DNA from: Terracoccus sp. 273MFTsu3.1
GTDB lineage: Bacteria; Actinomycetota; Actinomycetes; Actinomycetales; Dermatophilaceae
DNA: 64,000 bases
Direction of reading: 5' to 3'
Assembly: GCF_000383675.1 (NCBI RefSeq)
Contig: NZ_KB911822.1
Coordinates: 124,001 to 188,000, forward strand
Shown here: piece after piece, positions 1 through 64,000 of the stretch
Numbering within the stretch: position 1 is the stretch's first letter
How the letters are laid out: the number at the start of each line of letters is the position of its first letter
Notes under the pieces: generated by a model
What the model was told of the DNA's origin: nothing
Database searches by the model: none
What the model saw: only the letters and a program-made list of their open reading frames with translations
Made by a program: the position numbers and the translations under genes

Positions 1-469
1 GCGGCCACGCGACGTAGAACTGCTCCTCGACCCCGAGTGACCAGTAGTGCAGGAGCGGCGAGGGCGCCGACCCGGTGTCGAAGTACGTGTCGGCGCGGGC
101 GGCATAGTGCCAGTTGGCGGCGAAGAGCGCGGCCCACAGCGCGTCGCTGCGGATCGAGGCGACCTTGGCCCCGGCCCAGGCCCAGGGTGCGATGACGACG
201 ACGGCGGCGATGACGAGCAGCGCGAGGGGCAGGATCCGTCGAGCCCGACGGATCCAGAAGTCGCGCAACGAGATCCGTCCGGTGCGGTCGCGCTCGCGGA
301 CGAGCACCCCGGTGATGACGAAGCCGGACACGACGAAGAAGGCGTCGACACCGAGGTAGCCGCCGCTCGGCCAGCCGAAGAGGTGGAAGGCGATGACGGC
401 GGTCACGGTCACGGCCCTGAGGCCCTGGATGTCCGCCCTACGCGGTCCCCCCACCGGACCGTCGCTCAT
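1..469 (-). CDS. Acyltransferase 3 (OafA/YrhL) family membrane protein, C-terminus beyond window
   Basis: Only the N-terminal ~156 residues lie in the window; the frame is still open at base 1. From ATG at 469 the protein reads into family hallmarks: a QGLRAV segment near residue 15, the loop FFVVSGFVITG near residues 44-54, FWIRRARRILP near 69-79, and SPLLHYWSLGVEEQFY near 137-152. These are typical of integral-membrane O-acyltransferases that acetylate or acylate cell-envelope sugars. No secreted SGNH domain can be judged because the end is missing. The start overlaps the 3' end of the upstream MFS gene by 32 bases, so the two may be co-transcribed. The actual acceptor substrate cannot be read from the sequence. 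Confidence 0.88.
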   Translation of the reverse strand, partial: MSDGPVGGPRRADIQGLRAVTVTAVIAFHLFGWPSGGYLGVDAFFVVSGFVITGVLVRERDRTGRISLRDFWIRRARRILPLALLVIAAVVVIAPWAWAGAKVASIRSDALWAALFAANWHYAARADTYFDTGSAPSPLLHYWSLGVEEQFYVAWP

Positions 470-1715
470 GCGGGACAGCATGCACCGCGCGAGCCTCCGG
501 GGAGACGGTAACGCCGGTGCCGACGCGATCGCGGCCGGGCAGCGCGGTCAGCGCGAGCGCCAGGGCGACCGCTGCCAGCACGACGACGACGCCGGCGACG
601 ACGGCCCACCCGGGGCCGGACCAGGCGTAGCCGAGCAGCCAGCCGAACAGGGCGGACCCGCTGTAGTAGGCGACGTTGTAGAGCGCGGTCGCCTGGGCGC
701 GCCCGGTCGTCGCGCGAGCGCCGACCCAGGCGGATGCCGTCGCGTGGGCGGCGAAGAAGCCGGCGGTGAGGACGAGGAGCCCGACGACGACGACGGGCAG
801 CGCGACCGACAGCGTGAGGAGGGCGCCGACTGCCATGGTCACGGTGCCCGTGACGAGCACGCGCCGCCGCCCGAGACGCGGCACCCAGCGGCCGGTGAGG
901 CGCGAGCTGACGGTGCCGGCGGCATACGCGGCGAAGATCAGCGACCCGACCGTCGCGGGCAGCGCGAACTCCGGGCCCTCGAGCCGGAAGGCGAGGTAGT
1001 TGTAGACCGCGACGAACCCGCCCATGAGGAGGGCGCCCTGGGCGTAGAGCGCCAGCAGCGCCGGGTCCCGCAGGCTCGTGCGTATGCCGTCCACGACGGT
1101 CCGCGCGGTGGCGGCGGTCGTCGGCCGGTAGCCACGGGCCCGCGGCATGAGCCGCAGGAAGACGGCGGATGCGAGCGCACACACGGCGGCCACGGTGAGC
1201 AGGGCCGGACGCCAGCCGACGACGCCGGCGAGGGGTCCGGCGATCAGCCGCCCGGCGGCGCCCCCGACCGTCGTGCCCGAGATGTAGGCCGCGGCCGCTG
1301 CCGCCGTGTGGCGGGCATGCACCTCGTCGTGGAGGTAGGTGACGGCGAGGGCGGGAAGCCCACCGAGGGCCATGCCCTCGACGAGGCGCAGGGCGAGCAG
1401 GGCCTCGATCCCGGGTGCGAGCGCGACGGCGACCCCGAGCCCGGTCGAGGCGACGATGGCCACCTGCATGGCGCGCAGCCGGCCGACGCGGTCGGCGATC
1501 CACGACCACGGCAGGACGGAGACGGCGACGCCGAGGGTCGCGAGGGAGACCGACAGGGCTGCGTCGGCGGGGCTGACCTCGAGGCCGCGCGCGAGGGTGG
1601 GCAGCAGTCCCTGCGGTGAGTAGAGCTGCGCGAACGTCGCGATGCCCGCCGCACCGAGCCCGACGAGGATGCGGCGGTACTCGCGGCTCGCGGGGAGGTG
1701 TCCGGCCCAGGTCAT
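438..1715 (-). CDS. MFS transporter, YnfM/AraJ-like efflux permease
   Basis: A 425-residue protein with about twelve hydrophobic helices and an MFS loop A motif (SWIADRVGRLRAMQV, near residues 70-84). The N-terminal pattern FAQLYSPQGLLPTLA resembles the YnfM group of drug or metabolite exporters. I chose the ATG at 1715 rather than the in-frame ATG at 1775 because the longer version would add a polar, proline-rich extension running into the promoter of the divergent regulator. It is transcribed away from a LysR regulator with 71 bases between starts, the same arrangement as ynfL/ynfM in enterobacteria, so that regulator probably controls it. Substrate unknown. Confidence 0.9.
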   Translation of the reverse strand: MTWAGHLPASREYRRILVGLGAAGIATFAQLYSPQGLLPTLARGLEVSPADAALSVSLATLGVAVSVLPWSWIADRVGRLRAMQVAIVASTGLGVAVALAPGIEALLALRLVEGMALGGLPALAVTYLHDEVHARHTAAAAAAYISGTTVGGAAGRLIAGPLAGVVGWRPALLTVAAVCALASAVFLRLMPRARGYRPTTAATARTVVDGIRTSLRDPALLALYAQGALLMGGFVAVYNYLAFRLEGPEFALPATVGSLIFAAYAAGTVSSRLTGRWVPRLGRRRVLVTGTVTMAVGALLTLSVALPVVVVGLLVLTAGFFAAHATASAWVGARATTGRAQATALYNVAYYSGSALFGWLLGYAWSGPGWAVVAGVVVVLAAVALALALTALPGRDRVGTGVTVSPEARAVHAVPHERRSGGGTA

Positions 1716-1786
1716 GCGCTCGACGCTAGGTCGGTCAGCTCGTGCGCACCAATGCATACCAGCCGGGTGACTCATACGATTCGAGC

Positions 1787-2716
1787 ATGAGACCAGCGCA
1801 GTTCCGGGCCGTCGTGCGGCTGCTGCCCGTCTTCGTCGTCGTCGCGGAGGTCGGCCAGGTGACGACCGCGGCCGCCGTCCTCGGGATGCCGCAGCCGACC
1901 GTCAGCCGGGCCCTGGCCCGCCTCGGTGAGCTGCTCGGCACCCCGGTCGTCGAGCGGGACGGGCGCGGGATCGCCCTGACGGCGGCCGGCCGGGCGCTGC
2001 TGCCCTTCGCGCGGGAGGGCGTCGGTGCGCTCGAGCGCGGGGTCGACGCCGTGACCGGGTCGAGCATCGTCGGGCACGGCACGGTCGGGCTGTCGTTCCA
2101 GACCCTGCTCGGCGAGGCGGTCGTGCCGGCCCTCATCCGCCGGTTCCGCGACCGCTTCCCGGGGGTGCGGTTCGAGCTGGCCCAGGGCTCACGGCAGAAG
2201 GCCCTCGACGACTTCGAGGCCGGCCGCTGCTCGGTCGCGCTCGTGGCGTCGCCGCCGTCGCTGCCCGGTGCGTCGACCACGGTGCTCTACGACGAGCCGC
2301 TCGTCGTCGCCGTGCACCGGTCGCACCCGGCCGCCGGGGCGGGCTCCGTCTCCGTCGAGCGTCTGGCCGCCGACGGGGGCGACGAGCTCATCGTCCTCAA
2401 GACCGGTTTCGGCCTGCGTGGCCGCGTCGAGGAGATCTACGCCGACGCCGGGGTGCCGCTGCGTGTGGCCTTCGAGGCCGAGGACGTCCACACCGCAAGG
2501 GGACTCGTCGGTGCAGGGCTCGGTGTCGCGATCCTCCCGGACTTCACCCCGGAGCGCGACGTCGTGCCCGTCCGGCTCGACCACCCGCAGGCGCAGCGGA
2601 CCATCGGCGCCCTGGTGCGCAACCCCGCGCACGACCCGACGATCGCGGCCTTCGAGGAGTTCGTGGGCCGGTCGGGACGACCGGTGGCGCTCGCCGCGCT
2701 CAGCCGGCCATCCTGA
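1787..2716 (+). CDS. LysR-family transcriptional regulator
   Basis: A 309-residue regulator with an N-terminal winged helix-turn-helix (roughly residues 5-65; AAAVLGMPQPTVSRALARLGELLG is the recognition region, split here as AAAVLGMPQPTVSRA and LARLGELLG) and a C-terminal effector-binding domain. The ATG at 1787 is preferred to an upstream ATG at 1742 because it begins directly at the conserved N-terminus. It is divergent from the MFS exporter; the 71-base gap contains the palindrome ATGCAT at 1752-1757, a possible part of a LysR site, but I cannot define a full box. Its 3' end overlaps the convergent small membrane gene by 17 bases. Confidence 0.93.
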   Translation: MRPAQFRAVVRLLPVFVVVAEVGQVTTAAAVLGMPQPTVSRALARLGELLGTPVVERDGRGIALTAAGRALLPFAREGVGALERGVDAVTGSSIVGHGTVGLSFQTLLGEAVVPALIRRFRDRFPGVRFELAQGSRQKALDDFEAGRCSVALVASPPSLPGASTTVLYDEPLVVAVHRSHPAAGAGSVSVERLAADGGDELIVLKTGFGLRGRVEEIYADAGVPLRVAFEAEDVHTARGLVGAGLGVAILPDFTPERDVVPVRLDHPQAQRTIGALVRNPAHDPTIAAFEEFVGRSGRPVALAALSRPS

Positions 2717-2876
2717 CCACGACGGTGATGAGGCCGGCGACGAGGAGGGCGGCAGCGGCGATGCCTGCGAAGACGAGCCCGATCCGCTGGTCGCGCCCCT
2801 TGCGGCCCGGTCCCTCGACGGGCTCCGACCCGACCTGGTCGACGAGGTGCTGCGGGCCGTTCGGTCCTGCGTTCAT
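2700..2876 (-). CDS. Small single-pass membrane protein, unknown function
   Basis: A 58-residue product starting MNAGPNGPQHLVDQVG. It has a charged, glycine/proline-rich N-terminal half and one hydrophobic helix near residues 36-55 (IGLVFAGIAAAALLVAGLIT). The shorter start at 2876 is chosen because the upstream extension to 2951 has no protein character. Tiny proteins of this shape are common in high-GC actinobacteria. Nothing in the sequence reveals a function. It lies between the LysR gene, whose tail it overlaps, and the B12-binding gene transcribed in the same direction. Confidence 0.6.
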   Translation of the reverse strand: MNAGPNGPQHLVDQVGSEPVEGPGRKGRDQRIGLVFAGIAAAALLVAGLITVVVRMAG

Positions 2877-2978
2877 GGGAGCTCCATCGGTCGGGTCCTG
2901 CGCGTCACGGTGCCTGGGCACGGCAAACGAGCCTATCGCCGAACAGGTCACGCGCGCGGTGGACAGGCCGGCCCGTCG

Positions 2979-3647
2979 TCAGACAGCCGTGGACTCGTCG
3001 ATCTCCGGGGCCGACTCGCCGAGGGCCGCGTGGAGGGTGTGGGCGCCGCGGACCGGGTCGCCGTCGAGGCGGGTCGCGTGGCAGAGCTGGGCGACGTCGT
3101 CGGTGGCGCCCGCCGCTGCGAGGTGCACGGGAGTGGACCGGGCGACGCGGCGCAGCGCGGGCGCGTGGGCGGCGAAGGCGGTGGCCCGGCGTGCCGCGAC
3201 GACGACGACCTCGGGCTGGAGCGTCCGGCACGTCAGCGCGAGCTCTGCGGAGGGTGTGTCGGCGCCGAGGTAGCAGGTGCGCCAGCCGAGGCGCGAGAGC
3301 ACGATCGAGGTGGCCATGAGCCCGAACTCGTGCTGCTCGCCGGGCATGCAGGCGAGCACGGCGAGGGGCCCCTCGGGTCGTTCGTCGGCCCCCATGAGCA
3401 CCGAGAGCCGCGAGCGCAGGACGTTGCTCGCGAAGTGCTCCTGGGCCACGCCGATCGACCCGCCCGACCAGCGTTCGCCGAGCTCCTGGAGGTAGGGGAG
3501 CACGACGAGTGACTGCGCGTCCTCGACGCCGAGCTCGTCGAAGACCTGGGTCAGCACGCGGTGGCCGCCGGTCTCGTCGAACGCCTCGAGCGTGCGCTCG
3601 AGGTGGTCCATCCACTCGCGGGGCGTGGTGCGGCGCGACGTCGGCAT
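2979..3647 (-). CDS. Stand-alone cobalamin-binding (CarH/LitR sensor-type) protein without a DNA-binding domain
   Basis: A 222-residue protein made only of the helical cap plus the Rossmann-like B12-binding domain. It carries the Wx9EH signature of CarH photosensors (Trp60, Glu70-His71), which packs against the upper adenosyl ligand, and the lower-ligand motif E-x-H-x-x-G (Glu104, His106, Gly109) followed by LGADTP near 128-133. There is no MerR helix-turn-helix: the protein starts directly with the cap after a GAGGAG ribosome site seven bases upstream of the ATG. By family knowledge such domains bind adenosylcobalamin and change oligomer state on illumination. Here it may act as a partner or modulator of the full-length regulator at 33353-34288, or sense B12; that is inference. 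Confidence 0.8.
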   Translation of the reverse strand: MPTSRRTTPREWMDHLERTLEAFDETGGHRVLTQVFDELGVEDAQSLVVLPYLQELGERWSGGSIGVAQEHFASNVLRSRLSVLMGADERPEGPLAVLACMPGEQHEFGLMATSIVLSRLGWRTCYLGADTPSAELALTCRTLQPEVVVVAARRATAFAAHAPALRRVARSTPVHLAAAGATDDVAQLCHATRLDGDPVRGAHTLHAALGESAPEIDESTAV

Positions 3648-3672
3648 GGCGGGCTCCTCGCCGGTGGGACGG

Positions 3673-3696
3673 GGACCCGGGACGTCACCCGGGTCC
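3673..3696. repeat. Inverted repeat upstream of the B12-sensor gene
   Basis: Perfect 9-base arms GGACCCGGG and CCCGGGTCC separated by the six bases acgtca. It lies 26 bases before the ATG of the B12-binding gene and about 105 bases beyond the stop of the exported-protein gene at 3801. It could be a terminator for the latter, without a T-run as is usual in actinobacteria, or an operator in the promoter of the former. Confidence 0.4.
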
Positions 3697-3800
3697 GAAC
3701 TGACGCGACGTACCCAGTCGGGGCGTCGTCCTCACCAGCCGTGACCCAATCGTGGCCGGGCGCGCCGAACCGCCCCTGCGAGCGGGCCGGACGGGTGACG

Positions 3801-4043
3801 CTAGAGGTCGCTCATCATCGAGACGGAGCACGACCCTGCCCGCGTGGGCACGTGGTGCGGGGTCGACGCCGACGGCAGGCGCAGGTCGGCGAGCGATGTC
3901 GTGACGACCGGGGCGGCCGGGGCCACCGTCCGGGGAGCGGCGACGGCCGACGATCCGGCCAGGGCCGTGAGGGCGACGAGTGCCGAGCCCGCGACGGCGG
4001 TCAGGGCGCTGCGACGGGTCAACCTGCTGCGGCGCGTGTCCAT
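3801..4043 (-). CDS. Small Tat-exported protein of unknown function
   Basis: An 80-residue product with an N-terminal twin-arginine signal (LTRRSALTAV, then a hydrophobic stretch and an AVAA cleavage region near residue 37), leaving a mature part of only about 45 residues. The mature part is polar and contains one cysteine near its end. An alternative start at ATG 4109 overlaps the stop of the preceding gene as ATGA and would add 22 residues, so translation may be coupled to the SMP-30-like gene. I kept the ATG at 4043 because it puts the twin arginines close to the N-terminus. No function can be assigned. Confidence 0.5.
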   Translation of the reverse strand: MDTRRSRLTRRSALTAVAGSALVALTALAGSSAVAAPRTVAPAAPVVTTSLADLRLPSASTPHHVPTRAGSCSVSMMSDL

Positions 4044-4105
4044 CCGTCCAGTGTGCGCCCGTCCGGCCGCCGGGTCCATGGGGGACCCGGCGGCATACGA
4101 CGTCG

Positions 4106-5098
4106 TCATCCGGCGGGGAGGCGGGTGACCCAGAAGGGCGCCGTGTCCGGCGAGGGGATCCCGAAGCGGGCGTTGACGACCCACAGCGACCCGAGCGCGG
4201 CCGTGGCGGTCGACGGCACGTCGAGTCCGGGATCGGTGAGCGTGGCGACCCAGCGGCCCCGCAGCTCGCCGGCGTGGGTCCGGAGCCGCACGACGCTGAC
4301 GTCCTGAGGGCCACTCCCGCGCACGTTGTAGAGGGTCCGGCCCACGAGCTCCAGCCCGTCGCCGCTCGTGATGGCCGGTCCTCCGGTGACGGGGATCCGG
4401 CGGGCGACGCCGGATGCCGCGTCGACCTGCCAGAGGCCGCCCACGCGGCTGTGGTTCAGGACGATGGGCCCGTGTGGCAGCGTGCGGATCCCGTTGGCGT
4501 TGAAGGTGTCCGGGGGACTGGTCGGCCAGTCGCCGGTGAGGTCCAGGAACTCGGCCGGGGCCCCGGACGGGCGGCCGTGACGGGTGAGTCGCACGATCGT
4601 GAGCCGGTCGACGCTCGAGTCGGTGGCCCACACGGCGCGACGGGTGACGACGAGGTCGTTGAGGAAGCCGGCCCCGGGGACGACGGTGTCGCCGACGACG
4701 GCTCCCGACCGGGCGTCGACCGCCCAGACGTGTCCGACGGCGCCGAGCGAGCCCACGGCCCAGACGAGCCCGGTGCGGGCATCGAAGTAGAGGCCGCGCA
4801 GCGACCGGCCGGCCTCGGGGGCGAGAAGAGTGCGGACGTCTCCGGTGCGGAGGTTGCCCTTGACGATGCGGCCGTCGGCGACGGAGCCGACGTAGAAGGT
4901 GGCTCCGGGGCCGGACGTGATGCCCTCGGGGCGGGTCCCGACCGGGAGGTCGATGCGCGCCGGGAGGCGGCCGCGGCTATGGCCCTGCTGGGCGGAGGCG
5001 ACGGGAGCGGTCAGGGCGGTGACGGCGACGGCGGCAGCCGAGCCGAGGACGAGGCGACGCGAGGGAGTGCCATGGTGCACGGCGTTGTGGTTGTCCAT
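4106..5098 (-). CDS. Exported SMP-30/gluconolactonase-like beta-propeller protein
   Basis: A 330-residue protein with a Tat signal (SRRLVLGSAAAVAV, cleavage after the ASA near residue 36) followed by repeated beta-propeller blades: VGTRPEGITSGPGATFYVGS, then VWAVGSLGAVGHVWAVD, FLNDLVVTRRAVWATDS, FNANGIRTL and TSGDGLELVGRTLYNV. The pattern is that of superoxide dismutase/SMP-30-like proteins that bind a metal ion and a small ligand outside the membrane. A catalytic assignment (lactonase) is not supported by specific residues I could verify. A GGAGG sits unusually close to the ATG. The following small Tat-protein gene may be co-expressed. Confidence 0.7.
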   Translation of the reverse strand: MDNHNAVHHGTPSRRLVLGSAAAVAVTALTAPVASAQQGHSRGRLPARIDLPVGTRPEGITSGPGATFYVGSVADGRIVKGNLRTGDVRTLLAPEAGRSLRGLYFDARTGLVWAVGSLGAVGHVWAVDARSGAVVGDTVVPGAGFLNDLVVTRRAVWATDSSVDRLTIVRLTRHGRPSGAPAEFLDLTGDWPTSPPDTFNANGIRTLPHGPIVLNHSRVGGLWQVDAASGVARRIPVTGGPAITSGDGLELVGRTLYNVRGSGPQDVSVVRLRTHAGELRGRWVATLTDPGLDVPSTATAALGSLWVVNARFGIPSPDTAPFWVTRLPAG

Positions 5099-5184
5099 CC
5101 TCCATGGTGAGCGGACAGCCGACCGGAAATCGAGGGGCGTCCGGTGAACCTTTGAGCCGCGTGTGTCGTTGCACCCCGGAGCAG

Positions 5185-5219
5185 ACGTATGCCGCCTGGC
5201 TCAGCCAGGCGGCATACGT
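5185..5219 (-). terminator. Perfect 17-bp-arm hairpin, terminator of the DUF2853 gene
   Basis: The arms ACGTATGCCGCCTGGCT and AGCCAGGCGGCATACGT are perfectly complementary with a single central C, 24 bases beyond the DUF2853 stop codon. There is no T-run, as is common for actinobacterial hairpin terminators. Both arms contain the window-wide motif GTATGCCG/CGGCATAC, so the palindrome also gives two head-to-head copies of that motif. Confidence 0.7.
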
Positions 5220-5242
5220 GCGTCGGTGTCCCGCGGATGCGG

Positions 5243-5563
5243 TCAGCGGAAGAGGTCGAGCTTCCCGTGCTTCTCGGCCAGCAGGTAGTAGACCGTGACG
5301 CGGTTCTTCGTGCGGTCGCCCTTGAGCGTCTGTCCGACCTCTGCCAGCGAGGCGTCGAGATCGGCGTCGGAGTCCGTGAGGCCGAGCTTCTTCTTCATGA
5401 ATCCGTCACGCACGCGGTCGGTCTCGCTCTTGTCGCTGAACGACACCAGTGCCGAGTCGCGCTTCTGCAGCGCGATGCCGCAGTGCCGGACGATGCCCTT
5501 GATCGCGGCGTCGTCGGCGTCGGGGGAGTACTTCCTGACGTCAGCTGCCCAGTCTTCTGCCAT
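5243..5563 (-). CDS. DUF2853 family protein
   Basis: A 106-residue soluble protein that matches the DUF2853 family along its whole length: it begins MAEDWAADVRKYSPDAD, then AIKGIVRHCGIAL, a DRVRDGFMKKKLGL segment and the conserved ending TVYYLLAEKHGKLDLF. The biochemical role of the family is unknown. It is a single gene with its own downstream hairpin, and its start is separated by 78 bases from the end of the upstream peptidase gene. Start and length fit the usual family size of about 100 residues. Confidence 0.85.
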   Translation of the reverse strand: MAEDWAADVRKYSPDADDAAIKGIVRHCGIALQKRDSALVSFSDKSETDRVRDGFMKKKLGLTDSDADLDASLAEVGQTLKGDRTKNRVTVYYLLAEKHGKLDLFR

Positions 5564-5641
5564 GTGCCGTGCCCCTCTTCGTTGAATGGCTGGAACACGA
5601 GCGACGCTAGCCCCCGCAGTGCGGCCTGAGAAGGGCTGCCG

Positions 5642-6640
5642 TCAGGCGGTGAGCCTGGCCCAGGTGCGCGTGCCCACAACCCCGTCGGCCGTGAGGCCGC
5701 GGGACTGCTGGAAGGCCTGCGTCTTCGTCGCGGTCATCGCGCCGAAGGCGCCGTCGGCGGTGAGGGTGTAGCCGCGGTGGGTCAGCAGCTTCTGCGCCGC
5801 GACGACGGCCTGCCCGCTCGAGCCGCGCTTGACGGAGACGACGAGCGCCGACCAGGTCTTCGGTCCGACGACGCCGTCGGCCGTGAGGCCCTTGGAGCGC
5901 TGGAAGGAGATGATGCGGCTCTGGGTCGTCGGTCCGAACGAGCCGTCGACGGTGAGGCTGAATCCGCGCTGGCGCAGCAGGTGCTGGATCGCGGTGACGC
6001 GGAAGCCGCTCGCCCCTCGCTTGACCGTGGTCCAGGCGATCGGGCTGGGAGTCGGGGTGCTGCCCCCACCGCCGATCCGCTTGGCGAGGGCCGCGAGGCG
6101 AGCGTCCCCGGGGCGGACGTTGATCTCGAAGTGCATCTCGTCCTTGCGGCCCGAGTAGTCGCCGCCCCAGCGCACGACTCCGTTGCAGGAGCTCAGGATC
6201 GAGCGGATGTGCGAGCGCTGCGTCGCCGTGAACGTGCCCGACTTGCCGAGCGGGTGGCGTGGGGCGTTGAGGTCGATGGCCGTGCCGCTGGAGTGGTTGG
6301 ACAGGGTGGTGCTGCCCGAGATCGGACGGTAGCTGTGGCCCCAGCACCAGCCCTTGACGAGCGCCTCGACCTCGCTGTTGAAGCGGCGGGCGACGTAGCC
6401 GAGGACGACGTGGACGTCTCCGTTTCGGACGCCGGCCGGGAAGGTCGCGGCGCCCACGGCCAAGGTGCTCAGCGGGACGGTCGACGAGGAGCCGGCCGGC
6501 CAGCCGTTCTGCGAGGTGGCGGCCTGGGCGGCGGTGGCCGTGGCGGCGACGAGTCCGCCGCCGATGAGGAGGCCACCGGCGCCGCGGATCAGCGTGCGGC
6601 GCCCGACGGCGGGAGTGGTGGTTTCGTGGAGCTCACACAT
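5642..6640 (-). CDS. Exported M15-type peptidase with two peptidoglycan-binding repeats
   Basis: A 332-residue secreted protein. Residues 1-41 form a Tat signal (GRRTLIRG, hydrophobic core, AQAAT). Residues about 45-190 are an M15/VanY-like zinc metallopeptidase domain: His116 and Asp123 in SNHSSGTAIDLN, and His170 in EMHFEI, give the SxHxxGxAxD and HxH-type ligands of D,D- or L,D-peptidases that act on peptidoglycan stem peptides. A short proline/threonine linker is followed by two PG_binding_1 repeats (about 205-265 and 275-332), each with the FQxSxGLTADGVVG pattern. Likely role: cell-wall turnover outside the membrane. It is monocistronic as far as can be seen. Confidence 0.88.
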   Translation of the reverse strand: MCELHETTTPAVGRRTLIRGAGGLLIGGGLVAATATAAQAATSQNGWPAGSSSTVPLSTLAVGAATFPAGVRNGDVHVVLGYVARRFNSEVEALVKGWCWGHSYRPISGSTTLSNHSSGTAIDLNAPRHPLGKSGTFTATQRSHIRSILSSCNGVVRWGGDYSGRKDEMHFEINVRPGDARLAALAKRIGGGGSTPTPSPIAWTTVKRGASGFRVTAIQHLLRQRGFSLTVDGSFGPTTQSRIISFQRSKGLTADGVVGPKTWSALVVSVKRGSSGQAVVAAQKLLTHRGYTLTADGAFGAMTATKTQAFQQSRGLTADGVVGTRTWARLTA

Positions 6641-6757
6641 GACTACCCCTGAGCGTGTGTCGGTGGCTGGACGCGGGCGCGTCCGCAGCGCCGACGCTAG
6701 GGGCGAGCGGCGTTGCCGTACATGGGGAGAACTCCCCCCGGCCGACGGGCGTCGCCG

Positions 6758-7744
6758 TCAGCGGTCCACGCCGTCGCCGGAGGATCCCGAGCCGGACGCC
6801 ACGAGCGCGTCACCCACGGCGGTGCGCCAGTAGAGCACCTCGCGCCCCGACCGTCGGCGCAGGACGAGGCCGGCGGCGAGGAGCACCTTGAGGTGGTCGC
6901 TGACCGACCCCACCGCGAGCTCGGTGTTGGCGGCGAGACCCGTTGTGCTGGAGGGTGATTCGAGGGCGACCAGGATCCGGGCGCGGTTGCGGCCCACGAG
7001 GCGCTCGAGGCCGTCGGGAGCCCCGGCGTCGACGCGAGCCAGCGCTCCGGCGACGGGGTAGTAGACGGCATACCGCTGCGGGTGGAGCCAGCCGACCCAA
7101 CGGGCGCGGTGGTTGACGGGCACGAAGAAGAGGTCGGCGTCGTCGGGGAGCACCCTTGACGGCAGGTCGTAGTGGTTGATGCGCAGGTGGCCGTCGCCGA
7201 CCCACTCGCGGTCGCGGCCGAGGTCGTGCAGCACCGCGGCCCATCCCTGGGTGGCGAGGCGTGAGGTGCGGGCGACGATGTCGGCACGCAGGATCCGCTC
7301 CCGTCGGGCCCAGTCGGTGGCGAGGACGTGCGTCCAGACCCACTCGAGCAGCTCGACGCCGTGCTCGGTGAGCCCGTCGGCCAGCAGCGCGTCGGGCAGG
7401 TCGCGGGTCGGCGAGCTCTCGGCGAGCTGGTCGCGCATCAGGTCGTCACCGAGGGCGCGCACGTCGTCGAGCTCCTCGGCGAAGGTACGCCCGCCGGAGA
7501 CCGGCGGCAGGCACAGCCAGTCCGAGATCCACTGCGGCTTCCAGCTGTGGTCGAGGACGGCGCGCCGCACGGGGTGGGCGTCGAGCATCGCCCGGAACGC
7601 CTCGCCGTGGGCGGCCGCGAGGGCGCGGCCCTCGGGGTCGGAGGGACGCACGAGGTCGTTGAGCGCGCCGACCGTCTCGATGCGCGGCGAGACGACGAAG
7701 CGGCTGCGGGCCAGCAGGTCCGCCGAGATCTGCCACGTCCCCAT
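6758..7744 (-). CDS. ArsR-type winged-helix regulator with N-terminal DUF5937-like domain
   Basis: A 328-residue protein. The long N-terminal part (about 1-235) begins WQISADLLARSRFVVSPRIE and resembles the DUF5937 sensor module. The C-terminal ~75 residues are an ArsR helix-turn-helix (TGLAANTELAVGSVSDHLKVL, with VLLAAGLVLRRRSGREVLYW as the wing; these are two separate stretches). It is divergent from an MFS transporter with only 49 bases between starts. That gap, together with the first bases of this gene, contains a perfect 8-base inverted repeat that covers the start codon, so autorepression and control of the exporter are likely. A GGAGG precedes the ATG by six bases. Confidence 0.85.
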   Translation of the reverse strand: MGTWQISADLLARSRFVVSPRIETVGALNDLVRPSDPEGRALAAAHGEAFRAMLDAHPVRRAVLDHSWKPQWISDWLCLPPVSGGRTFAEELDDVRALGDDLMRDQLAESSPTRDLPDALLADGLTEHGVELLEWVWTHVLATDWARRERILRADIVARTSRLATQGWAAVLHDLGRDREWVGDGHLRINHYDLPSRVLPDDADLFFVPVNHRARWVGWLHPQRYAVYYPVAGALARVDAGAPDGLERLVGRNRARILVALESPSSTTGLAANTELAVGSVSDHLKVLLAAGLVLRRRSGREVLYWRTAVGDALVASGSGSSGDGVDR

Positions 7745-7766
7745 GTTTCGCCTCCTGCCGAAACAT
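7743..7766. promoter_or_regulatory. Operator-like inverted repeat over the ArsR start codon
   Basis: ATGTTTCG (7743-7750) and CGAAACAT (7759-7766) are perfect inverted arms with eight bases between them. The left arm includes the start codon of the ArsR-type gene and the spacer contains its ribosome-binding site; the right arm lies 27 bases upstream of the MFS start. A dimeric winged-helix regulator bound here would block both genes. Confidence 0.55.
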
Positions 7767-7793
7767 TAGCGTCGCGGGGCTCCAGGGGTCAGG

Positions 7794-9011
7794 GTGGCGC
7801 GGGTGAAGACCTACCGCCAGCTGTTCGCCGTCCGTGAGTTCCGGGTCCTCTTCCTCGTCCAGTGCCTCAACATCGGGGCGTATGCGGTGGCGTCCCTCGC
7901 ACTCGGCACCATCACCTTCGCGGCCACGGGGTCGCCGGTCCTCACGGCGCTCGCGATGTTCGGCGCGCCGCTCATGCGCATCGTCGGCCAGACGCTCTTC
8001 GGCTCCGGCTCCGACCTCGTCCGCCCGCGCACCGCGCTGGTGCTCGTCTTCACGACGACGATGGTGACCGACCTGCTGCAGGCGATCCCGGGTCTGGCCT
8101 GGGGCTGGCGTTTCGCCCTGCTCGCCGTCGGACCGCTCATCACCTCGGCGCTCGGCGGCAGCATGATGGCGCTCGTCTCCGACATCCTCCCGCCCGACGG
8201 CTTCATCCTCGGCCGGGCGACGATGAACATCGCGGTCGGCGGCATGCAGATCGTCGGCTACGGCATCGGCGGTCTGCTCCTCATCACCTTCACGACGACC
8301 GAGCTCTTCCTCGGCTCGGGTGTCGCGCTCCTCGTCGCGGTCGTGCTGCTCCGCCTCGGCCTCTCGGACCACCCGCCGCGGCACGCGGCCACCTCCCTCG
8401 TGCGTCGCACCCGCGAGGTCAACCGTGCCCTGCTCGGGTCGCGGGTCATCCGTCCGCTCTACCTGACGTTGTGGGTGCCCAACGGGCTCATCGTCGGGTG
8501 CGAGGCGCTGTTCGTGCCGTTCGCGGGAGCGCGCGCGGGCTACCTCTTCGCGGTCACGGCGGCGGGGATGCTGCTCGGCGACGTCGTCGTCGGACGCTTC
8601 CTCGCCGTGGCCGTGCGCGACCGGCTCATCGGCCCGCTGCGGCTGCTGCTCGCGATCCCCTACCTCGCCTTCTTCGCCGTCCCGTCGCTGCCTTATGCCG
8701 CCGCGCTGGCCTTCGTGGCGTCCGTGGGCTACTCGGCGAGCCTGCCCCTGCAGGAGCGGCTGGTGACCCACACCGACGTTCAGACACGAGGCCAGGTCTT
8801 CGGGCTGCAGGGCACGGGCCTCATGGTGGGCCAGGCCCTCGGGGCGCTGCTCGGCGGCGTCGTCGCAAGCTCCTTGGGGATGGGACCGGCCGCGGCCGCG
8901 CAGGCGATGGGCGTCATGGCCGTCGCCTCGGTGGTCGTCTCGGTCGCCCTGACGCCCGGTCTGCGCCGGTCGCGGCCCGGGGCCGCCGTGCTCGAGGGCG
9001 CGCCGGCCTGA
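7794..9011 (+). CDS. MFS transporter under the divergent ArsR-type regulator
   Basis: A 405-residue protein of about twelve hydrophobic helices starting at GTG 7794 with a purine-rich site just upstream. It begins MARVKTYRQLFAVREFRVLF, a typical short cytosolic N-terminus, and has a shortened MFS loop (FGSGSDLVRPRTALVL, near residues 65-80). Family relatives are putative drug or metabolite exporters often paired with DUF5937/ArsR regulators, as here. The end is seven bases from the convergent LuxR-type gene. No substrate can be inferred. Confidence 0.88.
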   Translation: MARVKTYRQLFAVREFRVLFLVQCLNIGAYAVASLALGTITFAATGSPVLTALAMFGAPLMRIVGQTLFGSGSDLVRPRTALVLVFTTTMVTDLLQAIPGLAWGWRFALLAVGPLITSALGGSMMALVSDILPPDGFILGRATMNIAVGGMQIVGYGIGGLLLITFTTTELFLGSGVALLVAVVLLRLGLSDHPPRHAATSLVRRTREVNRALLGSRVIRPLYLTLWVPNGLIVGCEALFVPFAGARAGYLFAVTAAGMLLGDVVVGRFLAVAVRDRLIGPLRLLLAIPYLAFFAVPSLPYAAALAFVASVGYSASLPLQERLVTHTDVQTRGQVFGLQGTGLMVGQALGALLGGVVASSLGMGPAAAAQAMGVMAVASVVVSVALTPGLRRSRPGAAVLEGAPA

Positions 9012-9017
9012 TCCCCC

Positions 9018-12000
9018 TCAGCCGGTCACGAGCCCGCGACGTCGCGCGATGGCGGCCGCCTCGGTGCGTCCGGAGGCGCCGAGCTTGGCCAGGAGGTTGG
9101 ACACGTGGACGCTCACGGTCTTGGTGCTGATGTAGAGCTGCTTGCCGATCTGACCGTTGGTCAGGCCCTGCGCCAGCAGCCCGAGCACCTCGAGCTCACG
9201 CGGGGTGAGGTCGACCGTCACGCCGCCGGGGCGCACCGCGTCGAGCTCGGCGAGGAGCGGCTTGGCCTCGAGCCTGACGGCCTCCTCGCGGGCCCGCTCG
9301 GCCACCGTGCGGGACTCGACGTCCTCGCCCGCGGCCCGCAGGGCCTCGGCGAGCCGCGCCCGTGAGCGGGCGGTCTCGAAGACGTGGCCGTAGCGCTCGA
9401 ACGCCGCGACGCTCTCACGCCACGCGTCGACGAGCTCGGTCACCGGCGGCGGCTCCTCGACCCCGGCGACCCGCTGGAGCCGCAGCACCTCGGCCTCGAG
9501 CCGTGCGGTCCACGCCCACGTCTCGCGGCTCGTGTCCTCGAGCGACTCGGCGGCGGCGCGCTCGAACTTCGGACGGCTCGCCTTCTCGACGGCGGGCCGC
9601 AGCTGGCCGATGCGCCGCCCGCGATCGGCGAGCTCGTCGACGAGGGCGACGGCGCGGGCCCGGAGCGCAGGGTCGGCCCGCGGCACGAGCGCTGCCGCCT
9701 GCCCCGCCACGAGCGCGGCCAGCCGCACGACGGCGTGGTACTCGCCCCACGTCGAGTCGAGCACGCCGACCGCGGCCTCCGTGAGGTCGAGCAGGCCGGC
9801 GAGGTCGCCCGCGTCGCCGAGGACGTCGACGGCGGGCATGACGGTGAGCACGACGCACAGCCCGTCGACGGGCCACCACTCCCGCAGCGCCCCGATGAGG
9901 TCGGGGTCGACGGGGTCTCCGCGACCGGCGTGCACGAGCAGGGCGGCGCCGGTGAAGATCGTGCGCCCCGGCTGCGGGGCCGGGCGCCCCGCGAGGTCGA
10001 GGCGGCGCGCCGCGCCGTCCCAGTCGCCGAGCTCGTAGGCCGTGAGCCCGCCGAGGAGGCGGCACTCCTGCCCCCACGGTGCCCACTCGCGGTGCATCCG
10101 GCGTGCCACGGCGGCGCCGCGGTCGTACAGCTGGAGCGACCCGGGCAGGTCGCCGCGGCGGTGCGCCAGCGACGCGAGCTGGTGGACGGCGCGCAGCAGC
10201 AGCGGGTCGTCCGGGTCGATGTCGGCGACGATCGAGCGCAGGTGCGTCTCGACCGAGTCGAGGTCCTGCTGCGCCTCGAGGATGCGCGCCATGATCGTGC
10301 GCACCTCGGCGAGCGCACCGCCGAGGCCGAGGCGCTCGGCGAGCAGGGACACCTCGTTGCCGACGACCGCCGCCTCGACGAACGAGCCGTTGTCGACGAG
10401 CGCCTGCACGCGCGCGACGAGCACGCGCACCCGGCGCTCGTCGGCCTCCTCGCCGATGAGCGACAGCGCCTCGTCGGTCAGGGCGATGGAGTCGATGGGC
10501 AGGTCGAGGATTCGCGAGCGGATGACGAGGGTCGAGAGGAGGTCGGCGCGCGCGCCCGGGTCTTGGGCCGTGCCGGGGTGGTCGAGCCGGTCACGCAGCA
10601 GGTCCATGGCGCGGATCGGCTCACCGGCGACCATCGCCGCGCGCGACGCCCGGAGCGTGACCTCGTCGCGTTCGGGGTCGTCCTCGTCGAGCCACGTGAG
10701 GGCGCGCTCGAGGAGCAGCAACGCCTCCTGCGGGCCTCCGACGGCCATGGCCGCCTCGGCCGCCGCGCGGCTCGCGCGGACCGCCGTCGGCAGATCGCCC
10801 ACGGCCGCGGCGTGGCGGGCGAGCTCGGACGCGGGGGCGAGCTCGGGGCGCTCGGCCAGCACGGCGGCATACGCCCGGTGGAGGCGGAGGCGCTCTCCCG
10901 GGAGGAGGCTGTCGGCGACGGCCTCGCCGAGCAGGGCGTGGCGGAAGGTGTAGGCCGGGGGCCAGCGGGCCTCGAGGACGTGGTGCTCGACCGCAGCGGC
11001 GAGGGCGGCCTCGAGCGTCTCGTCGGGGAGGTCGACGACGCGGGAGAGGAGATCGTGGCCGATGAACTGGCCGCCCTTGAGGGCGACGGCCCGGAGCACG
11101 CGCTGGGCGGTGTCGTCGAGCTGCTCGACGCGGGCGCGGAGCACGCGGCTCAGGCCGCCGGTCAGGCCCTGGCCGGCCGCGGCGCTGGCGACGAGCTCCT
11201 CGGCGAAGAACGGGTTGCCCTCGGAGCGGCGGGCGATCTCGGCGTTCGTCGCGGCGTCGGTGGGGGCGCCCTCGATGCCGGAGACGAGCTCGCGCACGGC
11301 GTCGTCGGGGAGCGGGGCGAGCTCGACGTGCTCGAGCCCCGCGATGCGCGCCCACACGGCGAGCGTCTCGTGGAGGGGGTGGCGGCGGTAGAGGTCGTCG
11401 GAGCGGTAGGTCACGACGAGGCCGACCGCGCGCGTGAAGCCGCGGGTCAGCAGGAGGGTGATGAGGTCGCGCGAGGAGTGGTCGGCCCAGTGGACGTCCT
11501 CGACGACGAGGAGGGACGGCTGGGCGTCGCCGAGCGCGGACAGCAGAGCGTGCACCGCCTCGGCGACCTGGCCGGGGTCGGTGCTCCGTGCGGAGCGGTC
11601 GTTGTCGGGTGCGTCGGCGCGCCCCGGAAGGAGGTGGCCGAGGCTCGGGTGGGTCTCGAGCACGCGCTCGACGACCTCGGGATGGCCTGCGTCGATGGTG
11701 CCGACGAGCTCGACGAACGGCAGGTAGGCGAGGCTGCTGCCCGCCTGGCCGACGCAGTGACCGACGGCGGTGAACCAGCCGGCCGTGGTGGCCTCGGCCA
11801 CGAGGGCTCCCACGATGCGGGACTTGCCGATGCCGGCGTCGCCGGACAGCACGACGACGCCACCGGGCCGGGCACCCGGGGTGGGGCGCAGTCCGATGGC
11901 GTCGGCGAGACGGGACAGATCGGTGTCCCGCCCGATGAGGGGGCCCGTGCTGAGCGGCATACGCGGAATCATCGCGTACTCCGCCGACAGGAGCGGGACG

Positions 12001-12032
12001 GTCGGCGACACGGGTCGCGTCGCCGTCGTCAC
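9018..12032 (-). CDS. Large ATP-binding LuxR-type regulator (LAL family)
   Basis: A 1004-residue STAND-type regulator. An N-terminal AAA-like ATPase carries Walker A GDAGIGKS (about residues 64-71) and Walker B LLVVEDVHWAD (about 170-180); a long helical region rich in TPR-like repeats follows, and the last ~65 residues are a LuxR/GerE helix-turn-helix (LTPRELEVLGLLAQGLTNGQ and TVSVHVSNLLAKL). The GTG at 12032 is chosen because it overlaps the stop of the 52-residue gene as GTGA; an upstream in-frame ATG at 12251 would read through that gene. Such regulators activate transcription when ATP and an inducer are bound. Target and inducer are unknown. Three CTGAGGTAG sites lie upstream of the pair. 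Confidence 0.9.
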   Translation of the reverse strand: MTTATRPVSPTVPLLSAEYAMIPRMPLSTGPLIGRDTDLSRLADAIGLRPTPGARPGGVVVLSGDAGIGKSRIVGALVAEATTAGWFTAVGHCVGQAGSSLAYLPFVELVGTIDAGHPEVVERVLETHPSLGHLLPGRADAPDNDRSARSTDPGQVAEAVHALLSALGDAQPSLLVVEDVHWADHSSRDLITLLLTRGFTRAVGLVVTYRSDDLYRRHPLHETLAVWARIAGLEHVELAPLPDDAVRELVSGIEGAPTDAATNAEIARRSEGNPFFAEELVASAAAGQGLTGGLSRVLRARVEQLDDTAQRVLRAVALKGGQFIGHDLLSRVVDLPDETLEAALAAAVEHHVLEARWPPAYTFRHALLGEAVADSLLPGERLRLHRAYAAVLAERPELAPASELARHAAAVGDLPTAVRASRAAAEAAMAVGGPQEALLLLERALTWLDEDDPERDEVTLRASRAAMVAGEPIRAMDLLRDRLDHPGTAQDPGARADLLSTLVIRSRILDLPIDSIALTDEALSLIGEEADERRVRVLVARVQALVDNGSFVEAAVVGNEVSLLAERLGLGGALAEVRTIMARILEAQQDLDSVETHLRSIVADIDPDDPLLLRAVHQLASLAHRRGDLPGSLQLYDRGAAVARRMHREWAPWGQECRLLGGLTAYELGDWDGAARRLDLAGRPAPQPGRTIFTGAALLVHAGRGDPVDPDLIGALREWWPVDGLCVVLTVMPAVDVLGDAGDLAGLLDLTEAAVGVLDSTWGEYHAVVRLAALVAGQAAALVPRADPALRARAVALVDELADRGRRIGQLRPAVEKASRPKFERAAAESLEDTSRETWAWTARLEAEVLRLQRVAGVEEPPPVTELVDAWRESVAAFERYGHVFETARSRARLAEALRAAGEDVESRTVAERAREEAVRLEAKPLLAELDAVRPGGVTVDLTPRELEVLGLLAQGLTNGQIGKQLYISTKTVSVHVSNLLAKLGASGRTEAAAIARRRGLVTG

Positions 12033-12187
12033 CGGGCGCGGCCCGGGTTGTTCTCCTCTCGGGAGACCCGCGCCATGGTGCGGCGCATGATCTCGAGCGA
12101 CGAGTCGCGGCGGACGCGACGACGCTGCGGGTAGCGGGACTCGATCTCGACCTGGACGGTGCGGAAGTCGATGTACTGGGTGGTCAT
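12029..12187 (-). CDS. 52-residue arginine-rich protein coupled to the LAL regulator
   Basis: Starts MTTQYIDFRTVQVEIESRYP and ends in a basic tail with many arginines. Its TGA overlaps the GTG of the LuxR-type gene (GTGA), a sign of translational coupling, so it is likely expressed even though it has no recognisable domain. An AGAGGAAAG run 5 to 10 bases before the ATG at 12187 serves as ribosome site. It may be a leader protein or a small partner of the regulator. I know of no family. Confidence 0.6.
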   Translation of the reverse strand: MTTQYIDFRTVQVEIESRYPQRRRVRRDSSLEIMRRTMARVSREENNPGRAR

Positions 12188-12234
12188 GGTCTTTCCTCTG
12201 CTCGTGCCGTTCTGGACTCCTCCAGACTCGGCCG

Positions 12235-12329
12235 CTGAGGTAGACCCCCACATCGGACGACCGCCCTATCCCTGCCCCTCCGCTACCTCAGATCCGATGG
12301 CGTATGCCGTGTGGACCCGTCTGAGGTAG
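12235..12329. promoter_or_regulatory. Three CTGAGGTAG sites upstream of the small gene and LAL regulator
   Basis: CTGAGGTAG occurs at 12235-12243 and 12321-12329 and its reverse complement CTACCTCAG at 12283-12291. The last two extend to perfect 10-base inverted arms (CTACCTCAGA/TCTGAGGTAG). Three exact 9-mers within 95 bases of a regulator's promoter suggest binding sites, possibly for the LuxR-type protein itself. The gap also holds one copy of GTATGCCG at 12302. A terminator role is less likely because the loop between the arms is 27 bases. Confidence 0.5.
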
Positions 12330-12344
12330 GCGCGCGGTCGCGCG

Positions 12345-13211
12345 TCAGGCGGGCGGGAAGGCGCGGGCGATCCGGGCGAGGACGGCAGCCACGTCCACCG
12401 CCGGTGGTTCCGTGCCGCGGCTGGCCGGCACCGCCGTGACGAGCTCCATGAGGCGCTTGGACCACAGCACGTGCACACCGCGCGTCACGAAGGCTCCGCC
12501 GATGAGCTGCCAGTCGGCGGCGACGAAGCACAGCACCCCCGTGACCGGGACGGTCGGGTCGTCGACGGCCGTGCGGACGAGCTCGACCTGCTTGAGCGCC
12601 CCGTCGACGAGCTTCGTGCAGTCCCGACCACCGACGACGAGCTTCTCCGTGCGCGGACGGAAGAGGCCACCCTCGACGCGGAGAGCGGGCCTGCCCTTGT
12701 ACTTCTTCGCATCGACGACGAAGACGCCGTGGCGCGAGACGACGACGTGGTCGATGTTGGCCCGCGTCCTCGGGATGCGCCGGTCGTGCAGGACGTCGAG
12801 GCCGTCACCCACGAGGGAGTCGAGACGGCTGCCGACGAACTGCTCGCCCTCCGCGCCGGCGTCCCAGGCCCGGGTGCTCTGGGGCTCCTCGGTGATGGCG
12901 AGGAGGAACCCGCCGATGCGCGGGTGGCGCTCACGGACGCGTCGCTCCCGGGCGTCGCGCCGCCGCTCGAACTCACGCCGCGCCGAGCCGCCGGCCGGAC
13001 CGCTGGTGTCCCGTGCCGGCTCGGGCTGGAGGGGTGCTTGAGTCGGTCGTTCGTCGGGGACCACCACGCCCACCGGGGCGACCGGGTCCGCCGACTCACC
13101 CAGGCACTCGAGGCAGCGCACGGTCCGGCTCGACCGTTCGTACACGGCTCGGGTCCCTGCTGGGAGCGCGGCGGCGCAGCGTCGGCACGTACCGGCATAC
13201 CGAAGCCGCAT
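12345..13211 (-). CDS. NERD-domain protein with N-terminal zinc-ribbon-like cysteines
   Basis: A 288-residue protein. Near the N-terminus two cysteine pairs (CRRC near residues 9-12, CLEC about 25 residues later) look like a zinc ribbon. After a charged linker, residues about 115-230 match the NERD (nuclease-related) domain: AGAEGEQFVGSRLDSL, RANIDHVVVSRHGVFVVDAK and the later KQVELVRTAV, with the Asp and the D-A-K core of restriction-endonuclease-like folds. Function is unproven; NERD proteins are suspected DNA-processing enzymes. I used ATG 13211; a GTG at 13253 would add 14 residues. It sits between the LAL cluster and lysE, transcribed the same way. Confidence 0.75.
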   Translation of the reverse strand: MRLRYAGTCRRCAAALPAGTRAVYERSSRTVRCLECLGESADPVAPVGVVVPDERPTQAPLQPEPARDTSGPAGGSARREFERRRDARERRVRERHPRIGGFLLAITEEPQSTRAWDAGAEGEQFVGSRLDSLVGDGLDVLHDRRIPRTRANIDHVVVSRHGVFVVDAKKYKGRPALRVEGGLFRPRTEKLVVGGRDCTKLVDGALKQVELVRTAVDDPTVPVTGVLCFVAADWQLIGGAFVTRGVHVLWSKRLMELVTAVPASRGTEPPAVDVAAVLARIARAFPPA

Positions 13212-13311
13212 GCGCTTGTCGTCGCCGACGTCGGCGACCTCCCCCGTGCTCACGCAGCAGAGGTTAGGTCGAGAGCTCCCGTCGCGCAGGGCAACGAGCG
13301 AAGTCGGGTCG

Positions 13312-13908
13312 TCAGCCGAGCAGGAGGGTGGCGGCGATGGTGAACATGACGATGGCGATCGCGACGTCGAGGACGCGCCAGGTGGCCGGGCGCGCGAAGA
13401 GCGGCGCGAGCAGGCGCGCGCCGTAGCCGAGCGAGGTGAACCACGCGACGCTGGCGAGGGCGGCCCCACCGGCGAACCACCACCGTCCGTCCGGACCGTG
13501 CTGGTTGGCGAGCGACCCGACGAGCAGCACGGTGTCGAGGTAGACGTGCGGGTTGAGCCACGTGAGCGCGAGCACGGTGGCGAGCACGCCGCTGCGCGAC
13601 CGCTGGGTGCCGTCCGCCTCGAGACCCTTGGGGTGGCGCGCGTTGCGCAGGCACAGCAGTCCGTAGCCGACGAGGTACGCCGCCCCGACCCACCGCACGA
13701 CCGTCAGCAGTTCCGGGTGGGCCGTGACGAGACGGCCGACGCCGAGCACTCCTGCGAGGACGAGCACCGCATCGCTGATCGCGCAGACGGAGACGACGAG
13801 CCCGACGTGGTGGCGCGCGAGGCCGGTGCGCAGCACGTAGGCGTTCTGCGCGCCGATGGCCACGATGAGCGAGGCCATCGTGAGGAAGCCGGGCAGGAGG
13901 GAGGTCAC
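13312..13908 (-). CDS. lysE: LysE/ArgO family basic amino-acid exporter
   Basis: A 198-residue membrane protein with six predicted helices. It begins MTSLLPGFLTMASLIVAIGA followed by QNAYVLRTGL, the family signature (GAQNAxVLRxGL), and has the conserved WLNPHVYLDT motif near residues 115-125. By family, it exports L-lysine and L-arginine when their pools rise. It is divergent from a LysG/ArgP-type regulator with 70 bases between, the arrangement known from Corynebacterium lysE/lysG. Whether lysine or arginine is the main substrate cannot be told. Confidence 0.92.
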   Translation of the reverse strand: MTSLLPGFLTMASLIVAIGAQNAYVLRTGLARHHVGLVVSVCAISDAVLVLAGVLGVGRLVTAHPELLTVVRWVGAAYLVGYGLLCLRNARHPKGLEADGTQRSRSGVLATVLALTWLNPHVYLDTVLLVGSLANQHGPDGRWWFAGGAALASVAWFTSLGYGARLLAPLFARPATWRVLDVAIAIVMFTIAATLLLG

Positions 13909-13940
13909 GCCCTCGACGGTAGAGGGATCGCGATCATCAG

Positions 13941-13959
13941 TGAAGCGAAGGTTTCTTCA
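13941..13959. promoter_or_regulatory. Candidate LysG operator
   Basis: TGAAG at 13941-13945 and CTTCA at 13955-13959 form an inverted repeat with nine bases between, in the 70-base gap of the divergent lysE/lysG pair, 20 bases from the lysG start. The spacing suits a LysR-type dimer. Confidence 0.4.
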
Positions 13960-13978
13960 GCATCATTAGCATGGCTTC

Positions 13979-14908
13979 ATGCGGCTCCAGCCCGAGCACC
14001 TCGCGACTTTGCTCGCCATCGTCGACGCCGGCACCTTCGACGCTGCGGCCCGACGACTGCACGTGACACCTTCGGCCGTGAGCCAGAGGGTCAAGGCGCT
14101 CGAGGCCGAGGTCGGCCAGGTCGTCGTCGTGCGCAGCACCCCCTGCCGCGCCACGAGCGCGGGCGAGGCTCTCGTCCGGCTCGCCCGTCAGCAGGGCTTG
14201 CTCGAGTCGGAGGCGCTCGCAGGTCTCGTCGCCGACGGCCGGTCCCGGGTCGACCTGCCCATCGTCGTCAATGCCGACTCGATGTCGACCTGGTTCGGTG
14301 CGGTGCTGACCGAGGCGGCCGCGTGGGACGACGTCGTGCTGCGCCTGCGGGTCGAGGACCAGGACCACTCGGCTCGGCTGCTCCGGTCGGGCGAGGTGCT
14401 CGGCGCCGTGACGTCCGACCCGACGCCGGTCCAGGGCTGCTCGACAGAGCCCCTCGTCACGATGCGCTACCTGCCGGCGGCAACGCCGCGGCTCGTCGAG
14501 CGTCATCGAGTTGGACGCGGGATCGACTGGGCGGCAATGCCCCTCGTGCGTTTCAACGACAAGGATGACATCCAGCAGCGCATCCTCGACCGGCACGGCG
14601 TGACCGGCGCGCCGCCGACTCACGAGGTGCCCGACGGTGGCGGCTTCGTGACGGCGGTCCGCTCGGGGCTCGGCTGGGGTGCGCTCCTGACGACGCAGCT
14701 GGGGCCGTTGCTCGACGCCGGTGAGCTCGTGCGACTCGGCTCGCGCGATCACGTCGACGTCCAGCTCTACTGGCAGCGGTGGCGGCTGCCCTCGGCCCAT
14801 CTCGACCGGCTGAGCGACACGGTGCAAAGCGAGGCGGCGCGTGCCGGCATCCGTCGGGGTGGCGCCGGCGCGCGGCTGCGCTCGCCCGGCTTACGCGGTC
14901 CTGGCTGA
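13979..14908 (+). CDS. lysG: LysR-family regulator LysG/ArgP, activator of lysE
   Basis: A 309-residue protein. The N-terminal helix-turn-helix reads MRLQPEHLATLLAIVDAGTF then AAARRLHVTPSAVSQRVKAL, which is the specific LysG/ArgP version of the LysR domain. The C-terminal domain carries the usual two-lobed effector fold. In the known system it binds L-lysine or L-arginine and switches on the exporter, preventing toxic accumulation. It is divergent from lysE. The C-terminal ~15 residues (GGAGARLRSPGLRGPG) look like a ragged extension compared with relatives. Confidence 0.92.
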   Translation: MRLQPEHLATLLAIVDAGTFDAAARRLHVTPSAVSQRVKALEAEVGQVVVVRSTPCRATSAGEALVRLARQQGLLESEALAGLVADGRSRVDLPIVVNADSMSTWFGAVLTEAAAWDDVVLRLRVEDQDHSARLLRSGEVLGAVTSDPTPVQGCSTEPLVTMRYLPAATPRLVERHRVGRGIDWAAMPLVRFNDKDDIQQRILDRHGVTGAPPTHEVPDGGGFVTAVRSGLGWGALLTTQLGPLLDAGELVRLGSRDHVDVQLYWQRWRLPSAHLDRLSDTVQSEAARAGIRRGGAGARLRSPGLRGPG

Positions 14909-15006
14909 TCATCAGCGCCGGGCCTGGGTGCGGGCTATGTTAGGCGGAACGGACGTCCCGCCTGTCCCGCCCGAGCGCGGGAACCCCTCGCGAGGAGGCA
15001 GACCGA

Positions 15007-16368
15007 GTGACTGACGCGGCCGTGCCACCCGGCTCGCCGACGGGCGTCGACCCGGCGAGCGTCGTCCGGTCCCGGGCCTACCTGTCGGCCCTGCTGCTCG
15101 CGGCGCTGCTCGGTATCCCGATCTCGGCGGTCGCCTACGGGTTCCTCGCACTGACGGGGGCCCTCCAGACGTACCTCTTCGGTGACCTCCCGTCAGACCT
15201 CTTCCACGGTGCCACCCCGGCATGGTGGCCGGTGCCCCTGCTGATGCTCAGTGGGCTGCTGGTGTCCCTGACCATTCGCCATCTGCCGGGCTCGGCGGGT
15301 CACTCGCCGGCCCTCGGCTTCACGGCCGGGTCGGGCCCAGCGGCGAGCCGCGACCTCCCTGGCATCGTGCTCGCGGCGCTGGCCACGCTCAGCCTCGGCG
15401 CAGTGCTCGGCCCGGAGGCGCCCCTCATCGCGATCGGCGGTGGCCTGGCGGCACTCGCGGTGCGCCTGGCACGGAAGGATGCCCCGCCGATGGCCGTCAC
15501 GGTGATGGCCTCGGCAGGCAGCTTCGCTGCCGTGAGCACGTTGCTCGGCTCACCCGTCCTCGGTGCCTTCCTCATCATGGAGGCGGCCGGCATCGCGGGT
15601 GCGGCCCTCAGCCTGGTCGCTCTGCCGGGCCTCATGGCGTCCGGCATCGGAGCCCTGGTGTTCGTGGGGATGAACGCCTGGACGGGCCTCGGCACCTTCT
15701 CGCTCGCGCTGACGACCGTGCCGCCGGGGGCACCGCCGACGCTCGCGTCACTGCTGTGGGCGGTGCCGATCGGCATCCTCGGCGCCCTGCTCGGCTGGGC
15801 CATCCGACGGCTTGGGCTGACCGTGCGCCCCCTCGTGCACCGCAACCGGGTGCCGGTGACCGTTGGCCTGGGTCTGCTCATCGGCCTGTGTGCCACCGCC
15901 TACCAGGTCACCACAGGACGGGCGTTCAGCCAGGTGCTGTTCTCCGGGCAGGACGCCCTGCCCGAGCTCGTCGCGAACGCCGGGGACTACTCACTGGGTG
16001 TGCTCCTGCTGCTGGGGCTGTTCAAGGCGCTCGCCTACGGTCTGTCGCTCAGTGCCTTCCGCGGCGGTCCCGTGTTCCCGTCGATGTTCATCGGGGCCGT
16101 GCTCGGCATCAGTCTGAGCGGTCTGCCCGGCATGGATCTGGCTCCCGCCATCGGCATGGGCATCGGCGCGATGTGCTGCGCCATGCTCCGGCTGCCCCTC
16201 ACGTCCGTGCTCCTCGCGACCCTGCTGATGGGCACCGACGGGCTCAGGGTCACGCCTCAGGTGGTCGTCGCGGTGGTCGTGGCGTTCGTCGTGACCGCGG
16301 TGCTGCCCGCACCGGGGCCGCCACAGGCAGGGGTGCCGGCGCGACCAGCGGCGCCGGACGCCGGATAA
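15007..16368 (+). CDS. ClC-family chloride channel or H+/Cl- antiporter
   Basis: A 453-residue membrane protein that starts at GTG 15007 behind a strong GAGGAGGC. Selectivity-filter motifs are visible in altered form: PGSAGHSP (first motif, near residue 97), GAVLGPEAPL (second, usually G-K-x-G-P-x-x-x, near 136) and GGPVFPSM (third, G-x-F-x-P, near 352). A glutamate follows GP in the second motif, as in transporters. In bacteria such proteins relieve charge build-up when amino-acid decarboxylases consume protons, and a glutamate decarboxylase lies two genes downstream. Gap to the next gene is 145 bases with nothing recognisable. Confidence 0.85.
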   Translation: MTDAAVPPGSPTGVDPASVVRSRAYLSALLLAALLGIPISAVAYGFLALTGALQTYLFGDLPSDLFHGATPAWWPVPLLMLSGLLVSLTIRHLPGSAGHSPALGFTAGSGPAASRDLPGIVLAALATLSLGAVLGPEAPLIAIGGGLAALAVRLARKDAPPMAVTVMASAGSFAAVSTLLGSPVLGAFLIMEAAGIAGAALSLVALPGLMASGIGALVFVGMNAWTGLGTFSLALTTVPPGAPPTLASLLWAVPIGILGALLGWAIRRLGLTVRPLVHRNRVPVTVGLGLLIGLCATAYQVTTGRAFSQVLFSGQDALPELVANAGDYSLGVLLLLGLFKALAYGLSLSAFRGGPVFPSMFIGAVLGISLSGLPGMDLAPAIGMGIGAMCCAMLRLPLTSVLLATLLMGTDGLRVTPQVVVAVVVAFVVTAVLPAPGPPQAGVPARPAAPDAG

Positions 16369-16513
16369 GCACCGACCGGGGAGGCCGCGTCCGGACCTGC
16401 GTGACCTCGGCCGAGGTCCAGGGGCCGTCCCAGTCACCCGCAGGGGGTGAGCCGCGGCGACGAGCGGCGGTCGATAGTGGAGTCTTCGACCCGTCTACGG
16501 GAGCGAGCCGAGG

Positions 16514-17212
16514 ATGAGGGTGCGACCAGAACGCCTGAACGTGGCGATCGCCGGCCTCTTCATGGCCGGGTCGGGGTGCTTCGTGCTGGGATCCGTGCCT
16601 GCCTATCTCAATGGCGTCGGGGGATGGGTCGATGGCGTCACCTACGTCGTCGGCTCGGTCTTCTTCACCAGCGCTTCGTACTGCCAGCTCGTGCAGTCGC
16701 AGAGCCCCTCGACGACCGCCGTCGACGAGGTCACTCAGCACGAGCCCGCCCGGGTGCGGCTGTGGGGCTGGCTGCCGCATGACCGCAACTGGCTCGCCGC
16801 CGCCATCCAGTTCCCCGGGACACTGTTCTTCAACATCAGCACCGTCGCCGCCCTGACCCACAACGCGACAGCCGCCGAGTCCGACCGCTACGTGTGGCGC
16901 CCGGACCTCTACGGGTCGGTGCTCTTCCTCGTGGCGAGCGCCTGCGCCGTGCTCGCGGTCTCGGATCGGTTCCTCAGCGTCCAGCTCCAGTCGTTCCCGT
17001 GGCGGATCGCCTGGCTCAACATGCTCGGTTCCGTGCTCTTCATGGCCTCGGCGGTCGCCAGCTTCGTCGTGCCGAGCACGGACGCGCTGCTGGACACGCG
17101 TCTCGCCGTCGCCGGGACCTTCTGGGGCGCCGTGTGCTTCCTCGTCGGCGCGGCACTCATGCTCCCGGCGTGGCGTCGTGCCGTCGCCACCGCCACGCCC
17201 GCGAGTCCCTAG
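16514..17212 (+). CDS. Multi-pass membrane protein, possibly YrhK-like
   Basis: A 232-residue protein with about six hydrophobic segments (near residues 12-32, 38-58, 93-115, 135-152, 168-190 and 200-222). Segments such as LNVAIAGLFMAGSGCFVLGS and GVTYVVGSVFFTSASYCQLV resemble YrhK-type membrane proteins, but I cannot confirm the family. It is transcribed with the ClC gene before and the glutamate decarboxylase 35 bases after, so a role in the same acid response is plausible. It is not a recognisable GadC-type antiporter, which would have twelve helices. Confidence 0.6.
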   Translation: MRVRPERLNVAIAGLFMAGSGCFVLGSVPAYLNGVGGWVDGVTYVVGSVFFTSASYCQLVQSQSPSTTAVDEVTQHEPARVRLWGWLPHDRNWLAAAIQFPGTLFFNISTVAALTHNATAAESDRYVWRPDLYGSVLFLVASACAVLAVSDRFLSVQLQSFPWRIAWLNMLGSVLFMASAVASFVVPSTDALLDTRLAVAGTFWGAVCFLVGAALMLPAWRRAVATATPASP

Positions 17213-17247
17213 CCCCGATGCCCAGGCCCCACCCCAAGGAGTAGCGC

Positions 17248-18624
17248 ATGTCCACACCGTCCGAGCTCAGCGCCATGTCAGCGCTCTACGGCAACCGCTT
17301 CGCGACCGAGGAGGTGCCCAGCCGCGAGTTCCCGGTCACGGGGATGAGCGCGCTGGACGCGATGCGCCTGGTCGCGGAGGACCTCGCCCTCGAAGGAGAC
17401 CCGGGTCGCAACCTCGCGACGTTCGTCACGACGTGGATGGAGCCGGAGGCGCAGCAGATCATCGCGCAGAACCTGCACCGCAACTTCATCGACCACGCAG
17501 AGTATCCGCGTACGGCCGAGATCGAGCAGCGCTGCATCCGGATGCTCGCCGACCTGTTCCACGCCCCGGGCGAGACGACCGGGGCGCGCACCCAAGGCTC
17601 GTCCGAGGCGATCATGCTCGGCGGCCTGTCGCTGAAGTGGAACTGGCGCACCCGGCGCCAGGCGGAGGGCGGCGGCGCGGAGCGCCCCAACCTGGTCTTC
17701 GGCGGCGACGTGCACGTCGTCTGGGAGAAGTTCTGCCGCTACTTCGACGTCGAGCCGCGGATCGTGCCGCTCCAGCCGGGGAAGTACACGATCGGCCCGG
17801 AGGACGTCGCGCCGCACGTGGACGAGAACACGATCGGGGTCGCCGCAGTGCTCGGCACGACCTTCACCGGCCACAAGGACGACATCGTCGGCATCAACGA
17901 CCTGCTCGTCCGGATCAAGCAGGAGCGTGGCCTCGACGTGCCGCTGCACGTCGACGGGGCCAGCGGCGGCTTCGTGTGGCCGTTCCTCTACCCGGACTCA
18001 CCCTGGGACTTCCGGCTCGAACAGGTGCGGTCGATCAACGTCTCCGGACACAAGTTCGGCCTCGTCTATCCGGGCATCGGCTGGCTGATCTTCCGGGAGG
18101 TCGCCGACCTGGCACCGGATCTGGTCTTCAAGGAGAACTATCTCGGAAAGACCGACTCGACCTTCACCCTGAACTTCTCGACGGGGTCGGCGATGGTGCT
18201 GGCGCAGTACTACAACCTCGTGCGATACGGCCGCGAGGGCTACACCTACATCATGCGCAACATGCAGGCGAACGCCCGGGCGCTCGGCGACCAGCTCGAG
18301 GCGATGGAGCGCTTCGAGCTGATCGGCCGGCACGAGGAGCAGCTGCCGCTCGTCGCCTTCCGGCTGTCCGGCGAGCACGACTACGACGAGTTCGACATCG
18401 CCTGGCAGCTGTCCGCCGAGCGCGGCTGGATGGTGCCCGCCTACACGCTGCCTCCCGACGCGCAGGACATCACGATCATGCGTGCCCTGGTCAAGGAGAC
18501 GATGAGCCGCGAGCACGTCGACACCCTGGCCCGCGACATCGAGGAGGCCTGCAGGACGCTCGCGGCCAAGGGTGGGGCACACGAGTCGGAGCGAGCCAAG
18601 ATGGTCGTCGGTTCGGGCCACTGA
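17248..18624 (+). CDS. gadB: Glutamate decarboxylase
   Basis: A 458-residue PLP enzyme of the usual GAD length. The cofactor lysine is Lys269 in NVSGHKFGLVYPG; the PLP-binding aspartate lies in PLHVDGASGGFV; substrate-site segments TGARTQGSSEAIMLGGL and FIDHAEYPRTAEIE match GadA/GadB. It converts glutamate plus a proton to GABA and CO2 in the cytosol, consuming acid. A good ribosome site (AAGGAG) precedes the ATG at 17248. Downstream of the ClC and membrane genes it completes a small acid-tolerance set, but no glutamate/GABA antiporter is present in the window. Rare-type codons (TAT before CCG or CTC, CGA, ATA-free) differ slightly from neighbours. Confidence 0.96.
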   Translation: MSTPSELSAMSALYGNRFATEEVPSREFPVTGMSALDAMRLVAEDLALEGDPGRNLATFVTTWMEPEAQQIIAQNLHRNFIDHAEYPRTAEIEQRCIRMLADLFHAPGETTGARTQGSSEAIMLGGLSLKWNWRTRRQAEGGGAERPNLVFGGDVHVVWEKFCRYFDVEPRIVPLQPGKYTIGPEDVAPHVDENTIGVAAVLGTTFTGHKDDIVGINDLLVRIKQERGLDVPLHVDGASGGFVWPFLYPDSPWDFRLEQVRSINVSGHKFGLVYPGIGWLIFREVADLAPDLVFKENYLGKTDSTFTLNFSTGSAMVLAQYYNLVRYGREGYTYIMRNMQANARALGDQLEAMERFELIGRHEEQLPLVAFRLSGEHDYDEFDIAWQLSAERGWMVPAYTLPPDAQDITIMRALVKETMSREHVDTLARDIEEACRTLAAKGGAHESERAKMVVGSGH

Positions 18625-18637
18625 GCCGGCTGCCGCG

Positions 18638-19042
18638 TCATGACCCGTCGTCGGCGACCGCCTGCGCTGCGGACGCGCGCCACGCTCGCCAGGCGGCATA
18701 CCCCCCGATGACGTCGGTGGCGCGGTGGATGCCGAGGTCCTGTAGCGCGGCCGCAGCCAGGCTGGACGTGTAGCCCTCCTGGCAGAGGACGACCACCTGG
18801 AGGTCGTGGCTCGCGACGGGCAGCGAGGCGTCGCTCGAGGGGTCGAGACGCCACTCGAGGACGTTGCGCTCGATCACCGTCGCGAAGGGCAGCTCGCCCT
18901 CGGCCGCACGCTGGGCCGCGGGGCGGATGTCGACGACGAGCGCGCCGTCCGCACGTGCCGCCTCGGCCTGCTCGGGGGTGAGCCGGTGGAGGCGACCGCG
19001 AGCCTCGGCGAGGACCTCGTCGATGGTGCGGGGTCGGGACAT
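18638..19042 (-). CDS. Rhodanese-like domain protein
   Basis: A 134-residue single-domain rhodanese. The active-site loop is CQEGYTSS with catalytic Cys87; the preceding strand (LQVVVLC) and the ALVVDIRP segment near residues 34-41 complete the fold. Such proteins carry a persulfide on the cysteine and transfer sulfur to acceptors such as cyanide or thiols, or act in sulfur trafficking. The gene is convergent with gadB (13 bases) and divergent from the EamA exporter. Its 5' region of about 190 bases is long; see the separate entry. Confidence 0.88.
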   Translation of the reverse strand: MSRPRTIDEVLAEARGRLHRLTPEQAEAARADGALVVDIRPAAQRAAEGELPFATVIERNVLEWRLDPSSDASLPVASHDLQVVVLCQEGYTSSLAAAALQDLGIHRATDVIGGYAAWRAWRASAAQAVADDGS

Positions 19043-19234
19043 GGTCTGGCCTCTCGGAACGGGCAGCGACGGGTCGGCACCCCTGGCGCTGGGCACGTCC
19101 ACCGTGCCACACGGGCGGGTGTTGACGCGTGTGCTGCCCGACCCCTGACCACCCGTCCGCGGTGGCGGGATGTGGAGGACATCTGACCGGAAAACCGGCG
19201 GCGCACTGTCGGTGTCGACGCCTACGGTCGTCGG
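19043..19234. other. 192-base divergent intergenic region, GC-rich, no certain element
   Basis: The gap separates the rhodanese start (19042, leftward) and the EamA start (19235, rightward). On the rhodanese side the leader contains several self-complementary runs, for example GGGGTCGGGCAGC and GGGGTGCCGACCC in the leftward direction, but I could not match it to the SAM, cobalamin or other known riboswitch cores. Near the EamA start TGACCGGAAAACCGGC contains the short inverted pair CCGG/CCGG around AAAA (19187-19198). Confidence 0.3.
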
Positions 19235-20167
19235 GTGACCGTGGACTCCCGCACTGCATCCCAGGCCCCGCCCAGCGCTCGCCGTGCGAGGTGGCTCGTC
19301 CTGGCTGCCGTGGCCGTGACGCTCCTGCTGTGGGCGTCCGCGTTCGTCGCGATCCGCCACCTGGGCCGAGACGTGCCGCCGGGCGCGCTGTCGCTCGGGC
19401 GTCTGCTCGTCGCGTCGGTCGCCCTCGGGGTGCTCGTCTTCCGACGTCCGCGCACCTGGCCGGCCCGCCGCGACTGGCCCCTGCTGCTGCTCTGCGGCGT
19501 CGGCTGGTTCGGCATCTACAACCTCGCCCTCAACGAGGCCGAGCGGCGCATCGACGCCGGCACCTCTGCGCTCATCGTGCAGATCGGACCGATCATCGTC
19601 GCCCTCCTCGCCACGGTCTTCCTCGGCGAGAAGATGACGCGCTGGCTGCTCATCGGCATGGCCGTCGGCTTCGCGGGCGTCGTCGTCATCGCGCGCGGCT
19701 TCTCCTCGGGCGACTCCGGCGACATGGTGGGCGTGTGGCTCGCCGTCCTGGCCGCGGTGACGTATGCCGTGGGCGTCCTTGCGCAGAAGCCTCTCCTCGG
19801 GCGGTTGCCGGGTCCCGAGGTCACGTGGCTCGCCTGCGTCATCGGCGCCGTCGTGTGCCTGCCGTGGAGTGGCGAGCTCGTGAGCGTGGTGCGTGACAGA
19901 GACCCGAGCACCTTGTGGTGGATCGCCTACCTCGGCATCTTCCCGACCGCCATCGCCTTTTCGACGTGGGCCTACGTCCTGGCACGCAGCGATGCCGGCA
20001 CGCTGACGCTGACGACGTTCCTCGTGCCGTTCATCGCGACGCTCATCGCCTGGGCGCTGCTGTCCGAGGTGCCGCCGCCCCTCACCTTCGTCGGTGGGGC
20101 GTTGTGCATCGCCGGGGTCCTGCTGACGCGACGCAAGCCGCGGGTCGCTGCGACCGCAGAGGATTGA
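19235..20167 (+). CDS. EamA/DMT-superfamily transporter
   Basis: A 310-residue protein with two EamA repeats and about ten helices, beginning at GTG 19235. The first repeat carries LWASAFVAIRHLGRDVPPGA, the second YAVGVLAQKPLLGRL and ends LTFVGGALCIAGVLLTRRKP, all typical of drug/metabolite exporters in the inner membrane. Substrate unknown. It is followed after 124 bases by the 13E12-type gene, whose own LexA-box promoter lies in that gap, so the two are unlikely to be one operon. Confidence 0.9.
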   Translation: MTVDSRTASQAPPSARRARWLVLAAVAVTLLLWASAFVAIRHLGRDVPPGALSLGRLLVASVALGVLVFRRPRTWPARRDWPLLLLCGVGWFGIYNLALNEAERRIDAGTSALIVQIGPIIVALLATVFLGEKMTRWLLIGMAVGFAGVVVIARGFSSGDSGDMVGVWLAVLAAVTYAVGVLAQKPLLGRLPGPEVTWLACVIGAVVCLPWSGELVSVVRDRDPSTLWWIAYLGIFPTAIAFSTWAYVLARSDAGTLTLTTFLVPFIATLIAWALLSEVPPPLTFVGGALCIAGVLLTRRKPRVAATAED

Positions 20168-20237
20168 GCGCGATCCGATCCTCTTGCGACGCAACGGGAT
20201 CGGAGGATGCGGGTTGTGGACAGCCCTTCCCACCGAG

Positions 20238-20253
20238 TCGAACATGTGTTCTA
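20238..20253 (+). promoter_or_regulatory. SOS (LexA) box upstream of the HNH/13E12 gene
   Basis: TCGAACATGTGTTCTA matches the actinobacterial/mycobacterial LexA consensus TCGAAC-N4-GTTCGA in 14 of the 16 positions counted with the free spacer (only the final GA is TA). It ends 38 bases before the GTG start. 13E12-family genes in Mycobacterium tuberculosis are known to have LexA sites, so this fits family knowledge. Confidence 0.8.
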
Positions 20254-20291
20254 ATGGAGGAGTCGGCGACCCGAGTGGGAGGAGTGAGTTC

Positions 20292-21758
20292 GTGCCATTC
20301 CTCGACACCGGGCGTCCGGCGCCCGACGCGGCTACCGGTGGCAGTGGGCTCAATCCCCGCGTCGTCTGGCTGCTCGGGCGGGCGAAGGCCGTCAGCGAGC
20401 GCGCGCAGGAGCGCAGCGCGTCACCCACGTTGAACGACGCGGCTGACGCGGTGCTGTCGCAGATCGAGCGCCTCGAGGTCCAGAAGGCCCGTCTCGAGGG
20501 CCGTCTCGTCGACGCCTACGCCGCGCTGCACTCCGTCGAGGAGCAGCAGCTCGCCCGTCTGACGACGACGTCACCTGTCCCGATCACGGCTGACCAGGTC
20601 GTCGCGCAGGAGATCGCCTGCGCGACCGGGGTGGGCGCGACCGAGGTCGCCCGACGGCTCGAGCTCGCGACCGCACCCCGGCGTCACCGGGTGCTGCGTG
20701 AGCGCCTGCGGGCCGGCGCCGTCAGTCTCCAACGAGCCCTACGCGTCGTCGTCGAGACGCGGGCGCTCGGCGACGACGTCCTCCCCGACCTCGAGGTCAC
20801 GGTGCTCGCGCCGGCGCCGGACGGCTCGGTCGCCTCTCAGCGCCTCTTCGCCACGCGGTTGCAGCGGTGCGTCCGCTCGGCCGACTCCCGTCCCGCCGAG
20901 GAGCGTCGCCGGTCCTCCCGTCTGCGCCGCACGGCGTACGGCCGCCTCGTCGAGGACGGCATGGGGATGTTCACCGTCGTCGCGCCGGCCGAGCGGGTCG
21001 TCGGTGTGCTCGACCGGGTCGATGCTCTGGCTCGGGTCGCCCGAGCGGGTGGCGACGACCGCAGCCTGGACCAGCTGCGCAGCGACCTGCTCTGCGACCT
21101 CGCCCTCTTCGGCGTCGTGCCGTCCGCGGCGGGCGCAGGTCTCGGCGGCGAGCAGGGGCCCACCTACATGGGCCTGCTGTCCGACGCCGCGCCCGCGAGC
21201 GTCCGCGTCGTCGTGCCGTTCGAGGTAGCGGTCGGGATGTCACACGCCGCGTGCGAGCTGCCCGGCCACGGCTGGGTCACGGCCGCCCATGCCCGCCAGA
21301 TCATGACTGCACCGGGCTCGGTGTGGCAGCGCCTCGCCGTCGACGTCGACACCGGCCGAGCCCTCGAGCTCTCCACCGACTGCTACCGCCCGACCGCCGC
21401 GATGATCGAGCACGTGCGAGCCGTCGACGGTGTCTGCCGCGCACCCGGGTGCCAGGTCCCGGCCGACCGGTGCGACGTCGACCACCTCGTACCGTGGCCG
21501 GTGGGCCGCACCCACGTCTCCAACCTCGACTCCCTGAGCAGGGGCTGCCACAACGGCAAGACCGCCGGAGTCTGGCAGGTCGAGCGGGTCGACGACGCCG
21601 GCATCTCCTGGTCCTCGCTCGCGGGCCGCGACTACGTCACCTATCCCAAGGACTGGCGCGAAGCCCTTCGTGACCCCGGCTCCGGCCCACCGCCCGGGCC
21701 GCCCTCGGCAGCCGAACCACTTGCAGCCGAACCAGCTGATGACCCGCCACCCTTCTGA
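20292..21758 (+). CDS. DUF222 / 13E12-family HNH endonuclease-like protein
   Basis: A 488-residue protein from GTG 20292, preceded by GAGGAGTGAG; longer in-frame starts run over the LexA box and are rejected. Residues about 50-330 form the DUF222 region of the REP13E12 family. The C-terminal part (about 380-450) is an HNH motif: CRAPGCQVPADRCDVDHLVP, then the NLDSLSRGCHNGKTAGVW stretch, with paired cysteines for zinc and the DVDH catalytic region. The family's biological role is unclear; copies are multiplied in actinobacterial genomes and some flank mobile elements. The tail has a PSAAEPLAAEPADDPPP low-complexity end. Expression should rise with DNA damage. Confidence 0.88.
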   Translation: MPFLDTGRPAPDAATGGSGLNPRVVWLLGRAKAVSERAQERSASPTLNDAADAVLSQIERLEVQKARLEGRLVDAYAALHSVEEQQLARLTTTSPVPITADQVVAQEIACATGVGATEVARRLELATAPRRHRVLRERLRAGAVSLQRALRVVVETRALGDDVLPDLEVTVLAPAPDGSVASQRLFATRLQRCVRSADSRPAEERRRSSRLRRTAYGRLVEDGMGMFTVVAPAERVVGVLDRVDALARVARAGGDDRSLDQLRSDLLCDLALFGVVPSAAGAGLGGEQGPTYMGLLSDAAPASVRVVVPFEVAVGMSHAACELPGHGWVTAAHARQIMTAPGSVWQRLAVDVDTGRALELSTDCYRPTAAMIEHVRAVDGVCRAPGCQVPADRCDVDHLVPWPVGRTHVSNLDSLSRGCHNGKTAGVWQVERVDDAGISWSSLAGRDYVTYPKDWREALRDPGSGPPPGPPSAAEPLAAEPADDPPPF

Positions 21759-21760
21759 GG

Positions 21761-21828
21761 GCGTTGGCCCCGACGGGGCGTCGGCCCCGACGGGGCGTTG
21801 ACCTCGACTTGGCGCTGGCCCCGACGGG
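21761..21828. repeat. Four tandem 17-bp units after the 13E12 gene
   Basis: Units GCGTTGGCCCCGACGGG (21761-21777), GCGTCGGCCCCGACGGG (21778-21794), a diverged GCGTTGACCTCGACTTG (21795-21811) and GCGCTGGCCCCGACGGG (21812-21828), then a partial unit. Within three units, with the next G-C, GCCCCGACGGGGC forms a perfect small hairpin, so the array may end transcription. It starts two bases after the TGA of the HNH gene. Confidence 0.75.
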
Positions 21829-21933
21829 GCGTCGCAACCCAGCTGACGCCTGTCCCGGATCCAGTGGTGGGCCGTCCCTCGCGTGACGGTGCGGGGCGGG
21901 GTCCGGGTCTCGGCGGCCGCCGCGGCGGTGCGC

Positions 21934-22326
21934 TCAGTCGCCGGTGACGGTCGTGAGGCAGAACGGGTGTCCGGCCGGGTCGAGCAGCACCCGCCAGGCG
22001 TTCGGTGCCGGCTGGTGCTCCGCCTGACGGGCGCCGAGGGCGACCGCCTGCTCGACGGCCGGCCCGAGGTCGGTGACGAGGACGTCCAGGTGCAGCTGCT
22101 GCTGCTGGCCCGGCGCCGGCCACGTGGGCGGCACGTGGTCGGTGGCGCGCATCATCGTCAGGGCGACGCCGCCCTCGGAGAGCGACACGACCCCTCCGTC
22201 CGGGCTCACGTAGGCGCGCGGCAGCCCGAGCAGGGCGCCGTAGAAGTCGGCGAGGACCGACGGGTCGGGGCAGTCGAGCGAGATGGAGGCCAGTCGGCCG
22301 ACAGGGGGCTGTGCGGGGGAGGTCAT
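21934..22326 (-). CDS. VOC-family (glyoxalase-like) protein
   Basis: A 130-residue protein with two beta-alpha-beta-beta-beta repeats. It begins near residue 12 with ASISLDCPDPSVLADFYGAL and ends WRVLLDPAGHPFCLTTV, both typical of the bleomycin-resistance/dioxygenase fold. Metal ligands are not certain: His78 in QLHLDVLV and a late acidic residue may contribute. It may detoxify or modify a small molecule, but the substrate cannot be assigned. A paralogue with the same WRVLLDPAGHPFCL tail lies at 60310-60681. Confidence 0.82.
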   Translation of the reverse strand: MTSPAQPPVGRLASISLDCPDPSVLADFYGALLGLPRAYVSPDGGVVSLSEGGVALTMMRATDHVPPTWPAPGQQQQLHLDVLVTDLGPAVEQAVALGARQAEHQPAPNAWRVLLDPAGHPFCLTTVTGD

Positions 22327-22399
22327 GCCGCCACCCTGTCATCCGGGTCGGACGGTCGTGAGCCGCCGATTCCTGGGCGGCCGGGCCTAGCGTGGTCGG

Positions 22400-23245
22400 A
22401 TGACGCTGCCGGCCGACAGTCATGTGCACAGCGAGTGGTCGTGGGACGCGGCCCAGGGATCGATGGACCGCACGTGCGCGAGGGCCATCGAGCTGGGGCT
22501 TCCGGCCGTCGCGTTCACCGAGCACGTCGACCACACCGTCTGGTCTCTCGTCCGCTCACACGTCGACGAGGGTGCGCACCTGCTGAGCTTCGCGTCGCCC
22601 GACGGTCTCGTGACTCCCGGCCCGTTCGACGCAGCGGGCTACCTCGAGGCGGTCGCGGAGTGCCGGCAGCGCCATCCCGGCCTGCGCATCCTCACCGGGC
22701 TCGAGCTCGGCGAGCCGCACCTGCACCCGGAGGCCGTCGCCCGGGTGCTCTCGGCCGGCACGTTCGACCGGGTCCTCGGGTCTCTGCACTGCCTGCCCGA
22801 CGGCGACGGCTGGACCGAGCCTGGCGAGCTCTTCGGCCGCAGGCCCGCCGCGGACATCGTCCGCGACTACCTGCGGGACGTCGCAACCATGGTTTCGGCC
22901 GACGACACGTTCGAGGTCCTCGCGCACATCGACTATCCCGTCCGCTCCTGGGACGAGGCCACGGACGGCCCCTTCGACCCGGCGGACTTCGAGGAGGAGT
23001 TCCGTCGGGCCCTCGAGGCAATCGCCGAGGCCGGCAAGGTGCTCGAGATCAACACGGTGCTGCCGCTGCACCCGACGGTCGTTCGCTGGTGGCACGAGGT
23101 CGGCGGCGGCGCGGTGAGCTTCGGCAGCGACGCGCACGAGCCCGCGTCGCTCGCCCGTCGGTTCCGCGAGGCCCGACACCTTGCCGAGGCCTGCGGTTTC
23201 CGACCGGGCCGCGACCCGCACGACCTCTGGGGGCGCATCGACTGA
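22400..23245 (+). CDS. PHP-domain phosphoesterase, histidinol-phosphatase-like
   Basis: A 281-residue protein with the metal-binding PHP motifs in order: DSHVHSEWSWDA near residues 6-17 (HxH), FTEHVDHT near 39-46, LTGLELGEPH near 98-107, GSLHCLP near 132-138, and FGSDAHEP near 246-253. These match HisK/HisJ-type enzymes that remove phosphate from L-histidinol phosphate with three metal ions, but isolated PHP proteins of this length also act on other phosphoesters. No histidine-biosynthesis genes are adjacent, so the assignment is at family level. It stands alone between two leftward genes. Confidence 0.85.
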   Translation: MTLPADSHVHSEWSWDAAQGSMDRTCARAIELGLPAVAFTEHVDHTVWSLVRSHVDEGAHLLSFASPDGLVTPGPFDAAGYLEAVAECRQRHPGLRILTGLELGEPHLHPEAVARVLSAGTFDRVLGSLHCLPDGDGWTEPGELFGRRPAADIVRDYLRDVATMVSADDTFEVLAHIDYPVRSWDEATDGPFDPADFEEEFRRALEAIAEAGKVLEINTVLPLHPTVVRWWHEVGGGAVSFGSDAHEPASLARRFREARHLAEACGFRPGRDPHDLWGRID

Positions 23246-23267
23246 CGGTGCGCGACGGGTGCGGGGT

Positions 23268-23429
23268 TCAGTGGGCGGCGGGCACGTCGTGCAGGACGCG
23301 CTCGATGTCGCGGTCGGCCTCGGCGTCGGCACCGAAGGGAGCGCGCGGCAGCGAGAACGTCCGGCGGTGGTGCGGCTCGAGGGCCGCGACGATGGCGATG
23401 ATCATGAGGAAGAAGAAGATGATGTCCAT
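23268..23429 (-). CDS. 53-residue single-pass membrane protein
   Basis: Starts MDIIFFFLMIIAIVAALEPH: an N-terminal hydrophobic helix of about 17 residues followed by a polar, histidine- and charge-containing tail. It is divergent from the GlxA-type regulator with 91 bases between. No known family and no function can be assigned; it may be a regulated target of the neighbouring regulator because the operator-like palindrome lies between them. Confidence 0.55.
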   Translation of the reverse strand: MDIIFFFLMIIAIVAALEPHHRRTFSLPRAPFGADAEADRDIERVLHDVPAAH

Positions 23430-23466
23430 GGCAGAAAGTCTGCGCTCATCACGATCCCGCCACGAG

Positions 23467-23501
23467 TGGCAGAACTGTCGATGATCGACAAGATCCTGCC
23501 A
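23467..23501. promoter_or_regulatory. Nested palindromes in the GlxA divergent promoter
   Basis: An inner perfect inverted repeat TGTCGAT-g-ATCGACA (23476-23490) is nested in outer arms TGGCAG (23467-23472) and CTGCCA (23496-23501), all around almost the same centre. The site lies 20 to 54 bases before the regulator's ATG at 23521, where an activator/repressor dimer would sit. Confidence 0.5.
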
Positions 23502-23520
23502 AACGTGCCATGCTGGCCGG

Positions 23521-24483
23521 ATGTTGCGCACCATCGCCGTCATCGCCCAGGAGCCCGTGGCCATGTTCGAGCTCGGCGTCCTCTGTGAGGTCTTCGGCAT
23601 CGACCGGACCGACGACGGCGTCCCGGCCTTCGACTTCCGCGTCTGCTCGGCACGCCCGGGTGAGGTGCTCCGCACGACGAGCGGCCTCAGCATCGTCGCG
23701 CCCTTCCCCCTCGAGGCCGCCCGGGGTGCCGACCTCGTCGCCATCCCCGGCGGAGCGGTCGACGGTCCCTACGACCCGGACGTCCTCGACATCCTCCGCG
23801 ACACGGCGGCGAACGGCGGACGTGTCCTCTCCGTCTGCTCGGGCGCCTTCCAGCTCGCCGCCGCCGGCCTGCTCGACGGCCGTGAGTGCACGACCCACTG
23901 GAGGTATGCCGCCCGGCTGGCCGACGAGCACCCACGCGCGTGCGTGGACCTCGACGTCCTCTACGTCGAGGACGGCCCGGTCCTGACGAGCGCCGGCACG
24001 GCAGCCGGCATCGATGCGTGCCTGCACATCGTGCGCACCGAGCTCGGCTCGGAGGTCGCGACCCGCATCGCGCGCCGCATGGTCGTCCCGCCGCACCGCT
24101 CCGGTGGGCAGCGCCAGTTCGTCGAGACGCCCGTCCCGTCCGAGCCGTGCGAGGGCCTCCAGGACGTCATGGAGTGGGTCGCGGAGCGCCTCGACGAGGA
24201 GCACTCGATCCCCTCGCTCGCCAAGCGGGCGGCCATGTCGGAGCGCACCTTCGCGCGGCGCTTCACCGCCGAGGTCGGGACGACTCCGCACAAGTGGCTG
24301 ACGAGCCAACGGGTGCTCCGGGCACGTCACCTGCTCGAGTCGACGGACCTCGACATCGAGCGGATCGCCCGGGAGAGCGGCTTCGCGACGGCGGCCGTGC
24401 TGCGGCACCACTTCCAGCGCGAGATCGGCATCCCGCCGGTCGCGTACCGCCGTGCCTTCACGAAGCAGCCGGCCTCGGCCTGA
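23521..24483 (+). CDS. GlxA-type AraC regulator with DJ-1/PfpI-like sensor domain
   Basis: A 320-residue regulator. Residues about 1-170 are a DJ-1/PfpI-like domain beginning LRTIAVIAQEPVAMFELGVL, with a SVCSGAFQLA nucleophile-elbow-like segment (the cysteine near 109) and TTHWRYAARL. Residues about 215-320 hold two AraC helix-turn-helix motifs (SIPSLAKRAAMSERTFARRF and DIERIARESGFATAAVLRHH) ending in PPVAYRRAF. Members sense nitrogenous or quaternary amines in several bacteria; no such catabolic genes are beside it here. It is probably autoregulated through the nested palindromes just upstream. Confidence 0.9.
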   Translation: MLRTIAVIAQEPVAMFELGVLCEVFGIDRTDDGVPAFDFRVCSARPGEVLRTTSGLSIVAPFPLEAARGADLVAIPGGAVDGPYDPDVLDILRDTAANGGRVLSVCSGAFQLAAAGLLDGRECTTHWRYAARLADEHPRACVDLDVLYVEDGPVLTSAGTAAGIDACLHIVRTELGSEVATRIARRMVVPPHRSGGQRQFVETPVPSEPCEGLQDVMEWVAERLDEEHSIPSLAKRAAMSERTFARRFTAEVGTTPHKWLTSQRVLRARHLLESTDLDIERIARESGFATAAVLRHHFQREIGIPPVAYRRAFTKQPASA

Positions 24484-24584
24484 CCCTCGCGAGCACTGTC
24501 TGACGGACTGTCGGGTGGGCGCTAGACCGTCGAAGACATGGTCACACCCCGCCTCCCGCTGCAGCTTCGGCGCGACATGCGTGG

Positions 24585-24597
24585 TTACCGTCAGTAA
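24585..24597. promoter_or_regulatory. Short TTAC-N5-GTAA palindrome upstream of the lipase
   Basis: TTACCGTCAGTAA lies 58 bases before the lipase start, an AT-richer spot in a GC-rich gap. Such a site could be bound by a TetR/GntR-type repressor, but it is short and may be chance. Confidence 0.25.
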
Positions 24598-24654
24598 GTT
24601 GCTGGGCAGTGGACGCCACCGACGTCGTCCCGCCGCCCGGAGGAGAACGCCGCC

Positions 24655-25884
24655 ATGCATCGGTCGACCGATCGCCCGTCCCGCACCCGTCGCGCCATCG
24701 GCGTCGTCGTGCTCGCGATCGCCGCGGCGGTCATGTCGCCGGTGACGACAGCCCGGGCGGCCGGCTTCTACGACCCTCCCGCGCCGGTCACGGGAACGCC
24801 CGGCACGGTGCTGAGGGCCGAGCCGATGACCTTCCATCTCGACCCTCTCGAGGCCGTTCCCTCGACCGCGCGCGCCACTCGTGTCATGTACGTCAGCCGA
24901 GACCGCAGCGGTGCCCCGATCGCCGTCACGGGCACGGTCCTCGTGCCGCCGGTCCCGTGGTTCGGTCCGGGCCAGCGACCCCTCATCGGCTACGCCGCCG
25001 GCACCCAGGGCATGGGTGACCAGTGCGCCCCGAGCCGTCAGCTCGCGGCCGGCTCGGAGTACGAAGGTGCCTTCATCTCCGGCCTGCTGACCCGCGGCTA
25101 CGCCGTCGCCATGACCGACTACCAGGGCCTCGGCACCCCCGGCACCCACACCTACATGGTCCGCGAGGCCCAGGCGCACGCCGTGCTCGACATGGTGCGC
25201 GCGGCCCAGCGCCTGCCCGGCACGGGGCTGCCGAGCGCCGGCCCGGTCCTGCTGGCCGGCTACAGCCAGGGCGGTGGTGCGAGTGCCGCAGCCGTGGAGC
25301 TCGCGCCCACCTACGCCCCGGAGCTGAGGCTCGAGGGTGCGGTCACGGGCGCCGTCCCCGCGGAGCTCGGCGCCGTCGCCGACCACCTCGACGGCGGTCT
25401 CTACTCCGCCTTCGCGCTCTACGCCGTCGCCGGCCAGTCCGCCGCCTACGGCCTCGACCTCGACGGCTTCCTCAACGCCCGCGGCGCCTCCGTCATCGCC
25501 GCCGTCACGGGCGAGTGCGTCGGCGAGTCGATCGCGCTGCACGCCTTCACCCGCTCGAGCGCCCTGACGAAGGACGGCCGCACCCTCACCGAGCTCGCCG
25601 CGGCCGAGCCCTTCCGATCGATCGTCGCCGAGCAGCGCATCGGCCGGCTGAAGCCTGCCGTCCCGGTGCTCGTCACGCACTCCGTCCTCGACGACGTTAT
25701 CCCGTATGCCGTCGGGCGCGGTCTCGCGCACGACTGGTGCGCCCGCGGCGCGAACGTCGCCTTCTCCCCGAACATCACCCCGACCCACGTCGGCGGCGCG
25801 GTGCCGTCCTTCGCCAAGCAGTACGCCTTCCTCGAGGCGCGCGTCGCCGGGCTCCCACAGGTCTCCGACTGCTGGTGGCTGTGA
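24655..25884 (+). CDS. Secreted lipase (LIP/triacylglycerol lipase family)
   Basis: A 409-residue alpha/beta hydrolase with a Sec signal peptide (basic start, hydrophobic residues ~16-30, cleavage near TARAA at 35-39). The nucleophile is Ser204 in GYSQGGG; VLDDVIPY near 345 offers the acid and TPTHVGG near 385 the histidine. The overall pattern (GYAAGTQGMGDQCAPS near 104-119, CWWL end) is that of secretory lipases such as fungal LIP and actinobacterial lipases that cleave triacylglycerols or other esters. GGAGGAG precedes the ATG. Three bases separate it from the convergent SDR-TspO gene. Confidence 0.85.
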   Translation: MHRSTDRPSRTRRAIGVVVLAIAAAVMSPVTTARAAGFYDPPAPVTGTPGTVLRAEPMTFHLDPLEAVPSTARATRVMYVSRDRSGAPIAVTGTVLVPPVPWFGPGQRPLIGYAAGTQGMGDQCAPSRQLAAGSEYEGAFISGLLTRGYAVAMTDYQGLGTPGTHTYMVREAQAHAVLDMVRAAQRLPGTGLPSAGPVLLAGYSQGGGASAAAVELAPTYAPELRLEGAVTGAVPAELGAVADHLDGGLYSAFALYAVAGQSAAYGLDLDGFLNARGASVIAAVTGECVGESIALHAFTRSSALTKDGRTLTELAAAEPFRSIVAEQRIGRLKPAVPVLVTHSVLDDVIPYAVGRGLAHDWCARGANVAFSPNITPTHVGGAVPSFAKQYAFLEARVAGLPQVSDCWWL

Positions 25885-25887
25885 CCG

Positions 25888-27315
25888 TCAGCGGTTGCGG
25901 CGCGCGATCGCGGTCGAGAGGGCGGTCGCGAAACCGCACCACACGGCATACGGCGACAGGGCGATCCCGGCCCCCTTGCTGACGGTGCCGGCGCGCCGGG
26001 CGAGGTCCGCCGAGCTCGCCGTGAGCAGGGCCGCCTCCGCGGCGGCCACCCACGGCTTGCGCACGCGCCAGAAGAGCACGCTCCACGCCGTGTTGAGGGC
26101 GAGGTTGGTCCCGAAGGCCTTGAGGTAGGCGTTGCGTCCCTCCGTGTCACCGGCCTTGTCGTACGCGTTGAGCGCCGTCGCGGACGTCGCCGCGATGTCG
26201 GCGTAGAGCGCGGTCCACACCACCGGGAAGGCGAGCGTCGGCGGCTGCCAGTCCGGCAGGTCGAGAGAGCGGTACCAGCGTGAGTCGGGCTGCGTCACAA
26301 GCGAACCCGCAACAGCGCTCGCGACCGTCGCAGCGCTCGTCAGCGCGAGGTTGCGCATGGCCGTGTCGGGCTTCGCGGTGCGCATCGCCGACTTCACGGC
26401 GGTGTCGAAGTCGATGTAGCCACCGGGGACGTCGACGTGGTCCCGGATGTCGTCCTCCTTGGCGACGACCTCGTGGACGAGGCTGCCGACGAGCGGCTTG
26501 GCCAGCCCCGCCGAGATCGGGGTGACGAGCCCGACCCAGTGGCTCGCGAGTCGCGGCGTCAGCACCGGCACGGTCACGACGACCGGGCGGCGCCGGCCCG
26601 TCGCGTCGGAGAATCGGCCGATCATCTCGCGGTAGGTCAGCACCTCGGGTCCCCCGATGTCGAAGGTGCGGTTGACCTCCGGCGGCAGGTCGCCCGCGCC
26701 GACGAGCAGCGTCACGACGTCGTCGATGGCGATCGGCTGGATCTTGTTGTCGAGCCACTTCGGCGCGACCATCGCCGGCAGGCGGGTCGTGAGGTAGCGC
26801 AGCATGTCGAACGACGCCGACCCGTCACCGAGCACGACGGCGGCCTGGAGCACCGCGGTCGGCACGCCCGAGTCGAGCAGGATGCGGCCGACCTCGACGC
26901 GCGAGGCGAGGTGCGGCGAGAGCACCTCGTCGTCGGGGTGCAGACCGCCGAGGTAGACGATGCGCGAGACGCCGGCCTCCTTCGCAGCCTCCGAGAAGTG
27001 CGTCGCCGCCTCCCGGTCGCGCTCGGCGAAGTCGGGCTTGTCGTCCATCGAGTGCACGAGGTACCACGCCGCGTCGACGTCCTCGAGCGCGCGGCGCATG
27101 TCGTCGGCCGACGCGACGTCGCCCTCGGCAACCTCGACCCGGTCGACCCAGGGCTTGTCGTCCATCGAGGCGCGGCGGCGGGTCAGCACCCGCACCGTCC
27201 AGCCCTCGTCGAGCAGCCGCGGCACGACCTGCCCGCCGACGTACCCGGAGGCGCCCGTGACGAGGGCGCGGCGCGGAGTGTCGTCGGTCGTGGTGGCGTT
27301 CGGGGCAGGGTTCAT
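25888..27315 (-). CDS. Fusion of an NAD(P)-binding SDR domain with a TspO/MBR membrane domain
   Basis: A 475-residue protein. Residues about 15-315 are an atypical short-chain dehydrogenase/NmrA-like Rossmann domain with GASGYVGG at 21-28 for the dinucleotide, and an internal CDS frame with no break. Residues about 325-475 are a five-helix TspO/MBR (tryptophan-rich sensory protein) domain: WYRSLDLPDWQPP at 347-359, AFPVVWTALY at 362-371 and NLALNTAWSVLFWRVRKP. TspO proteins bind porphyrins and in bacteria act in light- and oxidative-stress signalling. The gene is the last of the operon that also encodes photolyase, which fits. It is five bases from the CPBP gene. Confidence 0.9.
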   Translation of the reverse strand: MNPAPNATTTDDTPRRALVTGASGYVGGQVVPRLLDEGWTVRVLTRRRASMDDKPWVDRVEVAEGDVASADDMRRALEDVDAAWYLVHSMDDKPDFAERDREAATHFSEAAKEAGVSRIVYLGGLHPDDEVLSPHLASRVEVGRILLDSGVPTAVLQAAVVLGDGSASFDMLRYLTTRLPAMVAPKWLDNKIQPIAIDDVVTLLVGAGDLPPEVNRTFDIGGPEVLTYREMIGRFSDATGRRRPVVVTVPVLTPRLASHWVGLVTPISAGLAKPLVGSLVHEVVAKEDDIRDHVDVPGGYIDFDTAVKSAMRTAKPDTAMRNLALTSAATVASAVAGSLVTQPDSRWYRSLDLPDWQPPTLAFPVVWTALYADIAATSATALNAYDKAGDTEGRNAYLKAFGTNLALNTAWSVLFWRVRKPWVAAAEAALLTASSADLARRAGTVSKGAGIALSPYAVWCGFATALSTAIARRNR

Positions 27316-27319
27316 GGGG

Positions 27320-28039
27320 TCACCTGGTCAGCTCGAGGGCGGGTGGGAGGAGCAGGAGCATGCCCGTCGACCACACGACGTGCGTGATGATCGGGCCGAG
27401 GAAGCCACCCGTGACCCGGCGCTGCAGGGCGGTCACGAGACCGATGACGGCAGCCGCCAGGACGAGCAGCGGGATGCCGCTGCCGACGGTGGTCAGGGCG
27501 TAGAGCAGGGTCGTCAGGGTCACCTGGTGGCGGGGGAGGGCGGCGTAGAGGGCGCCGCGGAAGTAGAGCTCCTCGACGACACCGTTGACGAAGGTGATGG
27601 CGAGCACCGCCGAGAACGCCCCGAACCGGGCGTGGTCGAGCAGCTGGTCGACCGGCTCGCGGAGCACGGGGATGCGGGCGACGACGAGCGCCCCGACGAG
27701 GAAGAGGACGAGAAGCAGCACGCCGAGCACGAGGGACTGCACGATCGGCCGGGCCGTCTCCCCACGACGGGTGTGCCCCATGCCCGCGTGCAGGGGGCCG
27801 GACAGCAGCGCGCCGACGAGCCACACCGCCGCCAGGGCGAGCGTCGCGACGTAGAAGAGGGGGTCGCCCGGGGTGATCCGCAGCGCCCAGGCCAGCACCG
27901 CGGTGCCCACGACGAAGGTGAGCGCGACGACGACCTGGCGGCGCCGGAAGACGTCGTCGGGGTCGCGGTGGTCGCGCTCCACCTTCTCGATGAGCGCGGC
28001 GTTGACGAACGCACGCAGCTCGGTCACGGGGCCCCGCAT
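27320..28039 (-). CDS. CPBP-family intramembrane metalloprotease (Abi-like)
   Basis: A 239-residue membrane protein with about seven helices. The conserved first motif is VEELYFRG near residues 155-162 (E-E-x-x-x-R) and the later histidine lies in IITHVVWS near 221-228, giving the CPBP/Rce1-type glutamate and histidine set. Such proteases cleave prenylated or membrane proteins; the bacterial roles are mostly unknown. It lies eight bases downstream of the photolyase stop and four before the SDR-TspO start, so it is inside the same leftward operon. Confidence 0.82.
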   Translation of the reverse strand: MRGPVTELRAFVNAALIEKVERDHRDPDDVFRRRQVVVALTFVVGTAVLAWALRITPGDPLFYVATLALAAVWLVGALLSGPLHAGMGHTRRGETARPIVQSLVLGVLLLVLFLVGALVVARIPVLREPVDQLLDHARFGAFSAVLAITFVNGVVEELYFRGALYAALPRHQVTLTTLLYALTTVGSGIPLLVLAAAVIGLVTALQRRVTGGFLGPIITHVVWSTGMLLLLPPALELTR

Positions 28040-28047
28040 CTCGTCTC

Positions 28048-29415
28048 CTAGCCTCGGGCGCGCTCGTAGCGGGCCAGGGTCTCCTTGCGCTCGTCATCAT
28101 GGTCGACGACCCGCTGGGGATACTCGTGCTCGTACCCGTTGTCGTGCTTCCACGGCTCGTGGGCCGCGCCACCCGGCAGGTGCGCGAGCTCCGGAACCCA
28201 GCGCCGGACGTACTCCCCGTCGGGGTCGAACTTCTTCCCCTGCGTCACCGGGTTGAAGACGCGGAAGTAGGGCGAGGCGTCGGTGCCCGTGCCGGCGACC
28301 CACTGCCAGCCGTGGTTGTTCGAGGCGATGTCGCCGTCGATGAGGTGGTCGAGGAAGTGCTGCGCCCCGACCGGCCACCAGACGTGGAGGTCCTTGGTGA
28401 GGAAGCTCGCGGTGATCATCCGGACGCGGTTGTGCATCCATCCCTCCGCGAGCAGCTGGCGCATGCCGGCGTCGACGACGGGGTAGCCGGTGCGCCCCTC
28501 GCGCCACGCGTCGACGAGCCGGTCGGTCTCGGCGCCCGAGTCGTAGGGCAGCTTCGCGAGCTCGGGCCGGAGGTCGTGCCACGCCGAGTCCGGGTGGTGC
28601 CACAGCACGTCGGCGTAGAACTCGCGCCAGATCAGCTCGGTCACGTAGGTGCTCGCGGCCTGCGACCGCCCCGCCGAGTGCGCCGCGATGTCGGCGAGCA
28701 TCGTGCGGGGGTGGATCTCGCCGTACTTGAGGGGCGCCGACAGTCGGCTCGTCGTGTCGAGGTCGGGTCGGTCGCGTTCCTTGTCGTATGCCGTGAGCCC
28801 GTCGTGGAGGAAGCTCTCCCACCGCCTGAGCGCCGCCGCCTCGCCGGCCTCGAGCCGGGACAGGTCGGGCACCTCGGGGAGCGGGTCGCTGCGGACGTCG
28901 TCGCGCAGCCACGGGATCCGCTTGGGGCGTGCGGCAGGAGCCGGCCGCCCGTGCTGGTGCCACGCCTTGGAGAACGGCGTGAAGACCTTGTACGGCGAGC
29001 CCGACTGGTTGACGATGCGACCCGGCCCGACGGCATACGGCGTCCCCGTGGCGACGAGCTCGCGGCCGTCCTCGGCCAGGGCCTTCTCGACGGCCTCGTC
29101 GCGGCGGCGGCCGTAGGGCGTCGTCTCCCGCGAGACGTGCACCTGCGTCGCGCCGACCTCCTCCGCGAGTCGGGTGATGACGTCGACGGGGTCACCGCGC
29201 CGGACGACGAGCGCCCCGCGGGTGTCCTTCGACAGTGACGCGAGGGAGGCGAGCAGTCGCCGGCTGCGGGGCGTGTCGGTCTCGAGCAGGCGCGGGTCGA
29301 GGACGAAGACGGGCAGGACGTGGCTGGCCGCGTCGACAGCCGCGAGCAGCGCCGGGTGGTCGTTCAGCCGCAGGTCGCGGCGGAACCACAGGATCGACGT
29401 CGTCGACGGAGCCAT
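28048..29415 (-). CDS. phrB: Deoxyribodipyrimidine photo-lyase
   Basis: A 455-residue class I photolyase/cryptochrome. The N-terminal antenna Rossmann domain begins SILWFRRDLRLNDHPALLAA; the C-terminal FAD-binding part contains TSRLSAPLKYGEIHPR, WREFYADVLWHHP, WMHNRVRMITASFL and the conserved DIASNNHGWQWVAGTGTD segment and a TQGKKFDPDGEY stretch. It repairs cyclobutane pyrimidine dimers using blue light and FADH. The ATG overlaps the upstream methyltransferase stop as TGATG. Operon context with an FAD oxidoreductase, a CFA-like enzyme, DUF1365 and a B12 photosensor matches the conserved light-response cluster of many bacteria. Confidence 0.95.
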   Translation of the reverse strand: MAPSTTSILWFRRDLRLNDHPALLAAVDAASHVLPVFVLDPRLLETDTPRSRRLLASLASLSKDTRGALVVRRGDPVDVITRLAEEVGATQVHVSRETTPYGRRRDEAVEKALAEDGRELVATGTPYAVGPGRIVNQSGSPYKVFTPFSKAWHQHGRPAPAARPKRIPWLRDDVRSDPLPEVPDLSRLEAGEAAALRRWESFLHDGLTAYDKERDRPDLDTTSRLSAPLKYGEIHPRTMLADIAAHSAGRSQAASTYVTELIWREFYADVLWHHPDSAWHDLRPELAKLPYDSGAETDRLVDAWREGRTGYPVVDAGMRQLLAEGWMHNRVRMITASFLTKDLHVWWPVGAQHFLDHLIDGDIASNNHGWQWVAGTGTDASPYFRVFNPVTQGKKFDPDGEYVRRWVPELAHLPGGAAHEPWKHDNGYEHEYPQRVVDHDDERKETLARYERARG

Positions 29416-30692
29416 CACGAGGCCGCGGCCGCGGCGCCCTCCCGCTCGAAGCGCACCTGGGCCACGTCGAGGTAGCCGGTGGCGAATCCGGCCTCGCAGT
29501 AGGCGAGGTAGAACTCCCACTTGCGGCGGAAGGTCTCGTCGAAGCCGAGGGCGTGCACCTCGGGCCAGCGGGCGAGGAAGGTCTCGCGCCAGCGCCGCAG
29601 TGTCTCGGCGTAGTCGGTGCCGAAGGCCTCGACCGCCGACATGCGCAGCGTCGTCCCTGCGTCGGTCGTCTCGCTCATCGCCTGGAGGCTCGGGATGAGC
29701 CCGCCGGGGAAGATGTGCTTCTGGATCCAGCCGTAGGAGTGCTTCGTCGCCATGAGCCGCTCGTGCGACATGAGGATCGCCTGGACGGCGGCGATGCCGC
29801 CCGGGGCGAGGCGCTCGTCGATGGTGCGGAAGTAGGTCTCCCAGTACTCCTCGCCGACGGCCTCGATCATCTCGACGCTGACGACGGCGTCGTAGACACC
29901 CTCGACCTCGCGGTAGTCCTGGATGCGGATGTCGACGGTGTCGGTGAACCCGGCGTCGGCCACGCGCTGCCGGGCGAGCGCCGCCTGCTCCTTGGAGAGC
30001 GTCACGCTCGTGACCGTGGCACCGCGCCGCGCCGCCTCCAGGGCGAGCGTGCCCCAGCCGGTGCCGATCTCGAGGACACGGCTGTCCTGGCCGACCTTGG
30101 CCATGTCGAGGATCGCGTGGACCTTGCGCAGCTGAGCCTCCTCGAAGGACTGCGTGCGCAGCGGCTGGTCCTCGTCGAAGATCGCCGAGCTGTAGCTCAT
30201 CGTCTCGTCGAGGAAGGTCGCGAAGAGGTCGTTGGACAGGTCGTAGTGCGCCTCGATGTTGCGGCGCGAGCCGAGCAGCGAGTTGTTCTGGATCGTCGGG
30301 ATGCGGCGGTCGACGAAGCCGCGCAGCCGCAGCCACCCCCCGGGGACGGCCGTCGTCATGCGCTCGGCGAAGGGCATGAGCAGCTCGGCGAGGTCGGTGC
30401 CCTCGGCGGCCTTCCAGTCCCCGGCCATGTAGGCCTCGCCGATCCCGATCTTGGGGTGGTGCGCGAGCCGCTCGAAGACCGCGGTCGGGCGCACGATCTC
30501 GAGCCCCGGGCGGTCGGTCCGGCGGGCGCCGCCACCGAGGAGCGAGCCGTCCGGCATGACGACGTCGACCGGGACGCGCTTGGCGACCTGGGCGAGGATG
30601 CTGCGGGCCAGCCGGGCGCGCACGCACAGGACCCGCAGGGTGGGGCGGCGCAGGCACAGTGGCTGGGCCATGGTGGGGGACTGGGCGGTCAT
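29415..30692 (-). CDS. Cyclopropane-fatty-acyl-phospholipid synthase-like methyltransferase
   Basis: A 425-residue SAM-dependent enzyme of CFA-synthase type. The SAM-binding loop is VLEIGTGWG near residues 206-214; YDLSNDLFATFLDETMSYSS spans about 150-169; the catalytic SVEMIEAVGEEYWE segment and a late YCEAGF (Cys-containing) region are also seen. It would transfer a methyl or methylene group to unsaturated acyl chains in membrane lipids. In a light/singlet-oxygen operon relatives contribute to methylated or furan fatty acids that scavenge singlet oxygen, which is known for some proteobacteria and inferred here. Both ends overlap neighbours (ATGA and TGATG). Confidence 0.9.
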   Translation of the reverse strand: MTAQSPTMAQPLCLRRPTLRVLCVRARLARSILAQVAKRVPVDVVMPDGSLLGGGARRTDRPGLEIVRPTAVFERLAHHPKIGIGEAYMAGDWKAAEGTDLAELLMPFAERMTTAVPGGWLRLRGFVDRRIPTIQNNSLLGSRRNIEAHYDLSNDLFATFLDETMSYSSAIFDEDQPLRTQSFEEAQLRKVHAILDMAKVGQDSRVLEIGTGWGTLALEAARRGATVTSVTLSKEQAALARQRVADAGFTDTVDIRIQDYREVEGVYDAVVSVEMIEAVGEEYWETYFRTIDERLAPGGIAAVQAILMSHERLMATKHSYGWIQKHIFPGGLIPSLQAMSETTDAGTTLRMSAVEAFGTDYAETLRRWRETFLARWPEVHALGFDETFRRKWEFYLAYCEAGFATGYLDVAQVRFEREGAAAAAS

Positions 30693-31444
30693 CGGACGGC
30701 CTCCTTGGGGTGTCGGGGGCGGGGCATGACGGGCAGACGGCGCAACCACAGACGTATGCCGTGTACCCGGATGAGGGCGGTCACCCTCTGCGTGACGAGG
30801 CCGTGACGTCGTACGAGGCGGAGCAGCGCACGGGTCGTGGCCGGCTCCGGGGTGCCGCGGGTGACGGCGGTCATGATCCGCTCGCCGTCGCGGTCGAGCG
30901 CCACCGTGACGCTGACGGCACCGGGCTCGAGGACGAGGCGGACGGCATACTCCCCGCGGGTGTCGTTGAAGGGGGAGACGTAGAAGGCCTTGCCGACGGT
31001 CGCGGTGCCGTCGTCGTGGACGTCGAGGAGGTAGGCGTGGCGCTCGCCGTACGTGTTGTGCACCTCGAAGACGACGGCGTGGAGCGAGCCGTCGGGGCGC
31101 AGGCACCAGAAGACCGACAGCGGGTCGAAGGTGTGACCGAGCACCCGCGCGTTGGCGAGCATGAGGACCCGGTCCTCTGCGGCCAGTGACACGCCCCGCG
31201 CCGCCAGGAAGCGCTCGACGTCCCCGCGGATGCCGCCGCCGAGCCGGCCCTCGTCGAGATGGTCCCGCACGTCGAAACGTGCGAGCAGCCTTGCGGGCCA
31301 GGGGAGTCGGGGCAGGTGGTCGACGTCGACGAGCCACTGGTAGTGACCGTACGTGAAGCTGTGGTGGAGCGGGGTGCGGCGCGAGTGGGCCACGGTGCCG
31401 TCGACGAGCGCGGGCACCGCGGGAGGAGTCAGAACGGGCGTCAC
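30689..31444 (-). CDS. DUF1365 family protein
   Basis: A 251-residue protein starting at GTG 31444, which overlaps the stop of the FAD oxidoreductase as GTGA. The sequence follows the family pattern: VAHSRRTPLHHSFTYGHYQW near residues 18-37, then RVLMLANARVLGHTFDPLSV and FWCLRPDGSL, and the FYVSPFNDTRGEY segment. DUF1365 proteins are nearly always found next to an FAD-dependent amine-oxidase-like protein and a CFA-like methyltransferase, as here, and are thought to work with them on lipid modification; the exact reaction is not known. Confidence 0.9.
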   Translation of the reverse strand: MTPVLTPPAVPALVDGTVAHSRRTPLHHSFTYGHYQWLVDVDHLPRLPWPARLLARFDVRDHLDEGRLGGGIRGDVERFLAARGVSLAAEDRVLMLANARVLGHTFDPLSVFWCLRPDGSLHAVVFEVHNTYGERHAYLLDVHDDGTATVGKAFYVSPFNDTRGEYAVRLVLEPGAVSVTVALDRDGERIMTAVTRGTPEPATTRALLRLVRRHGLVTQRVTALIRVHGIRLWLRRLPVMPRPRHPKEAVR

Positions 31445-32736
31445 CAGCGCACCCCGAACGACTCTGCGGCTTCCACGCCGGACCGGCACCCGTCCTCGTG
31501 GAAGCCCCAGCCGAGGTGCGCGCCGGCGAAGGCCAGGCGGTCGCCGCCGCCCTCGCGCAGGCGCGACGCGGCCTCGACGGCCTCGCGCGTGAAGATCGGG
31601 TGGTCGTAGGACATCCGCGCCGTCACGAGCGACTCGTCGATGCTGCCGGCCGGGTTGAGCGTCACGACGTGGTCGTCGGCGTCGGTGATGCCGTGGAGGC
31701 GGTTCATCCAGTAGCTGACGGTCACGTCGGGGGCCGGGGCGTCGCACGCGTGCATGCGGTAGTTCCAGGAGGCCTTGGCCTGGCGCGGCTTCGGCAGGAC
31801 GGACGAGTCGCGGTGCAGCCAGGTCTCGTTGCGGGAGTAGCGGATCGCGGACAGGTCGCGCTTCTCGTCGGGTGTCGCGTCGGCGAGCAGGTCGAGGGCC
31901 TGGTCGGCGTGCGTGGCGATGACGGCGCGGTCGAAGGTGGCCGTGCGGCCGTCACGCACGAGCACGTCGACGCCGTCGTCGTGCCTCGTCACGGCGGTCA
32001 CCGGGCTCTGCCGGCGCACGTCGGGCAGGCGCTCGGCGAGCCGGTCGACGTAGGTCGCCGACCCGCCGGTGACGGTGCGCCAGGTGGGCGACCCCGTCAC
32101 CGTCAGCATCCCGTGGTGGTCGAGGAACCGGAAGAGATGACGCGCCGGGTAGGACGACGCGTCGAGGTCGCCGCAGGACCAGACGCAGGCCACGAGCGGG
32201 ATCGCGAAGTGGCGCACGAAGTAGTCGGAGAAGCCCTGGTCCGTGAGGAACTCGCCCCACGTGGGGTCCTGCGACTCGTCGGCGAGCAGGGCTCGCGCCG
32301 CCGCGTGGAAGCGCGGGACGTCGCGGAGCATCCGGATGAAGCGGGGGTCGGCGAGGCGTCGCTTCTGGGCGAACATCCCCTTGGGACCGCGCCCACCGGC
32401 ATACGACAGGCCGCATCCCTCACACGTGATGCTCATGCTCATCTCGGTGGGCTGGGTCGGCACGTCGAGCTCGCTGAAGAGGCGCAGCAGGTGCGGGTAG
32501 GTCTTCTCGTTGTGCACGATGAAGCCGCTGTCGATGCGCAGGCTGCCGTCACGCCCGGGGACGTCGTGGGTGTGCGCGTGCCCGCCGAGGCGGGTGTCGC
32601 TCTCGAAGAGGGTGACGTCGTGCGTCGCGCTGAGGACGTGGGCGGCGGTCAGGCCGGACACGCCGGCACCGATGACGGCTGCGGTCGGTCGGGTCGACGG
32701 TGTGGTCGTCGGGGTGGGTCGGTTCGGTCGAGTCAC
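31441..32736 (-). CDS. FAD/NAD(P)-binding amine-oxidase-like oxidoreductase
   Basis: A 431-residue flavoprotein starting at GTG 32736 with GGAGG eight bases before it. The dinucleotide motif AAVIGAGVSGLTAAHVLS is near residues 18-35, followed by the DSGFIVHNEKTYPHLLRLF stretch and, near the C-terminus, FAGAHLGWGFHEDGCRSG. This subgroup of NAD(P)-binding oxidoreductases accompanies DUF1365 and CFA-like enzymes in light- or singlet-oxygen-induced operons; a lipid substrate is inferred. First gene of the six-gene leftward operon. Its 157-base upstream gap is shared with the divergent SRPBCC gene and holds the candidate photosensor sites. Confidence 0.9.
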   Translation of the reverse strand: MTRPNRPTPTTTPSTRPTAAVIGAGVSGLTAAHVLSATHDVTLFESDTRLGGHAHTHDVPGRDGSLRIDSGFIVHNEKTYPHLLRLFSELDVPTQPTEMSMSITCEGCGLSYAGGRGPKGMFAQKRRLADPRFIRMLRDVPRFHAAARALLADESQDPTWGEFLTDQGFSDYFVRHFAIPLVACVWSCGDLDASSYPARHLFRFLDHHGMLTVTGSPTWRTVTGGSATYVDRLAERLPDVRRQSPVTAVTRHDDGVDVLVRDGRTATFDRAVIATHADQALDLLADATPDEKRDLSAIRYSRNETWLHRDSSVLPKPRQAKASWNYRMHACDAPAPDVTVSYWMNRLHGITDADDHVVTLNPAGSIDESLVTARMSYDHPIFTREAVEAASRLREGGGDRLAFAGAHLGWGFHEDGCRSGVEAAESFGVRW

Positions 32737-32830
32737 CGAGGCCTCCTGGCTGATGTGGTCCCGTGTGGTTCGGCGCGGAGCCCCGACCGGATGGTTCGAC
32801 GGTTTCGAGTGATGGCGGTCGCGTCGTGCG

Positions 32831-32859
32831 TTGTCCATCCTTCGTCCACACCGTAGAGT
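32831..32859 (+). promoter_or_regulatory. Candidate promoter of the SRPBCC-photosensor genes
   Basis: TTGTCC (32831-32836) and TAGAGT (32854-32859) are separated by 17 bases, a good fit for a vegetative sigma-factor promoter. The start of transcription would fall next to the 11-bp direct repeats at 32862-32883, so a bound regulator would block initiation. Confidence 0.45.
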
Positions 32860-32861
32860 GG

Positions 32862-32883
32862 CTGTTCAAGGTCTGTCAAAGGT
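32862..32883 (+). promoter_or_regulatory. Two 11-bp direct repeats, candidate CarH/LitR operator
   Basis: CTGTTCAAGGT (32862-32872) is immediately followed by CTGTCAAAGGT (32873-32883), 9 of 11 identical and spaced by one helical turn. Known CarH tetramers bind tandem direct repeats at 11-bp spacing, across or beside the promoter of their own gene. The pair lies just upstream of the ATG at 32894. Confidence 0.5.
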
Positions 32884-32893
32884 TGGAGAAGGC

Positions 32894-33349
32894 ATGGAGA
32901 TCGAGCGCAGCGTCACGGTGGCACACCCGGTCGACCGCGTCTTCGCCTACCTCAGCGACTTCACGAACACCACGGAGTGGGACCCCGGGACCGTCCGCAC
33001 CGAGCGCGTCTCGGGCGACGGCGGCCTCGGCACCCGCTACCACAACGTGTCGAAGTTCCTCGGCCGAGAGACCGAGCTCGACTACCTGGTCATCGAGCAC
33101 GTCCCCGACGAACGGTTCGCGCTGAGAGGCGAGAACGCGACGGTCGTCGCCAAGGACACGATGACGTTCGTGCGCACCGTGACCGGCTCGGGAGCGGCCT
33201 CGGGCGAGGGCACGACGGTCACCTACCGGGCGGACTTCGAGTTCAAGGGCATCGCCAAGCTCGCCGCCCCGCTGCTCGCGCCGGCGTTCAAGAAGCTCGG
33301 CGACGAGGCCGAGCAGGGCATGCGAGACGCGTTGAGCAGGCTGGGGTAG
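32894..33349 (+). CDS. SRPBCC (START-like) family protein
   Basis: A 151-residue protein with the helix-grip pattern of polyketide-cyclase/START-like proteins: it begins MEIERSVTVAHPVDRVFAYL, has the TEWDPGTVRTERVSGDG region near residues 26-42 and a long C-terminal helix after GIAKLAAPLLAPAFKKLGDE. These proteins bind hydrophobic molecules in a deep pocket; some help lipid or carotenoid chemistry, but nothing specific is visible. GGAGAAGGC precedes the ATG. It is three bases before the photosensor gene, so the two are co-transcribed, opposite to the photolyase operon. Confidence 0.85.
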   Translation: MEIERSVTVAHPVDRVFAYLSDFTNTTEWDPGTVRTERVSGDGGLGTRYHNVSKFLGRETELDYLVIEHVPDERFALRGENATVVAKDTMTFVRTVTGSGAASGEGTTVTYRADFEFKGIAKLAAPLLAPAFKKLGDEAEQGMRDALSRLG

Positions 33350-33352
33350 CGG

Positions 33353-34288
33353 ATGTACACCATCAAGCGTGCCGCGGAGCTGACCGGGATCAGCGTCGCC
33401 ACCCTGCGCGCCTGGGAGCGTCGCTACGGTGTCGTGAGTCCCCAGCGCTCCGACGGCGGCTACCGCCTCTACGGTCCCGAGGACGTCCGCGCCCTCGCGA
33501 TCATGAACTCCCTCGTCAACGAGGGCTGGTCGGCCCGCGAGGCCGCCGCCGAGACGACCCGGCGGCTCTCGAGCCGCGACCCCGCTGGTCGCGAGGCCCC
33601 CTTCGGCCGCGCCGACCGCGAGAGCCGCGGCAACCGCGTCGCGCCGCTGCGACCCGGTGGGCGCTACCAGTCCGAGGACGCCGAGGCGTTCATCCGCGCG
33701 GCCGAGCGGCTCGACTCCGCGTCCGCCACGGCGGTGCTCGACGCACGCTTCGCGCTCGGCACCTTCGAGCACGTCGTCGACGACTGGCTCATGCCGACCC
33801 TCCAGCTCGTCGGTGAGGCGTGGGCGCACGGCCGGCTCACCGTCGCCGGTGAGCACCTCGTGTCGTATGCCGTCCAGCGCCGTCTCGCAGCCGCCTACGA
33901 GGCGGCGTCGGGCCGGGTCGACGGGCCGACCCTCCTCATCGGCCTGCCTCCCGGGGCCCGTCACGAGCTCGGCCTGCTGGCCTTTGCCGTGGCCGCGCGT
34001 CGGGCCGGCTTCGCCACGGTCTACGTCGGCGCCGACCTGCCCGTCGAGGACTGGCTGCGCGCCATCGAGGCGCGGGGGGCCACCGGAATGGTCATGGCCG
34101 TGCCGCGCGACATCGACATCACCGCGGCGCAGGAGATCGTCGACACCGTGGCCCGCGTCCACCCGGAGGTCGTCATCGGGCTCGGGGGTAGCCAGCAGAA
34201 CGAGATCAGCGGACCCTGCGTGCACCTCGGCCACTCGATCACGGTCGCCGTGGGCGAGATGACGCGCCGCCTGCGCATCCCCGCCTGA
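33353..34288 (+). CDS. MerR-type regulator with cobalamin-binding photosensor domain (CarH/LitR-like)
   Basis: A 311-residue regulator. Residues 1-70 are a MerR helix-turn-helix (MYTIKRAAELTGISVATLRA then WERRYG and GGYRLYGPEDV). Residues about 110-190 are the helical cap with the Wx9EH photosensor signature (Trp157, Glu167-His168), and about 193-311 the B12-binding Rossmann domain. The lower-ligand motif reads A-R-H-E-L-G at 202-207: His204 and Gly207 are kept, but the usual acidic residue is alanine. In known members AdoB12-bound tetramers repress in the dark and light breaks them up. Expected target: the divergent photolyase operon. cobK follows after two bases. Confidence 0.88.
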   Translation: MYTIKRAAELTGISVATLRAWERRYGVVSPQRSDGGYRLYGPEDVRALAIMNSLVNEGWSAREAAAETTRRLSSRDPAGREAPFGRADRESRGNRVAPLRPGGRYQSEDAEAFIRAAERLDSASATAVLDARFALGTFEHVVDDWLMPTLQLVGEAWAHGRLTVAGEHLVSYAVQRRLAAAYEAASGRVDGPTLLIGLPPGARHELGLLAFAVAARRAGFATVYVGADLPVEDWLRAIEARGATGMVMAVPRDIDITAAQEIVDTVARVHPEVVIGLGGSQQNEISGPCVHLGHSITVAVGEMTRRLRIPA

Positions 34289-34290
34289 AC

Positions 34291-35031
34291 GTGCGCGTCC
34301 TCGTCCTCGGAGGTACGGGGGAGGCGCGGGACCTCGCGGGTCGCCTCGTCGAGCGCGGCGACGCCGTGGTGTCGAGCCTCGCCGGGCGGGTCAGTGCGCC
34401 GGCCCTGCCGGTCGGCGAGGTGCGCACCGGGGGCTTCGGCGGTGTCGACGGCCTCGCCGAACACCTCGTGACGCACGGCTACGACGTCGTCGTCGATGCG
34501 ACCCACCCCTTCGCCGCGCAGATCACGGGCAACGCCGTGGCCGCCTGCGGCCGGGTCGGCGTGCAGCTCGTCCGGCTCCAGCGGCCGGGGTGGTCCCGCC
34601 ACCCGCTCGCCGGGGAGTTCACCTGGGTCGATGACGTCGAGGCCGCCCGGGTCGCGGCCGAGGGCGTCGGGGTCCGGCCGTTCCTCACCACCGGGCGCCA
34701 GCAGCTCGAGACCTTCGCGGCGTGGGACGACCGCTACGTCCTGGCCCGTGTCGTCGACCCGCCCGACTGGGCCGTGCCCTCCTCCTGGGAGGTGCTGCGG
34801 GCGCGCGGGCCCTACCCCTACGCCGCCGAGCGCGAGCTGCTCGAGAGCCGGGCCGTCGACGTGCTCCTCACCAAGGACTCCGGGGGCGCCCTGACGGAGG
34901 CCAAGCTCGGTGCCGCGCACGACCTCGGCGTGCCCGTCGTCGTGGTGCGGCGACCTCCCGTGCCCGACGGTGTGGCCGTCGTCGAGTCGGTGGGGGAGGC
35001 CCTGGCCGCGATCGGCGCGAAACCGGCCTGA
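34291..35031 (+). CDS. cobK: Precorrin-6A reductase
   Basis: A 246-residue protein from GTG 34291, with the N-terminal LVLGGTGEARDLAGRL dinucleotide loop and the VVDATHPFAAQITGNAVAAC motif of CobK/CbiJ, plus GPYPYAAERELLESR and LTKDSGG near the end. It uses NADPH to reduce precorrin-6A to precorrin-6B (dihydro form) in the aerobic cobalamin pathway, in the cytosol. It follows the B12-photosensor gene after two bases and can be read through from it. The stop is followed directly by a copy of CGGCATAC at 35032-35039. Confidence 0.95.
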   Translation: MRVLVLGGTGEARDLAGRLVERGDAVVSSLAGRVSAPALPVGEVRTGGFGGVDGLAEHLVTHGYDVVVDATHPFAAQITGNAVAACGRVGVQLVRLQRPGWSRHPLAGEFTWVDDVEAARVAAEGVGVRPFLTTGRQQLETFAAWDDRYVLARVVDPPDWAVPSSWEVLRARGPYPYAAERELLESRAVDVLLTKDSGGALTEAKLGAAHDLGVPVVVVRRPPVPDGVAVVESVGEALAAIGAKPA

Positions 35032-35060
35032 CGGCATACGACCTCGCGTAGGTTCGAGAG

Positions 35061-36845
35061 GTGACGGCGGACCTGCAGCAGCGGGCGCGGTGGGAGCGGC
35101 TGCTCCCGGGTGTGGCGGTGCTGCGCCGCTACGACAAGGTGTGGTTGCGCGGCGACGTGCTCGGCGGCATCACGGTCGCCGCCTACCTCGTGCCGCAGGT
35201 CCTCGCCTACGCCGAGGTGGCCGGACTCCCGGCGGTCAGCGGGCTGTGGGCCGTGGGGCCTGGCCTGCTCGTCTACGCGGTGCTCGGGTCGTCGCGACAG
35301 CTGTCCGTCGGGCCGGAGTCGACGACCGCGCTCATGACGGCTGCCGGCGTGGGCGCACTCGTGACCGCAGGCGGCGGCATGGCGATGCGCCAGGAGATGG
35401 CTGCGCTCCTCGCGATCGCCGTCGGGCTCATCTGCCTCGTCGGCTTCGTGACGCGACTCGGCTTCCTCTCCGACCTGCTGTCGAAGCCGGTGCTCGTCGG
35501 CTACATGGCCGGCATCGCGGCGCTCATGATCGTCAGCCAGCTCGGCAAGGTGACCGGGCTCGACGTGGAGGGCGACTCCTTCCTCCAGGAGGTGAGGTAT
35601 GCCGTCACGCACCTCGGCGACGTCCACGCGCCGACCGTGCTGCTGTCGCTCGGCGTGCTCGTCGTGCTCTTCGCCTTCCAGCGTTTCGCGCCGTTGTGGC
35701 CGGGCCCGCTCATCGCGATGCTCGGGTCGACGGTGGTCGTCGCCGTCCTCGACCTCGCCGACCGCTTCGGGATCACGCTCGTCGGCCCGGTGCCGCAGGG
35801 GCTCCCGTCGTTCGCGCTGCCCGACGTGTCCGACGTCGACGTGTGGGCCCTGCTCCCCGCGGCCCTGGGCGTCGCGGTCGTCGCCTACTCGGACAACGTG
35901 CTGACCGGCCGGGCCTTCGCCGGTCGCCACCGCGAGACCATCGACAGCGACCAAGAGTTCCTGGCCCTGGGTGGTGCCAACGTCGCGACCGGCCTGCTGC
36001 AGGGCTTCCCGATCAGCTCGAGCGGCAGCCGCACCGTCATCGCCGACTCGATGGGCGCGCGCACCCAGCTGCACTCCCTCGTCTCGCTCGTCCTCGTCAT
36101 CGCGACCCTGCTCTGGCTCGGGCCGGTCATCGCCGCCTTCCCGACCGCGGCCCTCGGCGCCGTCGTCGTCTACGCCGCGATCCGCCTCGTCGACATCGCC
36201 GAGATGCGGCGCATCGGCGCGTTCCGGCGCAGCGAGCTCGTGCTGGCGCTCGCGACGACCGTCGCCGTGCTCCTCTTCGGGGTGCTGCCCGGCATCGGGG
36301 CGGCGATCGCGCTCTCGGTGCTCGACCTGCTGCGCCGCATCGTCCACCCGCACGACGGGGTGCTCGGCTACGTGCCCGACGTCGCCGGCATGCACGACAT
36401 CGACGACCACCCGAACGCCGTCCAGGTGCCCGGACTCGTCGTCTACCGCTACGACTCGCCCCTCTTCTTCGCCAACTCCGACGACTTCGTGAGTCGTGCC
36501 CTCAGGGTCGTCGACGAGGCGTCTCGTCACGCTCGGGTCGAGTGGTTCCTGCTCAACGCCGAGGCCAACACAGAGGTCGACCTCACGGCCGTCGACGCGC
36601 TCGAGACCCTCCGCTCCACGCTGGCGAACCGGGAGATCCGCTTCGCCATGGCGCGCGTCAAGGAGGACATGCGGCTCTCGCTCGAGGCGGGTGGCTTCCT
36701 CGAGAAGGTCGGGGCGGACGTCGTCTTCCCGACCCTGCCGACCGCTGTCGCCGCGTATGCCGCGTGGTACGAGCGCGAGCACGGCTCCGGGCCGCCGGGG
36801 CTACGCATCCCACCCGTGCCGGCCCAGCCGGAGCCGGACGCCTAG
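35061..36845 (+). CDS. SulP/SLC26-family anion transporter with STAS domain
   Basis: A 594-residue membrane protein from GTG 35061. The SulP signature is present in LVPQVLAYAEVAGLPAVSGL (near residues 43-62) and SVGPESTTALMTAA (near 82-95); about twelve to fourteen helices follow, with FPISSSGSRTVIADSMGART near 316-335. Residues about 455-575 form a STAS domain of the anti-sigma-antagonist fold (DSPLFFANSDDFVSRALRVV and LNAEANTEVDLTAVDALETL). Family members carry sulfate, bicarbonate or other anions; the substrate cannot be set. It follows cobK after 29 bases. Confidence 0.92.
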   Translation: MTADLQQRARWERLLPGVAVLRRYDKVWLRGDVLGGITVAAYLVPQVLAYAEVAGLPAVSGLWAVGPGLLVYAVLGSSRQLSVGPESTTALMTAAGVGALVTAGGGMAMRQEMAALLAIAVGLICLVGFVTRLGFLSDLLSKPVLVGYMAGIAALMIVSQLGKVTGLDVEGDSFLQEVRYAVTHLGDVHAPTVLLSLGVLVVLFAFQRFAPLWPGPLIAMLGSTVVVAVLDLADRFGITLVGPVPQGLPSFALPDVSDVDVWALLPAALGVAVVAYSDNVLTGRAFAGRHRETIDSDQEFLALGGANVATGLLQGFPISSSGSRTVIADSMGARTQLHSLVSLVLVIATLLWLGPVIAAFPTAALGAVVVYAAIRLVDIAEMRRIGAFRRSELVLALATTVAVLLFGVLPGIGAAIALSVLDLLRRIVHPHDGVLGYVPDVAGMHDIDDHPNAVQVPGLVVYRYDSPLFFANSDDFVSRALRVVDEASRHARVEWFLLNAEANTEVDLTAVDALETLRSTLANREIRFAMARVKEDMRLSLEAGGFLEKVGADVVFPTLPTAVAAYAAWYEREHGSGPPGLRIPPVPAQPEPDA

Positions 36846-36855
36846 CCTTGCCGGC

Positions 36856-37314
36856 ATGCACCACGACCCGCCCGCCGCGCCGCCGACCGTCGTCTCGATC
36901 CACGTCGCCAAGGGTCGTCGGCTGCCGACGCGCTCGGTGCCGAGCGTCGAGGCCGACGCCGGGGCCGGGCTCGTGGGTGACCGCTACCACGGCAGCAGGC
37001 ACCGGCACGTGACGATCCAGTCGCTGCCCGACCTCGAGGCCGCCGCTGCCGACCTCGGCCGTCCGGTCGACCCGGGCCTGACGCGTCGCAACCTGACGAT
37101 CTCCGGCGGCGCGATCCCGACGACGCCGGGCGCCCGCATCGCCATCGGCGACGTCGAGCTCGAGGTCGTGTGCATCGCCTCGCCCTGCCGGCTCCTCGAC
37201 GACACCCTCGGCCCGGGCGCGGCGCGGGCGCTGCACGCGCGGGCCGGGACGGTCTTCCGGCTGCTGACGTCCGGGACGATCGGCGTCGGCGACGAGGTCG
37301 ACCTCTCTCCCTGA
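36856..37314 (+). CDS. MOSC-domain protein
   Basis: A 152-residue protein consisting of a single MOSC domain: VSIHVAKGRRLPTRSVPSVE, AGAGLVGDRYHGSRHRHVTI, LTRRNLTISG and the cysteine-containing VVCIASPCRLLD segment near residues 109-120. MOSC domains bind a molybdenum-cofactor-type sulfur group or act in sulfur transfer. Free-standing short versions are of unknown role. It lies 10 bases after the SulP stop and ends before a perfect hairpin at 37342-37363. Confidence 0.88.
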   Translation: MHHDPPAAPPTVVSIHVAKGRRLPTRSVPSVEADAGAGLVGDRYHGSRHRHVTIQSLPDLEAAAADLGRPVDPGLTRRNLTISGGAIPTTPGARIAIGDVELEVVCIASPCRLLDDTLGPGAARALHARAGTVFRLLTSGTIGVGDEVDLSP

Positions 37315-37341
37315 GCGCTCCTGGTGTGTGCCACACCGCGA

Positions 37342-37363
37342 CAAGCCGCCACGTGGCGGCTTG
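37342..37363. terminator. Bidirectional hairpin between convergent genes
   Basis: CAAGCCGCCAC and GTGGCGGCTTG are perfect 11-base arms with no loop bases in the strict sense (the central bases form the loop). It is placed between the MOSC stop (37314) and the CbiB stop (37380), where transcription from both sides should end. Confidence 0.75.
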
Positions 37364-37379
37364 ATGGGGCCGGCAGGCG

Positions 37380-38333
37380 TCAGGCCCCGCGACGGCGCAC
37401 CAGATGGCGGGTTGTCGTGGCGGCGGTGATGGCCACCGCGACGGCGAGGGAGCCGGCCGAGACGCGCCGCGCGAGGCGGGCGGCCGGGGCGATGTCCGGG
37501 GCGCGGGCAGCGGGGCCGTCGCCGAGGGTGCCGCGGTCCTCGATCTCGCCGCCGTAGCTGTTCGAGCCGCCGAGCCGCACCCCGAGCACGCCGGCGAAGG
37601 CAGCCTCGACGACGCCGCCGTTCGGGCTCGGGTGGGCAGGGGCGTCACGCCGGATCGCCGCCCAGCCGGCGGCGGCTCTCTCCCTCGACTCGGCGCTCGC
37701 CAGGGCCAGCGCGGCCGCGACCCGCGCCGGGACCCAGTTGACGACGTCATCGAGCCTCGCTGCGGCCCACCCGAACTCGCGGTAGCGGTCGTTGCGGTGG
37801 CCGACCATCGCGTCGAGCGTGTTGACGGCGCGGTAGCCGAGCAGGCCGGGGACGCCGAGCAGGCCGCCCCACAGGAGCGGCGCCACGACGGCATCCGACG
37901 TGTTCTCGGCGAGGGACTCGATGCAGGCGCGGGCGACCTCGTCGCCGTCGAGCCGCGTCGTGTCCCGCCCGACGAGGTTGCGCACCTGGCCTCGGGCGGC
38001 CTCGAGGTCGCCCCGACCCAGCTGGCCGTCGATGGTCGTCGCCTCACGAGTCAGCGACCGACCGCCGAGCACGGCCCACGTCGCCGCGGCGGTCACGAGG
38101 GTGTGGGCGACGTCGCTGCGCCGAGTCGACCGCTCGGCCATGACGCCGAGGCCGGTGGCGGCTCCCACGAGCAGCGCGACGTGCACGACGCCGCGAGCCC
38201 GCCTGACGGCATACGTCCGCTGCTCGAGCGCCGTTGCGGCCGAGCCGAACCCGGCCACGGGGTGCCAGCGCCGCGGGTCCCCGAACGTCTGGTCGAGGAC
38301 CCAACCGAGGACCATCCCGAGGGATCGGCTCAT
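37380..38333 (-). CDS. cbiB: Adenosylcobinamide-phosphate synthase (CbiB/CobD)
   Basis: A 317-residue membrane protein with family motifs DQTFGDPRRWHPVAGFG near residues 14-30, LVGRDTTRLD near 119-128, the SLAENTSDAVVAPLLWGGLLG stretch near 138-158, and HPSPNGGVVEAAFAGVLGVR near 223-242. It joins the aminopropanol (phosphate) arm to adenosylcobyric acid, forming the lower-ligand attachment. ATG 38333 overlaps cobA's stop as ATGA. It is the last gene of the riboswitch-led operon chlID-cobO-cobB-cobC-cobA-cbiB. Confidence 0.95.
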   Translation of the reverse strand: MSRSLGMVLGWVLDQTFGDPRRWHPVAGFGSAATALEQRTYAVRRARGVVHVALLVGAATGLGVMAERSTRRSDVAHTLVTAAATWAVLGGRSLTREATTIDGQLGRGDLEAARGQVRNLVGRDTTRLDGDEVARACIESLAENTSDAVVAPLLWGGLLGVPGLLGYRAVNTLDAMVGHRNDRYREFGWAAARLDDVVNWVPARVAAALALASAESRERAAAGWAAIRRDAPAHPSPNGGVVEAAFAGVLGVRLGGSNSYGGEIEDRGTLGDGPAARAPDIAPAARLARRVSAGSLAVAVAITAATTTRHLVRRRGA

Positions 38334-39340
38334 CTCAGGACGTCGAGGGCTGCGACGTCACCGATGACGACGACGGCAGGGGCGCCGAGCCCGGCACCAC
38401 GGGCGCTGGCGTCGATGTCGCACAGGGGGGCTCGGACCGTTCGCATGCTCGGCAGCCCCGCGTCGGCCACGACCGCTGCAGGGGTCTGCGGCGAGAGACC
38501 CTCGGCGACGAGGGTCTCGGCGACCGCTCCCAGCGTGGCGACGCCCATGAGCACGACGATCGTCGTGCGGCTCCGCGCGATGGCCCCCCAGTCGAGCGTG
38601 CTGCGCGGGTCGCCCGGCGGCACGTGGGCGCTGACGACGGTGAATCCCTGCACGAGGCTGCGGTGGGTGACGGGGATGCCGGCGAGGGCCGGTGCGGCGA
38701 TGCTCGAGGAGATGCCCGGGATGACGACGACGGGGATGCCGCGCGCCGCGCAGGCCTCGGCCTCCTCACCACCGCGACCGAAGACGAAGTTGTCGCCACC
38801 CTTGAAGCGCAGGACGTTCCGACCGGCGAGGGCGTGCTCGACGAGGAGGTCGTTGATCCGATCCTGGGGTGTGAAGTCGCCGCGTGGGATCTTGCCGACG
38901 TCGACGACCCGCACGTCGTCCCTGGCGTGCCGCAGCGCGCTGAGCGGCGCGAGCCGGTCGTGGACGACGACGTCGGCCTGGCGGATGGCCTCGATGCCGG
39001 CGACCGTCAGCAGGCCGGGGTCGCCGAGGCCGCCACCGAGGAGCGTCACCGTCCCGACCACGGGATCGCCCTCTGCCACAGCGGTTTCCGGGATCGGCGC
39101 GGGAGACGTCGACGGGTCACCGCGGAGGACGACGTCGTATGCCGTCGGGTCGGCCTGCGGGGCGAGCGTGACGAGTCCGCGTTCGGCGAGGTCGCGCAGC
39201 GAGGTGGGCAGGTCGTCCAGTTTCGCGGCGACGGTCACGCGGGCCCCGTCCCGCAGGAGCGCGTGGACGGTCGCGACCGAGTGCGGTGCGATGCGCGCGA
39301 CGAGGACCGAGAGGCCGGAGAAGCTCAGCTCAGGCGACAT
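38330..39340 (-). CDS. cobA: Uroporphyrinogen-III C-methyltransferase with degenerate N-terminal domain
   Basis: A 336-residue protein. Residues about 95-336 are the SUMT domain: VTLLGGGLGDPGLLTVAGIE near 97-116, VVHDRLAPLSAL, RFKGGDNFVFGRGGEEAEAC and the GIPVTHRSLVQGFTVVSAH loop. It methylates uroporphyrinogen III twice with SAM to give precorrin-2, the branch point to cobalamin and siroheme. The first ~90 residues (LSVLVARIAPHSVATVHALL onwards) look like a shortened siroheme-synthase NAD-binding domain that lacks most conserved residues, so dehydrogenase or ferrochelatase activity is unlikely. Overlaps both neighbours. Confidence 0.92.
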   Translation of the reverse strand: MSPELSFSGLSVLVARIAPHSVATVHALLRDGARVTVAAKLDDLPTSLRDLAERGLVTLAPQADPTAYDVVLRGDPSTSPAPIPETAVAEGDPVVGTVTLLGGGLGDPGLLTVAGIEAIRQADVVVHDRLAPLSALRHARDDVRVVDVGKIPRGDFTPQDRINDLLVEHALAGRNVLRFKGGDNFVFGRGGEEAEACAARGIPVVVIPGISSSIAAPALAGIPVTHRSLVQGFTVVSAHVPPGDPRSTLDWGAIARSRTTIVVLMGVATLGAVAETLVAEGLSPQTPAAVVADAGLPSMRTVRAPLCDIDASARGAGLGAPAVVVIGDVAALDVLR

Positions 39341-40391
39341 GACGCACTCTCCTCAGGTCGTCGAGCGCCGCGGCGATGCGGCGTGAGGTGTCGGGGTCGC
39401 GCACGGCGAGCCGGATCCACGTCGGGCCGAGGCCGGGGAACGTCTCACCCCGGCGCACGGCGAAACCGAGGTGGGCGAGGTCCTCGCGGACGGACCCTGA
39501 GCCGAGCGGGCTCGTGTCCACGAGGACGAAGGGCGCTGCCGACGGGGCCGCGGTGCGGAGCCCGACGCCGGCGAGCTCGCGCACGAGCACCGCACGGTCG
39601 CCCGCGAAGGAGACGGCCGCTGCCTCGGCCTCGGCGACGGCGCGCTCGGAGAGGCACGCGACCGTGGCGGCGAGGGCCGGGCTCGAGACCGACCACGGCG
39701 GCTGCACGCCCCGGAGGACGGCGACGAGCGCGGGATCGCCGACGACGTAGCCGGCGCGCAGACCGGCCAGGCCCCACGTCTTCGTCAGCGACCGGACGAC
39801 GATGAGGCCCTCGAGGTCGGGGCTGACGACCGACTCCGGCTCTCCCGGCACGGCGTCCATGAAGGCTTCGTCGACGACGACGACGCGGCCGCTCCGGCGC
39901 AGCGACCGCACGTCGCCAGCGGGGTGCAGCACACCCGTGGGGTTCGTCGGGTTGCCGACGACGACGAGGTCGGCGTCGGCATGCATCCCCGACGGGGCGA
40001 AGGACGACGGGTCGAGGCGGAAGCCGTCCTCGTGCTGCAGCAGGCACCGGTCGACCCGGCGACCGGCAGCGACGAGGGCTGCCTCGGGCTCGGTGAACTG
40101 CGGGTGCACGACGACCGGGCGACGGCCCGCGACCGCGCGGGCGACGAGCGTGAACGCCTCGGCCCCGCCGGCGGTCGGCAGCACGCACTCGGGGTCGACG
40201 CGGTGCCGCCGCGCGATGGCGGCGACCGCCGGCGCCGGGTCCGGGTATCTCCCGAGGTCGTGCAGCGAGTCCGCGATGACGTCGGCGAGCCACGGCGGCG
40301 GCGCAGGCAGCCGCACGTTGACGGCGAGGTCGAGCAGGCCTGCGGCCGCGTCACGGTCGCCGTGGTGGTGCAGGTCGACGTGCCCGCTCAC
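39330..40391 (-). CDS. cobC: CobC-type threonine-phosphate decarboxylase / aminotransferase fold enzyme
   Basis: A 353-residue class I/II aminotransferase-fold PLP enzyme starting at GTG 40391, which overlaps cobB's stop as GTGA. It begins LDLAVNVRLPAPPPWLADVI, a CobC/HisC pattern, has the VVGNPTNPTGVLHPAGDV segment, VVVDEAFMDAV and the PLP lysine in RSLTKTWGLAGLRAGY. In the cobalamin context it likely decarboxylates L-threonine O-3-phosphate to (R)-1-aminopropan-2-ol phosphate, the substrate of CbiB, encoded two genes further on. An aminotransferase role (HisC) cannot be fully excluded by sequence alone. Confidence 0.88.
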   Translation of the reverse strand: MSGHVDLHHHGDRDAAAGLLDLAVNVRLPAPPPWLADVIADSLHDLGRYPDPAPAVAAIARRHRVDPECVLPTAGGAEAFTLVARAVAGRRPVVVHPQFTEPEAALVAAGRRVDRCLLQHEDGFRLDPSSFAPSGMHADADLVVVGNPTNPTGVLHPAGDVRSLRRSGRVVVVDEAFMDAVPGEPESVVSPDLEGLIVVRSLTKTWGLAGLRAGYVVGDPALVAVLRGVQPPWSVSSPALAATVACLSERAVAEAEAAAVSFAGDRAVLVRELAGVGLRTAAPSAAPFVLVDTSPLGSGSVREDLAHLGFAVRRGETFPGLGPTWIRLAVRDPDTSRRIAAALDDLRRVRHVA

Positions 40392-41905
40392 GACGCCCTC
40401 CGGCGCGGTGCGGCCATGGCGGCATACGCGTGGACGGCTTCGGCGAAGCGGGCGGCCAGCCGGGGGTGACCCGCCCAGTGCGTGTGGAGGTAGGACGCGT
40501 GCAGGGTGGCGCGCCCGGTGCCGGCGGGGTCGAGGGCGAAGCCGTCGGGTGTCCCGTCCAGCAGCCAGGCCGCCGAGCTGGGCCGCTGCTCGCCGCCCAC
40601 GGTCGTCCGGTGGAACTCGTGCCCCGTCACGCGGGTGCCGGCCACCCCGAGCACCGAGTCGCCCGGAGCGATCGCGGTGCGGTAGCCCAAGGTGAGGCGA
40701 GGGCCCATCGCCCCCACCGTCGGGATGGCGCCGACCATCTCGTGGCCGTCGACGGACTCGGAGAGGTAGAGCATGCCCGCGCACTCGGCCACGGTCGGCA
40801 GTCCGCGGTTGACGGCATCGAGGATGTCCTGACGCAGGACGGAGTTCGCGGACAGGTCCTCGGCGTGGACCTCGGGGAAGCCGCCGCCGAGGTAGAGCCC
40901 GGCCGTGCCCGCGGGCAGCGACCGGGCGTGGAGCGGGTCGAAGACGACCGGCTCGAGGCCCGCGGCCCGGAGCAGCTCGTCGGTCTCCGCGTAGCGGAAG
41001 GTGAAGGCACGGCCGCCTGCGACGGCGACGACGGGACGCCGCCCGGTCGAGGCCGGCCGGGCTGCCTCGCCGAGGACGGTGGCGGCCTCCCACGCCGGGA
41101 CCTCGAGGTCGGGTGCCGACCGGGCGATCGACAGCACCGCGTCGAGGTCGACGTGCTCGGCCACGCGCTCGGCGAGCAGCCGCACCGACCGGGCGGCCTC
41201 CTCGCGCTCGGCAGCGGGCACGAGGCCGAGGTGACGCGACGGCGCCTCGATGCCGGCGTCGCGCGGCAGCACGCCGAGGACCGGGACGCCGGTGGCCTCG
41301 AGTGCCGACCAGACCTCGCGCGTGTGCCGGCCCGACGCAGCCTTGTTGAGGACGACCCCGGCGACGCGGACCCCGGGCTCGAAGGTCGCGAGGCCGTGGA
41401 CGATCGCAGCCGCGGTGCGCGTCATGTGGCTGACGTCGAGGGCGAGCACGACCGGCGTGCGGGTCAGCGTCGCGACGTGCGCGGTCGAGGCGTAGCCGTC
41501 GCCGCCGATCCGCCCGTCGAAGAGGCCCATGACCCCCTCGACCACGGCGACGTCGGTCGGTCCGCCGGCGGTCGCGCCGTGCACGAGGAGCGGCGCCACC
41601 TGGTCCTGGCCGCAGAGGAACGGGTCGAGGTTGCGCCCGGGTCGGCCCGTGGCGAGCGCGTGGTAGCCGGGGTCGATGAAGTCCGGCCCGACCTTGAAGC
41701 CCGAGACCCCGAGCCCCCGGGCGCGCAGCGCGGCCATGAGCCCGGTGGCCACGGTGGTCTTGCCGTGTCCCGATCCGGGCGCGGCCACGACGAGTCGAGG
41801 GAGGGCGGTGGCGCCGGGCACGTCGGGCGTTGCCGGGAGCCGACCGAGGGCGGTGCCCACCGCGGAGGTGACGGCGGCGTCGACGGCGTTGCTGAAGGCG
41901 CTCAC
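40388..41905 (-). CDS. cobB: Cobyrinate/hydrogenobyrinate a,c-diamide synthase
   Basis: A 505-residue glutamine-dependent amidotransferase. The N-terminal ATP-binding part has the P-loop APGSGHGKTT at residues 42-51 and the FKVGPDFIDPGYHALATGRP stretch; the C-terminal GATase has the nucleophile in VAECAGMLYLS and the GGFPEVHAEDLSAN segment. It amidates the a and c carboxylates using glutamine and ATP. GTG 41905 overlaps the cobO stop as GTGA, and the stop overlaps the cobC start. Part of the late-cobalt operon with the chelatase subunit. Confidence 0.95.
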   Translation of the reverse strand: MSAFSNAVDAAVTSAVGTALGRLPATPDVPGATALPRLVVAAPGSGHGKTTVATGLMAALRARGLGVSGFKVGPDFIDPGYHALATGRPGRNLDPFLCGQDQVAPLLVHGATAGGPTDVAVVEGVMGLFDGRIGGDGYASTAHVATLTRTPVVLALDVSHMTRTAAAIVHGLATFEPGVRVAGVVLNKAASGRHTREVWSALEATGVPVLGVLPRDAGIEAPSRHLGLVPAAEREEAARSVRLLAERVAEHVDLDAVLSIARSAPDLEVPAWEAATVLGEAARPASTGRRPVVAVAGGRAFTFRYAETDELLRAAGLEPVVFDPLHARSLPAGTAGLYLGGGFPEVHAEDLSANSVLRQDILDAVNRGLPTVAECAGMLYLSESVDGHEMVGAIPTVGAMGPRLTLGYRTAIAPGDSVLGVAGTRVTGHEFHRTTVGGEQRPSSAAWLLDGTPDGFALDPAGTGRATLHASYLHTHWAGHPRLAARFAEAVHAYAAMAAPRRRAS

Positions 41906-42513
41906 CACTCGATCCCTCGCTGTCCTTTCTGGCCCGCGTCGAACGGGTGCTTGACCTTGGTCATCTCGGTCACGAGGTCGGCGAGGTCGAGGACGGCCTG
42001 CGGGCAGCGACGTCCGGTGATGACGACGTGCTGGTGGCCCGGTCGGTCGCGGAGACTCGCGACAACGTCGTCGACGTCGATCCACCCCCACGCCATCGGG
42101 TAGGTGAACTCGTCGAGCACGTAGACCGCGTGCGTCTCGGCGGCGAGCCGGCGCTTGATCTCGGCCCACCCCTCGCGAGCCGCCTCGGCGTGGTCGTCCT
42201 CGGTGCCCTCCTTGCGGGTCCAGGACCAGCCGGCGCCCATCTTGTGCCACTCCATCGGACCGCCCTTGCCGGTCTCGCGATGCAGCTCGGCGAGGGTCTC
42301 GACGGCGGTCTGCTCGCCGATGCGCCACTTCGCGCTCTTGACGAACTGGAACACGCCGACCGACCAGCCCTGGTTCCAGCCGCGGAGCGCCAGACCGAAG
42401 GCGGCGGTCGACTTCCCCTTGCCGTCGCCGGTGTTGACGATGAGCAGGGGGCGGTTGCGCCGCTGGCGCGTCGTGAGGCCGTCCTCGGGGACGGTCGTCG
42501 GCTGGCCGCGCAT
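41902..42513 (-). CDS. cobO: Cob(I)yrinic acid a,c-diamide adenosyltransferase
   Basis: A 203-residue CobO/BtuR/CobA-type ATP:corrinoid adenosyltransferase. The P-loop is NTGDGKGKST at residues 27-36, followed by ALRGWNQGWSVGVFQFVKSA and the conserved GGPMEWHKMGAGWSWTRK segment, and YVLDEFTYPMAWGW near 130-143. It attaches the adenosyl group to reduced cobalt, making the form that the B12 photosensors in this window bind. ATG 42513 overlaps the chlID stop (TGATG). Confidence 0.96.
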   Translation of the reverse strand: MRGQPTTVPEDGLTTRQRRNRPLLIVNTGDGKGKSTAAFGLALRGWNQGWSVGVFQFVKSAKWRIGEQTAVETLAELHRETGKGGPMEWHKMGAGWSWTRKEGTEDDHAEAAREGWAEIKRRLAAETHAVYVLDEFTYPMAWGWIDVDDVVASLRDRPGHQHVVITGRRCPQAVLDLADLVTEMTKVKHPFDAGQKGQRGIEW

Positions 42514-44654
42514 CAGGCGGCCCGCTCGCGGGAGGCGTGCGCGGCGCCGACGATGGCCGAGGCGGCGAGCTCGCCGACGGGCAGGTGCTCGGCGCCGAGG
42601 TGCTCGGCAAGCCGGGCCGCCAGCCCCATCCGGAAGCGCCCCGACTCGCAGTCGAGGACGACGCTCTCGACCCCTTCGCCGCGCAGCCGGGTGGCGACGC
42701 GCGCGGCACGGCCCAGCGCGTCGGCGCCGCTCGTGGCCCGGCCGTCCGTGACGACGACGAGGAGCGCGCGCCGGTTCGGGTCGCGCAGGCGCTCGACGCG
42801 CAACGTGTCGTATGCCGTCCCGAGCCCTTCCGCGAGCGGTGTCCGTCCGCCGTGGGGGAGGTCGCGAAGCCGCCGGGCGGCGATGTCGACCGAACCGGTC
42901 GGCGGCAGGGTGAGCTCGGCGCCGGACCCGCGGAAGGTCACGAGACCGACCTTGTCGCGTCGCTGGTAGGCGTCGAGGAGCAGCGAGAGCACCGCCGACT
43001 TCACGGCCTCCATGCGCGTGCGGGCGGCCATCGACCCGGACGCGTCGACGCAGAGCAGCACGAGGTTGGACTCCCGGCCCTGCAGGACCGAGCGGCGCAG
43101 GTCGCCGGGCAGCACGCGCAGGCGTCGCGACGGCTCGCCCGTGGCGCCTCGGGCCGCGGCCGCGCGGATCGTCGCCGGCACGTGGACCGGACCAGTGCGG
43201 GCGGTCGTCGAGCCGACGCGGCGTCCGGCGCTCGTCAGGGCGGACGACCGGCGCCCCGGGTCGCCCTGTCCGATTCCCTTGGCGCGCAGCAGCTTCGCAC
43301 GGTACGGCTCGTCGGCCGCACTCACTGCCGAGGCCGCGGGTACCTCGCGCTCACCGCCCTCGTCGCCGTCGCCGCCGTCGCCGCCGTCGCCGTCGGCCTC
43401 CGGCTCGAGCTCGGCGCGCTGGGGCTCGGGCTGGCGCGGCGACTCTGGCCCGTCGGCCCGTCCCGTCTCCGGCGACGTGCTCGGTCTGGCCTCGCCGTCG
43501 TGGGGCTTCGGCTGCGGCTCCCCGCCGTCACCCGGGCCCGGATCCGGCTCCGGATCCCGCTCCGGATCATTCTCCGGATCCGGTTCGGGATTCGGCTCGT
43601 CGTCGCCGAGGAGCTCGTCGAGGAGGTCCTCCTCGATCCCGGGGGAGTCGAAGGGGTTGCGTCGCCGGCGGTGCGGCAGTGCCAGCCGCGCCGCTGCCCG
43701 GACGTCGGCGACGGTGACCACGGTGCGGCCCGACCAGGCCGCGTGGGCGACGGCGGTGCGGGCCGTGACGATGTCGGCGCGCAGACCGTCGACCTCGAAG
43801 CCGGCGCAGACGACCGCGATCCGGGTCAGCATCTCGTCCGTCAGGGTGACGTCGCCGACCCGCGACCGCGCGTCGGCGATCCGGGCGCGCAGCGCCTCCT
43901 GGTCGCCCTCGAACCGGGCCGCGAACGCAACCGGCGACGCGTCGAAGGCCAGCCGTCGGCGTACGACCTCGGCGCGCAGCGCGGGCTCCCGGGGCGCGGC
44001 GACCTCGACGGTCAGCCCGAAGCGGTCTAGCAGCTGCGGGCGCAGCTCGCCCTCCTCGGGGTTCATCGTCCCGACGAGGACGAGCCGTGCGGCGTGCGAG
44101 ACCGAGACCCCGTCGCGCTCGACGGTGTTGCGGCCCATGGCCGCCGCATCGAGCAGCAGGTCGACGAGGTGGTCGTGGAGGAGGTTGACCTCGTCGACGT
44201 AGAGGATGCCGCGGTTCGCGGCCGCGAGCAGACCCGGCTGGTATGCCGTCTCGCCGCGTCCCAGCGCCCGCTCGAGGTCGAGCGAGCCGACGACGCGGTC
44301 CTCGGTGGCGCCGATCGGCAGCTCGACGAGGCGGGCCGCCCGGGTGTCGATCTCGGCGTGCGGGTCGTGCGGCCCGTCGGGGCATCCGGCGCCGTCGCCC
44401 GGGGCGCAGCCGAAGCGGCAGCCGGCGACGACCTGCTGGCGGGGGAGCACGGCGGCGAGGCCGCGCACCATCGTCGACTTGGCCGTGCCCTTCTCGCCGC
44501 GCACGAGCACCCCGCCCACCTCGGGCGAGACCGCCGTGAGGACGAGCGCGAGGGCCAGGTCGTCGGAGCCGACCACGGCCGAGAAGGGGAAGGTGTCAGG
44601 TGGTGACCCGTGCTGGTCCGGGTCGTTCGGGACGTCGTTCGAGCCGTCGCGCAT
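42513..44654 (-). CDS. Fused ChlI-ChlD-type AAA/VWA chelatase subunit
   Basis: A 713-residue protein. Residues about 20-330 form an AAA ATPase with Walker A GEKGTAKST at 53-61 and Walker B ILYVDEVNLLHDHL; about 335-440 is a very acidic proline-rich linker made of P-E-P-D repeats; about 530-713 is a von Willebrand A domain with MIDAS motif DASGSM. This is the fused I+D subunit of magnesium/cobalt chelatases. In organisms without CobS/CobT it is thought to drive cobalt insertion with CobN, which is also encoded here. First gene of the riboswitch-controlled operon; AGGAGG lies 11 bases before the ATG. Confidence 0.93.
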   Translation of the reverse strand: MRDGSNDVPNDPDQHGSPPDTFPFSAVVGSDDLALALVLTAVSPEVGGVLVRGEKGTAKSTMVRGLAAVLPRQQVVAGCRFGCAPGDGAGCPDGPHDPHAEIDTRAARLVELPIGATEDRVVGSLDLERALGRGETAYQPGLLAAANRGILYVDEVNLLHDHLVDLLLDAAAMGRNTVERDGVSVSHAARLVLVGTMNPEEGELRPQLLDRFGLTVEVAAPREPALRAEVVRRRLAFDASPVAFAARFEGDQEALRARIADARSRVGDVTLTDEMLTRIAVVCAGFEVDGLRADIVTARTAVAHAAWSGRTVVTVADVRAAARLALPHRRRRNPFDSPGIEEDLLDELLGDDEPNPEPDPENDPERDPEPDPGPGDGGEPQPKPHDGEARPSTSPETGRADGPESPRQPEPQRAELEPEADGDGGDGGDGDEGGEREVPAASAVSAADEPYRAKLLRAKGIGQGDPGRRSSALTSAGRRVGSTTARTGPVHVPATIRAAAARGATGEPSRRLRVLPGDLRRSVLQGRESNLVLLCVDASGSMAARTRMEAVKSAVLSLLLDAYQRRDKVGLVTFRGSGAELTLPPTGSVDIAARRLRDLPHGGRTPLAEGLGTAYDTLRVERLRDPNRRALLVVVTDGRATSGADALGRAARVATRLRGEGVESVVLDCESGRFRMGLAARLAEHLGAEHLPVGELAASAIVGAAHASRERAA

Positions 44655-44714
44655 GTGACTGCGAGCCTCCTGCGGGTGCCGCGCCCGCGTCGGTGGACCG
44701 GACGCGCCCGGCGG

Positions 44715-44845
44715 GCGCGACCAGCGACGGGAGATGCCCTGGCTTCCGCCGACCGCGTGGTCGGAGGTTCACAGTGGCGGGACCGCTCCGGATTCGCACC
44801 GGATTCCTCTCCCAGTCGCCAGCGGCAGTCTGCCACGTCTCAGGG
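44715..44845 (-). ncRNA. Cobalamin riboswitch upstream of chlID
   Basis: Read leftward, the leader contains the core elements: AATCCGGTGCGAATCCGG, GCGGTCCCGCCACTGTG (the B12 box GCCACTGTG is 44770-44778 as complement) and, further along, GGAAGCCAGGGCATC. A small hairpin GCGGG/CCCGC (44672-44688) abuts the AGGAGG ribosome site, a likely expression platform that would hide it when cobalamin is bound. Controls chlID-cobO-cobB-cobC-cobA-cbiB. Boundaries are approximate. Confidence 0.92.
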
Positions 44846-44862
44846 GTGCGGCGCCCGGCGGC

Positions 44863-45627
44863 TCAGGCCGACTGCGCCGAGGCGTCGGTCCCGGTGCCCG
44901 TCTGGGCGTCGGTCTCTGCGTCGGTCGGCAGGATCGACACGATGGCCCGCCACACGGCGGTCGACGTGGTCGGCACCAGCGCCGGACCGTGCTCGTCGGC
45001 CTCGACCCGCAGCAGTCCGGCGTCGACGTCGACCCATGCGAGGCGACGCACGACGGTGCGGTCCCGGGCCTGGAAGGCGATGTCGACGACCGACAGCTGC
45101 CACCGTCCGGCACGCACGGCCGCGCTGGCGCGGGGCCACGGGGCGAGCAGGTCGGCGAGGGCCTCGCTGCCGGCGGTGCGGGCGGCCACGGAGTTGGAGG
45201 CGAGGTCGTCGAGCAGCGACTCGTCGACGACGGCGGACGCCGCGTCGAGACGGGGCCGGGCCTGCAGCCCGGTCAGCTGCGCGATCGTCGTCGGCACGAA
45301 CTCGGTGCTCAGCGCCGCGAAGTCGTAGGTGCCGTCCGCGAGGTCGGTGAGCATGGCGCTGACGAAGGCGACCCAGGCCTGGTGGAGGCGCACTCCGTCG
45401 GGCCCGGTGACGAGCACCTGGAGCGAGCCGAGCGAGCTGGTGACGGCGGCCAGGGCGTTGCGCAGGACGGGGTGCGGGGCGCCGTCGGCGACCGCGCCGG
45501 CGTCGCTGAGGCGCTCCACGACGTCCTCGCACGCGCCCTCGGGGTCGGTGGCGTACTCCACGAGGGTGATGAAGGCGTCGGCGTCGAGCCGCAGCCGGGT
45601 GGTCGAGGCGTCGAACGTCACGCTCAT
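44863..45627 (-). CDS. Uncharacterised soluble protein
   Basis: A 254-residue protein starting MSVTFDASTTRLRLDADAFI. It has no signal peptide or membrane segment. Stretches such as GSLQVLVTGPDGVRLHQAWV and VDIAFQARDRTVVRRLAWVD give a mixed alpha/beta look; the end is a threonine/aspartate-rich tail. I do not recognise the family. ATG 45627 overlaps the stop of the upstream gene by four bases (ATGA), so the two are a pair. Its stop lies 18 bases from the upstream edge of the chlID riboswitch, which is transcribed the same way, so some read-through from it into the cobalamin operon is possible. Confidence 0.6.
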   Translation of the reverse strand: MSVTFDASTTRLRLDADAFITLVEYATDPEGACEDVVERLSDAGAVADGAPHPVLRNALAAVTSSLGSLQVLVTGPDGVRLHQAWVAFVSAMLTDLADGTYDFAALSTEFVPTTIAQLTGLQARPRLDAASAVVDESLLDDLASNSVAARTAGSEALADLLAPWPRASAAVRAGRWQLSVVDIAFQARDRTVVRRLAWVDVDAGLLRVEADEHGPALVPTTSTAVWRAIVSILPTDAETDAQTGTGTDASAQSA

Positions 45628-46133
45628 GCGGGCACCAGACCGTCGGTGCGCATGACGAGGCTGGCCGCGACGGCGTCGAGGACGGGTGCCAGCCGCGTGA
45701 GTCGGAGGGTGGCGACGCGGGCGGTCAGCGTGATGCCCGTGCCGTCGACGAGGGTCGTCCACGACTCGGTGGTCACGGACTCGTGAGCAGGGGTCGAGTG
45801 GGTCGTCAGCCGGCGCAGCCCCACGTGGCCGCCCACGGTGATCTCCTCGTGGTCGAGGAGGAGGTAGCCGTCGAGCTCCTGCGACTCCAGGTGCTGCGTC
45901 GTGCGCTGCCACTCGGCGAGCGAGCCCTGCACGTCGGCGAACGTGAGGACGACGTTGGTCCGGAAGCGGTCGGAGTCGTCCGGCTCGACGGCCGCGACGA
46001 CGTCCCCGTCCGGCGAGAGCTCGATCGCGACCCAGTGCTCGGGCACGGCGAACGACACGGTGCCCCCGCGCACGCTCATCGTCCTCAGTCGGGGCGTCGG
46101 GACCTGCCCCGAGCCCGGGTGGACGTCGGTCAT
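45624..46133 (-). CDS. Uncharacterised protein, LpqN/DcrB-like fold suspected
   Basis: A 169-residue protein; I chose ATG 46133 because GGGGAGG lies nine bases before it, whereas the longer starts lack such a site. The region VSFAVPEHWVAIELSPDGDV then RTNVVLTFADVQGSLAEWQR and ESQELDGYLLLDHEEITVGG resembles the PsbP/LpqN/DcrB fold found in mycobacterial lipoproteins, but here there is no signal sequence. Function unknown. It is divergent from cobL, 144 bases apart, and coupled to the following unknown gene. Confidence 0.6.
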   Translation of the reverse strand: MTDVHPGSGQVPTPRLRTMSVRGGTVSFAVPEHWVAIELSPDGDVVAAVEPDDSDRFRTNVVLTFADVQGSLAEWQRTTQHLESQELDGYLLLDHEEITVGGHVGLRRLTTHSTPAHESVTTESWTTLVDGTGITLTARVATLRLTRLAPVLDAVAASLVMRTDGLVPA

Positions 46134-46277
46134 CTGGGTGTTCCTCCCCTGCGTCGCCATCTGGGTGCCAGCCGTCCCCCGACGACGTGCGATAGACATC
46201 ATGGGGCCGGGGTGGGGCGAATCGGGCCGGAACGGTCATAACGAATGCCACCGGATCGTCGCGCTAGGGTCGCCGCT

Positions 46278-47507
46278 GTGATCGAGGTGGTCGGCGTGGG
46301 TGCGTCCGGGCTGGAGTCCCTCGGCCCCGACGGTCGCCGGATCGTCGACGAGGCCGAGGTCGTCGTCGGCGGTGAGCGGCATCTCGCGATGCTCGAGGTC
46401 CGTCCGGGCCGGCGCCTCGTGCCATGGCCGTCGCCCTTGCTCCCGGCCCTGCGGCGCGTGCTCGACGACGCCGGCACGGGTCGGGTCGTCGTGCTCGCGA
46501 GCGGGGACCCGCTCGTCTCGGGCATCGGGTCGACCCTCGTGCGTGAGCTGGGTGCCGAGGCGGTGCGCATCCACCCTGGTGTCTCGTCGGTTGCCCTCGC
46601 CCGAGCCCGGATGCGTTGGGCCGCGGAGGATTCCGACGTCGTGACCCTCGTGGGGCGAGACGTCGACCGGCTGCGTCGCGACCTGGCTCCGCGGGCCCGG
46701 CTCGTCGTGCTGACGTCGGGCGACGACGCCCCCGCGCGCATCGCCTCCCTGCTCGTCGAGGAGGGGTATGCCGGCAGCCGGCTCACGGTGCTCGGCGACC
46801 TCGGCTCGCCGGCAGAGTCCCGGATCGACGGGGTGGCCGCATCGTGGGACGGCCGTCCCGCCCCTCGTCTGCACCTCGTCTGCGTCGAGTGCGAGCCCCG
46901 CCCGGCGCGGAGCGCGAGGTCACTCGTGCCGGGGCTCGGCGAGACGGCATACGACCACGACGGACAGCTGACGAAGCGCGTCGTGCGGGCGGCCGCGCTG
47001 GCCCACCTCGCCCCCCAGCCCGGCGACGTCATGTGGGACCTCGGCGCCGGCGCCGGGTCGGTCGGCATCGAGTTCGCGCGGCAGCACCCGCGCAACGAGG
47101 TCCACGCCGTCGAGCGCGACACGGAGCGGGCCGAGCGGGTGCGGCGCAACGCCCGTGCGCTCGGGGTGCCCGGGGTGCAGGTCGTCGAGGCGGCGTCGAT
47201 GGACGCGGTCGCGGAGCTGCCCCTCCCGGACGCCGTCTTCGTCGGCGGTGGAGCCACGGGCCCACTGCTCGAGGCGTGCTGGGCGGCGCTCGTGCCGGGG
47301 GGACGGCTCGTCGTCCACGGCGTCACGGTCGAGACCGAGGTGCTTCTCCACGAGGCCCGGGCCCGGTTCGGTGGGTCGATGACCCGGATCGCCGTCGAGG
47401 ACCTCGACGCGATCGGGTCGCTTCACGGCTGGAAGCCGGCGCGGTCGATCGTGCAGTGGTCGGTGGAGAAACCTGTGACACAGACGGATTCGGAGACTGA
47501 TGCATGA
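46278..47507 (+). CDS. cobL: Precorrin-6Y methylase/decarboxylase (CbiE-CbiT fusion)
   Basis: A 409-residue bifunctional enzyme starting at GTG 46278. Residues about 1-200 are the CbiE tetrapyrrole methylase (IEVVGVGASGLESLGPDGRR, VVLASGDPLVSGIGSTLV, HPGVSSVALARARM). Residues about 210-409 are the CbiT methyltransferase with SAM motif MWDLGAGAGSVGIEFARQHP and DAVFVGGGATGPLLEACWAA. Together they methylate C5 and C15 of precorrin-6B and decarboxylate the C12 acetate. It is the first of the cobLM pair (ATGA overlap). Confidence 0.95.
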   Translation: MIEVVGVGASGLESLGPDGRRIVDEAEVVVGGERHLAMLEVRPGRRLVPWPSPLLPALRRVLDDAGTGRVVVLASGDPLVSGIGSTLVRELGAEAVRIHPGVSSVALARARMRWAAEDSDVVTLVGRDVDRLRRDLAPRARLVVLTSGDDAPARIASLLVEEGYAGSRLTVLGDLGSPAESRIDGVAASWDGRPAPRLHLVCVECEPRPARSARSLVPGLGETAYDHDGQLTKRVVRAAALAHLAPQPGDVMWDLGAGAGSVGIEFARQHPRNEVHAVERDTERAERVRRNARALGVPGVQVVEAASMDAVAELPLPDAVFVGGGATGPLLEACWAALVPGGRLVVHGVTVETEVLLHEARARFGGSMTRIAVEDLDAIGSLHGWKPARSIVQWSVEKPVTQTDSETDA

Positions 47508-48268
47508 CGGTCCACTTCATCGGTGCGGGCCCGGGTGCCGCCGACCTGCTGACGCTCCGTGCGGTGCGCCTCGTCGGGGAGGCGCAGGTGTGTCTGTATG
47601 CCGGCACCTACATCGGGCCGGAGGTGCTCGCGCACTGCCCGGAGGGGGCTGAGCTCGTCGACACCCAGCACCTCGATCTCGACACCATCACCGAGCACTG
47701 CGTCCGCGCCCATGCGGCCGGTCACGACGTGGCGCGGCTCTGCTCCGGCGACCCGTCCCTCTACTCCGCCGTCGCCGAGCAGACCCGGCGACTCGACCAG
47801 GCGGGCGTGCCGTGGGACGTGACGCCCGGCGTTCCCGCGTACGCCGCCGCGGCAGCCCTCATCGGCCGCGAGCTGACGGTTCCCGAGGTCGCGCAGTCCG
47901 TCGTGCTGACCCGGGCGCACCGCGACTCGACGCAGATGCCCGAGACGGAGTCGCTCGCCCAGTTCGCGCGGTCCCGGGCCACGCTCGTGCTGCACCTCGC
48001 GATCCGACGCACGCGCGAGCTCATGGCGTCGCTCGTCGGCGACTACGGCGACGACTGCCCCGTGGTCGTCGTCGCCAACGCCGAGCAGCCCGACCAGCTC
48101 GTGCTGCGCGGCACGCTGGCCGACATCGCCGACCAGGTCGAGGCCGCCGGTCTGCGCCAGGCCGCGGTCATCCTCGTCGGACGCGCGCTCGCCGCGCGCG
48201 ACACCGACGACTTCGTCGAGTCGCACCTCTACGGCACGCGGATCACCCGAAACACGCCGGGCGCCTAG
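47504..48268 (+). CDS. cobM: Precorrin-4 C11-methyltransferase
   Basis: A 254-residue tetrapyrrole methylase starting MTVHFIGAGPGAADLLTLRA with the CobM/CbiF-type motifs YAGTYIGPEVLAHCPEGAEL, ARLCSGDPSLYSAVAEQTRR and TPGVPAYAAAAALIGRELTV. It moves a SAM methyl group to C11 of precorrin-4. The ATG overlaps the cobL stop by four bases. The gene is followed by the second cobalamin riboswitch, so the cobalt-uptake genes downstream have their own control. Confidence 0.95.
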   Translation: MTVHFIGAGPGAADLLTLRAVRLVGEAQVCLYAGTYIGPEVLAHCPEGAELVDTQHLDLDTITEHCVRAHAAGHDVARLCSGDPSLYSAVAEQTRRLDQAGVPWDVTPGVPAYAAAAALIGRELTVPEVAQSVVLTRAHRDSTQMPETESLAQFARSRATLVLHLAIRRTRELMASLVGDYGDDCPVVVVANAEQPDQLVLRGTLADIADQVEAAGLRQAAVILVGRALAARDTDDFVESHLYGTRITRNTPGA

Positions 48269-48299
48269 GGTCCCCGTGGCGTGTCCGGACGGGCTGTGT

Positions 48300-48475
48300 C
48301 AGGATGCGAGTGCCGCAGTGCACGGGAAGTCGGTGTGATTCCGACGTGGTCCTCGCCACTGTGACCAGGGAGCAAGTCCCCACCATTCGCCACTGGTGAC
48401 CTCAGGTTGACGCCGGGTCGCTGGGAAGGCTGGGGAGGCGTGACGATCTGGAAGCCAGGAGACCGGCTGCGGCGC
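48300..48475 (+). ncRNA. Cobalamin riboswitch upstream of cbtB
   Basis: The core elements appear in order: CACGGGAAGTCGGTGTGATT, TCCTCGCCACTGTGACC (B12 box GCCACTGTG at 48355-48363), and after an insert of about 85 bases TGGAAGCCAGGAGACC (48449-48464). The insert suits the variable peripheral stems of the class. The leader runs into the cbtB start at 48516. It would shut down cobalt uptake when B12 is abundant. Boundaries are approximate. Confidence 0.92.
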
Positions 48476-48515
48476 GATCTGTCCACGAGGCATGGAACGA
48501 AAGGGTCAATCTGCC

Positions 48516-48722
48516 ATGACCACTGCTGCATCGGCGTCTGCCGTCTCCCCGTCCACGAGTGTCCGCGTCCCGGTCTGGGCGTGGGCCCTGCTCGCGTTCG
48601 CGGTCTTCGCGCTCTACTTCGTCTCGCAGGAGAACGGGGCCCTGCTCAGCGCGCCCGCTGCGCAGATGCTCCACGAGCTGACGCACGACGCGCGTCACGC
48701 TCTCGGCGTCCCCTGCCACTGA
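48516..48722 (+). CDS. cbtB: CbtB, small cobalt-transporter subunit
   Basis: A 68-residue protein with one hydrophobic helix (VPVWAWALLAFAVFALYFVS, residues about 18-37) and a histidine-rich C-terminal tail (LHELTHDARHALGVPCH) that suits metal binding. This is the defining layout of CbtB, predicted partner of CbtA in cobalt uptake. ATG 48516 is chosen over an ATG eight codons upstream because the short form begins at the usual place. It is directly under the cobalamin riboswitch and one base before cbtA. Confidence 0.9.
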   Translation: MTTAASASAVSPSTSVRVPVWAWALLAFAVFALYFVSQENGALLSAPAAQMLHELTHDARHALGVPCH

Positions 48723-48723
48723 G

Positions 48724-49497
48724 GTGGGCCTGAGCTTCGGCTCCGTGCTGCGGCGCGGAGTCCTTGCCGGCGTGTCCGCAGGTCTCACGGCCGCCGTCGT
48801 CATCTGGCTCGTCGTCGAGCCCGTCATCCGGCGAGCCCTCGCCATCGAGGACCTGCGCTCGATGCACGGTGGCCAGTCGGCGCCCGCCGGCCTGCCGGCC
48901 CACGGTGGCGATGAGCCGCTCGTGTCGCGGGCCGCCCAGGTCGTCGGTGGCGCCGTCACGGCGGTCCTCGTCGGCGTCGCTGTCGGCATCATCTTCGCCG
49001 TCGTCTTCGCCAGGATGCGCGAGCGGCTCCCCGGTCGGGGCGACTTCGGCCGCTCGATGGTGCTCGCCACGATCGGCTTCGGAGCCGTCAGTCTCCTTCC
49101 GGCACTGAAGATCCCGTCGAACCCGCCGGCGGTCGGCGACCCGGAGACGGTCGGGCAGCGCACGATGCTGTATGCCCTCGTCCTCCTCCTCGGGGTCGCG
49201 ATCGCCCTGCTCGTGCCGGTGCTCGACCAGCGCCTCGCGGCGCGTGGGACGGTGCCGTCGACGCGGTGGGCCGTCGACGTCGTCGCGACGGTCGTCCTCG
49301 TCGTCCTCGTGCTGGCGCTCGTGCCGGGCTCGCCCGATGCAGTGCCTGCCGACGTGCCTGCGGCCCTGATCTGGGACTTCCGGCTCGCGTCCCTGGCGCA
49401 GCTCGCGACGATGTGGCTCACGTTGGGTCTCGTCTTCGGGCTGCTCCTGGAACGGGTCGCGGCACCCAAGCGGGCTCTCGAGCCCGTGGCGGCGTGA
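48724..49497 (+). CDS. cbtA: CbtA, predicted cobalt-transporter subunit
   Basis: A 257-residue membrane protein from GTG 48724 with about six helices. It begins MGLSFGSVLRRGVLAGVSAG, a CbtA-type start, and has an EPVIRRALAIEDLRSMHGG region carrying acidic and histidine residues followed by further helices; PALKIPSNPPAVGDPETVGQ, near residues 119-138, is a conserved cytosol- or membrane-edge loop. With CbtB it forms a cobalt transporter regulated by B12. The stop overlaps the next gene as GTGA. Confidence 0.9.
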   Translation: MGLSFGSVLRRGVLAGVSAGLTAAVVIWLVVEPVIRRALAIEDLRSMHGGQSAPAGLPAHGGDEPLVSRAAQVVGGAVTAVLVGVAVGIIFAVVFARMRERLPGRGDFGRSMVLATIGFGAVSLLPALKIPSNPPAVGDPETVGQRTMLYALVLLLGVAIALLVPVLDQRLAARGTVPSTRWAVDVVATVVLVVLVLALVPGSPDAVPADVPAALIWDFRLASLAQLATMWLTLGLVFGLLLERVAAPKRALEPVAA

Positions 49498-49901
49498 CGG
49501 CATACGCAAACGCCTCTGCTGACAGCGATTCCGCACGCACGTGCATCGTCCGCGTGTGTCGTGACTGCTGCTGCGGCACGGAACGCAAGCACCCCGGGGT
49601 CGACCACGACGGGCTCCTGGCCCGGCTCGAGGTCGACACCCGGGGGAGCGCCCGAGTGCTGCGGAGCGCGTGCCTGCTCGCGTGCGACGAGTCGAACGTC
49701 GTCGTCGTGACGCCGTCGGTGGCCGGTCGCCGCGCCGGTGGGCGCCCCGTGTGGGTGCGCGCGGTGCTCGACCAGGCGGCGGTCGACGCGATCACCGAGT
49801 GGGTCGCGCTCGGCGGTCCCGGTGTGGCGCCGGTGCCTGCGAGCCTCGACGACCGGGTCTTCGCGCCGAGCGGGCTGTCGCTGACGTGGACCGATGTCTG
49901 A
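49494..49901 (+). CDS. (2Fe-2S) thioredoxin-like ferredoxin-domain protein of the cobalt-uptake operon
   Basis: A 135-residue protein starting at GTG 49494, overlapping the cbtA stop. The N-terminal part has CRDCCCGTERKHPGVDHDGL with clustered cysteines, and SACLLACDESNVVVVTPSV has two more, the four-cysteine pattern of thioredoxin-like [2Fe-2S] ferredoxins. Homologues are found beside CbtAB or cobalamin genes in actinobacteria. The role in cobalt handling is inferred from position. The start itself carries the CGGCATAC motif (49498-49505). Confidence 0.82.
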   Translation: MTAYANASADSDSARTCIVRVCRDCCCGTERKHPGVDHDGLLARLEVDTRGSARVLRSACLLACDESNVVVVTPSVAGRRAGGRPVWVRAVLDQAAVDAITEWVALGGPGVAPVPASLDDRVFAPSGLSLTWTDV

Positions 49902-49910
49902 GGACGGCGG

Positions 49911-50363
49911 TCAGACGAAGGACTCCAGGTCGTCGCGCATCCGGCTCAGGTCGGGCTGCTCACCGTAGAAGGACTCGAGCGCAGCGAGGGCACGGAGCAC
50001 GGCGGCGCGGCCCTCGTCGTCGATCTGTCCGGTGAGGCGCAGCAGCGTGAAGCCGGCACCGACGACGATGGTCGCGGCGTCGACCCCGTCCTCGTCGTCG
50101 AGCTCGGCGAGCATGCCGTCGACGTCGGACGGCTCGTCGAAGCCCTCGGCGAGCAGGTCGCGGACGGTCGACGTCGGGCTGAGCTCGTCGGCGCGGGCCG
50201 CCCACTCGGCCAGGAGGTCCGCGCCCTCGTCGGTGCCGAAGGGCGTGAACTCCCCGGCGGGGTCGTCGTAGATCGGGCTCGTGAAGTGGTCGGTGAAGGC
50301 GTCGTCCGCCGGCGGGTCGATGCCCGGTCGGGTCTCGTCGTCGAGGGTGGTCTCGTCATCCAT
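49911..50363 (-). CDS. Uncharacterised acidic protein
   Basis: A 150-residue, strongly acidic protein (MDDETTLDDETRPGIDPPAD at the start) with no membrane segment. A helical middle (DLLAEWAARADELSPTSTVR) and a hydrophobic segment (VDAATIVVGAGFTLLRLTGQ) are visible. I do not recognise a family. A start four codons further upstream (50375) is possible; neither has a strong ribosome site. It is convergent with the ferredoxin gene, 9 bases apart. Confidence 0.6.
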   Translation of the reverse strand: MDDETTLDDETRPGIDPPADDAFTDHFTSPIYDDPAGEFTPFGTDEGADLLAEWAARADELSPTSTVRDLLAEGFDEPSDVDGMLAELDDEDGVDAATIVVGAGFTLLRLTGQIDDEGRAAVLRALAALESFYGEQPDLSRMRDDLESFV

Positions 50364-50381
50364 GGGATCCAGCATGCCGCG

Positions 50382-50672
50382 TCACGGGTCGGCGCGGACG
50401 TCCAGCCCCACGTCGACGGTGTCGCCCTCCTCGACGTCCTCGGCCCGGCGCACGGCGACCTTGAGGGGGACGACGTAGCCGCCGTCCTTGGGCCACAGCG
50501 ACGTCGTCCACCGGGTGCGCCCGATGCGTGCGGTGACCGGGATCATGCCCCAGCCGTAGCTGACGTGGGCGACGTCATGGAGGGCCTGCGACTCGTCCTC
50601 GGGCACGGTGACGAAGTAGTACGGCGACGGACCGCGCCACTCCCAGACCTCTGCCGTGAACTCCAGCTCCAT
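50382..50672 (-). CDS. DUF1905 family protein
   Basis: A 96-residue protein, MELEFTAEVWEWRGPSPYYF at the start, GRTRWTTSLWPKDGGYVVPL later and a terminal EEGDTVDVGLDV, the pattern of DUF1905 domains (beta-barrel-like small proteins often next to YdeI/OmpD-like or DUF1801 proteins). I chose ATG 50672 because the longer frame lacks family residues and runs into the divergent gene. The DUF1801 gene is divergent 40 bases away, which agrees with the usual neighbourhood of these domains. Function unknown. Confidence 0.8.
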   Translation of the reverse strand: MELEFTAEVWEWRGPSPYYFVTVPEDESQALHDVAHVSYGWGMIPVTARIGRTRWTTSLWPKDGGYVVPLKVAVRRAEDVEEGDTVDVGLDVRADP

Positions 50673-50712
50673 GCCCACAGGATGCCCTGAGGTCGCTAGC
50701 ATCTCGACCGAG

Positions 50713-51144
50713 ATGGACATTCCTCAGCAGGTCGAGGCCTACCTCGCCGGTCAGCCCGAGCCCAAGCAGACCGAGCTCCGAGAGCTGCACGCGCGGATGC
50801 TCGCAGAGTTCCCCGCGTGCAGGCTGTGGTTCATCGACGGGTCGGACGAGCAGGGCAAGGTCGTGGCCAACCCCAACATCGGCTACGGCGTGCGCACCAT
50901 CACGTATGCCGACGGGTCCTCGCGCGAGTTCTACCGCGTCGGGCTCAGTGCGAACACGACGGGCATCTCCGTGTACGTGCTCGGCCTGGAGGACAAGACC
51001 TACCTCGCGCGCACCTACGCGGACTCGATCGGCAAGGCCAGCGTGACCGGCTACTGCATCAAGTTCAGGCGCCTCTCGGCCGTCGACGCCGATGCGCTCC
51101 AGGCGGCGATCCGCGACGGCATGACCGGCGACCAGGCGGGCTGA
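50713..51144 (+). CDS. DUF1801 (YdhG-like) family protein
   Basis: A 143-residue protein from ATG 50713: MDIPQQVEAYLAGQPEPKQT, a GYGVRTITYADGSSREFYRV segment, SVYVLGLEDKTYLARTYADS and YCIKFRRLSAVDADALQAAI match DUF1801-type small proteins, which have a ferredoxin-like or YdhG fold. The molecular role is unknown. It is divergent from the DUF1905 gene and convergent with cobIJ (10 bases). Confidence 0.78.
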   Translation: MDIPQQVEAYLAGQPEPKQTELRELHARMLAEFPACRLWFIDGSDEQGKVVANPNIGYGVRTITYADGSSREFYRVGLSANTTGISVYVLGLEDKTYLARTYADSIGKASVTGYCIKFRRLSAVDADALQAAIRDGMTGDQAG

Positions 51145-51154
51145 GCCGGAGGGG

Positions 51155-52684
51155 TCACCGGACGAAGCGGGGGGTCCAGACCTGGCCGGCGCCGGTGACG
51201 CGGGTGCCGGACGCGCAGACGATGACGAGGCACTTCATGTCGATCGCTGCGGGGTCGAGGTCGGTGAGAGTCGTCACCGTGAGGGACTCCTCGGCACGGC
51301 CGACGTCCCGCCCCACGACGACGACGGTGGCGGGGTCGCGCTTCTCGAGGAAGACCTCACGGGCCCGCGCGATCTGCTCGGTGCGGCTGCGCGAGGCGGG
51401 GTTGTAGAGGGCGACGACGAGGTCGGCCGCTGCTGCGGCGCGGAGCCGCTTCTCGATGACGGTCCACGGCTTGAGCCGGTCGGACAGCGACATGATGGCG
51501 AAGTCGCCGCCCAGCGGTGCGCCCGCGCGGGCTGCCACGGCCTGGGCGGCCGTGACTCCGGGCAGCACGCGCACCGGCACGTCGGTGTAGCCGTGAGCAT
51601 CGGCCGCCTCGAACACGGCCGACGCCATGCCGAAGACGCCTGCGTCGCCGCCGGACACGACGGCGACCCGCTCGCCCTTGCGGGCGAGCTCGAGTGCGTC
51701 CCGGGCGCGGTCCACCTCGACGGTGTTGCCGGACGCGTGGCGCGTCAGCCCCTCGCGCTGGGGCACTCGGTTGACGTAGGGCGCGTAGCCGACGACGTGT
51801 CCGACCTGCGCGAGCTCGGCGGACACCTCTGGCGTGATCCAGCGGTCCGGCCCGGGACCGAGACCGATGACGACGACCTCTCCCTGACCGGATCCCTCCG
51901 GAACCCCCTGTGGGGCATGCGCATCGGCAGTACGCGAGGACTCTGCACGCCCGGCCGCGTCGGCCCGCAGGTCGCGTCCTGGCACGACGACCATCGACAT
52001 GTACGGCACGGTCGAGGCGTCGACCTCGGCGACGGGAACCACCCGCTCGGCCTCCGTGCTGGCCCGCTCGACGTAGCGCGCCTCGTCGAGCCGCCCGGCC
52101 TGTCGCAGGGCTTCGCGGACGTTCTCGAAGGTGCGGCCGAGCTTCATGACGACGGCAGCCTCGGTGTCGGCGAGCCGGCGCGCGAGCTCCGGCACCGGCA
52201 GCGTCCCGGGCAGGATCGTCAGCACGTCCTCGTGCCGGCAGAGGCCGGTGGCGACGGCGGCTGCCGACCCGCTGACCGACGTGACACCCGGGACGACCGC
52301 GGTGTCGTAGCGGTCGGCGAGTCGGTCGTGGAGGTACATGTAGGTGCCGTAGAAGAGCGGGTCACCCTCGGCGAGGACGACGACGTTGCGGCCCGAGTCC
52401 AGATGTGCGGCAAGGCGATCGGCCGACTCGTCGTAGAAGTCGGCCATGAGGCCGTGGTAGCCGAGCGGGTGGTCCGTCGCGCCGGTGGTGACGGGGTAGA
52501 CGAGGAGCTCCTCGACGACTCCCTCACGGAAGTACGAGGCGGCGATGCGGCGGGCGATCGAGTCGCCCCGCGGCCCGCTGTGGAAGGCGACGACGTCGGC
52601 CTCGCCGATGAGCCGCGTCGCCTTGACCGTGACGAGCTCGGGGTCGCCCGGCCCCACGCCGACGCCGCGGAGCCAGCCGGTCAC
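51155..52684 (-). CDS. cobIJ: Bifunctional precorrin-2 C20-/precorrin-3B C17-methyltransferase
   Basis: A 509-residue fusion from GTG 52684. Residues about 1-245 are CobI (RGVGVGPGDPELVTVKATRL, VVLAEGDPLFYGTYMYLHDR, VVPGVTSVSGSAAAVATGLC). After a short linker, about 272-509 are CobJ (EVVVIGLGPGPDRWITPEVS, AVVSGGDAGVFGMASAVFEA, YNPASRSRTEQIARAREVFL). The first part methylates C20 of precorrin-2; the second methylates C17 with ring contraction of precorrin-3B, as in actinobacteria. It is the last gene of cobG-cobH-cobIJ and overlaps cobH as GTGA. Confidence 0.95.
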   Translation of the reverse strand: MTGWLRGVGVGPGDPELVTVKATRLIGEADVVAFHSGPRGDSIARRIAASYFREGVVEELLVYPVTTGATDHPLGYHGLMADFYDESADRLAAHLDSGRNVVVLAEGDPLFYGTYMYLHDRLADRYDTAVVPGVTSVSGSAAAVATGLCRHEDVLTILPGTLPVPELARRLADTEAAVVMKLGRTFENVREALRQAGRLDEARYVERASTEAERVVPVAEVDASTVPYMSMVVVPGRDLRADAAGRAESSRTADAHAPQGVPEGSGQGEVVVIGLGPGPDRWITPEVSAELAQVGHVVGYAPYVNRVPQREGLTRHASGNTVEVDRARDALELARKGERVAVVSGGDAGVFGMASAVFEAADAHGYTDVPVRVLPGVTAAQAVAARAGAPLGGDFAIMSLSDRLKPWTVIEKRLRAAAAADLVVALYNPASRSRTEQIARAREVFLEKRDPATVVVVGRDVGRAEESLTVTTLTDLDPAAIDMKCLVIVCASGTRVTGAGQVWTPRFVR

Positions 52685-53349
52685 AGCTCCTCCTCGCGGG
52701 CCAGGGCGTTGACGGCAGAGGCCGCGAGGGCCGAGCCGCCGCGCCGGCCGTGGACGACGAGCCATGGGATGTCGAAGGGGTTCTCGGCGAGGGCGACCTT
52801 CGACTCCGCGGAGCCGATGAAGCCGACGGGGATGCCGATGATGGCGGCCGGGCGCGGGCCCCCGTCGGCGATGGTCTCCAGGAGGTGGAAGAGCGCCGTG
52901 GGCGCGTTGCCGATCGCGACGACGGCACCTGCGACGCGGTCGCCCCAGAGCGAGACGGCGGCGGCGGATCGCGTCGTGCCCCAGGCCTGTGCGAGAGCCG
53001 GAACGCGCTCGTCGCGCAGCGTGCAGACGACCTCGTTGGCGCGGGGCAGCCGGGCCCGGGTGATGCCGGAGGCGATCATGTGCGCATCGGTGAGGACGGG
53101 AGCACCGGACTGCAGCGCGGTCCGCGCCGCCGTGACGAGCCGCGGGTGCACGGCGATGTGCTCGGTGAGGTCGACGTCGCCGCTCGCGTGCACCATGCGG
53201 ACCGCCACGACGCGGGCGTCCTCGGGCAGGTGGTCGAGGCGGGCCTCCGCGCGGATCGTGGCGAAGGACCGGCGGTAGATCTCGGCCCCGTCCGTGACGT
53301 AGTCGTAGCGTCGCGTCGGCGCGTGCCGTGTCTCGGTGTTCACGTCCAT
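52681..53349 (-). CDS. cobH: Precorrin-8X methylmutase
   Basis: A 222-residue protein with CobH/CbiC motifs YDYVTDGAEIYRRSFATIRA near the N-terminus, VVAVRMVHASGDVDLTEHIA (conserved histidine), VLTDAHMIASGITRARLPRA and PAAIIGIPVGFIGSAESKVA. It moves the methyl group from C11 to C12, making hydrogenobyrinate. ATG 53349 overlaps the cobG end by ten bases and the stop overlaps cobIJ as GTGA, so the three genes form a compact operon. Confidence 0.95.
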   Translation of the reverse strand: MDVNTETRHAPTRRYDYVTDGAEIYRRSFATIRAEARLDHLPEDARVVAVRMVHASGDVDLTEHIAVHPRLVTAARTALQSGAPVLTDAHMIASGITRARLPRANEVVCTLRDERVPALAQAWGTTRSAAAVSLWGDRVAGAVVAIGNAPTALFHLLETIADGGPRPAAIIGIPVGFIGSAESKVALAENPFDIPWLVVHGRRGGSALAASAVNALAREEEL

Positions 53350-54482
53350 GGGGACTCCTGCTCGGCGATGGTGGACAAGGCTTCCTCCGTGGACCGTGGG
53401 GTCAGCACGTCGACGTATGCCGTCGCCGGCGTTCCGCACCGTCGCTCGCACCCGCTGACGTGCACGGGAAGGTGGCCACGCGGCAGGACCGGAGCGAGGT
53501 CGCGGGCCAGGGCGCGGGTGTCGAGGGCGGACCGCGCGCAGCCAGGGAGGCCGGCGCAGGCGTGCAGTCGCGTCCAGGGGGAGTCGACGTGCGTCACGAG
53601 GCCGGCGGCCTCGAGCTCGGGTAGTGCCGGCGCGGCGTTCTCGACGACGAGCGAGCGCCACGGGGTCACGAGCACGCGATCCGTGACACGGGCGAGCGTG
53701 GCCACGTGGTCGGGTCGGAGGAGGCCCAGGGGCACGGCCACGACGGCGTGGTCGCCGACGGCCCCGCGCGGGCGCTCCGGTGGAGGTGGCAGGTCGAGCC
53801 CGGCCGTCGGCTCGGTCCCGAGTGGCATCGCGAGCTCACTGACGTGCCAGACGGACTCGTCGCCGCCGGCCCGCTCGACGAACTCCTGCGCGAGGGCCAC
53901 CAGCCGAGGCACGGCGGCCGCCAGCGGCACCTCCCAGCCCCGGTCCGTGCCGCCGACCAGCACGACGCAACGCCCGGGTCCGGTCGCGAACACGCCCAGG
54001 TCGAAGGACTCGCCCACGACGTCACCACGCCCGTCGTCGAGGACGAAGAGGAAGCGGCCACCGAGGTGGGCGAGGACGGGGTCGGCGCAGAGCGCGGTGT
54101 CGAGCGCGCGGGTGACGGGACGCAGGTCACAGTGCCCGGCGCCGTCGAGGCCGGACAGCGGTGACGCGACGACGTTGCGGACCAGCTCGTGGCTCGCCGA
54201 CGGGACGAGCCCCGTGGCCCGGATCGCCTCACGGATCCGCGGGGTCAGCGGGTCCGGCAGTCCGCGCAGCTGAAGGGCTCCGCGGGAGGTCAGCTGGATC
54301 GCTGGATCCGGTTGGACCGCAACGACATCCATGAGGCGGGACAAGGCGTCGACGGGCACGGTCCGGCCAGCCGGGCGGAGCCGCACGATCGAGCCGTCGG
54401 CCGCCACGAAGGGTCGGCTGACACCGGGGCAGGCGTCGCCTGCCCGGCGCTCTCGGCTCGACGGGGCGGTCACGCGGCACAT
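53340..54482 (-). CDS. cobG: Precorrin-3B synthase (nitrite/sulfite-reductase-type)
   Basis: A 380-residue protein, shorter than assimilatory sulfite reductases, with a nitrite/sulfite-reductase half-domain start and the iron-sulfur/siroheme cysteines in LHACAGLPGCARSALDTRAL and VHVSGCERRCGTPATAYVDV. CobG uses oxygen and an iron-sulfur cluster to make the C20-hydroxylated gamma-lactone (precorrin-3B), so the pathway here is the aerobic one. Starts at ATG 54482; GTG at 54497 is possible. No riboswitch is visible upstream of it, unlike cobN next door. Confidence 0.9.
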   Translation of the reverse strand: MCRVTAPSSRERRAGDACPGVSRPFVAADGSIVRLRPAGRTVPVDALSRLMDVVAVQPDPAIQLTSRGALQLRGLPDPLTPRIREAIRATGLVPSASHELVRNVVASPLSGLDGAGHCDLRPVTRALDTALCADPVLAHLGGRFLFVLDDGRGDVVGESFDLGVFATGPGRCVVLVGGTDRGWEVPLAAAVPRLVALAQEFVERAGGDESVWHVSELAMPLGTEPTAGLDLPPPPERPRGAVGDHAVVAVPLGLLRPDHVATLARVTDRVLVTPWRSLVVENAAPALPELEAAGLVTHVDSPWTRLHACAGLPGCARSALDTRALARDLAPVLPRGHLPVHVSGCERRCGTPATAYVDVLTPRSTEEALSTIAEQESPWT

Positions 54483-54536
54483 GGTAGGCCCGACCACCGT
54501 GAGTGCAAGACGGCCGTCTCGGGCGTCGGCCGCGCG

Positions 54537-55370
54537 TCAGTGACTCGGCGTCCAGACGTACTGAGGGGTCTGGCACACCTCGACGAAGCCCAGTCGCTCG
54601 TAGGTCGGGCGACCCATCTCCGAGGCCATGAGGACCGCCTCACTGCACCCGCGGCCTCGTGCAAGGTTCATCAGGGTGGCCGTGACGGCATGTCCCAGCC
54701 CTCGTCGCCGAGCGGACTCGATGGTGGCGATGTTGTAGATCCCCACCGTTCGCCCGGTGACGAAGGCCGACCCCGCGCTCACGGCCGCGCCGTCGACCCG
54801 GGCGACAACGTGGAAGAGGACCTCCGGTCCGAAGTCGGCCAGTGCCAGCCGCAGCGGCTCCACGACGAAGGCCGGGAAGCCGAAGCCCGAGGCCATGACC
54901 TCCACGAGCTCCCCGGTGACCGGGCTGGGTGAGATGTCGACACCAGTCCCGAGACGCGGGTCCACGTCTCGGGTGAGCTCGACGTGCATTCCCGGCTCGG
55001 GGCTGGGTTCGATCCCCCGGGACCGCAGCACGGCGTCGATCTCGGGCGTCATCGTCGACGGCGTGGCCCACCACAGGAAGGGCAGGCCCCGGGCGATGTA
55101 GCCGTCGACCAGCGCGGCCGCCCGCTCCGTCTCCGAGCCCGGCCTGAACCGGGCTCCGCAGATCGCGTTGAAGAGGGGGAAGGCGAGGTCGCGCGTGAAC
55201 GCCACGACGTCGTCGTCCGGGAGGGCGGTGACGTGCTCGGTGCTCGCCAGCAGCCGGAACTGCGCGATGAGGTTCTCCTCCACCGCCGCCACCCGAGGAT
55301 CGCCGTGACCGCCCACGTTCGCACCGTAGCCGGACGCCGAGCGGGCCGCCGGGAAATGTGCGCGCACCAC
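54537..55370 (-). CDS. GNAT-family N-acetyltransferase
   Basis: A protein of up to 277 residues. The C-terminal ~130 residues form a GNAT fold: LFHVVARVDGAAVSAGSAFV, GIYNIATIESARRRGLGHAV (the acetyl-CoA motif R-R-x-G-x-G/A is R-R-R-G-L-G-H-A) and LMASEMGRPTYERLGFVEVC. The N-terminal half is less conserved and reads RVAAVEENLIAQFRLLASTE. The start is uncertain: GTG 55370 borders the cobN riboswitch; a GTG near 55316 is possible. Substrate unknown; adjacency to cobalamin genes may be incidental. Confidence 0.78.
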   Translation of the reverse strand: MVRAHFPAARSASGYGANVGGHGDPRVAAVEENLIAQFRLLASTEHVTALPDDDVVAFTRDLAFPLFNAICGARFRPGSETERAAALVDGYIARGLPFLWWATPSTMTPEIDAVLRSRGIEPSPEPGMHVELTRDVDPRLGTGVDISPSPVTGELVEVMASGFGFPAFVVEPLRLALADFGPEVLFHVVARVDGAAVSAGSAFVTGRTVGIYNIATIESARRRGLGHAVTATLMNLARGRGCSEAVLMASEMGRPTYERLGFVEVCQTPQYVWTPSH

Positions 55371-55384
55371 GGGCTAGGGTGGGC

Positions 55385-55490
55385 GCAGCGTCGTCGATCC
55401 AGGAACCCGGTGAGAATCCGGGACGGTCCCGCCACTGTGAGTCGCCACCCGTTGAGGGAGGCGGTGAGTCAGGAACTGCCGGCAGCGCTT
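55385..55490 (+). ncRNA. Cobalamin riboswitch upstream of cobN
   Basis: A compact leader with all core elements: CAGGAACCCGGTGAGAATCC, GGGACGGTCCCGCCACTGTG (B12 box GCCACTGTG at 55431-55439), and a GTGAGTCAGGAACTGCC segment where the final core normally is. A hairpin GCGGGG/CCCCGC (55507-55526) stands one base before the GAGGAG ribosome site at 55528-55533 and would hide it. It should repress cobN when B12 is high. Confidence 0.93.
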
Positions 55491-55538
55491 CTCTTTCCTT
55501 TCGACCGCGGGGCGCGGACACCCCGCCGAGGAGTTCCA

Positions 55539-58500
55539 GTGACGCGCATCGCGCTGCTCTCGACGTCTGACACCGACCTGCTGTGCGCCCGCGGGAGCGG
55601 TGCCGACTACGTGCTCGCCAACCCGTCCCGGCCCGGTCACACGTCGATGGCCGAGGCGATCGAGGCTGCCGACATCGTCGTGGCTCGCATCCTCGGCGGT
55701 CCCCAGGACCTCTGCGACGGCTTCCGCCGGATCCGGGCCACGGAGAAGCCGATGGTCGTGCTCGGCGGCGAGCAGACCCCGCACGCCGCCCTCATGGAGC
55801 TCTCGACGGTCGCCCCCGGCGTCGTCGCCGAGGCGCACCGCTATCTCGCGGAGGGCGGGGCGGCCAACCTCCGCGAGCTGCACGCCTTCCTCGGCGACAC
55901 GCTCCTCATGACGGGTGAGGGCTTCGATCCGCCCGTCACCCTGCCGACGTGGGGTGTCCTCGACCGCCCCGAGCCACAGCCCGCGGCCGACGGCCACCCA
56001 CGTCCTCGCGTCGCGATCCTCTTCTACCGGGCCCAGTTCGCCGCCGAGAACACCACGTACGTCCACGCCCTCGCCGACGCGATCGACGCGGCCGGCGGCA
56101 TCGGCGTGCCCGTGCACGTGTCGTCGCTGCGCGACGCGCCCGCCGACCTGCTCGAGCACCTCGCGGCATACGACGTCCTCGTGACGACCGTGCTCGCAGC
56201 GGGCGGCACCAAGCCCGGCACCGCGAGCGCCGGCGAGGACGACGAGGCGTGGGACGTGCAGGCGCTGGCCGCCCTCGACGTCCCGATCATCCAGGGCCTC
56301 TGCCTGACGTGGAGCCGCGACCAGTGGGGGGCGAGCGACGACGGGATGAGCCCGCTCGACGTGGCCACGCAGGTCGCCGTGCCCGAGTTCGACGGCCGCA
56401 TCATCGGAGGCGTCTTCTCCTTCAAGGAGACCGACGCCGACGGCCTGCCGCACTACGTGCCGGACCCCGAGCGCTGCGCACGCCTGGCCACGCTCGCCGT
56501 CAACCACGCCCGCCTGCGCCACACGCCGCCGGCCGAGCGCCGGATCGCAGTCGTCCTGTCGGCCTACCCGTCCAAGCACTCGCGCATCGGCAACGCCGTC
56601 GGTCTCGACACGCCCGTCTCGATCATCCGGCTGCTGCGGGCGATGCGCGACGCCGGCTACGACCTAGGCGAGCCGGGCGAGATCCCCGGCACCGGGCCCC
56701 TCGAGCCGGTCGACGGCGAGTCAGCCGACACGACCGCGGGCAACGCCCTCATCCACGCGCTCATCGAGGCCGGCGGCCAGGACGAGGACTGGCTGACGCA
56801 GGAGCAGCTGAGCGGCCAGCCGGTGCGCATCCCGGCCGCCCGCTACCGCGAGCACTTCGACGCACTCCCGGCCGAGCTGCGTGATGCCGTCACGGAGCAC
56901 TGGGGAGTCGCGCCCGGCGAGGTCTTCGTCGACCGCCACGCGGACCCCGAGGGCGAGCTCGTCGCGGCGAGCATCCGGGCCGGGAACGTCGTCGTCCTCG
57001 TCCAGCCGCCGCGCGGCTTCGGCGAGAACCCCATCGCGATCTACCACGACCCCGACCTGCCGCCGACGCACCACTACCTCGCCGTCTACGACTGGCTCGC
57101 AAGGGAGTTCGGCGCCCACGCCGTCGTCCACATGGGCAAGCACGGCAACCTCGAGTGGCTGCCCGGCAAGAACCTCGCCCTGTCCGCGGCGTGCGGGCCT
57201 GACGCGACGATCGGCTCGATCCCGCTCGTCTACCCCTTCCTCGTCAACGACCCCGGAGAGGGCAGCCAGGCCAAGCGTCGCGCCCACGCGACGATCGTCG
57301 ACCACCTCGTTCCTCCCATGGCGCGCGCCGAGTCCTACGGCGACATCGCCCGCCTCGAGCAGCTCCTCGACGAGTACGGCAACGTCTCCGTCATGGACCC
57401 GGCCAAGGCGCCGGCCCTGCGCGCCGAGATCTGGACCCTCATCCAGTCCGCCCAGCTGCACCACGACCTCGGGCTCGAGGACCGTCCTGACGACGACGCC
57501 TTCGACGAGTTCGTCATGCACGTCGACGGCTGGCTCTGCGAGGTCAAGGACGTCCAGATCCGGGACGGACTCCACGTTCTTGGCGAGGCCCCCACGGGGG
57601 AGGGCCTCGCCAAGCTCGTGCTCGCGATCCTGCGGGCCAACCAGGTCTTCGCCGGTGCTGTCGCCGCGGTGCCTGGGCTGCGGACGGCGCTCGGCCTGAG
57701 TGAGGGGCACGCCGAGCGCTCGTCCGTCGACGACGCCGAGGAGCAGGCGAGCGCCCTCGTCGCCGCTCTCGCCGGGGCCGACTGGGACGAGGACGCCGTG
57801 CCCGGCATCGTGCGCGCGCGGCTGGGCGCGGACCCGCGTGTCGACACCGTCGGCGTATGCCGTTCGCTGGCCTTCGCGTGCCGCGAGGTCGTCCCGCGGC
57901 TGCGGGCGACGACGGGCGAGATCGACGCGGTCCTCCATGCGCTCGACGGCGGCTACGTCCCGGCCGGGCCCTCGGGGTCGCCCCTGCGCGGCCTCGTCAA
58001 CGTGCTGCCGACCGGCCGCAACTTCTACTCCGTCGACCCCAAGGCGATCCCGAGCCGGCTCGCCTGGGAGACCGGACAGCGCCTGGCCGACGACCTGCTG
58101 GCCCGGCACCGGGCCGACACCGGCGAGTGGCCGCGCTCGGTCGGGCTCTCGGTGTGGGGCACGTCGGCGATGCGCACGTCGGGCGACGACATCGCCGAGG
58201 TGCTGGCGCTCCTCGGCGTCCGCCCGCGCTGGGACGAGATGTCGCGCCGGGTCGTCGGGCTCGACGCCATCCCCCTCGCCGAGCTCGGCCGCCCCCGCAT
58301 CGACGTCACGGTCCGCATCTCCGGCTTCTTCCGCGACGCCTTCCCGCACGTCATCGCCATGCTCGACGACGCCGTGCAGCTCGTGGCCGGGCTCGACGAG
58401 TCCCACGACGACAACTACCTCAGGGCCCACGTCGCCGGCGACCTCGCCGAGCACGGCGACGCCCGCCGCGCCACGACCCGGATCTTCGGCAGCAAGCCGG

Positions 58501-59192
58501 GCTCCTACGGCGCCGGCATCCTCCCGCTCATCGAGTCGGGCAACTGGCGCTCGGACGCCGACCTCGCGGAGGTCTACGCGACGTGGGGCGGCTTCGCGTA
58601 CGGGCGCGAGCTGGACGGCATACCTGCTCGGGCCGACATGGAGCGCACGTACGCGCGGATGGACGTCGCCGCCAAGAACATCGACACGCGCGAGCACGAC
58701 ATCGCCGACAGCGACGACTACTTCCAGTACCACGGCGGCATGGTCGCCACGGTCCGCGCGCTCACCGGTCGCGAGCCCAAGGCGTACGTCGGCGACTCCA
58801 CGACGCCGGACGCGGTGCGCACGCGCAGCCTCACCGAGGAGACGGCGCGTGTCTTCCGAGCGCGTGTCGTCAACCCGCGCTGGATCGCGGCGATGCGGCG
58901 GCACGGCTACAAGGGCGCGTTCGAGCTCGCGGCGACGGTCGACTACCTCTACGGCTTCGACGCGACAGCCGGCGTCGTGACGGACTGGATGTACGAGCAG
59001 CTCGCCCAGACCTACGTGCTCGACAAGGAGAACCGCGACTTCCTCCAGCACGCCAACCCGTGGGCGCTGCACGGCATGGTCGAGCGGCTCCACGAGGCGG
59101 TCGACCGCGGGCTCTGGGAGGAGCCGGACGCCCAGCTGATGGCGGACCTCCAGCAGGTCTACCTCGACGTCGAGGGAGACCTCGAGGACTGA
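55539..59192 (+). CDS. cobN: Cobaltochelatase large subunit
   Basis: A 1217-residue protein from GTG 55539 with GAGGAG five bases before it. It is a typical CobN: VARILGGPQDLCDGFRRIR near the start, YAAETTP-type repeats, HMGKHGNLEWLPGKN at about residues 530-544, DPGEGSQAKRRAHATIVDHL, and GVFSFKETDADGLPHYVPDP earlier. It inserts Co2+ into hydrogenobyrinic acid a,c-diamide with ATP hydrolysed by AAA partners. The classical partners CobS and CobT are not in the window; the fused ChlI-ChlD protein at 42513-44654 probably does their job. Monocistronic under its own riboswitch. Confidence 0.96.
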   Translation: MTRIALLSTSDTDLLCARGSGADYVLANPSRPGHTSMAEAIEAADIVVARILGGPQDLCDGFRRIRATEKPMVVLGGEQTPHAALMELSTVAPGVVAEAHRYLAEGGAANLRELHAFLGDTLLMTGEGFDPPVTLPTWGVLDRPEPQPAADGHPRPRVAILFYRAQFAAENTTYVHALADAIDAAGGIGVPVHVSSLRDAPADLLEHLAAYDVLVTTVLAAGGTKPGTASAGEDDEAWDVQALAALDVPIIQGLCLTWSRDQWGASDDGMSPLDVATQVAVPEFDGRIIGGVFSFKETDADGLPHYVPDPERCARLATLAVNHARLRHTPPAERRIAVVLSAYPSKHSRIGNAVGLDTPVSIIRLLRAMRDAGYDLGEPGEIPGTGPLEPVDGESADTTAGNALIHALIEAGGQDEDWLTQEQLSGQPVRIPAARYREHFDALPAELRDAVTEHWGVAPGEVFVDRHADPEGELVAASIRAGNVVVLVQPPRGFGENPIAIYHDPDLPPTHHYLAVYDWLAREFGAHAVVHMGKHGNLEWLPGKNLALSAACGPDATIGSIPLVYPFLVNDPGEGSQAKRRAHATIVDHLVPPMARAESYGDIARLEQLLDEYGNVSVMDPAKAPALRAEIWTLIQSAQLHHDLGLEDRPDDDAFDEFVMHVDGWLCEVKDVQIRDGLHVLGEAPTGEGLAKLVLAILRANQVFAGAVAAVPGLRTALGLSEGHAERSSVDDAEEQASALVAALAGADWDEDAVPGIVRARLGADPRVDTVGVCRSLAFACREVVPRLRATTGEIDAVLHALDGGYVPAGPSGSPLRGLVNVLPTGRNFYSVDPKAIPSRLAWETGQRLADDLLARHRADTGEWPRSVGLSVWGTSAMRTSGDDIAEVLALLGVRPRWDEMSRRVVGLDAIPLAELGRPRIDVTVRISGFFRDAFPHVIAMLDDAVQLVAGLDESHDDNYLRAHVAGDLAEHGDARRATTRIFGSKPGSYGAGILPLIESGNWRSDADLAEVYATWGGFAYGRELDGIPARADMERTYARMDVAAKNIDTREHDIADSDDYFQYHGGMVATVRALTGREPKAYVGDSTTPDAVRTRSLTEETARVFRARVVNPRWIAAMRRHGYKGAFELAATVDYLYGFDATAGVVTDWMYEQLAQTYVLDKENRDFLQHANPWALHGMVERLHEAVDRGLWEEPDAQLMADLQQVYLDVEGDLED

Positions 59193-59249
59193 GGTGACCT
59201 CTCCCGCCATTGCCCGGACGCGGGAACGACCCCGGTCCTACCGTGGGGC

Positions 59250-59702
59250 ATGGTCGGTCGGTGGGGTGGTCGGACACGGGGTGGCCTCGGGGTCGCCGCC
59301 GTCGTCGTGATGCTTGCGGGTCTGGCCGGCTGTGGCGACGACGACCCGGACACGGTGGGCGACAAGAGCTGCGAGCTGGCGATGAAGACGCTCGCGGCCG
59401 GCCTCGAGGACTTCGCGCGCACCAAGGCTGTCGGGAAGTTCCTCGACGACATCTCCCAGCCCGCCTCGGTCCCGTGCCGCAACGCCATCGCCAACCTGGC
59501 GCAGGGCCAGCCGGTGACCTTCGACCTGCTGCGTGAGGACGGGACGGTCTCGACACTCGTCGTGCCGCCGAAGGTGCTCGAGCCGGTCATCGGGCTCCCG
59601 GGTGGAACAGGTGCCGCCAGTCGAACGGCACGCTGCGCCAAGACCTTCGGAGGCAGTTACCTCTACAACCCGTGCCTCAACGGCGTCATCGACCCCTTCT
59701 GA
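59250..59702 (+). CDS. Small predicted lipoprotein
   Basis: A 150-residue protein with an N-terminal arginine-rich start, hydrophobic residues about 12-25 and lipobox LAGC with the cysteine at about residue 28, followed by an acidic DDDPDT stretch. The mature part has four more cysteines (about 42, 77, 128 and 142) that could form disulfides outside the cell. No recognisable domain. ATG 59250 follows cobN by 57 bases with no clear hairpin between. Confidence 0.7.
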   Translation: MVGRWGGRTRGGLGVAAVVVMLAGLAGCGDDDPDTVGDKSCELAMKTLAAGLEDFARTKAVGKFLDDISQPASVPCRNAIANLAQGQPVTFDLLREDGTVSTLVVPPKVLEPVIGLPGGTGAASRTARCAKTFGGSYLYNPCLNGVIDPF

Positions 59703-59720
59703 CCACGCGATCCCGGGGGG

Positions 59721-60203
59721 CTAGCTGAGAATGCCATGACGGGCGTTCCAGCGCCTCGCGCCCCGGGCGGCGTCGACCATGCCCCACACCCAGAAGCCGA
59801 AGACGCCGACGATCCCGACGAGGACGATGACGAAGATCCAGCTCACGAAGTAGCCGATGAGGATCCCGATGCCCTTGGCCACGTCGCCGTTGACCATGCT
59901 GCCGAGTCCCGGGACGAAGAAGGACGCGAGCACGGAGAGGGCTGGGCTCTTCGGAGCGACCTGCGCGTAGTAGACCGGTGCGCCGGCCATGCCGTACGGG
60001 CCGGGGGACGGTGTCGGCGGCGGCCACCCTGTTGGTCCCCACGGCGCGCCGGCCGGCTGGTGCGGCAGCCCGTGGACATCGGTCGCCGCGACCGGCGGCG
60101 GCATCGGGGGCCTGGTGTGCGGCGTCCACGCCCGCCCGTCCCAGTAGCGCTCGCCCTCACCGGCCGGGTACCAGCCAGGTGGAGCCGACGGTCCCTCGTT
60201 CAT
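59721..60203 (-). CDS. DUF2510 and TM2-like membrane protein
   Basis: A 160-residue protein. Residues about 8-35 are a DUF2510 motif (PPGWYPAGEGERYWDGRAWT); a long proline-rich linker follows; the last ~75 residues are two hydrophobic helices with a TM2-type pattern (SVLASFFVPGLGSMVNGDVA and GIGILIGYFVSWIFVIVLVG, then a short cytosolic tail). Proteins of this layout are common in actinobacteria and probably act at the membrane; no function is established. Its 5' leader is occupied by tandem 9-bp repeats (60217-60257). Convergent with the lipoprotein gene. Confidence 0.82.
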   Translation of the reverse strand: MNEGPSAPPGWYPAGEGERYWDGRAWTPHTRPPMPPPVAATDVHGLPHQPAGAPWGPTGWPPPTPSPGPYGMAGAPVYYAQVAPKSPALSVLASFFVPGLGSMVNGDVAKGIGILIGYFVSWIFVIVLVGIVGVFGFWVWGMVDAARGARRWNARHGILS

Positions 60204-60216
60204 GCTCGACCTCCTC

Positions 60217-60257
60217 GTCAGCGTGGTCAGCGTGGTCAGCGTGGTCAGCGTCGTCAG
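60217..60257. repeat. 9-bp tandem repeats in the leader of the DUF2510 gene
   Basis: GTCAGCGTG is repeated three times (60217-60225, 60226-60234, 60235-60243), then GTCAGCGTC (60244-60252) and a partial GTCAG. The array lies 14 to 54 bases upstream of the ATG at 60203, so copy-number change would shift promoter-to-start spacing. Confidence 0.8.
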
Positions 60258-60309
60258 AGTCCTGAGACTCCGAGCGTATGTCGGGACGCGGGCACGTCTC
60301 GACGTTTTG

Positions 60310-60681
60310 TCAGGGAGCGAAGGGTGTCAGGCAGAAGGGATGGCCGGCGGGGTCGAGTAGCACGCGCCAGCGGGTGTCGGGCTGGGGGTCCGCGAGGCGG
60401 GCGCCCAGTCCGAGGGCGCGCTCGGCCTGGGCGTCGAGGGCGTCGGCGTCGACCGTGACGTCGAGGTGCACGATCGAGTGGTGCGGCCACGTCGGCTCGC
60501 GATGGTCCTCGACCTCCTGGGCCACGAGGACCAGCCCGCCGACGTCGACAGCCGACGCGTGACCGTGAGACCAGAGCACCGTGCCGTCGAAGAGCTCCGC
60601 GTAGAAGGCCGCGAGCGCCGCGTGGTCGGCGCAGTCGAGCGAGACGGCACTGACGCGAAGGGGGCGCGGGTCGGCAGTCAT
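60310..60681 (-). CDS. VOC-family protein paired with an ArsR regulator
   Basis: A 123-residue VOC domain: VSAVSLDCADHAALAAFYAE at the start, HHSIVHLDVTVDADALDAQA in the middle, and WRVLLDPAGHPFCL at the end, the last 14 residues identical to the paralogue at 21934-22326. The ATG overlaps the ArsR-type gene as ATGA, so it is translated with it. Likely a small-molecule binding or conversion protein controlled by that regulator; the ligand is unknown. Confidence 0.82.
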   Translation of the reverse strand: MTADPRPLRVSAVSLDCADHAALAAFYAELFDGTVLWSHGHASAVDVGGLVLVAQEVEDHREPTWPHHSIVHLDVTVDADALDAQAERALGLGARLADPQPDTRWRVLLDPAGHPFCLTPFAP

Positions 60682-61271
60682 GGTTTCTCCTCGTCGGCGG
60701 GCTCGGCCTCGGGCAGGACGGGCTGGTCGGTGGGGTAGAGGCCGACGGCGAGGCCGTAGACGGTGTCGCCCGAGCGGGGCAGGGCGGTGAACTCGCGCAC
60801 GAGTCCCTCGACGCGGCGCCAGAACTCCGACGCGCTCTCCCTCGGGATCCTGACGTGCCGGAGCGTGGAGTAGAGCGTGTCGTCCTCGTGGGCCGGGACC
60901 GACTCGGCCGCGGCGACCGAGAGCCCGTTGACGCAGACGGGGACCGTCGGGTCACCGGGGTGGCGGGCGACGCCGATGGTGATGGTGCGGCCGGTGCGGC
61001 CGTAGAAGCGCTCGTCGATGGCGCGCACCCGGCGGGTCCGGACGACCCGCAGCATGCCGGCGTCGACGAGCACGCCGACGTGGTGGGCGACGGTGCTCCT
61101 GGGCCGGCCGACGGCAGCGGCCAGCTCGGCGACGGTGGCCGCCCGCTCGAGCACGAGGTCGAGCAGCGTCGACCGCAGCGGGTCGGCGATGGCGCGCAGC
61201 TGGGCAGGTGTCGTCAGCTCCACCGCGTCGGGGAGCTCGTAGTCGGGCAGCTGCGGGCTATTGATCGACAT
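60678..61271 (-). CDS. ArsR-type winged-helix regulator
   Basis: A 197-residue protein. Residues about 15-90 are the winged helix: QLRAIADPLRSTLLDLVLER, TVAELAAAVGRPRSTVAHHV and GVLVDAGMLRVVRTRRVRAI; the rest is a less conserved C-terminal domain ending in a glutamate/proline tail. No arsenic-type cysteine pair is visible, so a metal sensor role is unlikely. Divergent from the dienelactone-hydrolase-like gene and coupled to the VOC gene. Its own start codon lies inside the first of two ATTGTTGGATCA repeats (as complement). Confidence 0.85.
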   Translation of the reverse strand: MSINSPQLPDYELPDAVELTTPAQLRAIADPLRSTLLDLVLERAATVAELAAAVGRPRSTVAHHVGVLVDAGMLRVVRTRRVRAIDERFYGRTGRTITIGVARHPGDPTVPVCVNGLSVAAAESVPAHEDDTLYSTLRHVRIPRESASEFWRRVEGLVREFTALPRSGDTVYGLAVGLYPTDQPVLPEAEPADEEKP

Positions 61272-61301
61272 TGTTGGATCAGTCTAGATTGTTGGATCAA
61301 C
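61270..61301. promoter_or_regulatory. Direct and inverted repeats between the ArsR and hydrolase genes
   Basis: ATTGTTGGATCA occurs at 61270-61281 and 61288-61299, 18 bases apart. The second copy continues as GTTGGATCAAC, an inverted repeat (GTTG and CAAC around GAT, 61291-61301). The repeats cover the ArsR start codon and lie 31 bases before the hydrolase start. AT-rich for this genome. Confidence 0.55.
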
Positions 61302-61332
61302 AGCAGGGAAACCATCGAGCACAGGAGCAAGC

Positions 61333-61908
61333 ATGGCCGACGTCCTCCTCCTCCACCACGCCCAGGGCCAGACCCCGGGCTTCCTCGCCTTCGCCGACGC
61401 CCTCCGTGCAGCCGGGCACACGGTCCACACCCCCGACCTCTACGGCGGCGAGAGCTTCGCCACCCTCGACGAGGGCATGGCCAAGGCGCGATCGATCGGC
61501 TTCGGCACCCTGCAGGAGCAGGGCGTCGCCGCGGCCGAGGGGCTGCCCGAGGACCTCGTCTGTGCCGGCTTCTCGCTCGGCGTCATGGCGGCGCAGCGGC
61601 TCACCCAGACCCGGTCGGGCGCGCGGGGCGCCATCCTGCTCGACTCGGCCATCCCGCTCGGCGAGTTCGCGCCCGACTGGCCGGCCGGTGTCCCCGTGCA
61701 GATCCACGGCGGAGAGGCCGACGAGTACTTCATGGACGAAGGTGACGTCGATGCCGCCCGCGCCATCGTGGCGGCCGCCGAGGACGGTGAGCTCTTCACC
61801 TATGCCGGGTGCGGGCACCTCTTCGCCGACGCCAGCACCACGGCCTACGACCCCGAGGCCGCAGCCCTCGTGCAGCAGCGCGTCCTCGACTTCCTCGCCC
61901 GCCTCTGA
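61333..61908 (+). CDS. Dienelactone-hydrolase-like alpha/beta hydrolase
   Basis: A 191-residue protein starting MADVLLLHHAQGQTPGFLAF, then HTVHTPDLYGGESFATLDEG, ending DPEAAALVQQRVLDFLARL. The nucleophile position reads AGFSLGVMAA (Ser near residue 83); an acid lies near QIHGGEADEYFMDEGD and His in YAGCGHLFAD near 159-168. Family members hydrolyse dienelactones or other small esters and lactones. It is controlled, by position and repeats, by the divergent ArsR-type regulator. A specific substrate is not visible. Confidence 0.85.
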   Translation: MADVLLLHHAQGQTPGFLAFADALRAAGHTVHTPDLYGGESFATLDEGMAKARSIGFGTLQEQGVAAAEGLPEDLVCAGFSLGVMAAQRLTQTRSGARGAILLDSAIPLGEFAPDWPAGVPVQIHGGEADEYFMDEGDVDAARAIVAAAEDGELFTYAGCGHLFADASTTAYDPEAAALVQQRVLDFLARL

Positions 61909-61926
61909 GGGCTCAGGCCGGGGGTT

Positions 61927-63303
61927 TCACGCTGGGGGTTCAGGCTGGAGGGCCTCGCGCGTCAGGGAGTAGTAGATCTCGTCGGAGCGGGTGCCGTCCG
62001 GGTTGGGCAGACGGCCGCTGAGCCGGCCCTCGGCGCGGAAGCCCGCCTTGGCGGCCACCCGGCCCGAGGCCTCATTGCCCACCTTGTGGCCGAGCTCGAG
62101 GCGGGCGAGTCCCGTCTCCTCGAGCGCCCACCGCGACACGAGTCGCAGGGCCCGGGTCGTGAGGCCGCGACCCCGGAAGGCCGGGAGCACGCCGTAGCCG
62201 ATGAGCCCGGTGCCGGGCGGGCCCATCCGCAGGACGCCGATGACGCCCGCACCCTCACCGGAGGCGACGTCGACGACGACGAACCGTGCCGCCCGCCCGC
62301 GGCGCCACTCGAGCGCGGCCGAGGCCGCCCGGCGTCGCGCCTCGTCGTCGGTCAGTGGCCGGCCCGCGAAGTCCCAGCGCAGCGACTCGTCGTTGTTGTG
62401 CTCGTCCCGCACCGTCTCCCAGTCGGCGGTGGTCATCGGCCGCAGCGTGACGACGCCGTCGGTCAGCGGCTCCGTCTGCGGGAAGGGGGTCGGGCCGGGG
62501 CCGGTCGGCGCGTCCGCGGGTGGCCGGAGTAGGTAGGTGTCCATGACCCAGCCGTGGCGCTCGCGGGCCTCCGCACGGACGCGGCGCACCTCGTCGACGA
62601 CGTCGGCGAGCCGTCCGTGCACGAGCAGCTCGTCAGGCGTGCCGAGGTAGGCGCCCCACCAGAGCTCGAGGTCGGGGAACGCGCCCGCGAGCTCGGCGCA
62701 CGCGAGGTGCCCGTCGAGCATGACGACGACGTCGCCGAGCGAGGGGTCGTACTCGTCGAGGAGCCGCCGACCCGTCGTGATGTGGATCGGCGCGCCGATG
62801 CGGTTGAGCGGGATGCGGTGGCGCGCGGCGAGCAGCTGCGGCGCGCTGATCCCGGCGATGACGTCGTGCGCGACGGTGACCCCCGCTGCCGCGTACCGCT
62901 GGACGAGGGCGTCGACGACGCGGATCGTCGAGTCGTAGAAGGCCGGGTCGCCCCACACGAGGAAGCCGACCGTGGTCTCGCCCTCGTCCAGCCCGTCGAT
63001 GACGTCGGCGTACGCGTCCACCCGCGCCGCGTGCCAGTCGCGCACCCCGCGGTCGTATGCCGTCGCGTCGCGTCCGGCGTCCGGCCCCCGTCGCGGGTCG
63101 GTGACCTCGACGACGCGGTACGCGTGCTCGGAGGGGATGAGCGCGTCGCACACCGCCTGCCGGGCGGCGACGAGATCGGACTTCGCGTCGCCCTTGTCGG
63201 CGACGAGGAAGACGTCGACGGTGCCCAGGGCGCCGGCCGCCTCGCCGGTCACGTGGCCCGGGTCGCCCATGCCGATCCCGATGACCCGGATGCGCTCGAT
63301 CAT
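61927..63303 (-). CDS. cobF: Fusion: precorrin-6A synthase (CobF) with C-terminal GNAT acetyltransferase
   Basis: A 458-residue protein from ATG 63303. Residues about 1-255 are CobF (IERIRVIGIGMGDPGHVTGE, VGFLVWGDPAFYDSTIRVVD, GAPIHITTGRRLLDEYDPSL), which methylates C1 of precorrin-5 with loss of acetate. Residues about 270-450 are a RimJ/RimL-type GNAT domain: LTDGVVTLRPMTTADWETVR, GLIGYGVLPAFRGRGLTTRA (acetyl-CoA loop R-G-R-G-L-T) and ARLELGHKVGNEASGRVAAK. No stop or frameshift separates the parts in the raw sequence. The GNAT part has no known step in the pathway. ATGA overlap with cobQ. Confidence 0.9.
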   Translation of the reverse strand: MIERIRVIGIGMGDPGHVTGEAAGALGTVDVFLVADKGDAKSDLVAARQAVCDALIPSEHAYRVVEVTDPRRGPDAGRDATAYDRGVRDWHAARVDAYADVIDGLDEGETTVGFLVWGDPAFYDSTIRVVDALVQRYAAAGVTVAHDVIAGISAPQLLAARHRIPLNRIGAPIHITTGRRLLDEYDPSLGDVVVMLDGHLACAELAGAFPDLELWWGAYLGTPDELLVHGRLADVVDEVRRVRAEARERHGWVMDTYLLRPPADAPTGPGPTPFPQTEPLTDGVVTLRPMTTADWETVRDEHNNDESLRWDFAGRPLTDDEARRRAASAALEWRRGRAARFVVVDVASGEGAGVIGVLRMGPPGTGLIGYGVLPAFRGRGLTTRALRLVSRWALEETGLARLELGHKVGNEASGRVAAKAGFRAEGRLSGRLPNPDGTRSDEIYYSLTREALQPEPPA

Positions 63304-64000
63304 GCCGTGGCTCCCATCCGGGTGAAGGAGAGGAGGGCGTCGATGTCGACGTGCTCCTCGAGGGCGTCGGCCAAGGTGTCGAGCATCCGCTCGCGTCGCG
63401 CCGCGAAGCCCGGGGCGTCGTCGTGGGGCTGCCACCGTGACCCCGCCGCGAGGGCGACCTGCGCGAGCCAGGCTCGACGGAAGTCGTCGCTCTCGAAGGC
63501 GCCGTGCCACATGGTGCCCCACACCTGCTCGACGTTCCAGCCGTCGAGGAAGCCCTGCGCTGCAGGCGACTCCACGGTCGCAGGATGCCCGTCGGGCAGC
63601 CGTCGGGCGATGCCGTGGTGGATCTCGTAGGCCGTGTTGACGGCGTGGCGGCCCCACGACCCCGCGGGGCGCGCCAGCACCTTCGACTCGCCGAACTCGA
63701 CCCGCACGGGCAGGTGCCCGAGCCCGGGCACGACCCCGACGCGGCCCTCGACGTCGTCCTCGATCTCGTGACCGAGCATCTGGTAGCCACCGCACACGCC
63801 GAGCACCGGACGTCCGGCGGCGACGCGTCGGCCGACGACCTCGGCGAGGCCGCGCTCGCGCAGCCACTCGAGATCGCTTGCCGTCGAACGGGATCCGGGC
63901 AGGACGAGCAGGTCGGCGGCCTCGGCGACGGTCGGGTCGATCGTCACGAGGACGTCGACGCCGGGCTCGGCAGCGAGCGCGTCGACGTCGGTGGCGTTCG
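63300..64000 (-). CDS. cobQ: Cobyric acid synthase, N-terminal part beyond window
   Basis: The C-terminal ~230 residues are present; the frame stays open through base 64000, where it reads NATDVDALAAEPGVDVLVTI, a typical CobQ stretch at the start of the GATase domain. The nucleophile is in VLGVCGGYQMLG, followed by GGGTxxH-less GLGHLPVRVEFGESKVLARP, SWGRHAVNTAYEIHHGIARR and GTMWHGAFESDDFRRAWLAQ (final histidine). It amidates four side chains of adenosylcobyrinate diamide. Followed by cobF with ATGA overlap. The missing part should hold the ATP-binding domain. Confidence 0.92.
   Translation of the reverse strand, partial: NATDVDALAAEPGVDVLVTIDPTVAEAADLLVLPGSRSTASDLEWLRERGLAEVVGRRVAAGRPVLGVCGGYQMLGHEIEDDVEGRVGVVPGLGHLPVRVEFGESKVLARPAGSWGRHAVNTAYEIHHGIARRLPDGHPATVESPAAQGFLDGWNVEQVWGTMWHGAFESDDFRRAWLAQVALAAGSRWQPHDDAPGFAARRERMLDTLADALEEHVDIDALLSFTRMGATA

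Follow-up and report, generated by a model that had tools for sequence, protein, structure and literature searches.

Sequence-specific DNA uptake is best known in two Gram-negative families, the Neisseriaceae and the Pasteurellaceae (PMC2397512, PMC7811141), and a 2025 review describes bacteria as generally recognising DNA whatever its source, Neisseria being one of the exceptions (PMC12236230). The neisserial uptake word, DUS, comes in dialects, two of which, one base apart, are borne by Simonsiella muelleri (PMC3630211). Meningococcal DUS are spaced at 1.5 kb (PMC2397512), DUS are known to occur at terminators as inverted pairs (PMC3630211, PMC2397512), and allowing one change in the kingDUS of K. 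oralis gains only 21% (PMC3630211). The core of the Pasteurellaceae word, USS, is 9 bases long (PMC1626085). Cyanobacterial HIP1 is palindromic and linked to two methyltransferases; alternate HIPs, each with a matching methyltransferase, replace it in some genomes, and sites that deviate from it by one base do so preferentially at the first and last positions (PMC4390886). Transformation of the actinobacterium Micrococcus luteus needs two tad clusters (PMC4322843).

Copies of GTATGCCG in the window and the genome

The window, by which we mean the whole 64-kb stretch of DNA that was analysed, contains 40 copies of GTATGCC (21 on the plus and 19 on the minus strand), exactly the number that an earlier note had counted by hand, and, again as in that note, 39 of the 40 are GTATGCCG (20 plus, 19 minus), lying between 920 and 63062 (Table 1). 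A composition-only model predicts 15.6 copies in a sample of 464 kb, or about 2 per 64 kb, in agreement with the expectation given beside the hand count; 255 were observed in that sample. The whole-genome count that the earlier note had proposed gave 2244 copies of GTATGCCG against 257 of a reversed-word control. As had been seen in the window, copies occur on both strands (1133 plus and 1111 minus genome-wide; control 116 and 141). Their mean distance is 1.6 kb in the window and 1.8 kb in a larger sample.

Table 1. Copies of the word and the hairpin in the window
Position	Strand	Feature
920..927	-	GTATGCCG, gene, TAT GCC
1082..1089	+	GTATGCCG, gene, antisense ATA (Ile)
4091..4098	-	GTATGCCG, intergenic by own caller
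5185..5219		hairpin, inverted pair of GTATGCCG
5187..5194	+	GTATGCCG, hairpin left arm
5210..5217	-	GTATGCCG, hairpin right arm
7066..7073	-	GTATGCCG, TAT GCC
10865..10872	-	GTATGCCG, TAT GCC
11955..11962	-	GTATGCCG, CGT ATG CCG
12302..12309	+	GTATGCCG, intergenic
13193..13200	-	GTATGCCG, intergenic by own caller
18694..18701	-	GTATGCCG, TAT GCC
19762..19769	+	GTATGCCG, TAT GCC
23904..23911	+	GTATGCCG, TAT GCC
25704..25711	+	GTATGCCG, TAT GCC
25944..25951	-	GTATGCCG, TAT GCC
28786..28793	+	GTATGCCG, antisense GCA TAC
29031..29038	-	GTATGCCG, TAT GCC
30754..30761	+	GTATGCCG, antisense ATA (Ile)
30943..30950	-	GTATGCCG, TAT GCC
32397..32404	-	GTATGCCG, TAT GCC
33865..33872	+	GTATGCCG, TAT GCC
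35032..35039	-	GTATGCCG, first base directly after stop of ORF 34291-35031
35597..35604	+	GTATGCCG, TAT GCC
36755..36762	+	GTATGCCG, TAT GCC
38207..38214	-	GTATGCCG, TAT GCC
39137..39144	+	GTATGCCG, antisense GCA TAC
40420..40427	-	GTATGCCG, TAT GCC
42810..42817	+	GTATGCCG, antisense GCA TAC
44241..44248	+	GTATGCCG, antisense GCA TAC
46766..46773	+	GTATGCCG, TAT GCC
46945..46952	-	GTATGCCG, antisense GCA TAC
47596..47603	+	GTATGCCG, TAT GCC
49170..49176	+	GTATGCC followed by C; the only one of the 40 that is not GTATGCCG
49498..49505	-	GTATGCCG, first base directly after gene 48724-49497
50904..50911	+	GTATGCCG, TAT GCC
53415..53422	+	GTATGCCG, antisense GCA TAC
56164..56171	-	GTATGCCG, antisense GCA TAC
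57855..57862	+	GTATGCCG, GTA TGC CGT
58616..58623	-	GTATGCCG, antisense ATA (Ile)
63055..63062	+	GTATGCCG, antisense GCA TAC

Chi and KOPS have a set orientation with respect to replication. A signal of either type, for recombination or segregation, would account for an exact and highly frequent 8-mer, but GTATGCCG is balanced between the strands genome-wide, and eight 50-kb bins reveal no clear strand skew. We consider such a signal very unlikely, and KOPS-type segregation, one of the functions suggested in the earlier note, is disfavoured by the strand counts. The copies are spread evenly over the 400 kb sampled.

Markov models of orders 1 to 3 predict 6.3 to 12.9 copies where 255 were seen (464 kb), and at orders 2 to 4 the z-score of GTATGCCG ranks first or second among 8-mers. 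Orders 5 and 6 predict 189 and 252, near the observed number. The earlier note had proposed that agreement at these orders would refute a signal; it is not a valid test, because the sub-words come almost only from GTATGCCG itself (in the window, 42 GTATGC, 40 GTATGCC and 39 GTATGCCG) and the agreement is circular.

Genes were called with our own simple codon-usage caller, which largely failed on G022, G019, G089 and G039. In the 464-kb sample the genes hold 189 copies, against 9.5 when synonymous codons are permuted with each protein kept unchanged, a 20-fold excess. Between genes there are 64 copies where 1.2 are expected, and the intergenic fraction of copies is twice the intergenic fraction of the sequence. 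The commonest frame is TAT GCC (Tyr-Ala), with 106 of the 189 copies in genes. The earlier claim that copies occupy all reading frames is only partly right: the 40 in the window are divided among TAT GCC (20), GCA TAC (8), ATA (3), ATG CCG (1), GTA TGC (1) and intergenic positions (7). Isoleucine ATA copies number three rather than two, the one at 30754 adding to those already described at 1082 and 58616, and the copies placed outside genes, at 12302 and at 35032-35039 right after a stop, are where they had been reported.

The prevalence of the Tyr-Ala frame speaks for a by-product of codon pairs, composition or mutation bias. However, Tyr-Ala pairs alone, the alternative raised earlier, fail against the shuffled count, the intergenic excess also speaks against it, and dialects of the word exist (see below); we give this explanation almost no credence. 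Codon usage cannot explain the abundance of GTATGCCG. That selection or drive acts on the DNA itself, as had been proposed, is well supported by the excess over codon shuffling, the doubled intergenic share, the genome-wide scale and the restriction to one family.

Between genes, forms with one mismatch are no commoner than background (43 seen against 41.5 expected), and overall they number 341 against 315. Those that differ at the second base (151 against 95) or the fourth (88 against 56) are in excess, and those that differ at the end bases (10 against 7.5 and 11 against 12.9) are not. The background level of near-misses as a whole is unlike the pattern of a receptor with graded preference and counts against the uptake reading developed below, though the second- and fourth-base forms and the small gain of kingDUS in K. 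oralis qualify this. USS, for comparison, has flanking tracts and many near-misses. DNA below 67% GC, which serves here as a mere proxy for foreign or recently acquired DNA, has 0.115 sites per kb (3 in 26 kb); in the remaining DNA the density is 0.46 to 0.59 per kb.

The inverted pair that had been described as a hairpin at 5185-5219 does fold, at -38.9 and -41.1 kcal/mol for the two strands, and none of 200 shuffles folds as well. It lies about 23 bases past the end of gene 5243-5563 (minus strand, own caller) and is not a canonical intrinsic terminator, because no T run follows it. Thirty-one of 39 close word pairs, mostly from samples of three different words, are inverted, with stems of up to 19 bp; no close pairs were found in samples of G142, G053, G084, G114 and Terrabacter congeners. 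Some inverted pairs resemble REP hairpins, which would suit a mobile repeat scattered through the genome or an element like REP. Against such an element, copies have only about 10 bases and weak flanks in common, and those inside genes sit in chosen codon frames. Also, of the 18 site comparisons in which the congener lacks the word, 11 differ in place by a single base, in 3 the change is larger, and 4 have gaps. A repeat element is hardly credible.

Words across the family

At a set threshold, 110 of 186 Dermatophilaceae/Intrasporangiaceae genomes are enriched in GTATGCCG, as are none of 500 outside the family (0 of 362 in the order, 0 of 138 further in the class). In this search, which covered GTATGCCG, the word is restricted to one family. 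The window's genome (G000), that of a soil actinobacterium, is close to Terrabacter, judged by its relatives.

Many family members without GTATGCCG bear another word. Counted genome-wide, 7 of the 186 genomes have 2099 to 4480 copies of GGATGCCG, and the others have about 240 to 1340. For CGAAGGGG, 19 genomes have 1198 to 3180 copies, namely every member of genera g27 (16) and g36 (3), and none of the remaining 167 has more than 396. One-letter steps link GTATGCCG, GGATGCCG and GTATGCGG, and three genomes bear two words one letter apart; for example, G036 and G037 each have about 1200 GTATGCCG and 2100 to 2200 GGATGCCG. Further words, found in genome samples, are in excess both inside and between genes; those in G002, G014 and G083 are only probable. 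Samples of G183, G020 and G157 gave no clear other word. Candidate words in G038 and G157 proved to be local intergenic repeats, and that in G015 a repeat inside genes, rather than dialects. The dialects follow clades, with the exception of three genomes whose word differs from that of their own genus (G008, G084 and G114).

In comparisons of sites between congeners the word is kept in 57 of 75, against about 52% for 8-mers of similar AT content; this conservation is only moderate and counts against the uptake reading developed below. Within genus g33, 11 GTATGCCG sites of G085 were aligned with G084, which reads GTACGACG at four of them and GTACGCCG at three. An in-place swap of dialects is not proven by these sites, GTACGACG reading Tyr-Asp where G085 reads Tyr-Ala.

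The replacement of one word by another has a precedent in alternate HIPs with their matching methyltransferases (PMC4390886), and the word might be the target of a solitary DNA methyltransferase, accumulating through mismatch repair linked to methylation or through some other function that depends on methylation, the dialects tracking enzyme specificity. Enzymes typically recognise words as exact as this one. The palindrome CGTACG forms part of some sampled words, and G084 also has an excess of the palindromic CCGTACGG (40 against 8.6). On the other hand, none of the 10 reported words equals its own reverse complement, as HIPs do; the one-letter steps and the genomes with two such words suggest a drifting binder rather than a swap of enzymes; and deviations fall at the second and fourth bases, not at the first and last as in HIP1 (PMC4390886). 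We regard a methyltransferase site as unlikely, though deserving some weight. A nucleoid or chromosome-organising protein that binds the word chromosome-wide, in a packing, domain or cell-cycle role, would suit the even spread on both strands and the scarcity in low-GC DNA. From it one would not expect inverted pairs that form hairpins after genes, different words inside one genus, or genera in which no word was found, and it seems improbable.

Competence genes and the Tad/Flp pilus

The window's genome has comEA, comEC and two tad loci, and its ComEA carries a helix-hairpin-helix domain; competence machinery alone does not show competence. ComEC, present in 30 of 30 sampled genomes, is too widespread to explain where words occur, and so is the pilin of the other (B) tad locus, PF14029 (172 of 186). 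A type IVa pilus was rejected as a general route, the PilM profile occurring in only 7 of 186.

The TadF profile, for the minor pilin of one tad locus, was found in 167 of 186 genomes. Among those at least 90% complete (n = 163), TadF is present in 112 of 115 word-bearing and 37 of 48 wordless genomes. PF14029, absent in 5 of the 163, leans in the same direction (114 of 115 against 44 of 48, p 0.027), and by genus the TadF association is weaker (p 0.017); the association is open to phylogenetic confounding and is not unique to TadF. Counting against the uptake reading, three word-bearing genomes, each at least 99% complete, have no detectable TadF (G073, G124 and G178), and twelve genera, among them those of G183, G020 and G157, have TadF and none of the three genome-wide words. 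A prediction set beforehand, that genera without TadF would be wordless, failed for G178, which has 3949 copies of GGATGCCG. Samples of four of the five other TadF-less genera (G001, G022, G038 and G069) gave no clear word.

Uptake is favoured among the functions that had been suggested, because the dialects replace one another, two words one letter apart share a genome, inverted pairs form hairpins, and low-GC DNA has few sites. On balance we lean towards GTATGCCG being this genome's form of a DUS-like self-recognition word for DNA uptake. We hold more tentatively, a little short of an even chance, that this Gram-positive family recognises its own DNA during transformation by sequence, through a Tad/Flp pilus, with three genome-wide words among a total of at most about ten. 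The word would be read during uptake, the Tad/Flp pilus being the putative route and a minor pilin or other surface protein the candidate receptor. Free DNA bearing the word would be bound by cells and brought in, recombination into the chromosome would spread the word and keep it at tolerant places, and receptor specificity that changed over time would give different genera different words.

In the literature searched, we found neither sequence-specific uptake in a Gram-positive bacterium nor an uptake sequence reported in actinobacteria; a search for the letters of GTATGCCG returned, among the matches listed, unrelated subjects only. If the uptake reading is true, this would be a second uptake language with dialects, evolved independently of the Neisseriaceae. 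It would imply that such languages evolve repeatedly, also with another pilus, and the natural dialect switches would form a set for finding the receptor. If the words have nothing to do with uptake, they nonetheless mark genomes across the family with a signature whose forms replace one another and which we could not match to a known system.

Comparison with known systems

Like Micrococcus luteus, which is transformed by a Tad/Flp system, the window's genome has comEA, comEC and two tad loci; the portions of the M. luteus papers available to us mention no uptake sequence (PMC4322843, PMC8467076). The likeness to HIP1 proposed in the earlier note holds in part: both are exact 8-mers found genome-wide, with alternates in some genomes, whereas HIPs are palindromic and tied to methyltransferases (PMC4390886) and none of the ten words here is palindromic. 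USS shares with GTATGCCG a short, frequent word, in its case tied to natural transformation, and differs in that near-misses of GTATGCCG are not in overall excess. In the comparison with DUS, the likeness of GTATGCCGTC to ATGCCGTCTGAA may be fortuitous, since it is absent from most of the other words here. From the DUS of the Neisseriaceae, read by the minor pilin ComP, the words differ in belonging to another phylum with another cell wall, in having about 8 bases against 10 to 12, and in occurring in a family without a general type IVa pilus. They are like DUS in their thousands of copies, in dialects that follow clades with one-base steps, in two dialects per genome, in inverted hairpin pairs and in a spacing of about 1.5 kb (PMC3630211, PMC2397512). 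DUS are also missing from recently acquired genes (PMC3630211, PMC2397512), and the words here are scarce in low-GC DNA. These traits fit neisserial DUS dialects better than HIP1 or Chi, and the most likely reading is a signal for the uptake of self-DNA.

Excess of the word and its codon context

The excess of GTATGCCG, which is GTATGCC plus one base, is real and far larger than the window. An exact count of the window gave 40 copies of GTATGCC (21 on the forward strand, 19 on the reverse), 39 of them extended to GTATGCCG, which are the numbers claimed in the earlier note. The whole genome (4.94 Mb in 18 contigs) carries 1133 copies on the forward strand and 1111 on the reverse, versus 116 and 141 of the reversed word used as a control, and this strand balance speaks against recombination and segregation signals such as Chi and KOPS. 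In 464 kb of this genome the word was seen 255 times, against expectations of 15.6, 6.3, 8.3 and 12.9 from Markov models of order 0, 1, 2 and 3. Models above order 3 come near the observed number, but they are no test of the excess because the sub-words derive almost only from GTATGCCG itself.

Single-mismatch neighbours showed no overall excess in the same 464 kb (341 seen, 315 expected at order 3); those altered at the second base (151 vs. 95) and at the fourth base (88 vs. 56) were in excess. Between genes the neighbours numbered 43, with 41.5 expected, and the exact word 64, with 1.2 expected. The flanks are weakly biased: C precedes the word in 64% of cases, T follows in 51%, and the next base is C in 61%.

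With genes called by a simple caller of our own, 189 of the 255 copies lay within genes and 66 were intergenic or at gene edges, which is 26% of the copies in DNA of which about 13% is intergenic. The genic copies, 114 sense and 75 antisense, compare with 6.0 and 3.5 after permutation of synonymous codons (100 rounds), and the excess is not a codon effect. Most are read as TAT GCC or GCA TAC, and the proposal that the word forces ATA codons inside genes was borne out for some copies. Intergenic density was 1.8 per kb between convergent genes (11 sites), 1.4 between tandem genes (44) and 0.6 between divergent genes (9). At four aligned places a relative, G085, reads Tyr-Ala within its word where G084 reads Tyr-Asp (L150 vs. 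L124), a difference which suggests that the word may alter proteins.

Distribution and dialects in the family

A genome was scored as enriched when it reached 300 copies of GTATGCCG and 2.5 times the count of the control. This held for 110 of 186 genomes of the family Dermatophilaceae/Intrasporangiaceae (53 genera surveyed; median enrichment 11.3), for none of 362 extra-family genomes of the order and for none of 138 further genomes of the class; the highest extra-family count was 386, vs. 176 for the control (G576). In named loci (15 to 69 kb per group) the word was present in Terrabacter, Intrasporangium, Humibacillus, Knoellia, Tetrasphaera and Ornithinimicrobium, and absent from the Mobilicoccus locus.

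Family genomes that lack GTATGCCG often have a different word. CGAAGGGG occurs in 1198 to 3180 copies in 19 of the 186 genomes, which are all those of genera g27 and g36, and GGATGCCG in 2099 to 4480 copies in seven; both carrier lists were set by eye, with a wide gap to the remaining genomes. At least one of the three words is carried by 133 of 186, and three genomes (G034, G036, G037) are listed for both GTATGCCG and GGATGCCG.

Samples of 40 to 132 kb were screened for further words that were more frequent within genes than codon shuffling gives and were also over-represented in intergenic DNA. This yielded CGTACGGCG in G084 (4.8-fold in genes; 15 intergenic copies vs. 0.6), CGTAGACC in G008 (5.6-fold; 7 vs. 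0.6), GTAGCGGC in G114 (7.4-fold; 5 vs. 0.5) and GTATGCG in G025 (6.8-fold; 5 vs. 0.6), and CGATGCGG in G083, GTACGCCG in G002 and CGTACGCC in G014 are probable dialect words. The words of G008, G084 and G114 are unlike those of their own genera; the genera with internal differences in the word are g4, g15, g33 and g42. Words recurred in independent 20-kb comEC regions of G008, G017, G002, G014 and the g27 and g36 genomes, and more weakly in G084; a candidate from G038 was absent from its separate 20-kb comEC region.

Several other repeats were observed. GTATGCCG is accompanied by an excess of GAATGCCG in a Phycicoccus MAG (13 vs. 0.8), a Tetrasphaera MAG (9 vs. 0.9) and G049 (8 vs. 0.8), and GAATGCCG is perhaps a further one-letter dialect. 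Short, chiefly intergenic repeats in G038 (CGTAGCGATGA, CCCTCCTA; L069-L070) and G157 (CAAGAAGTC, TTGCGAGTT; L045-L048) are probably local arrays rather than genome-wide words. In G089 an A-rich repeat around AAAACAAGTAG recurs 11 to 14 times within 40 kb (L079-L080).

Inverted pairs and site history

Inverted pairs of GTATGCCG, 23 to 39 bases apart and with perfect or near-perfect stems, occur in the window and at four places in a 400-kb stretch of contig 1. The window hairpin, in which the earlier note had placed copies of the word, is such a pair; it has no T run, and a terminator role would have to be inferred. For all words in the samples, 39 pairs lay at most 60 bases apart and 31 were inverted, 21 in hairpin order and 10 in the other order. 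Stem length reached 19 bp with GTATGCCG, 17 bp with GGATGCCG and 16 bp with CGAAGGGG. No close word pair was found in samples of G142, G053, G084, G114 and the Terrabacter congeners.

Across seven congeners the word was kept in 57 of 75 site comparisons, which reuse the same reference sites and are hence non-independent, vs. about 52% expected for 8-mers of like AT content. The 18 losses comprised 11 one-base changes, three larger changes and four gaps. Bins of 2 kb below 67% GC had a density of 0.115 per kb (3 sites, 13 bins), lower than the 0.46 to 0.59 elsewhere and contrary to the rise that composition alone would produce. Within the 400-kb sample, the largest interval free of the word is probably acquired DNA.

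Location and content of features discussed in the text
Feature	Location	Description
Window hairpin from inverted GTATGCCG pair	5185-5219	perfect or near-perfect stem
Longest GTATGCCG-free stretch in the 400-kb sample	G000 (genome of the window) C1:84608-96482, within L013	11.9 kb, 61.9% GC
tad locus C of G000		ATPase, Flp-like, TadE, TadF and TadG genes
tad locus B of G000		ATPase, DUF4244 pilin, TadE-like gene under Pfam cut-off
Gene for 1426-residue protein	L243:3393-7673	adjoins tad locus C, reading away

Competence genes and comparison with known systems

ComEC was found in all 30 family genomes sampled. The genome of the window also encodes ComEA with a helix-hairpin-helix domain and two tad loci; transformation in M. 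luteus is described as requiring two tad clusters (PMC4322843). The TadF and Flp-like proteins of locus C had no Pfam match, and TadF was named from its position and the resemblance to the M. luteus gene order. A TadF profile built on seven C loci matched 167 of 186 family genomes. At completeness of at least 90%, TadF was present in 112 of 115 word-bearing vs. 37 of 48 wordless genomes (p = 1e-4), and by genus in 30 of 31 vs. 12 of 17 (p = 0.017); the word-bearing exceptions are G073, G124 and G178. The B-locus pilin occurs in 172 of 186, among them genomes from every TadF-less genus, and its five absences at the same completeness point in the same direction (p = 0.027). Few family genomes have the type IVa protein PilM (7 of 186). 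The association of TadF with the word fits uptake without proving it, because the genomes are related and DNA binding by TadF is hypothetical. The 1426-residue protein encoded beside locus C looks, by eye, like an FHA/FtsK-type protein, and six of the seven other C loci compared contain relatives of its gene.

A search of open-licence papers turned up, among the matches listed, no description of uptake sequences in actinobacteria. As described in PMC4390886, the HIP words of cyanobacteria share exactness and alternates with the words found here, but they are palindromes tied to methyltransferases. By analogy, we lean somewhat towards GTATGCCG as a putative member of the uptake sequences, which it would most resemble in behaviour: the accounts of the Neisseriaceae DNA uptake sequence in PMC3630211 and PMC2397512 offer likenesses in copy number, clade dialects, two dialects per genome, inverted pairs, a spacing of about 1.5 kb and absence from recently acquired genes.
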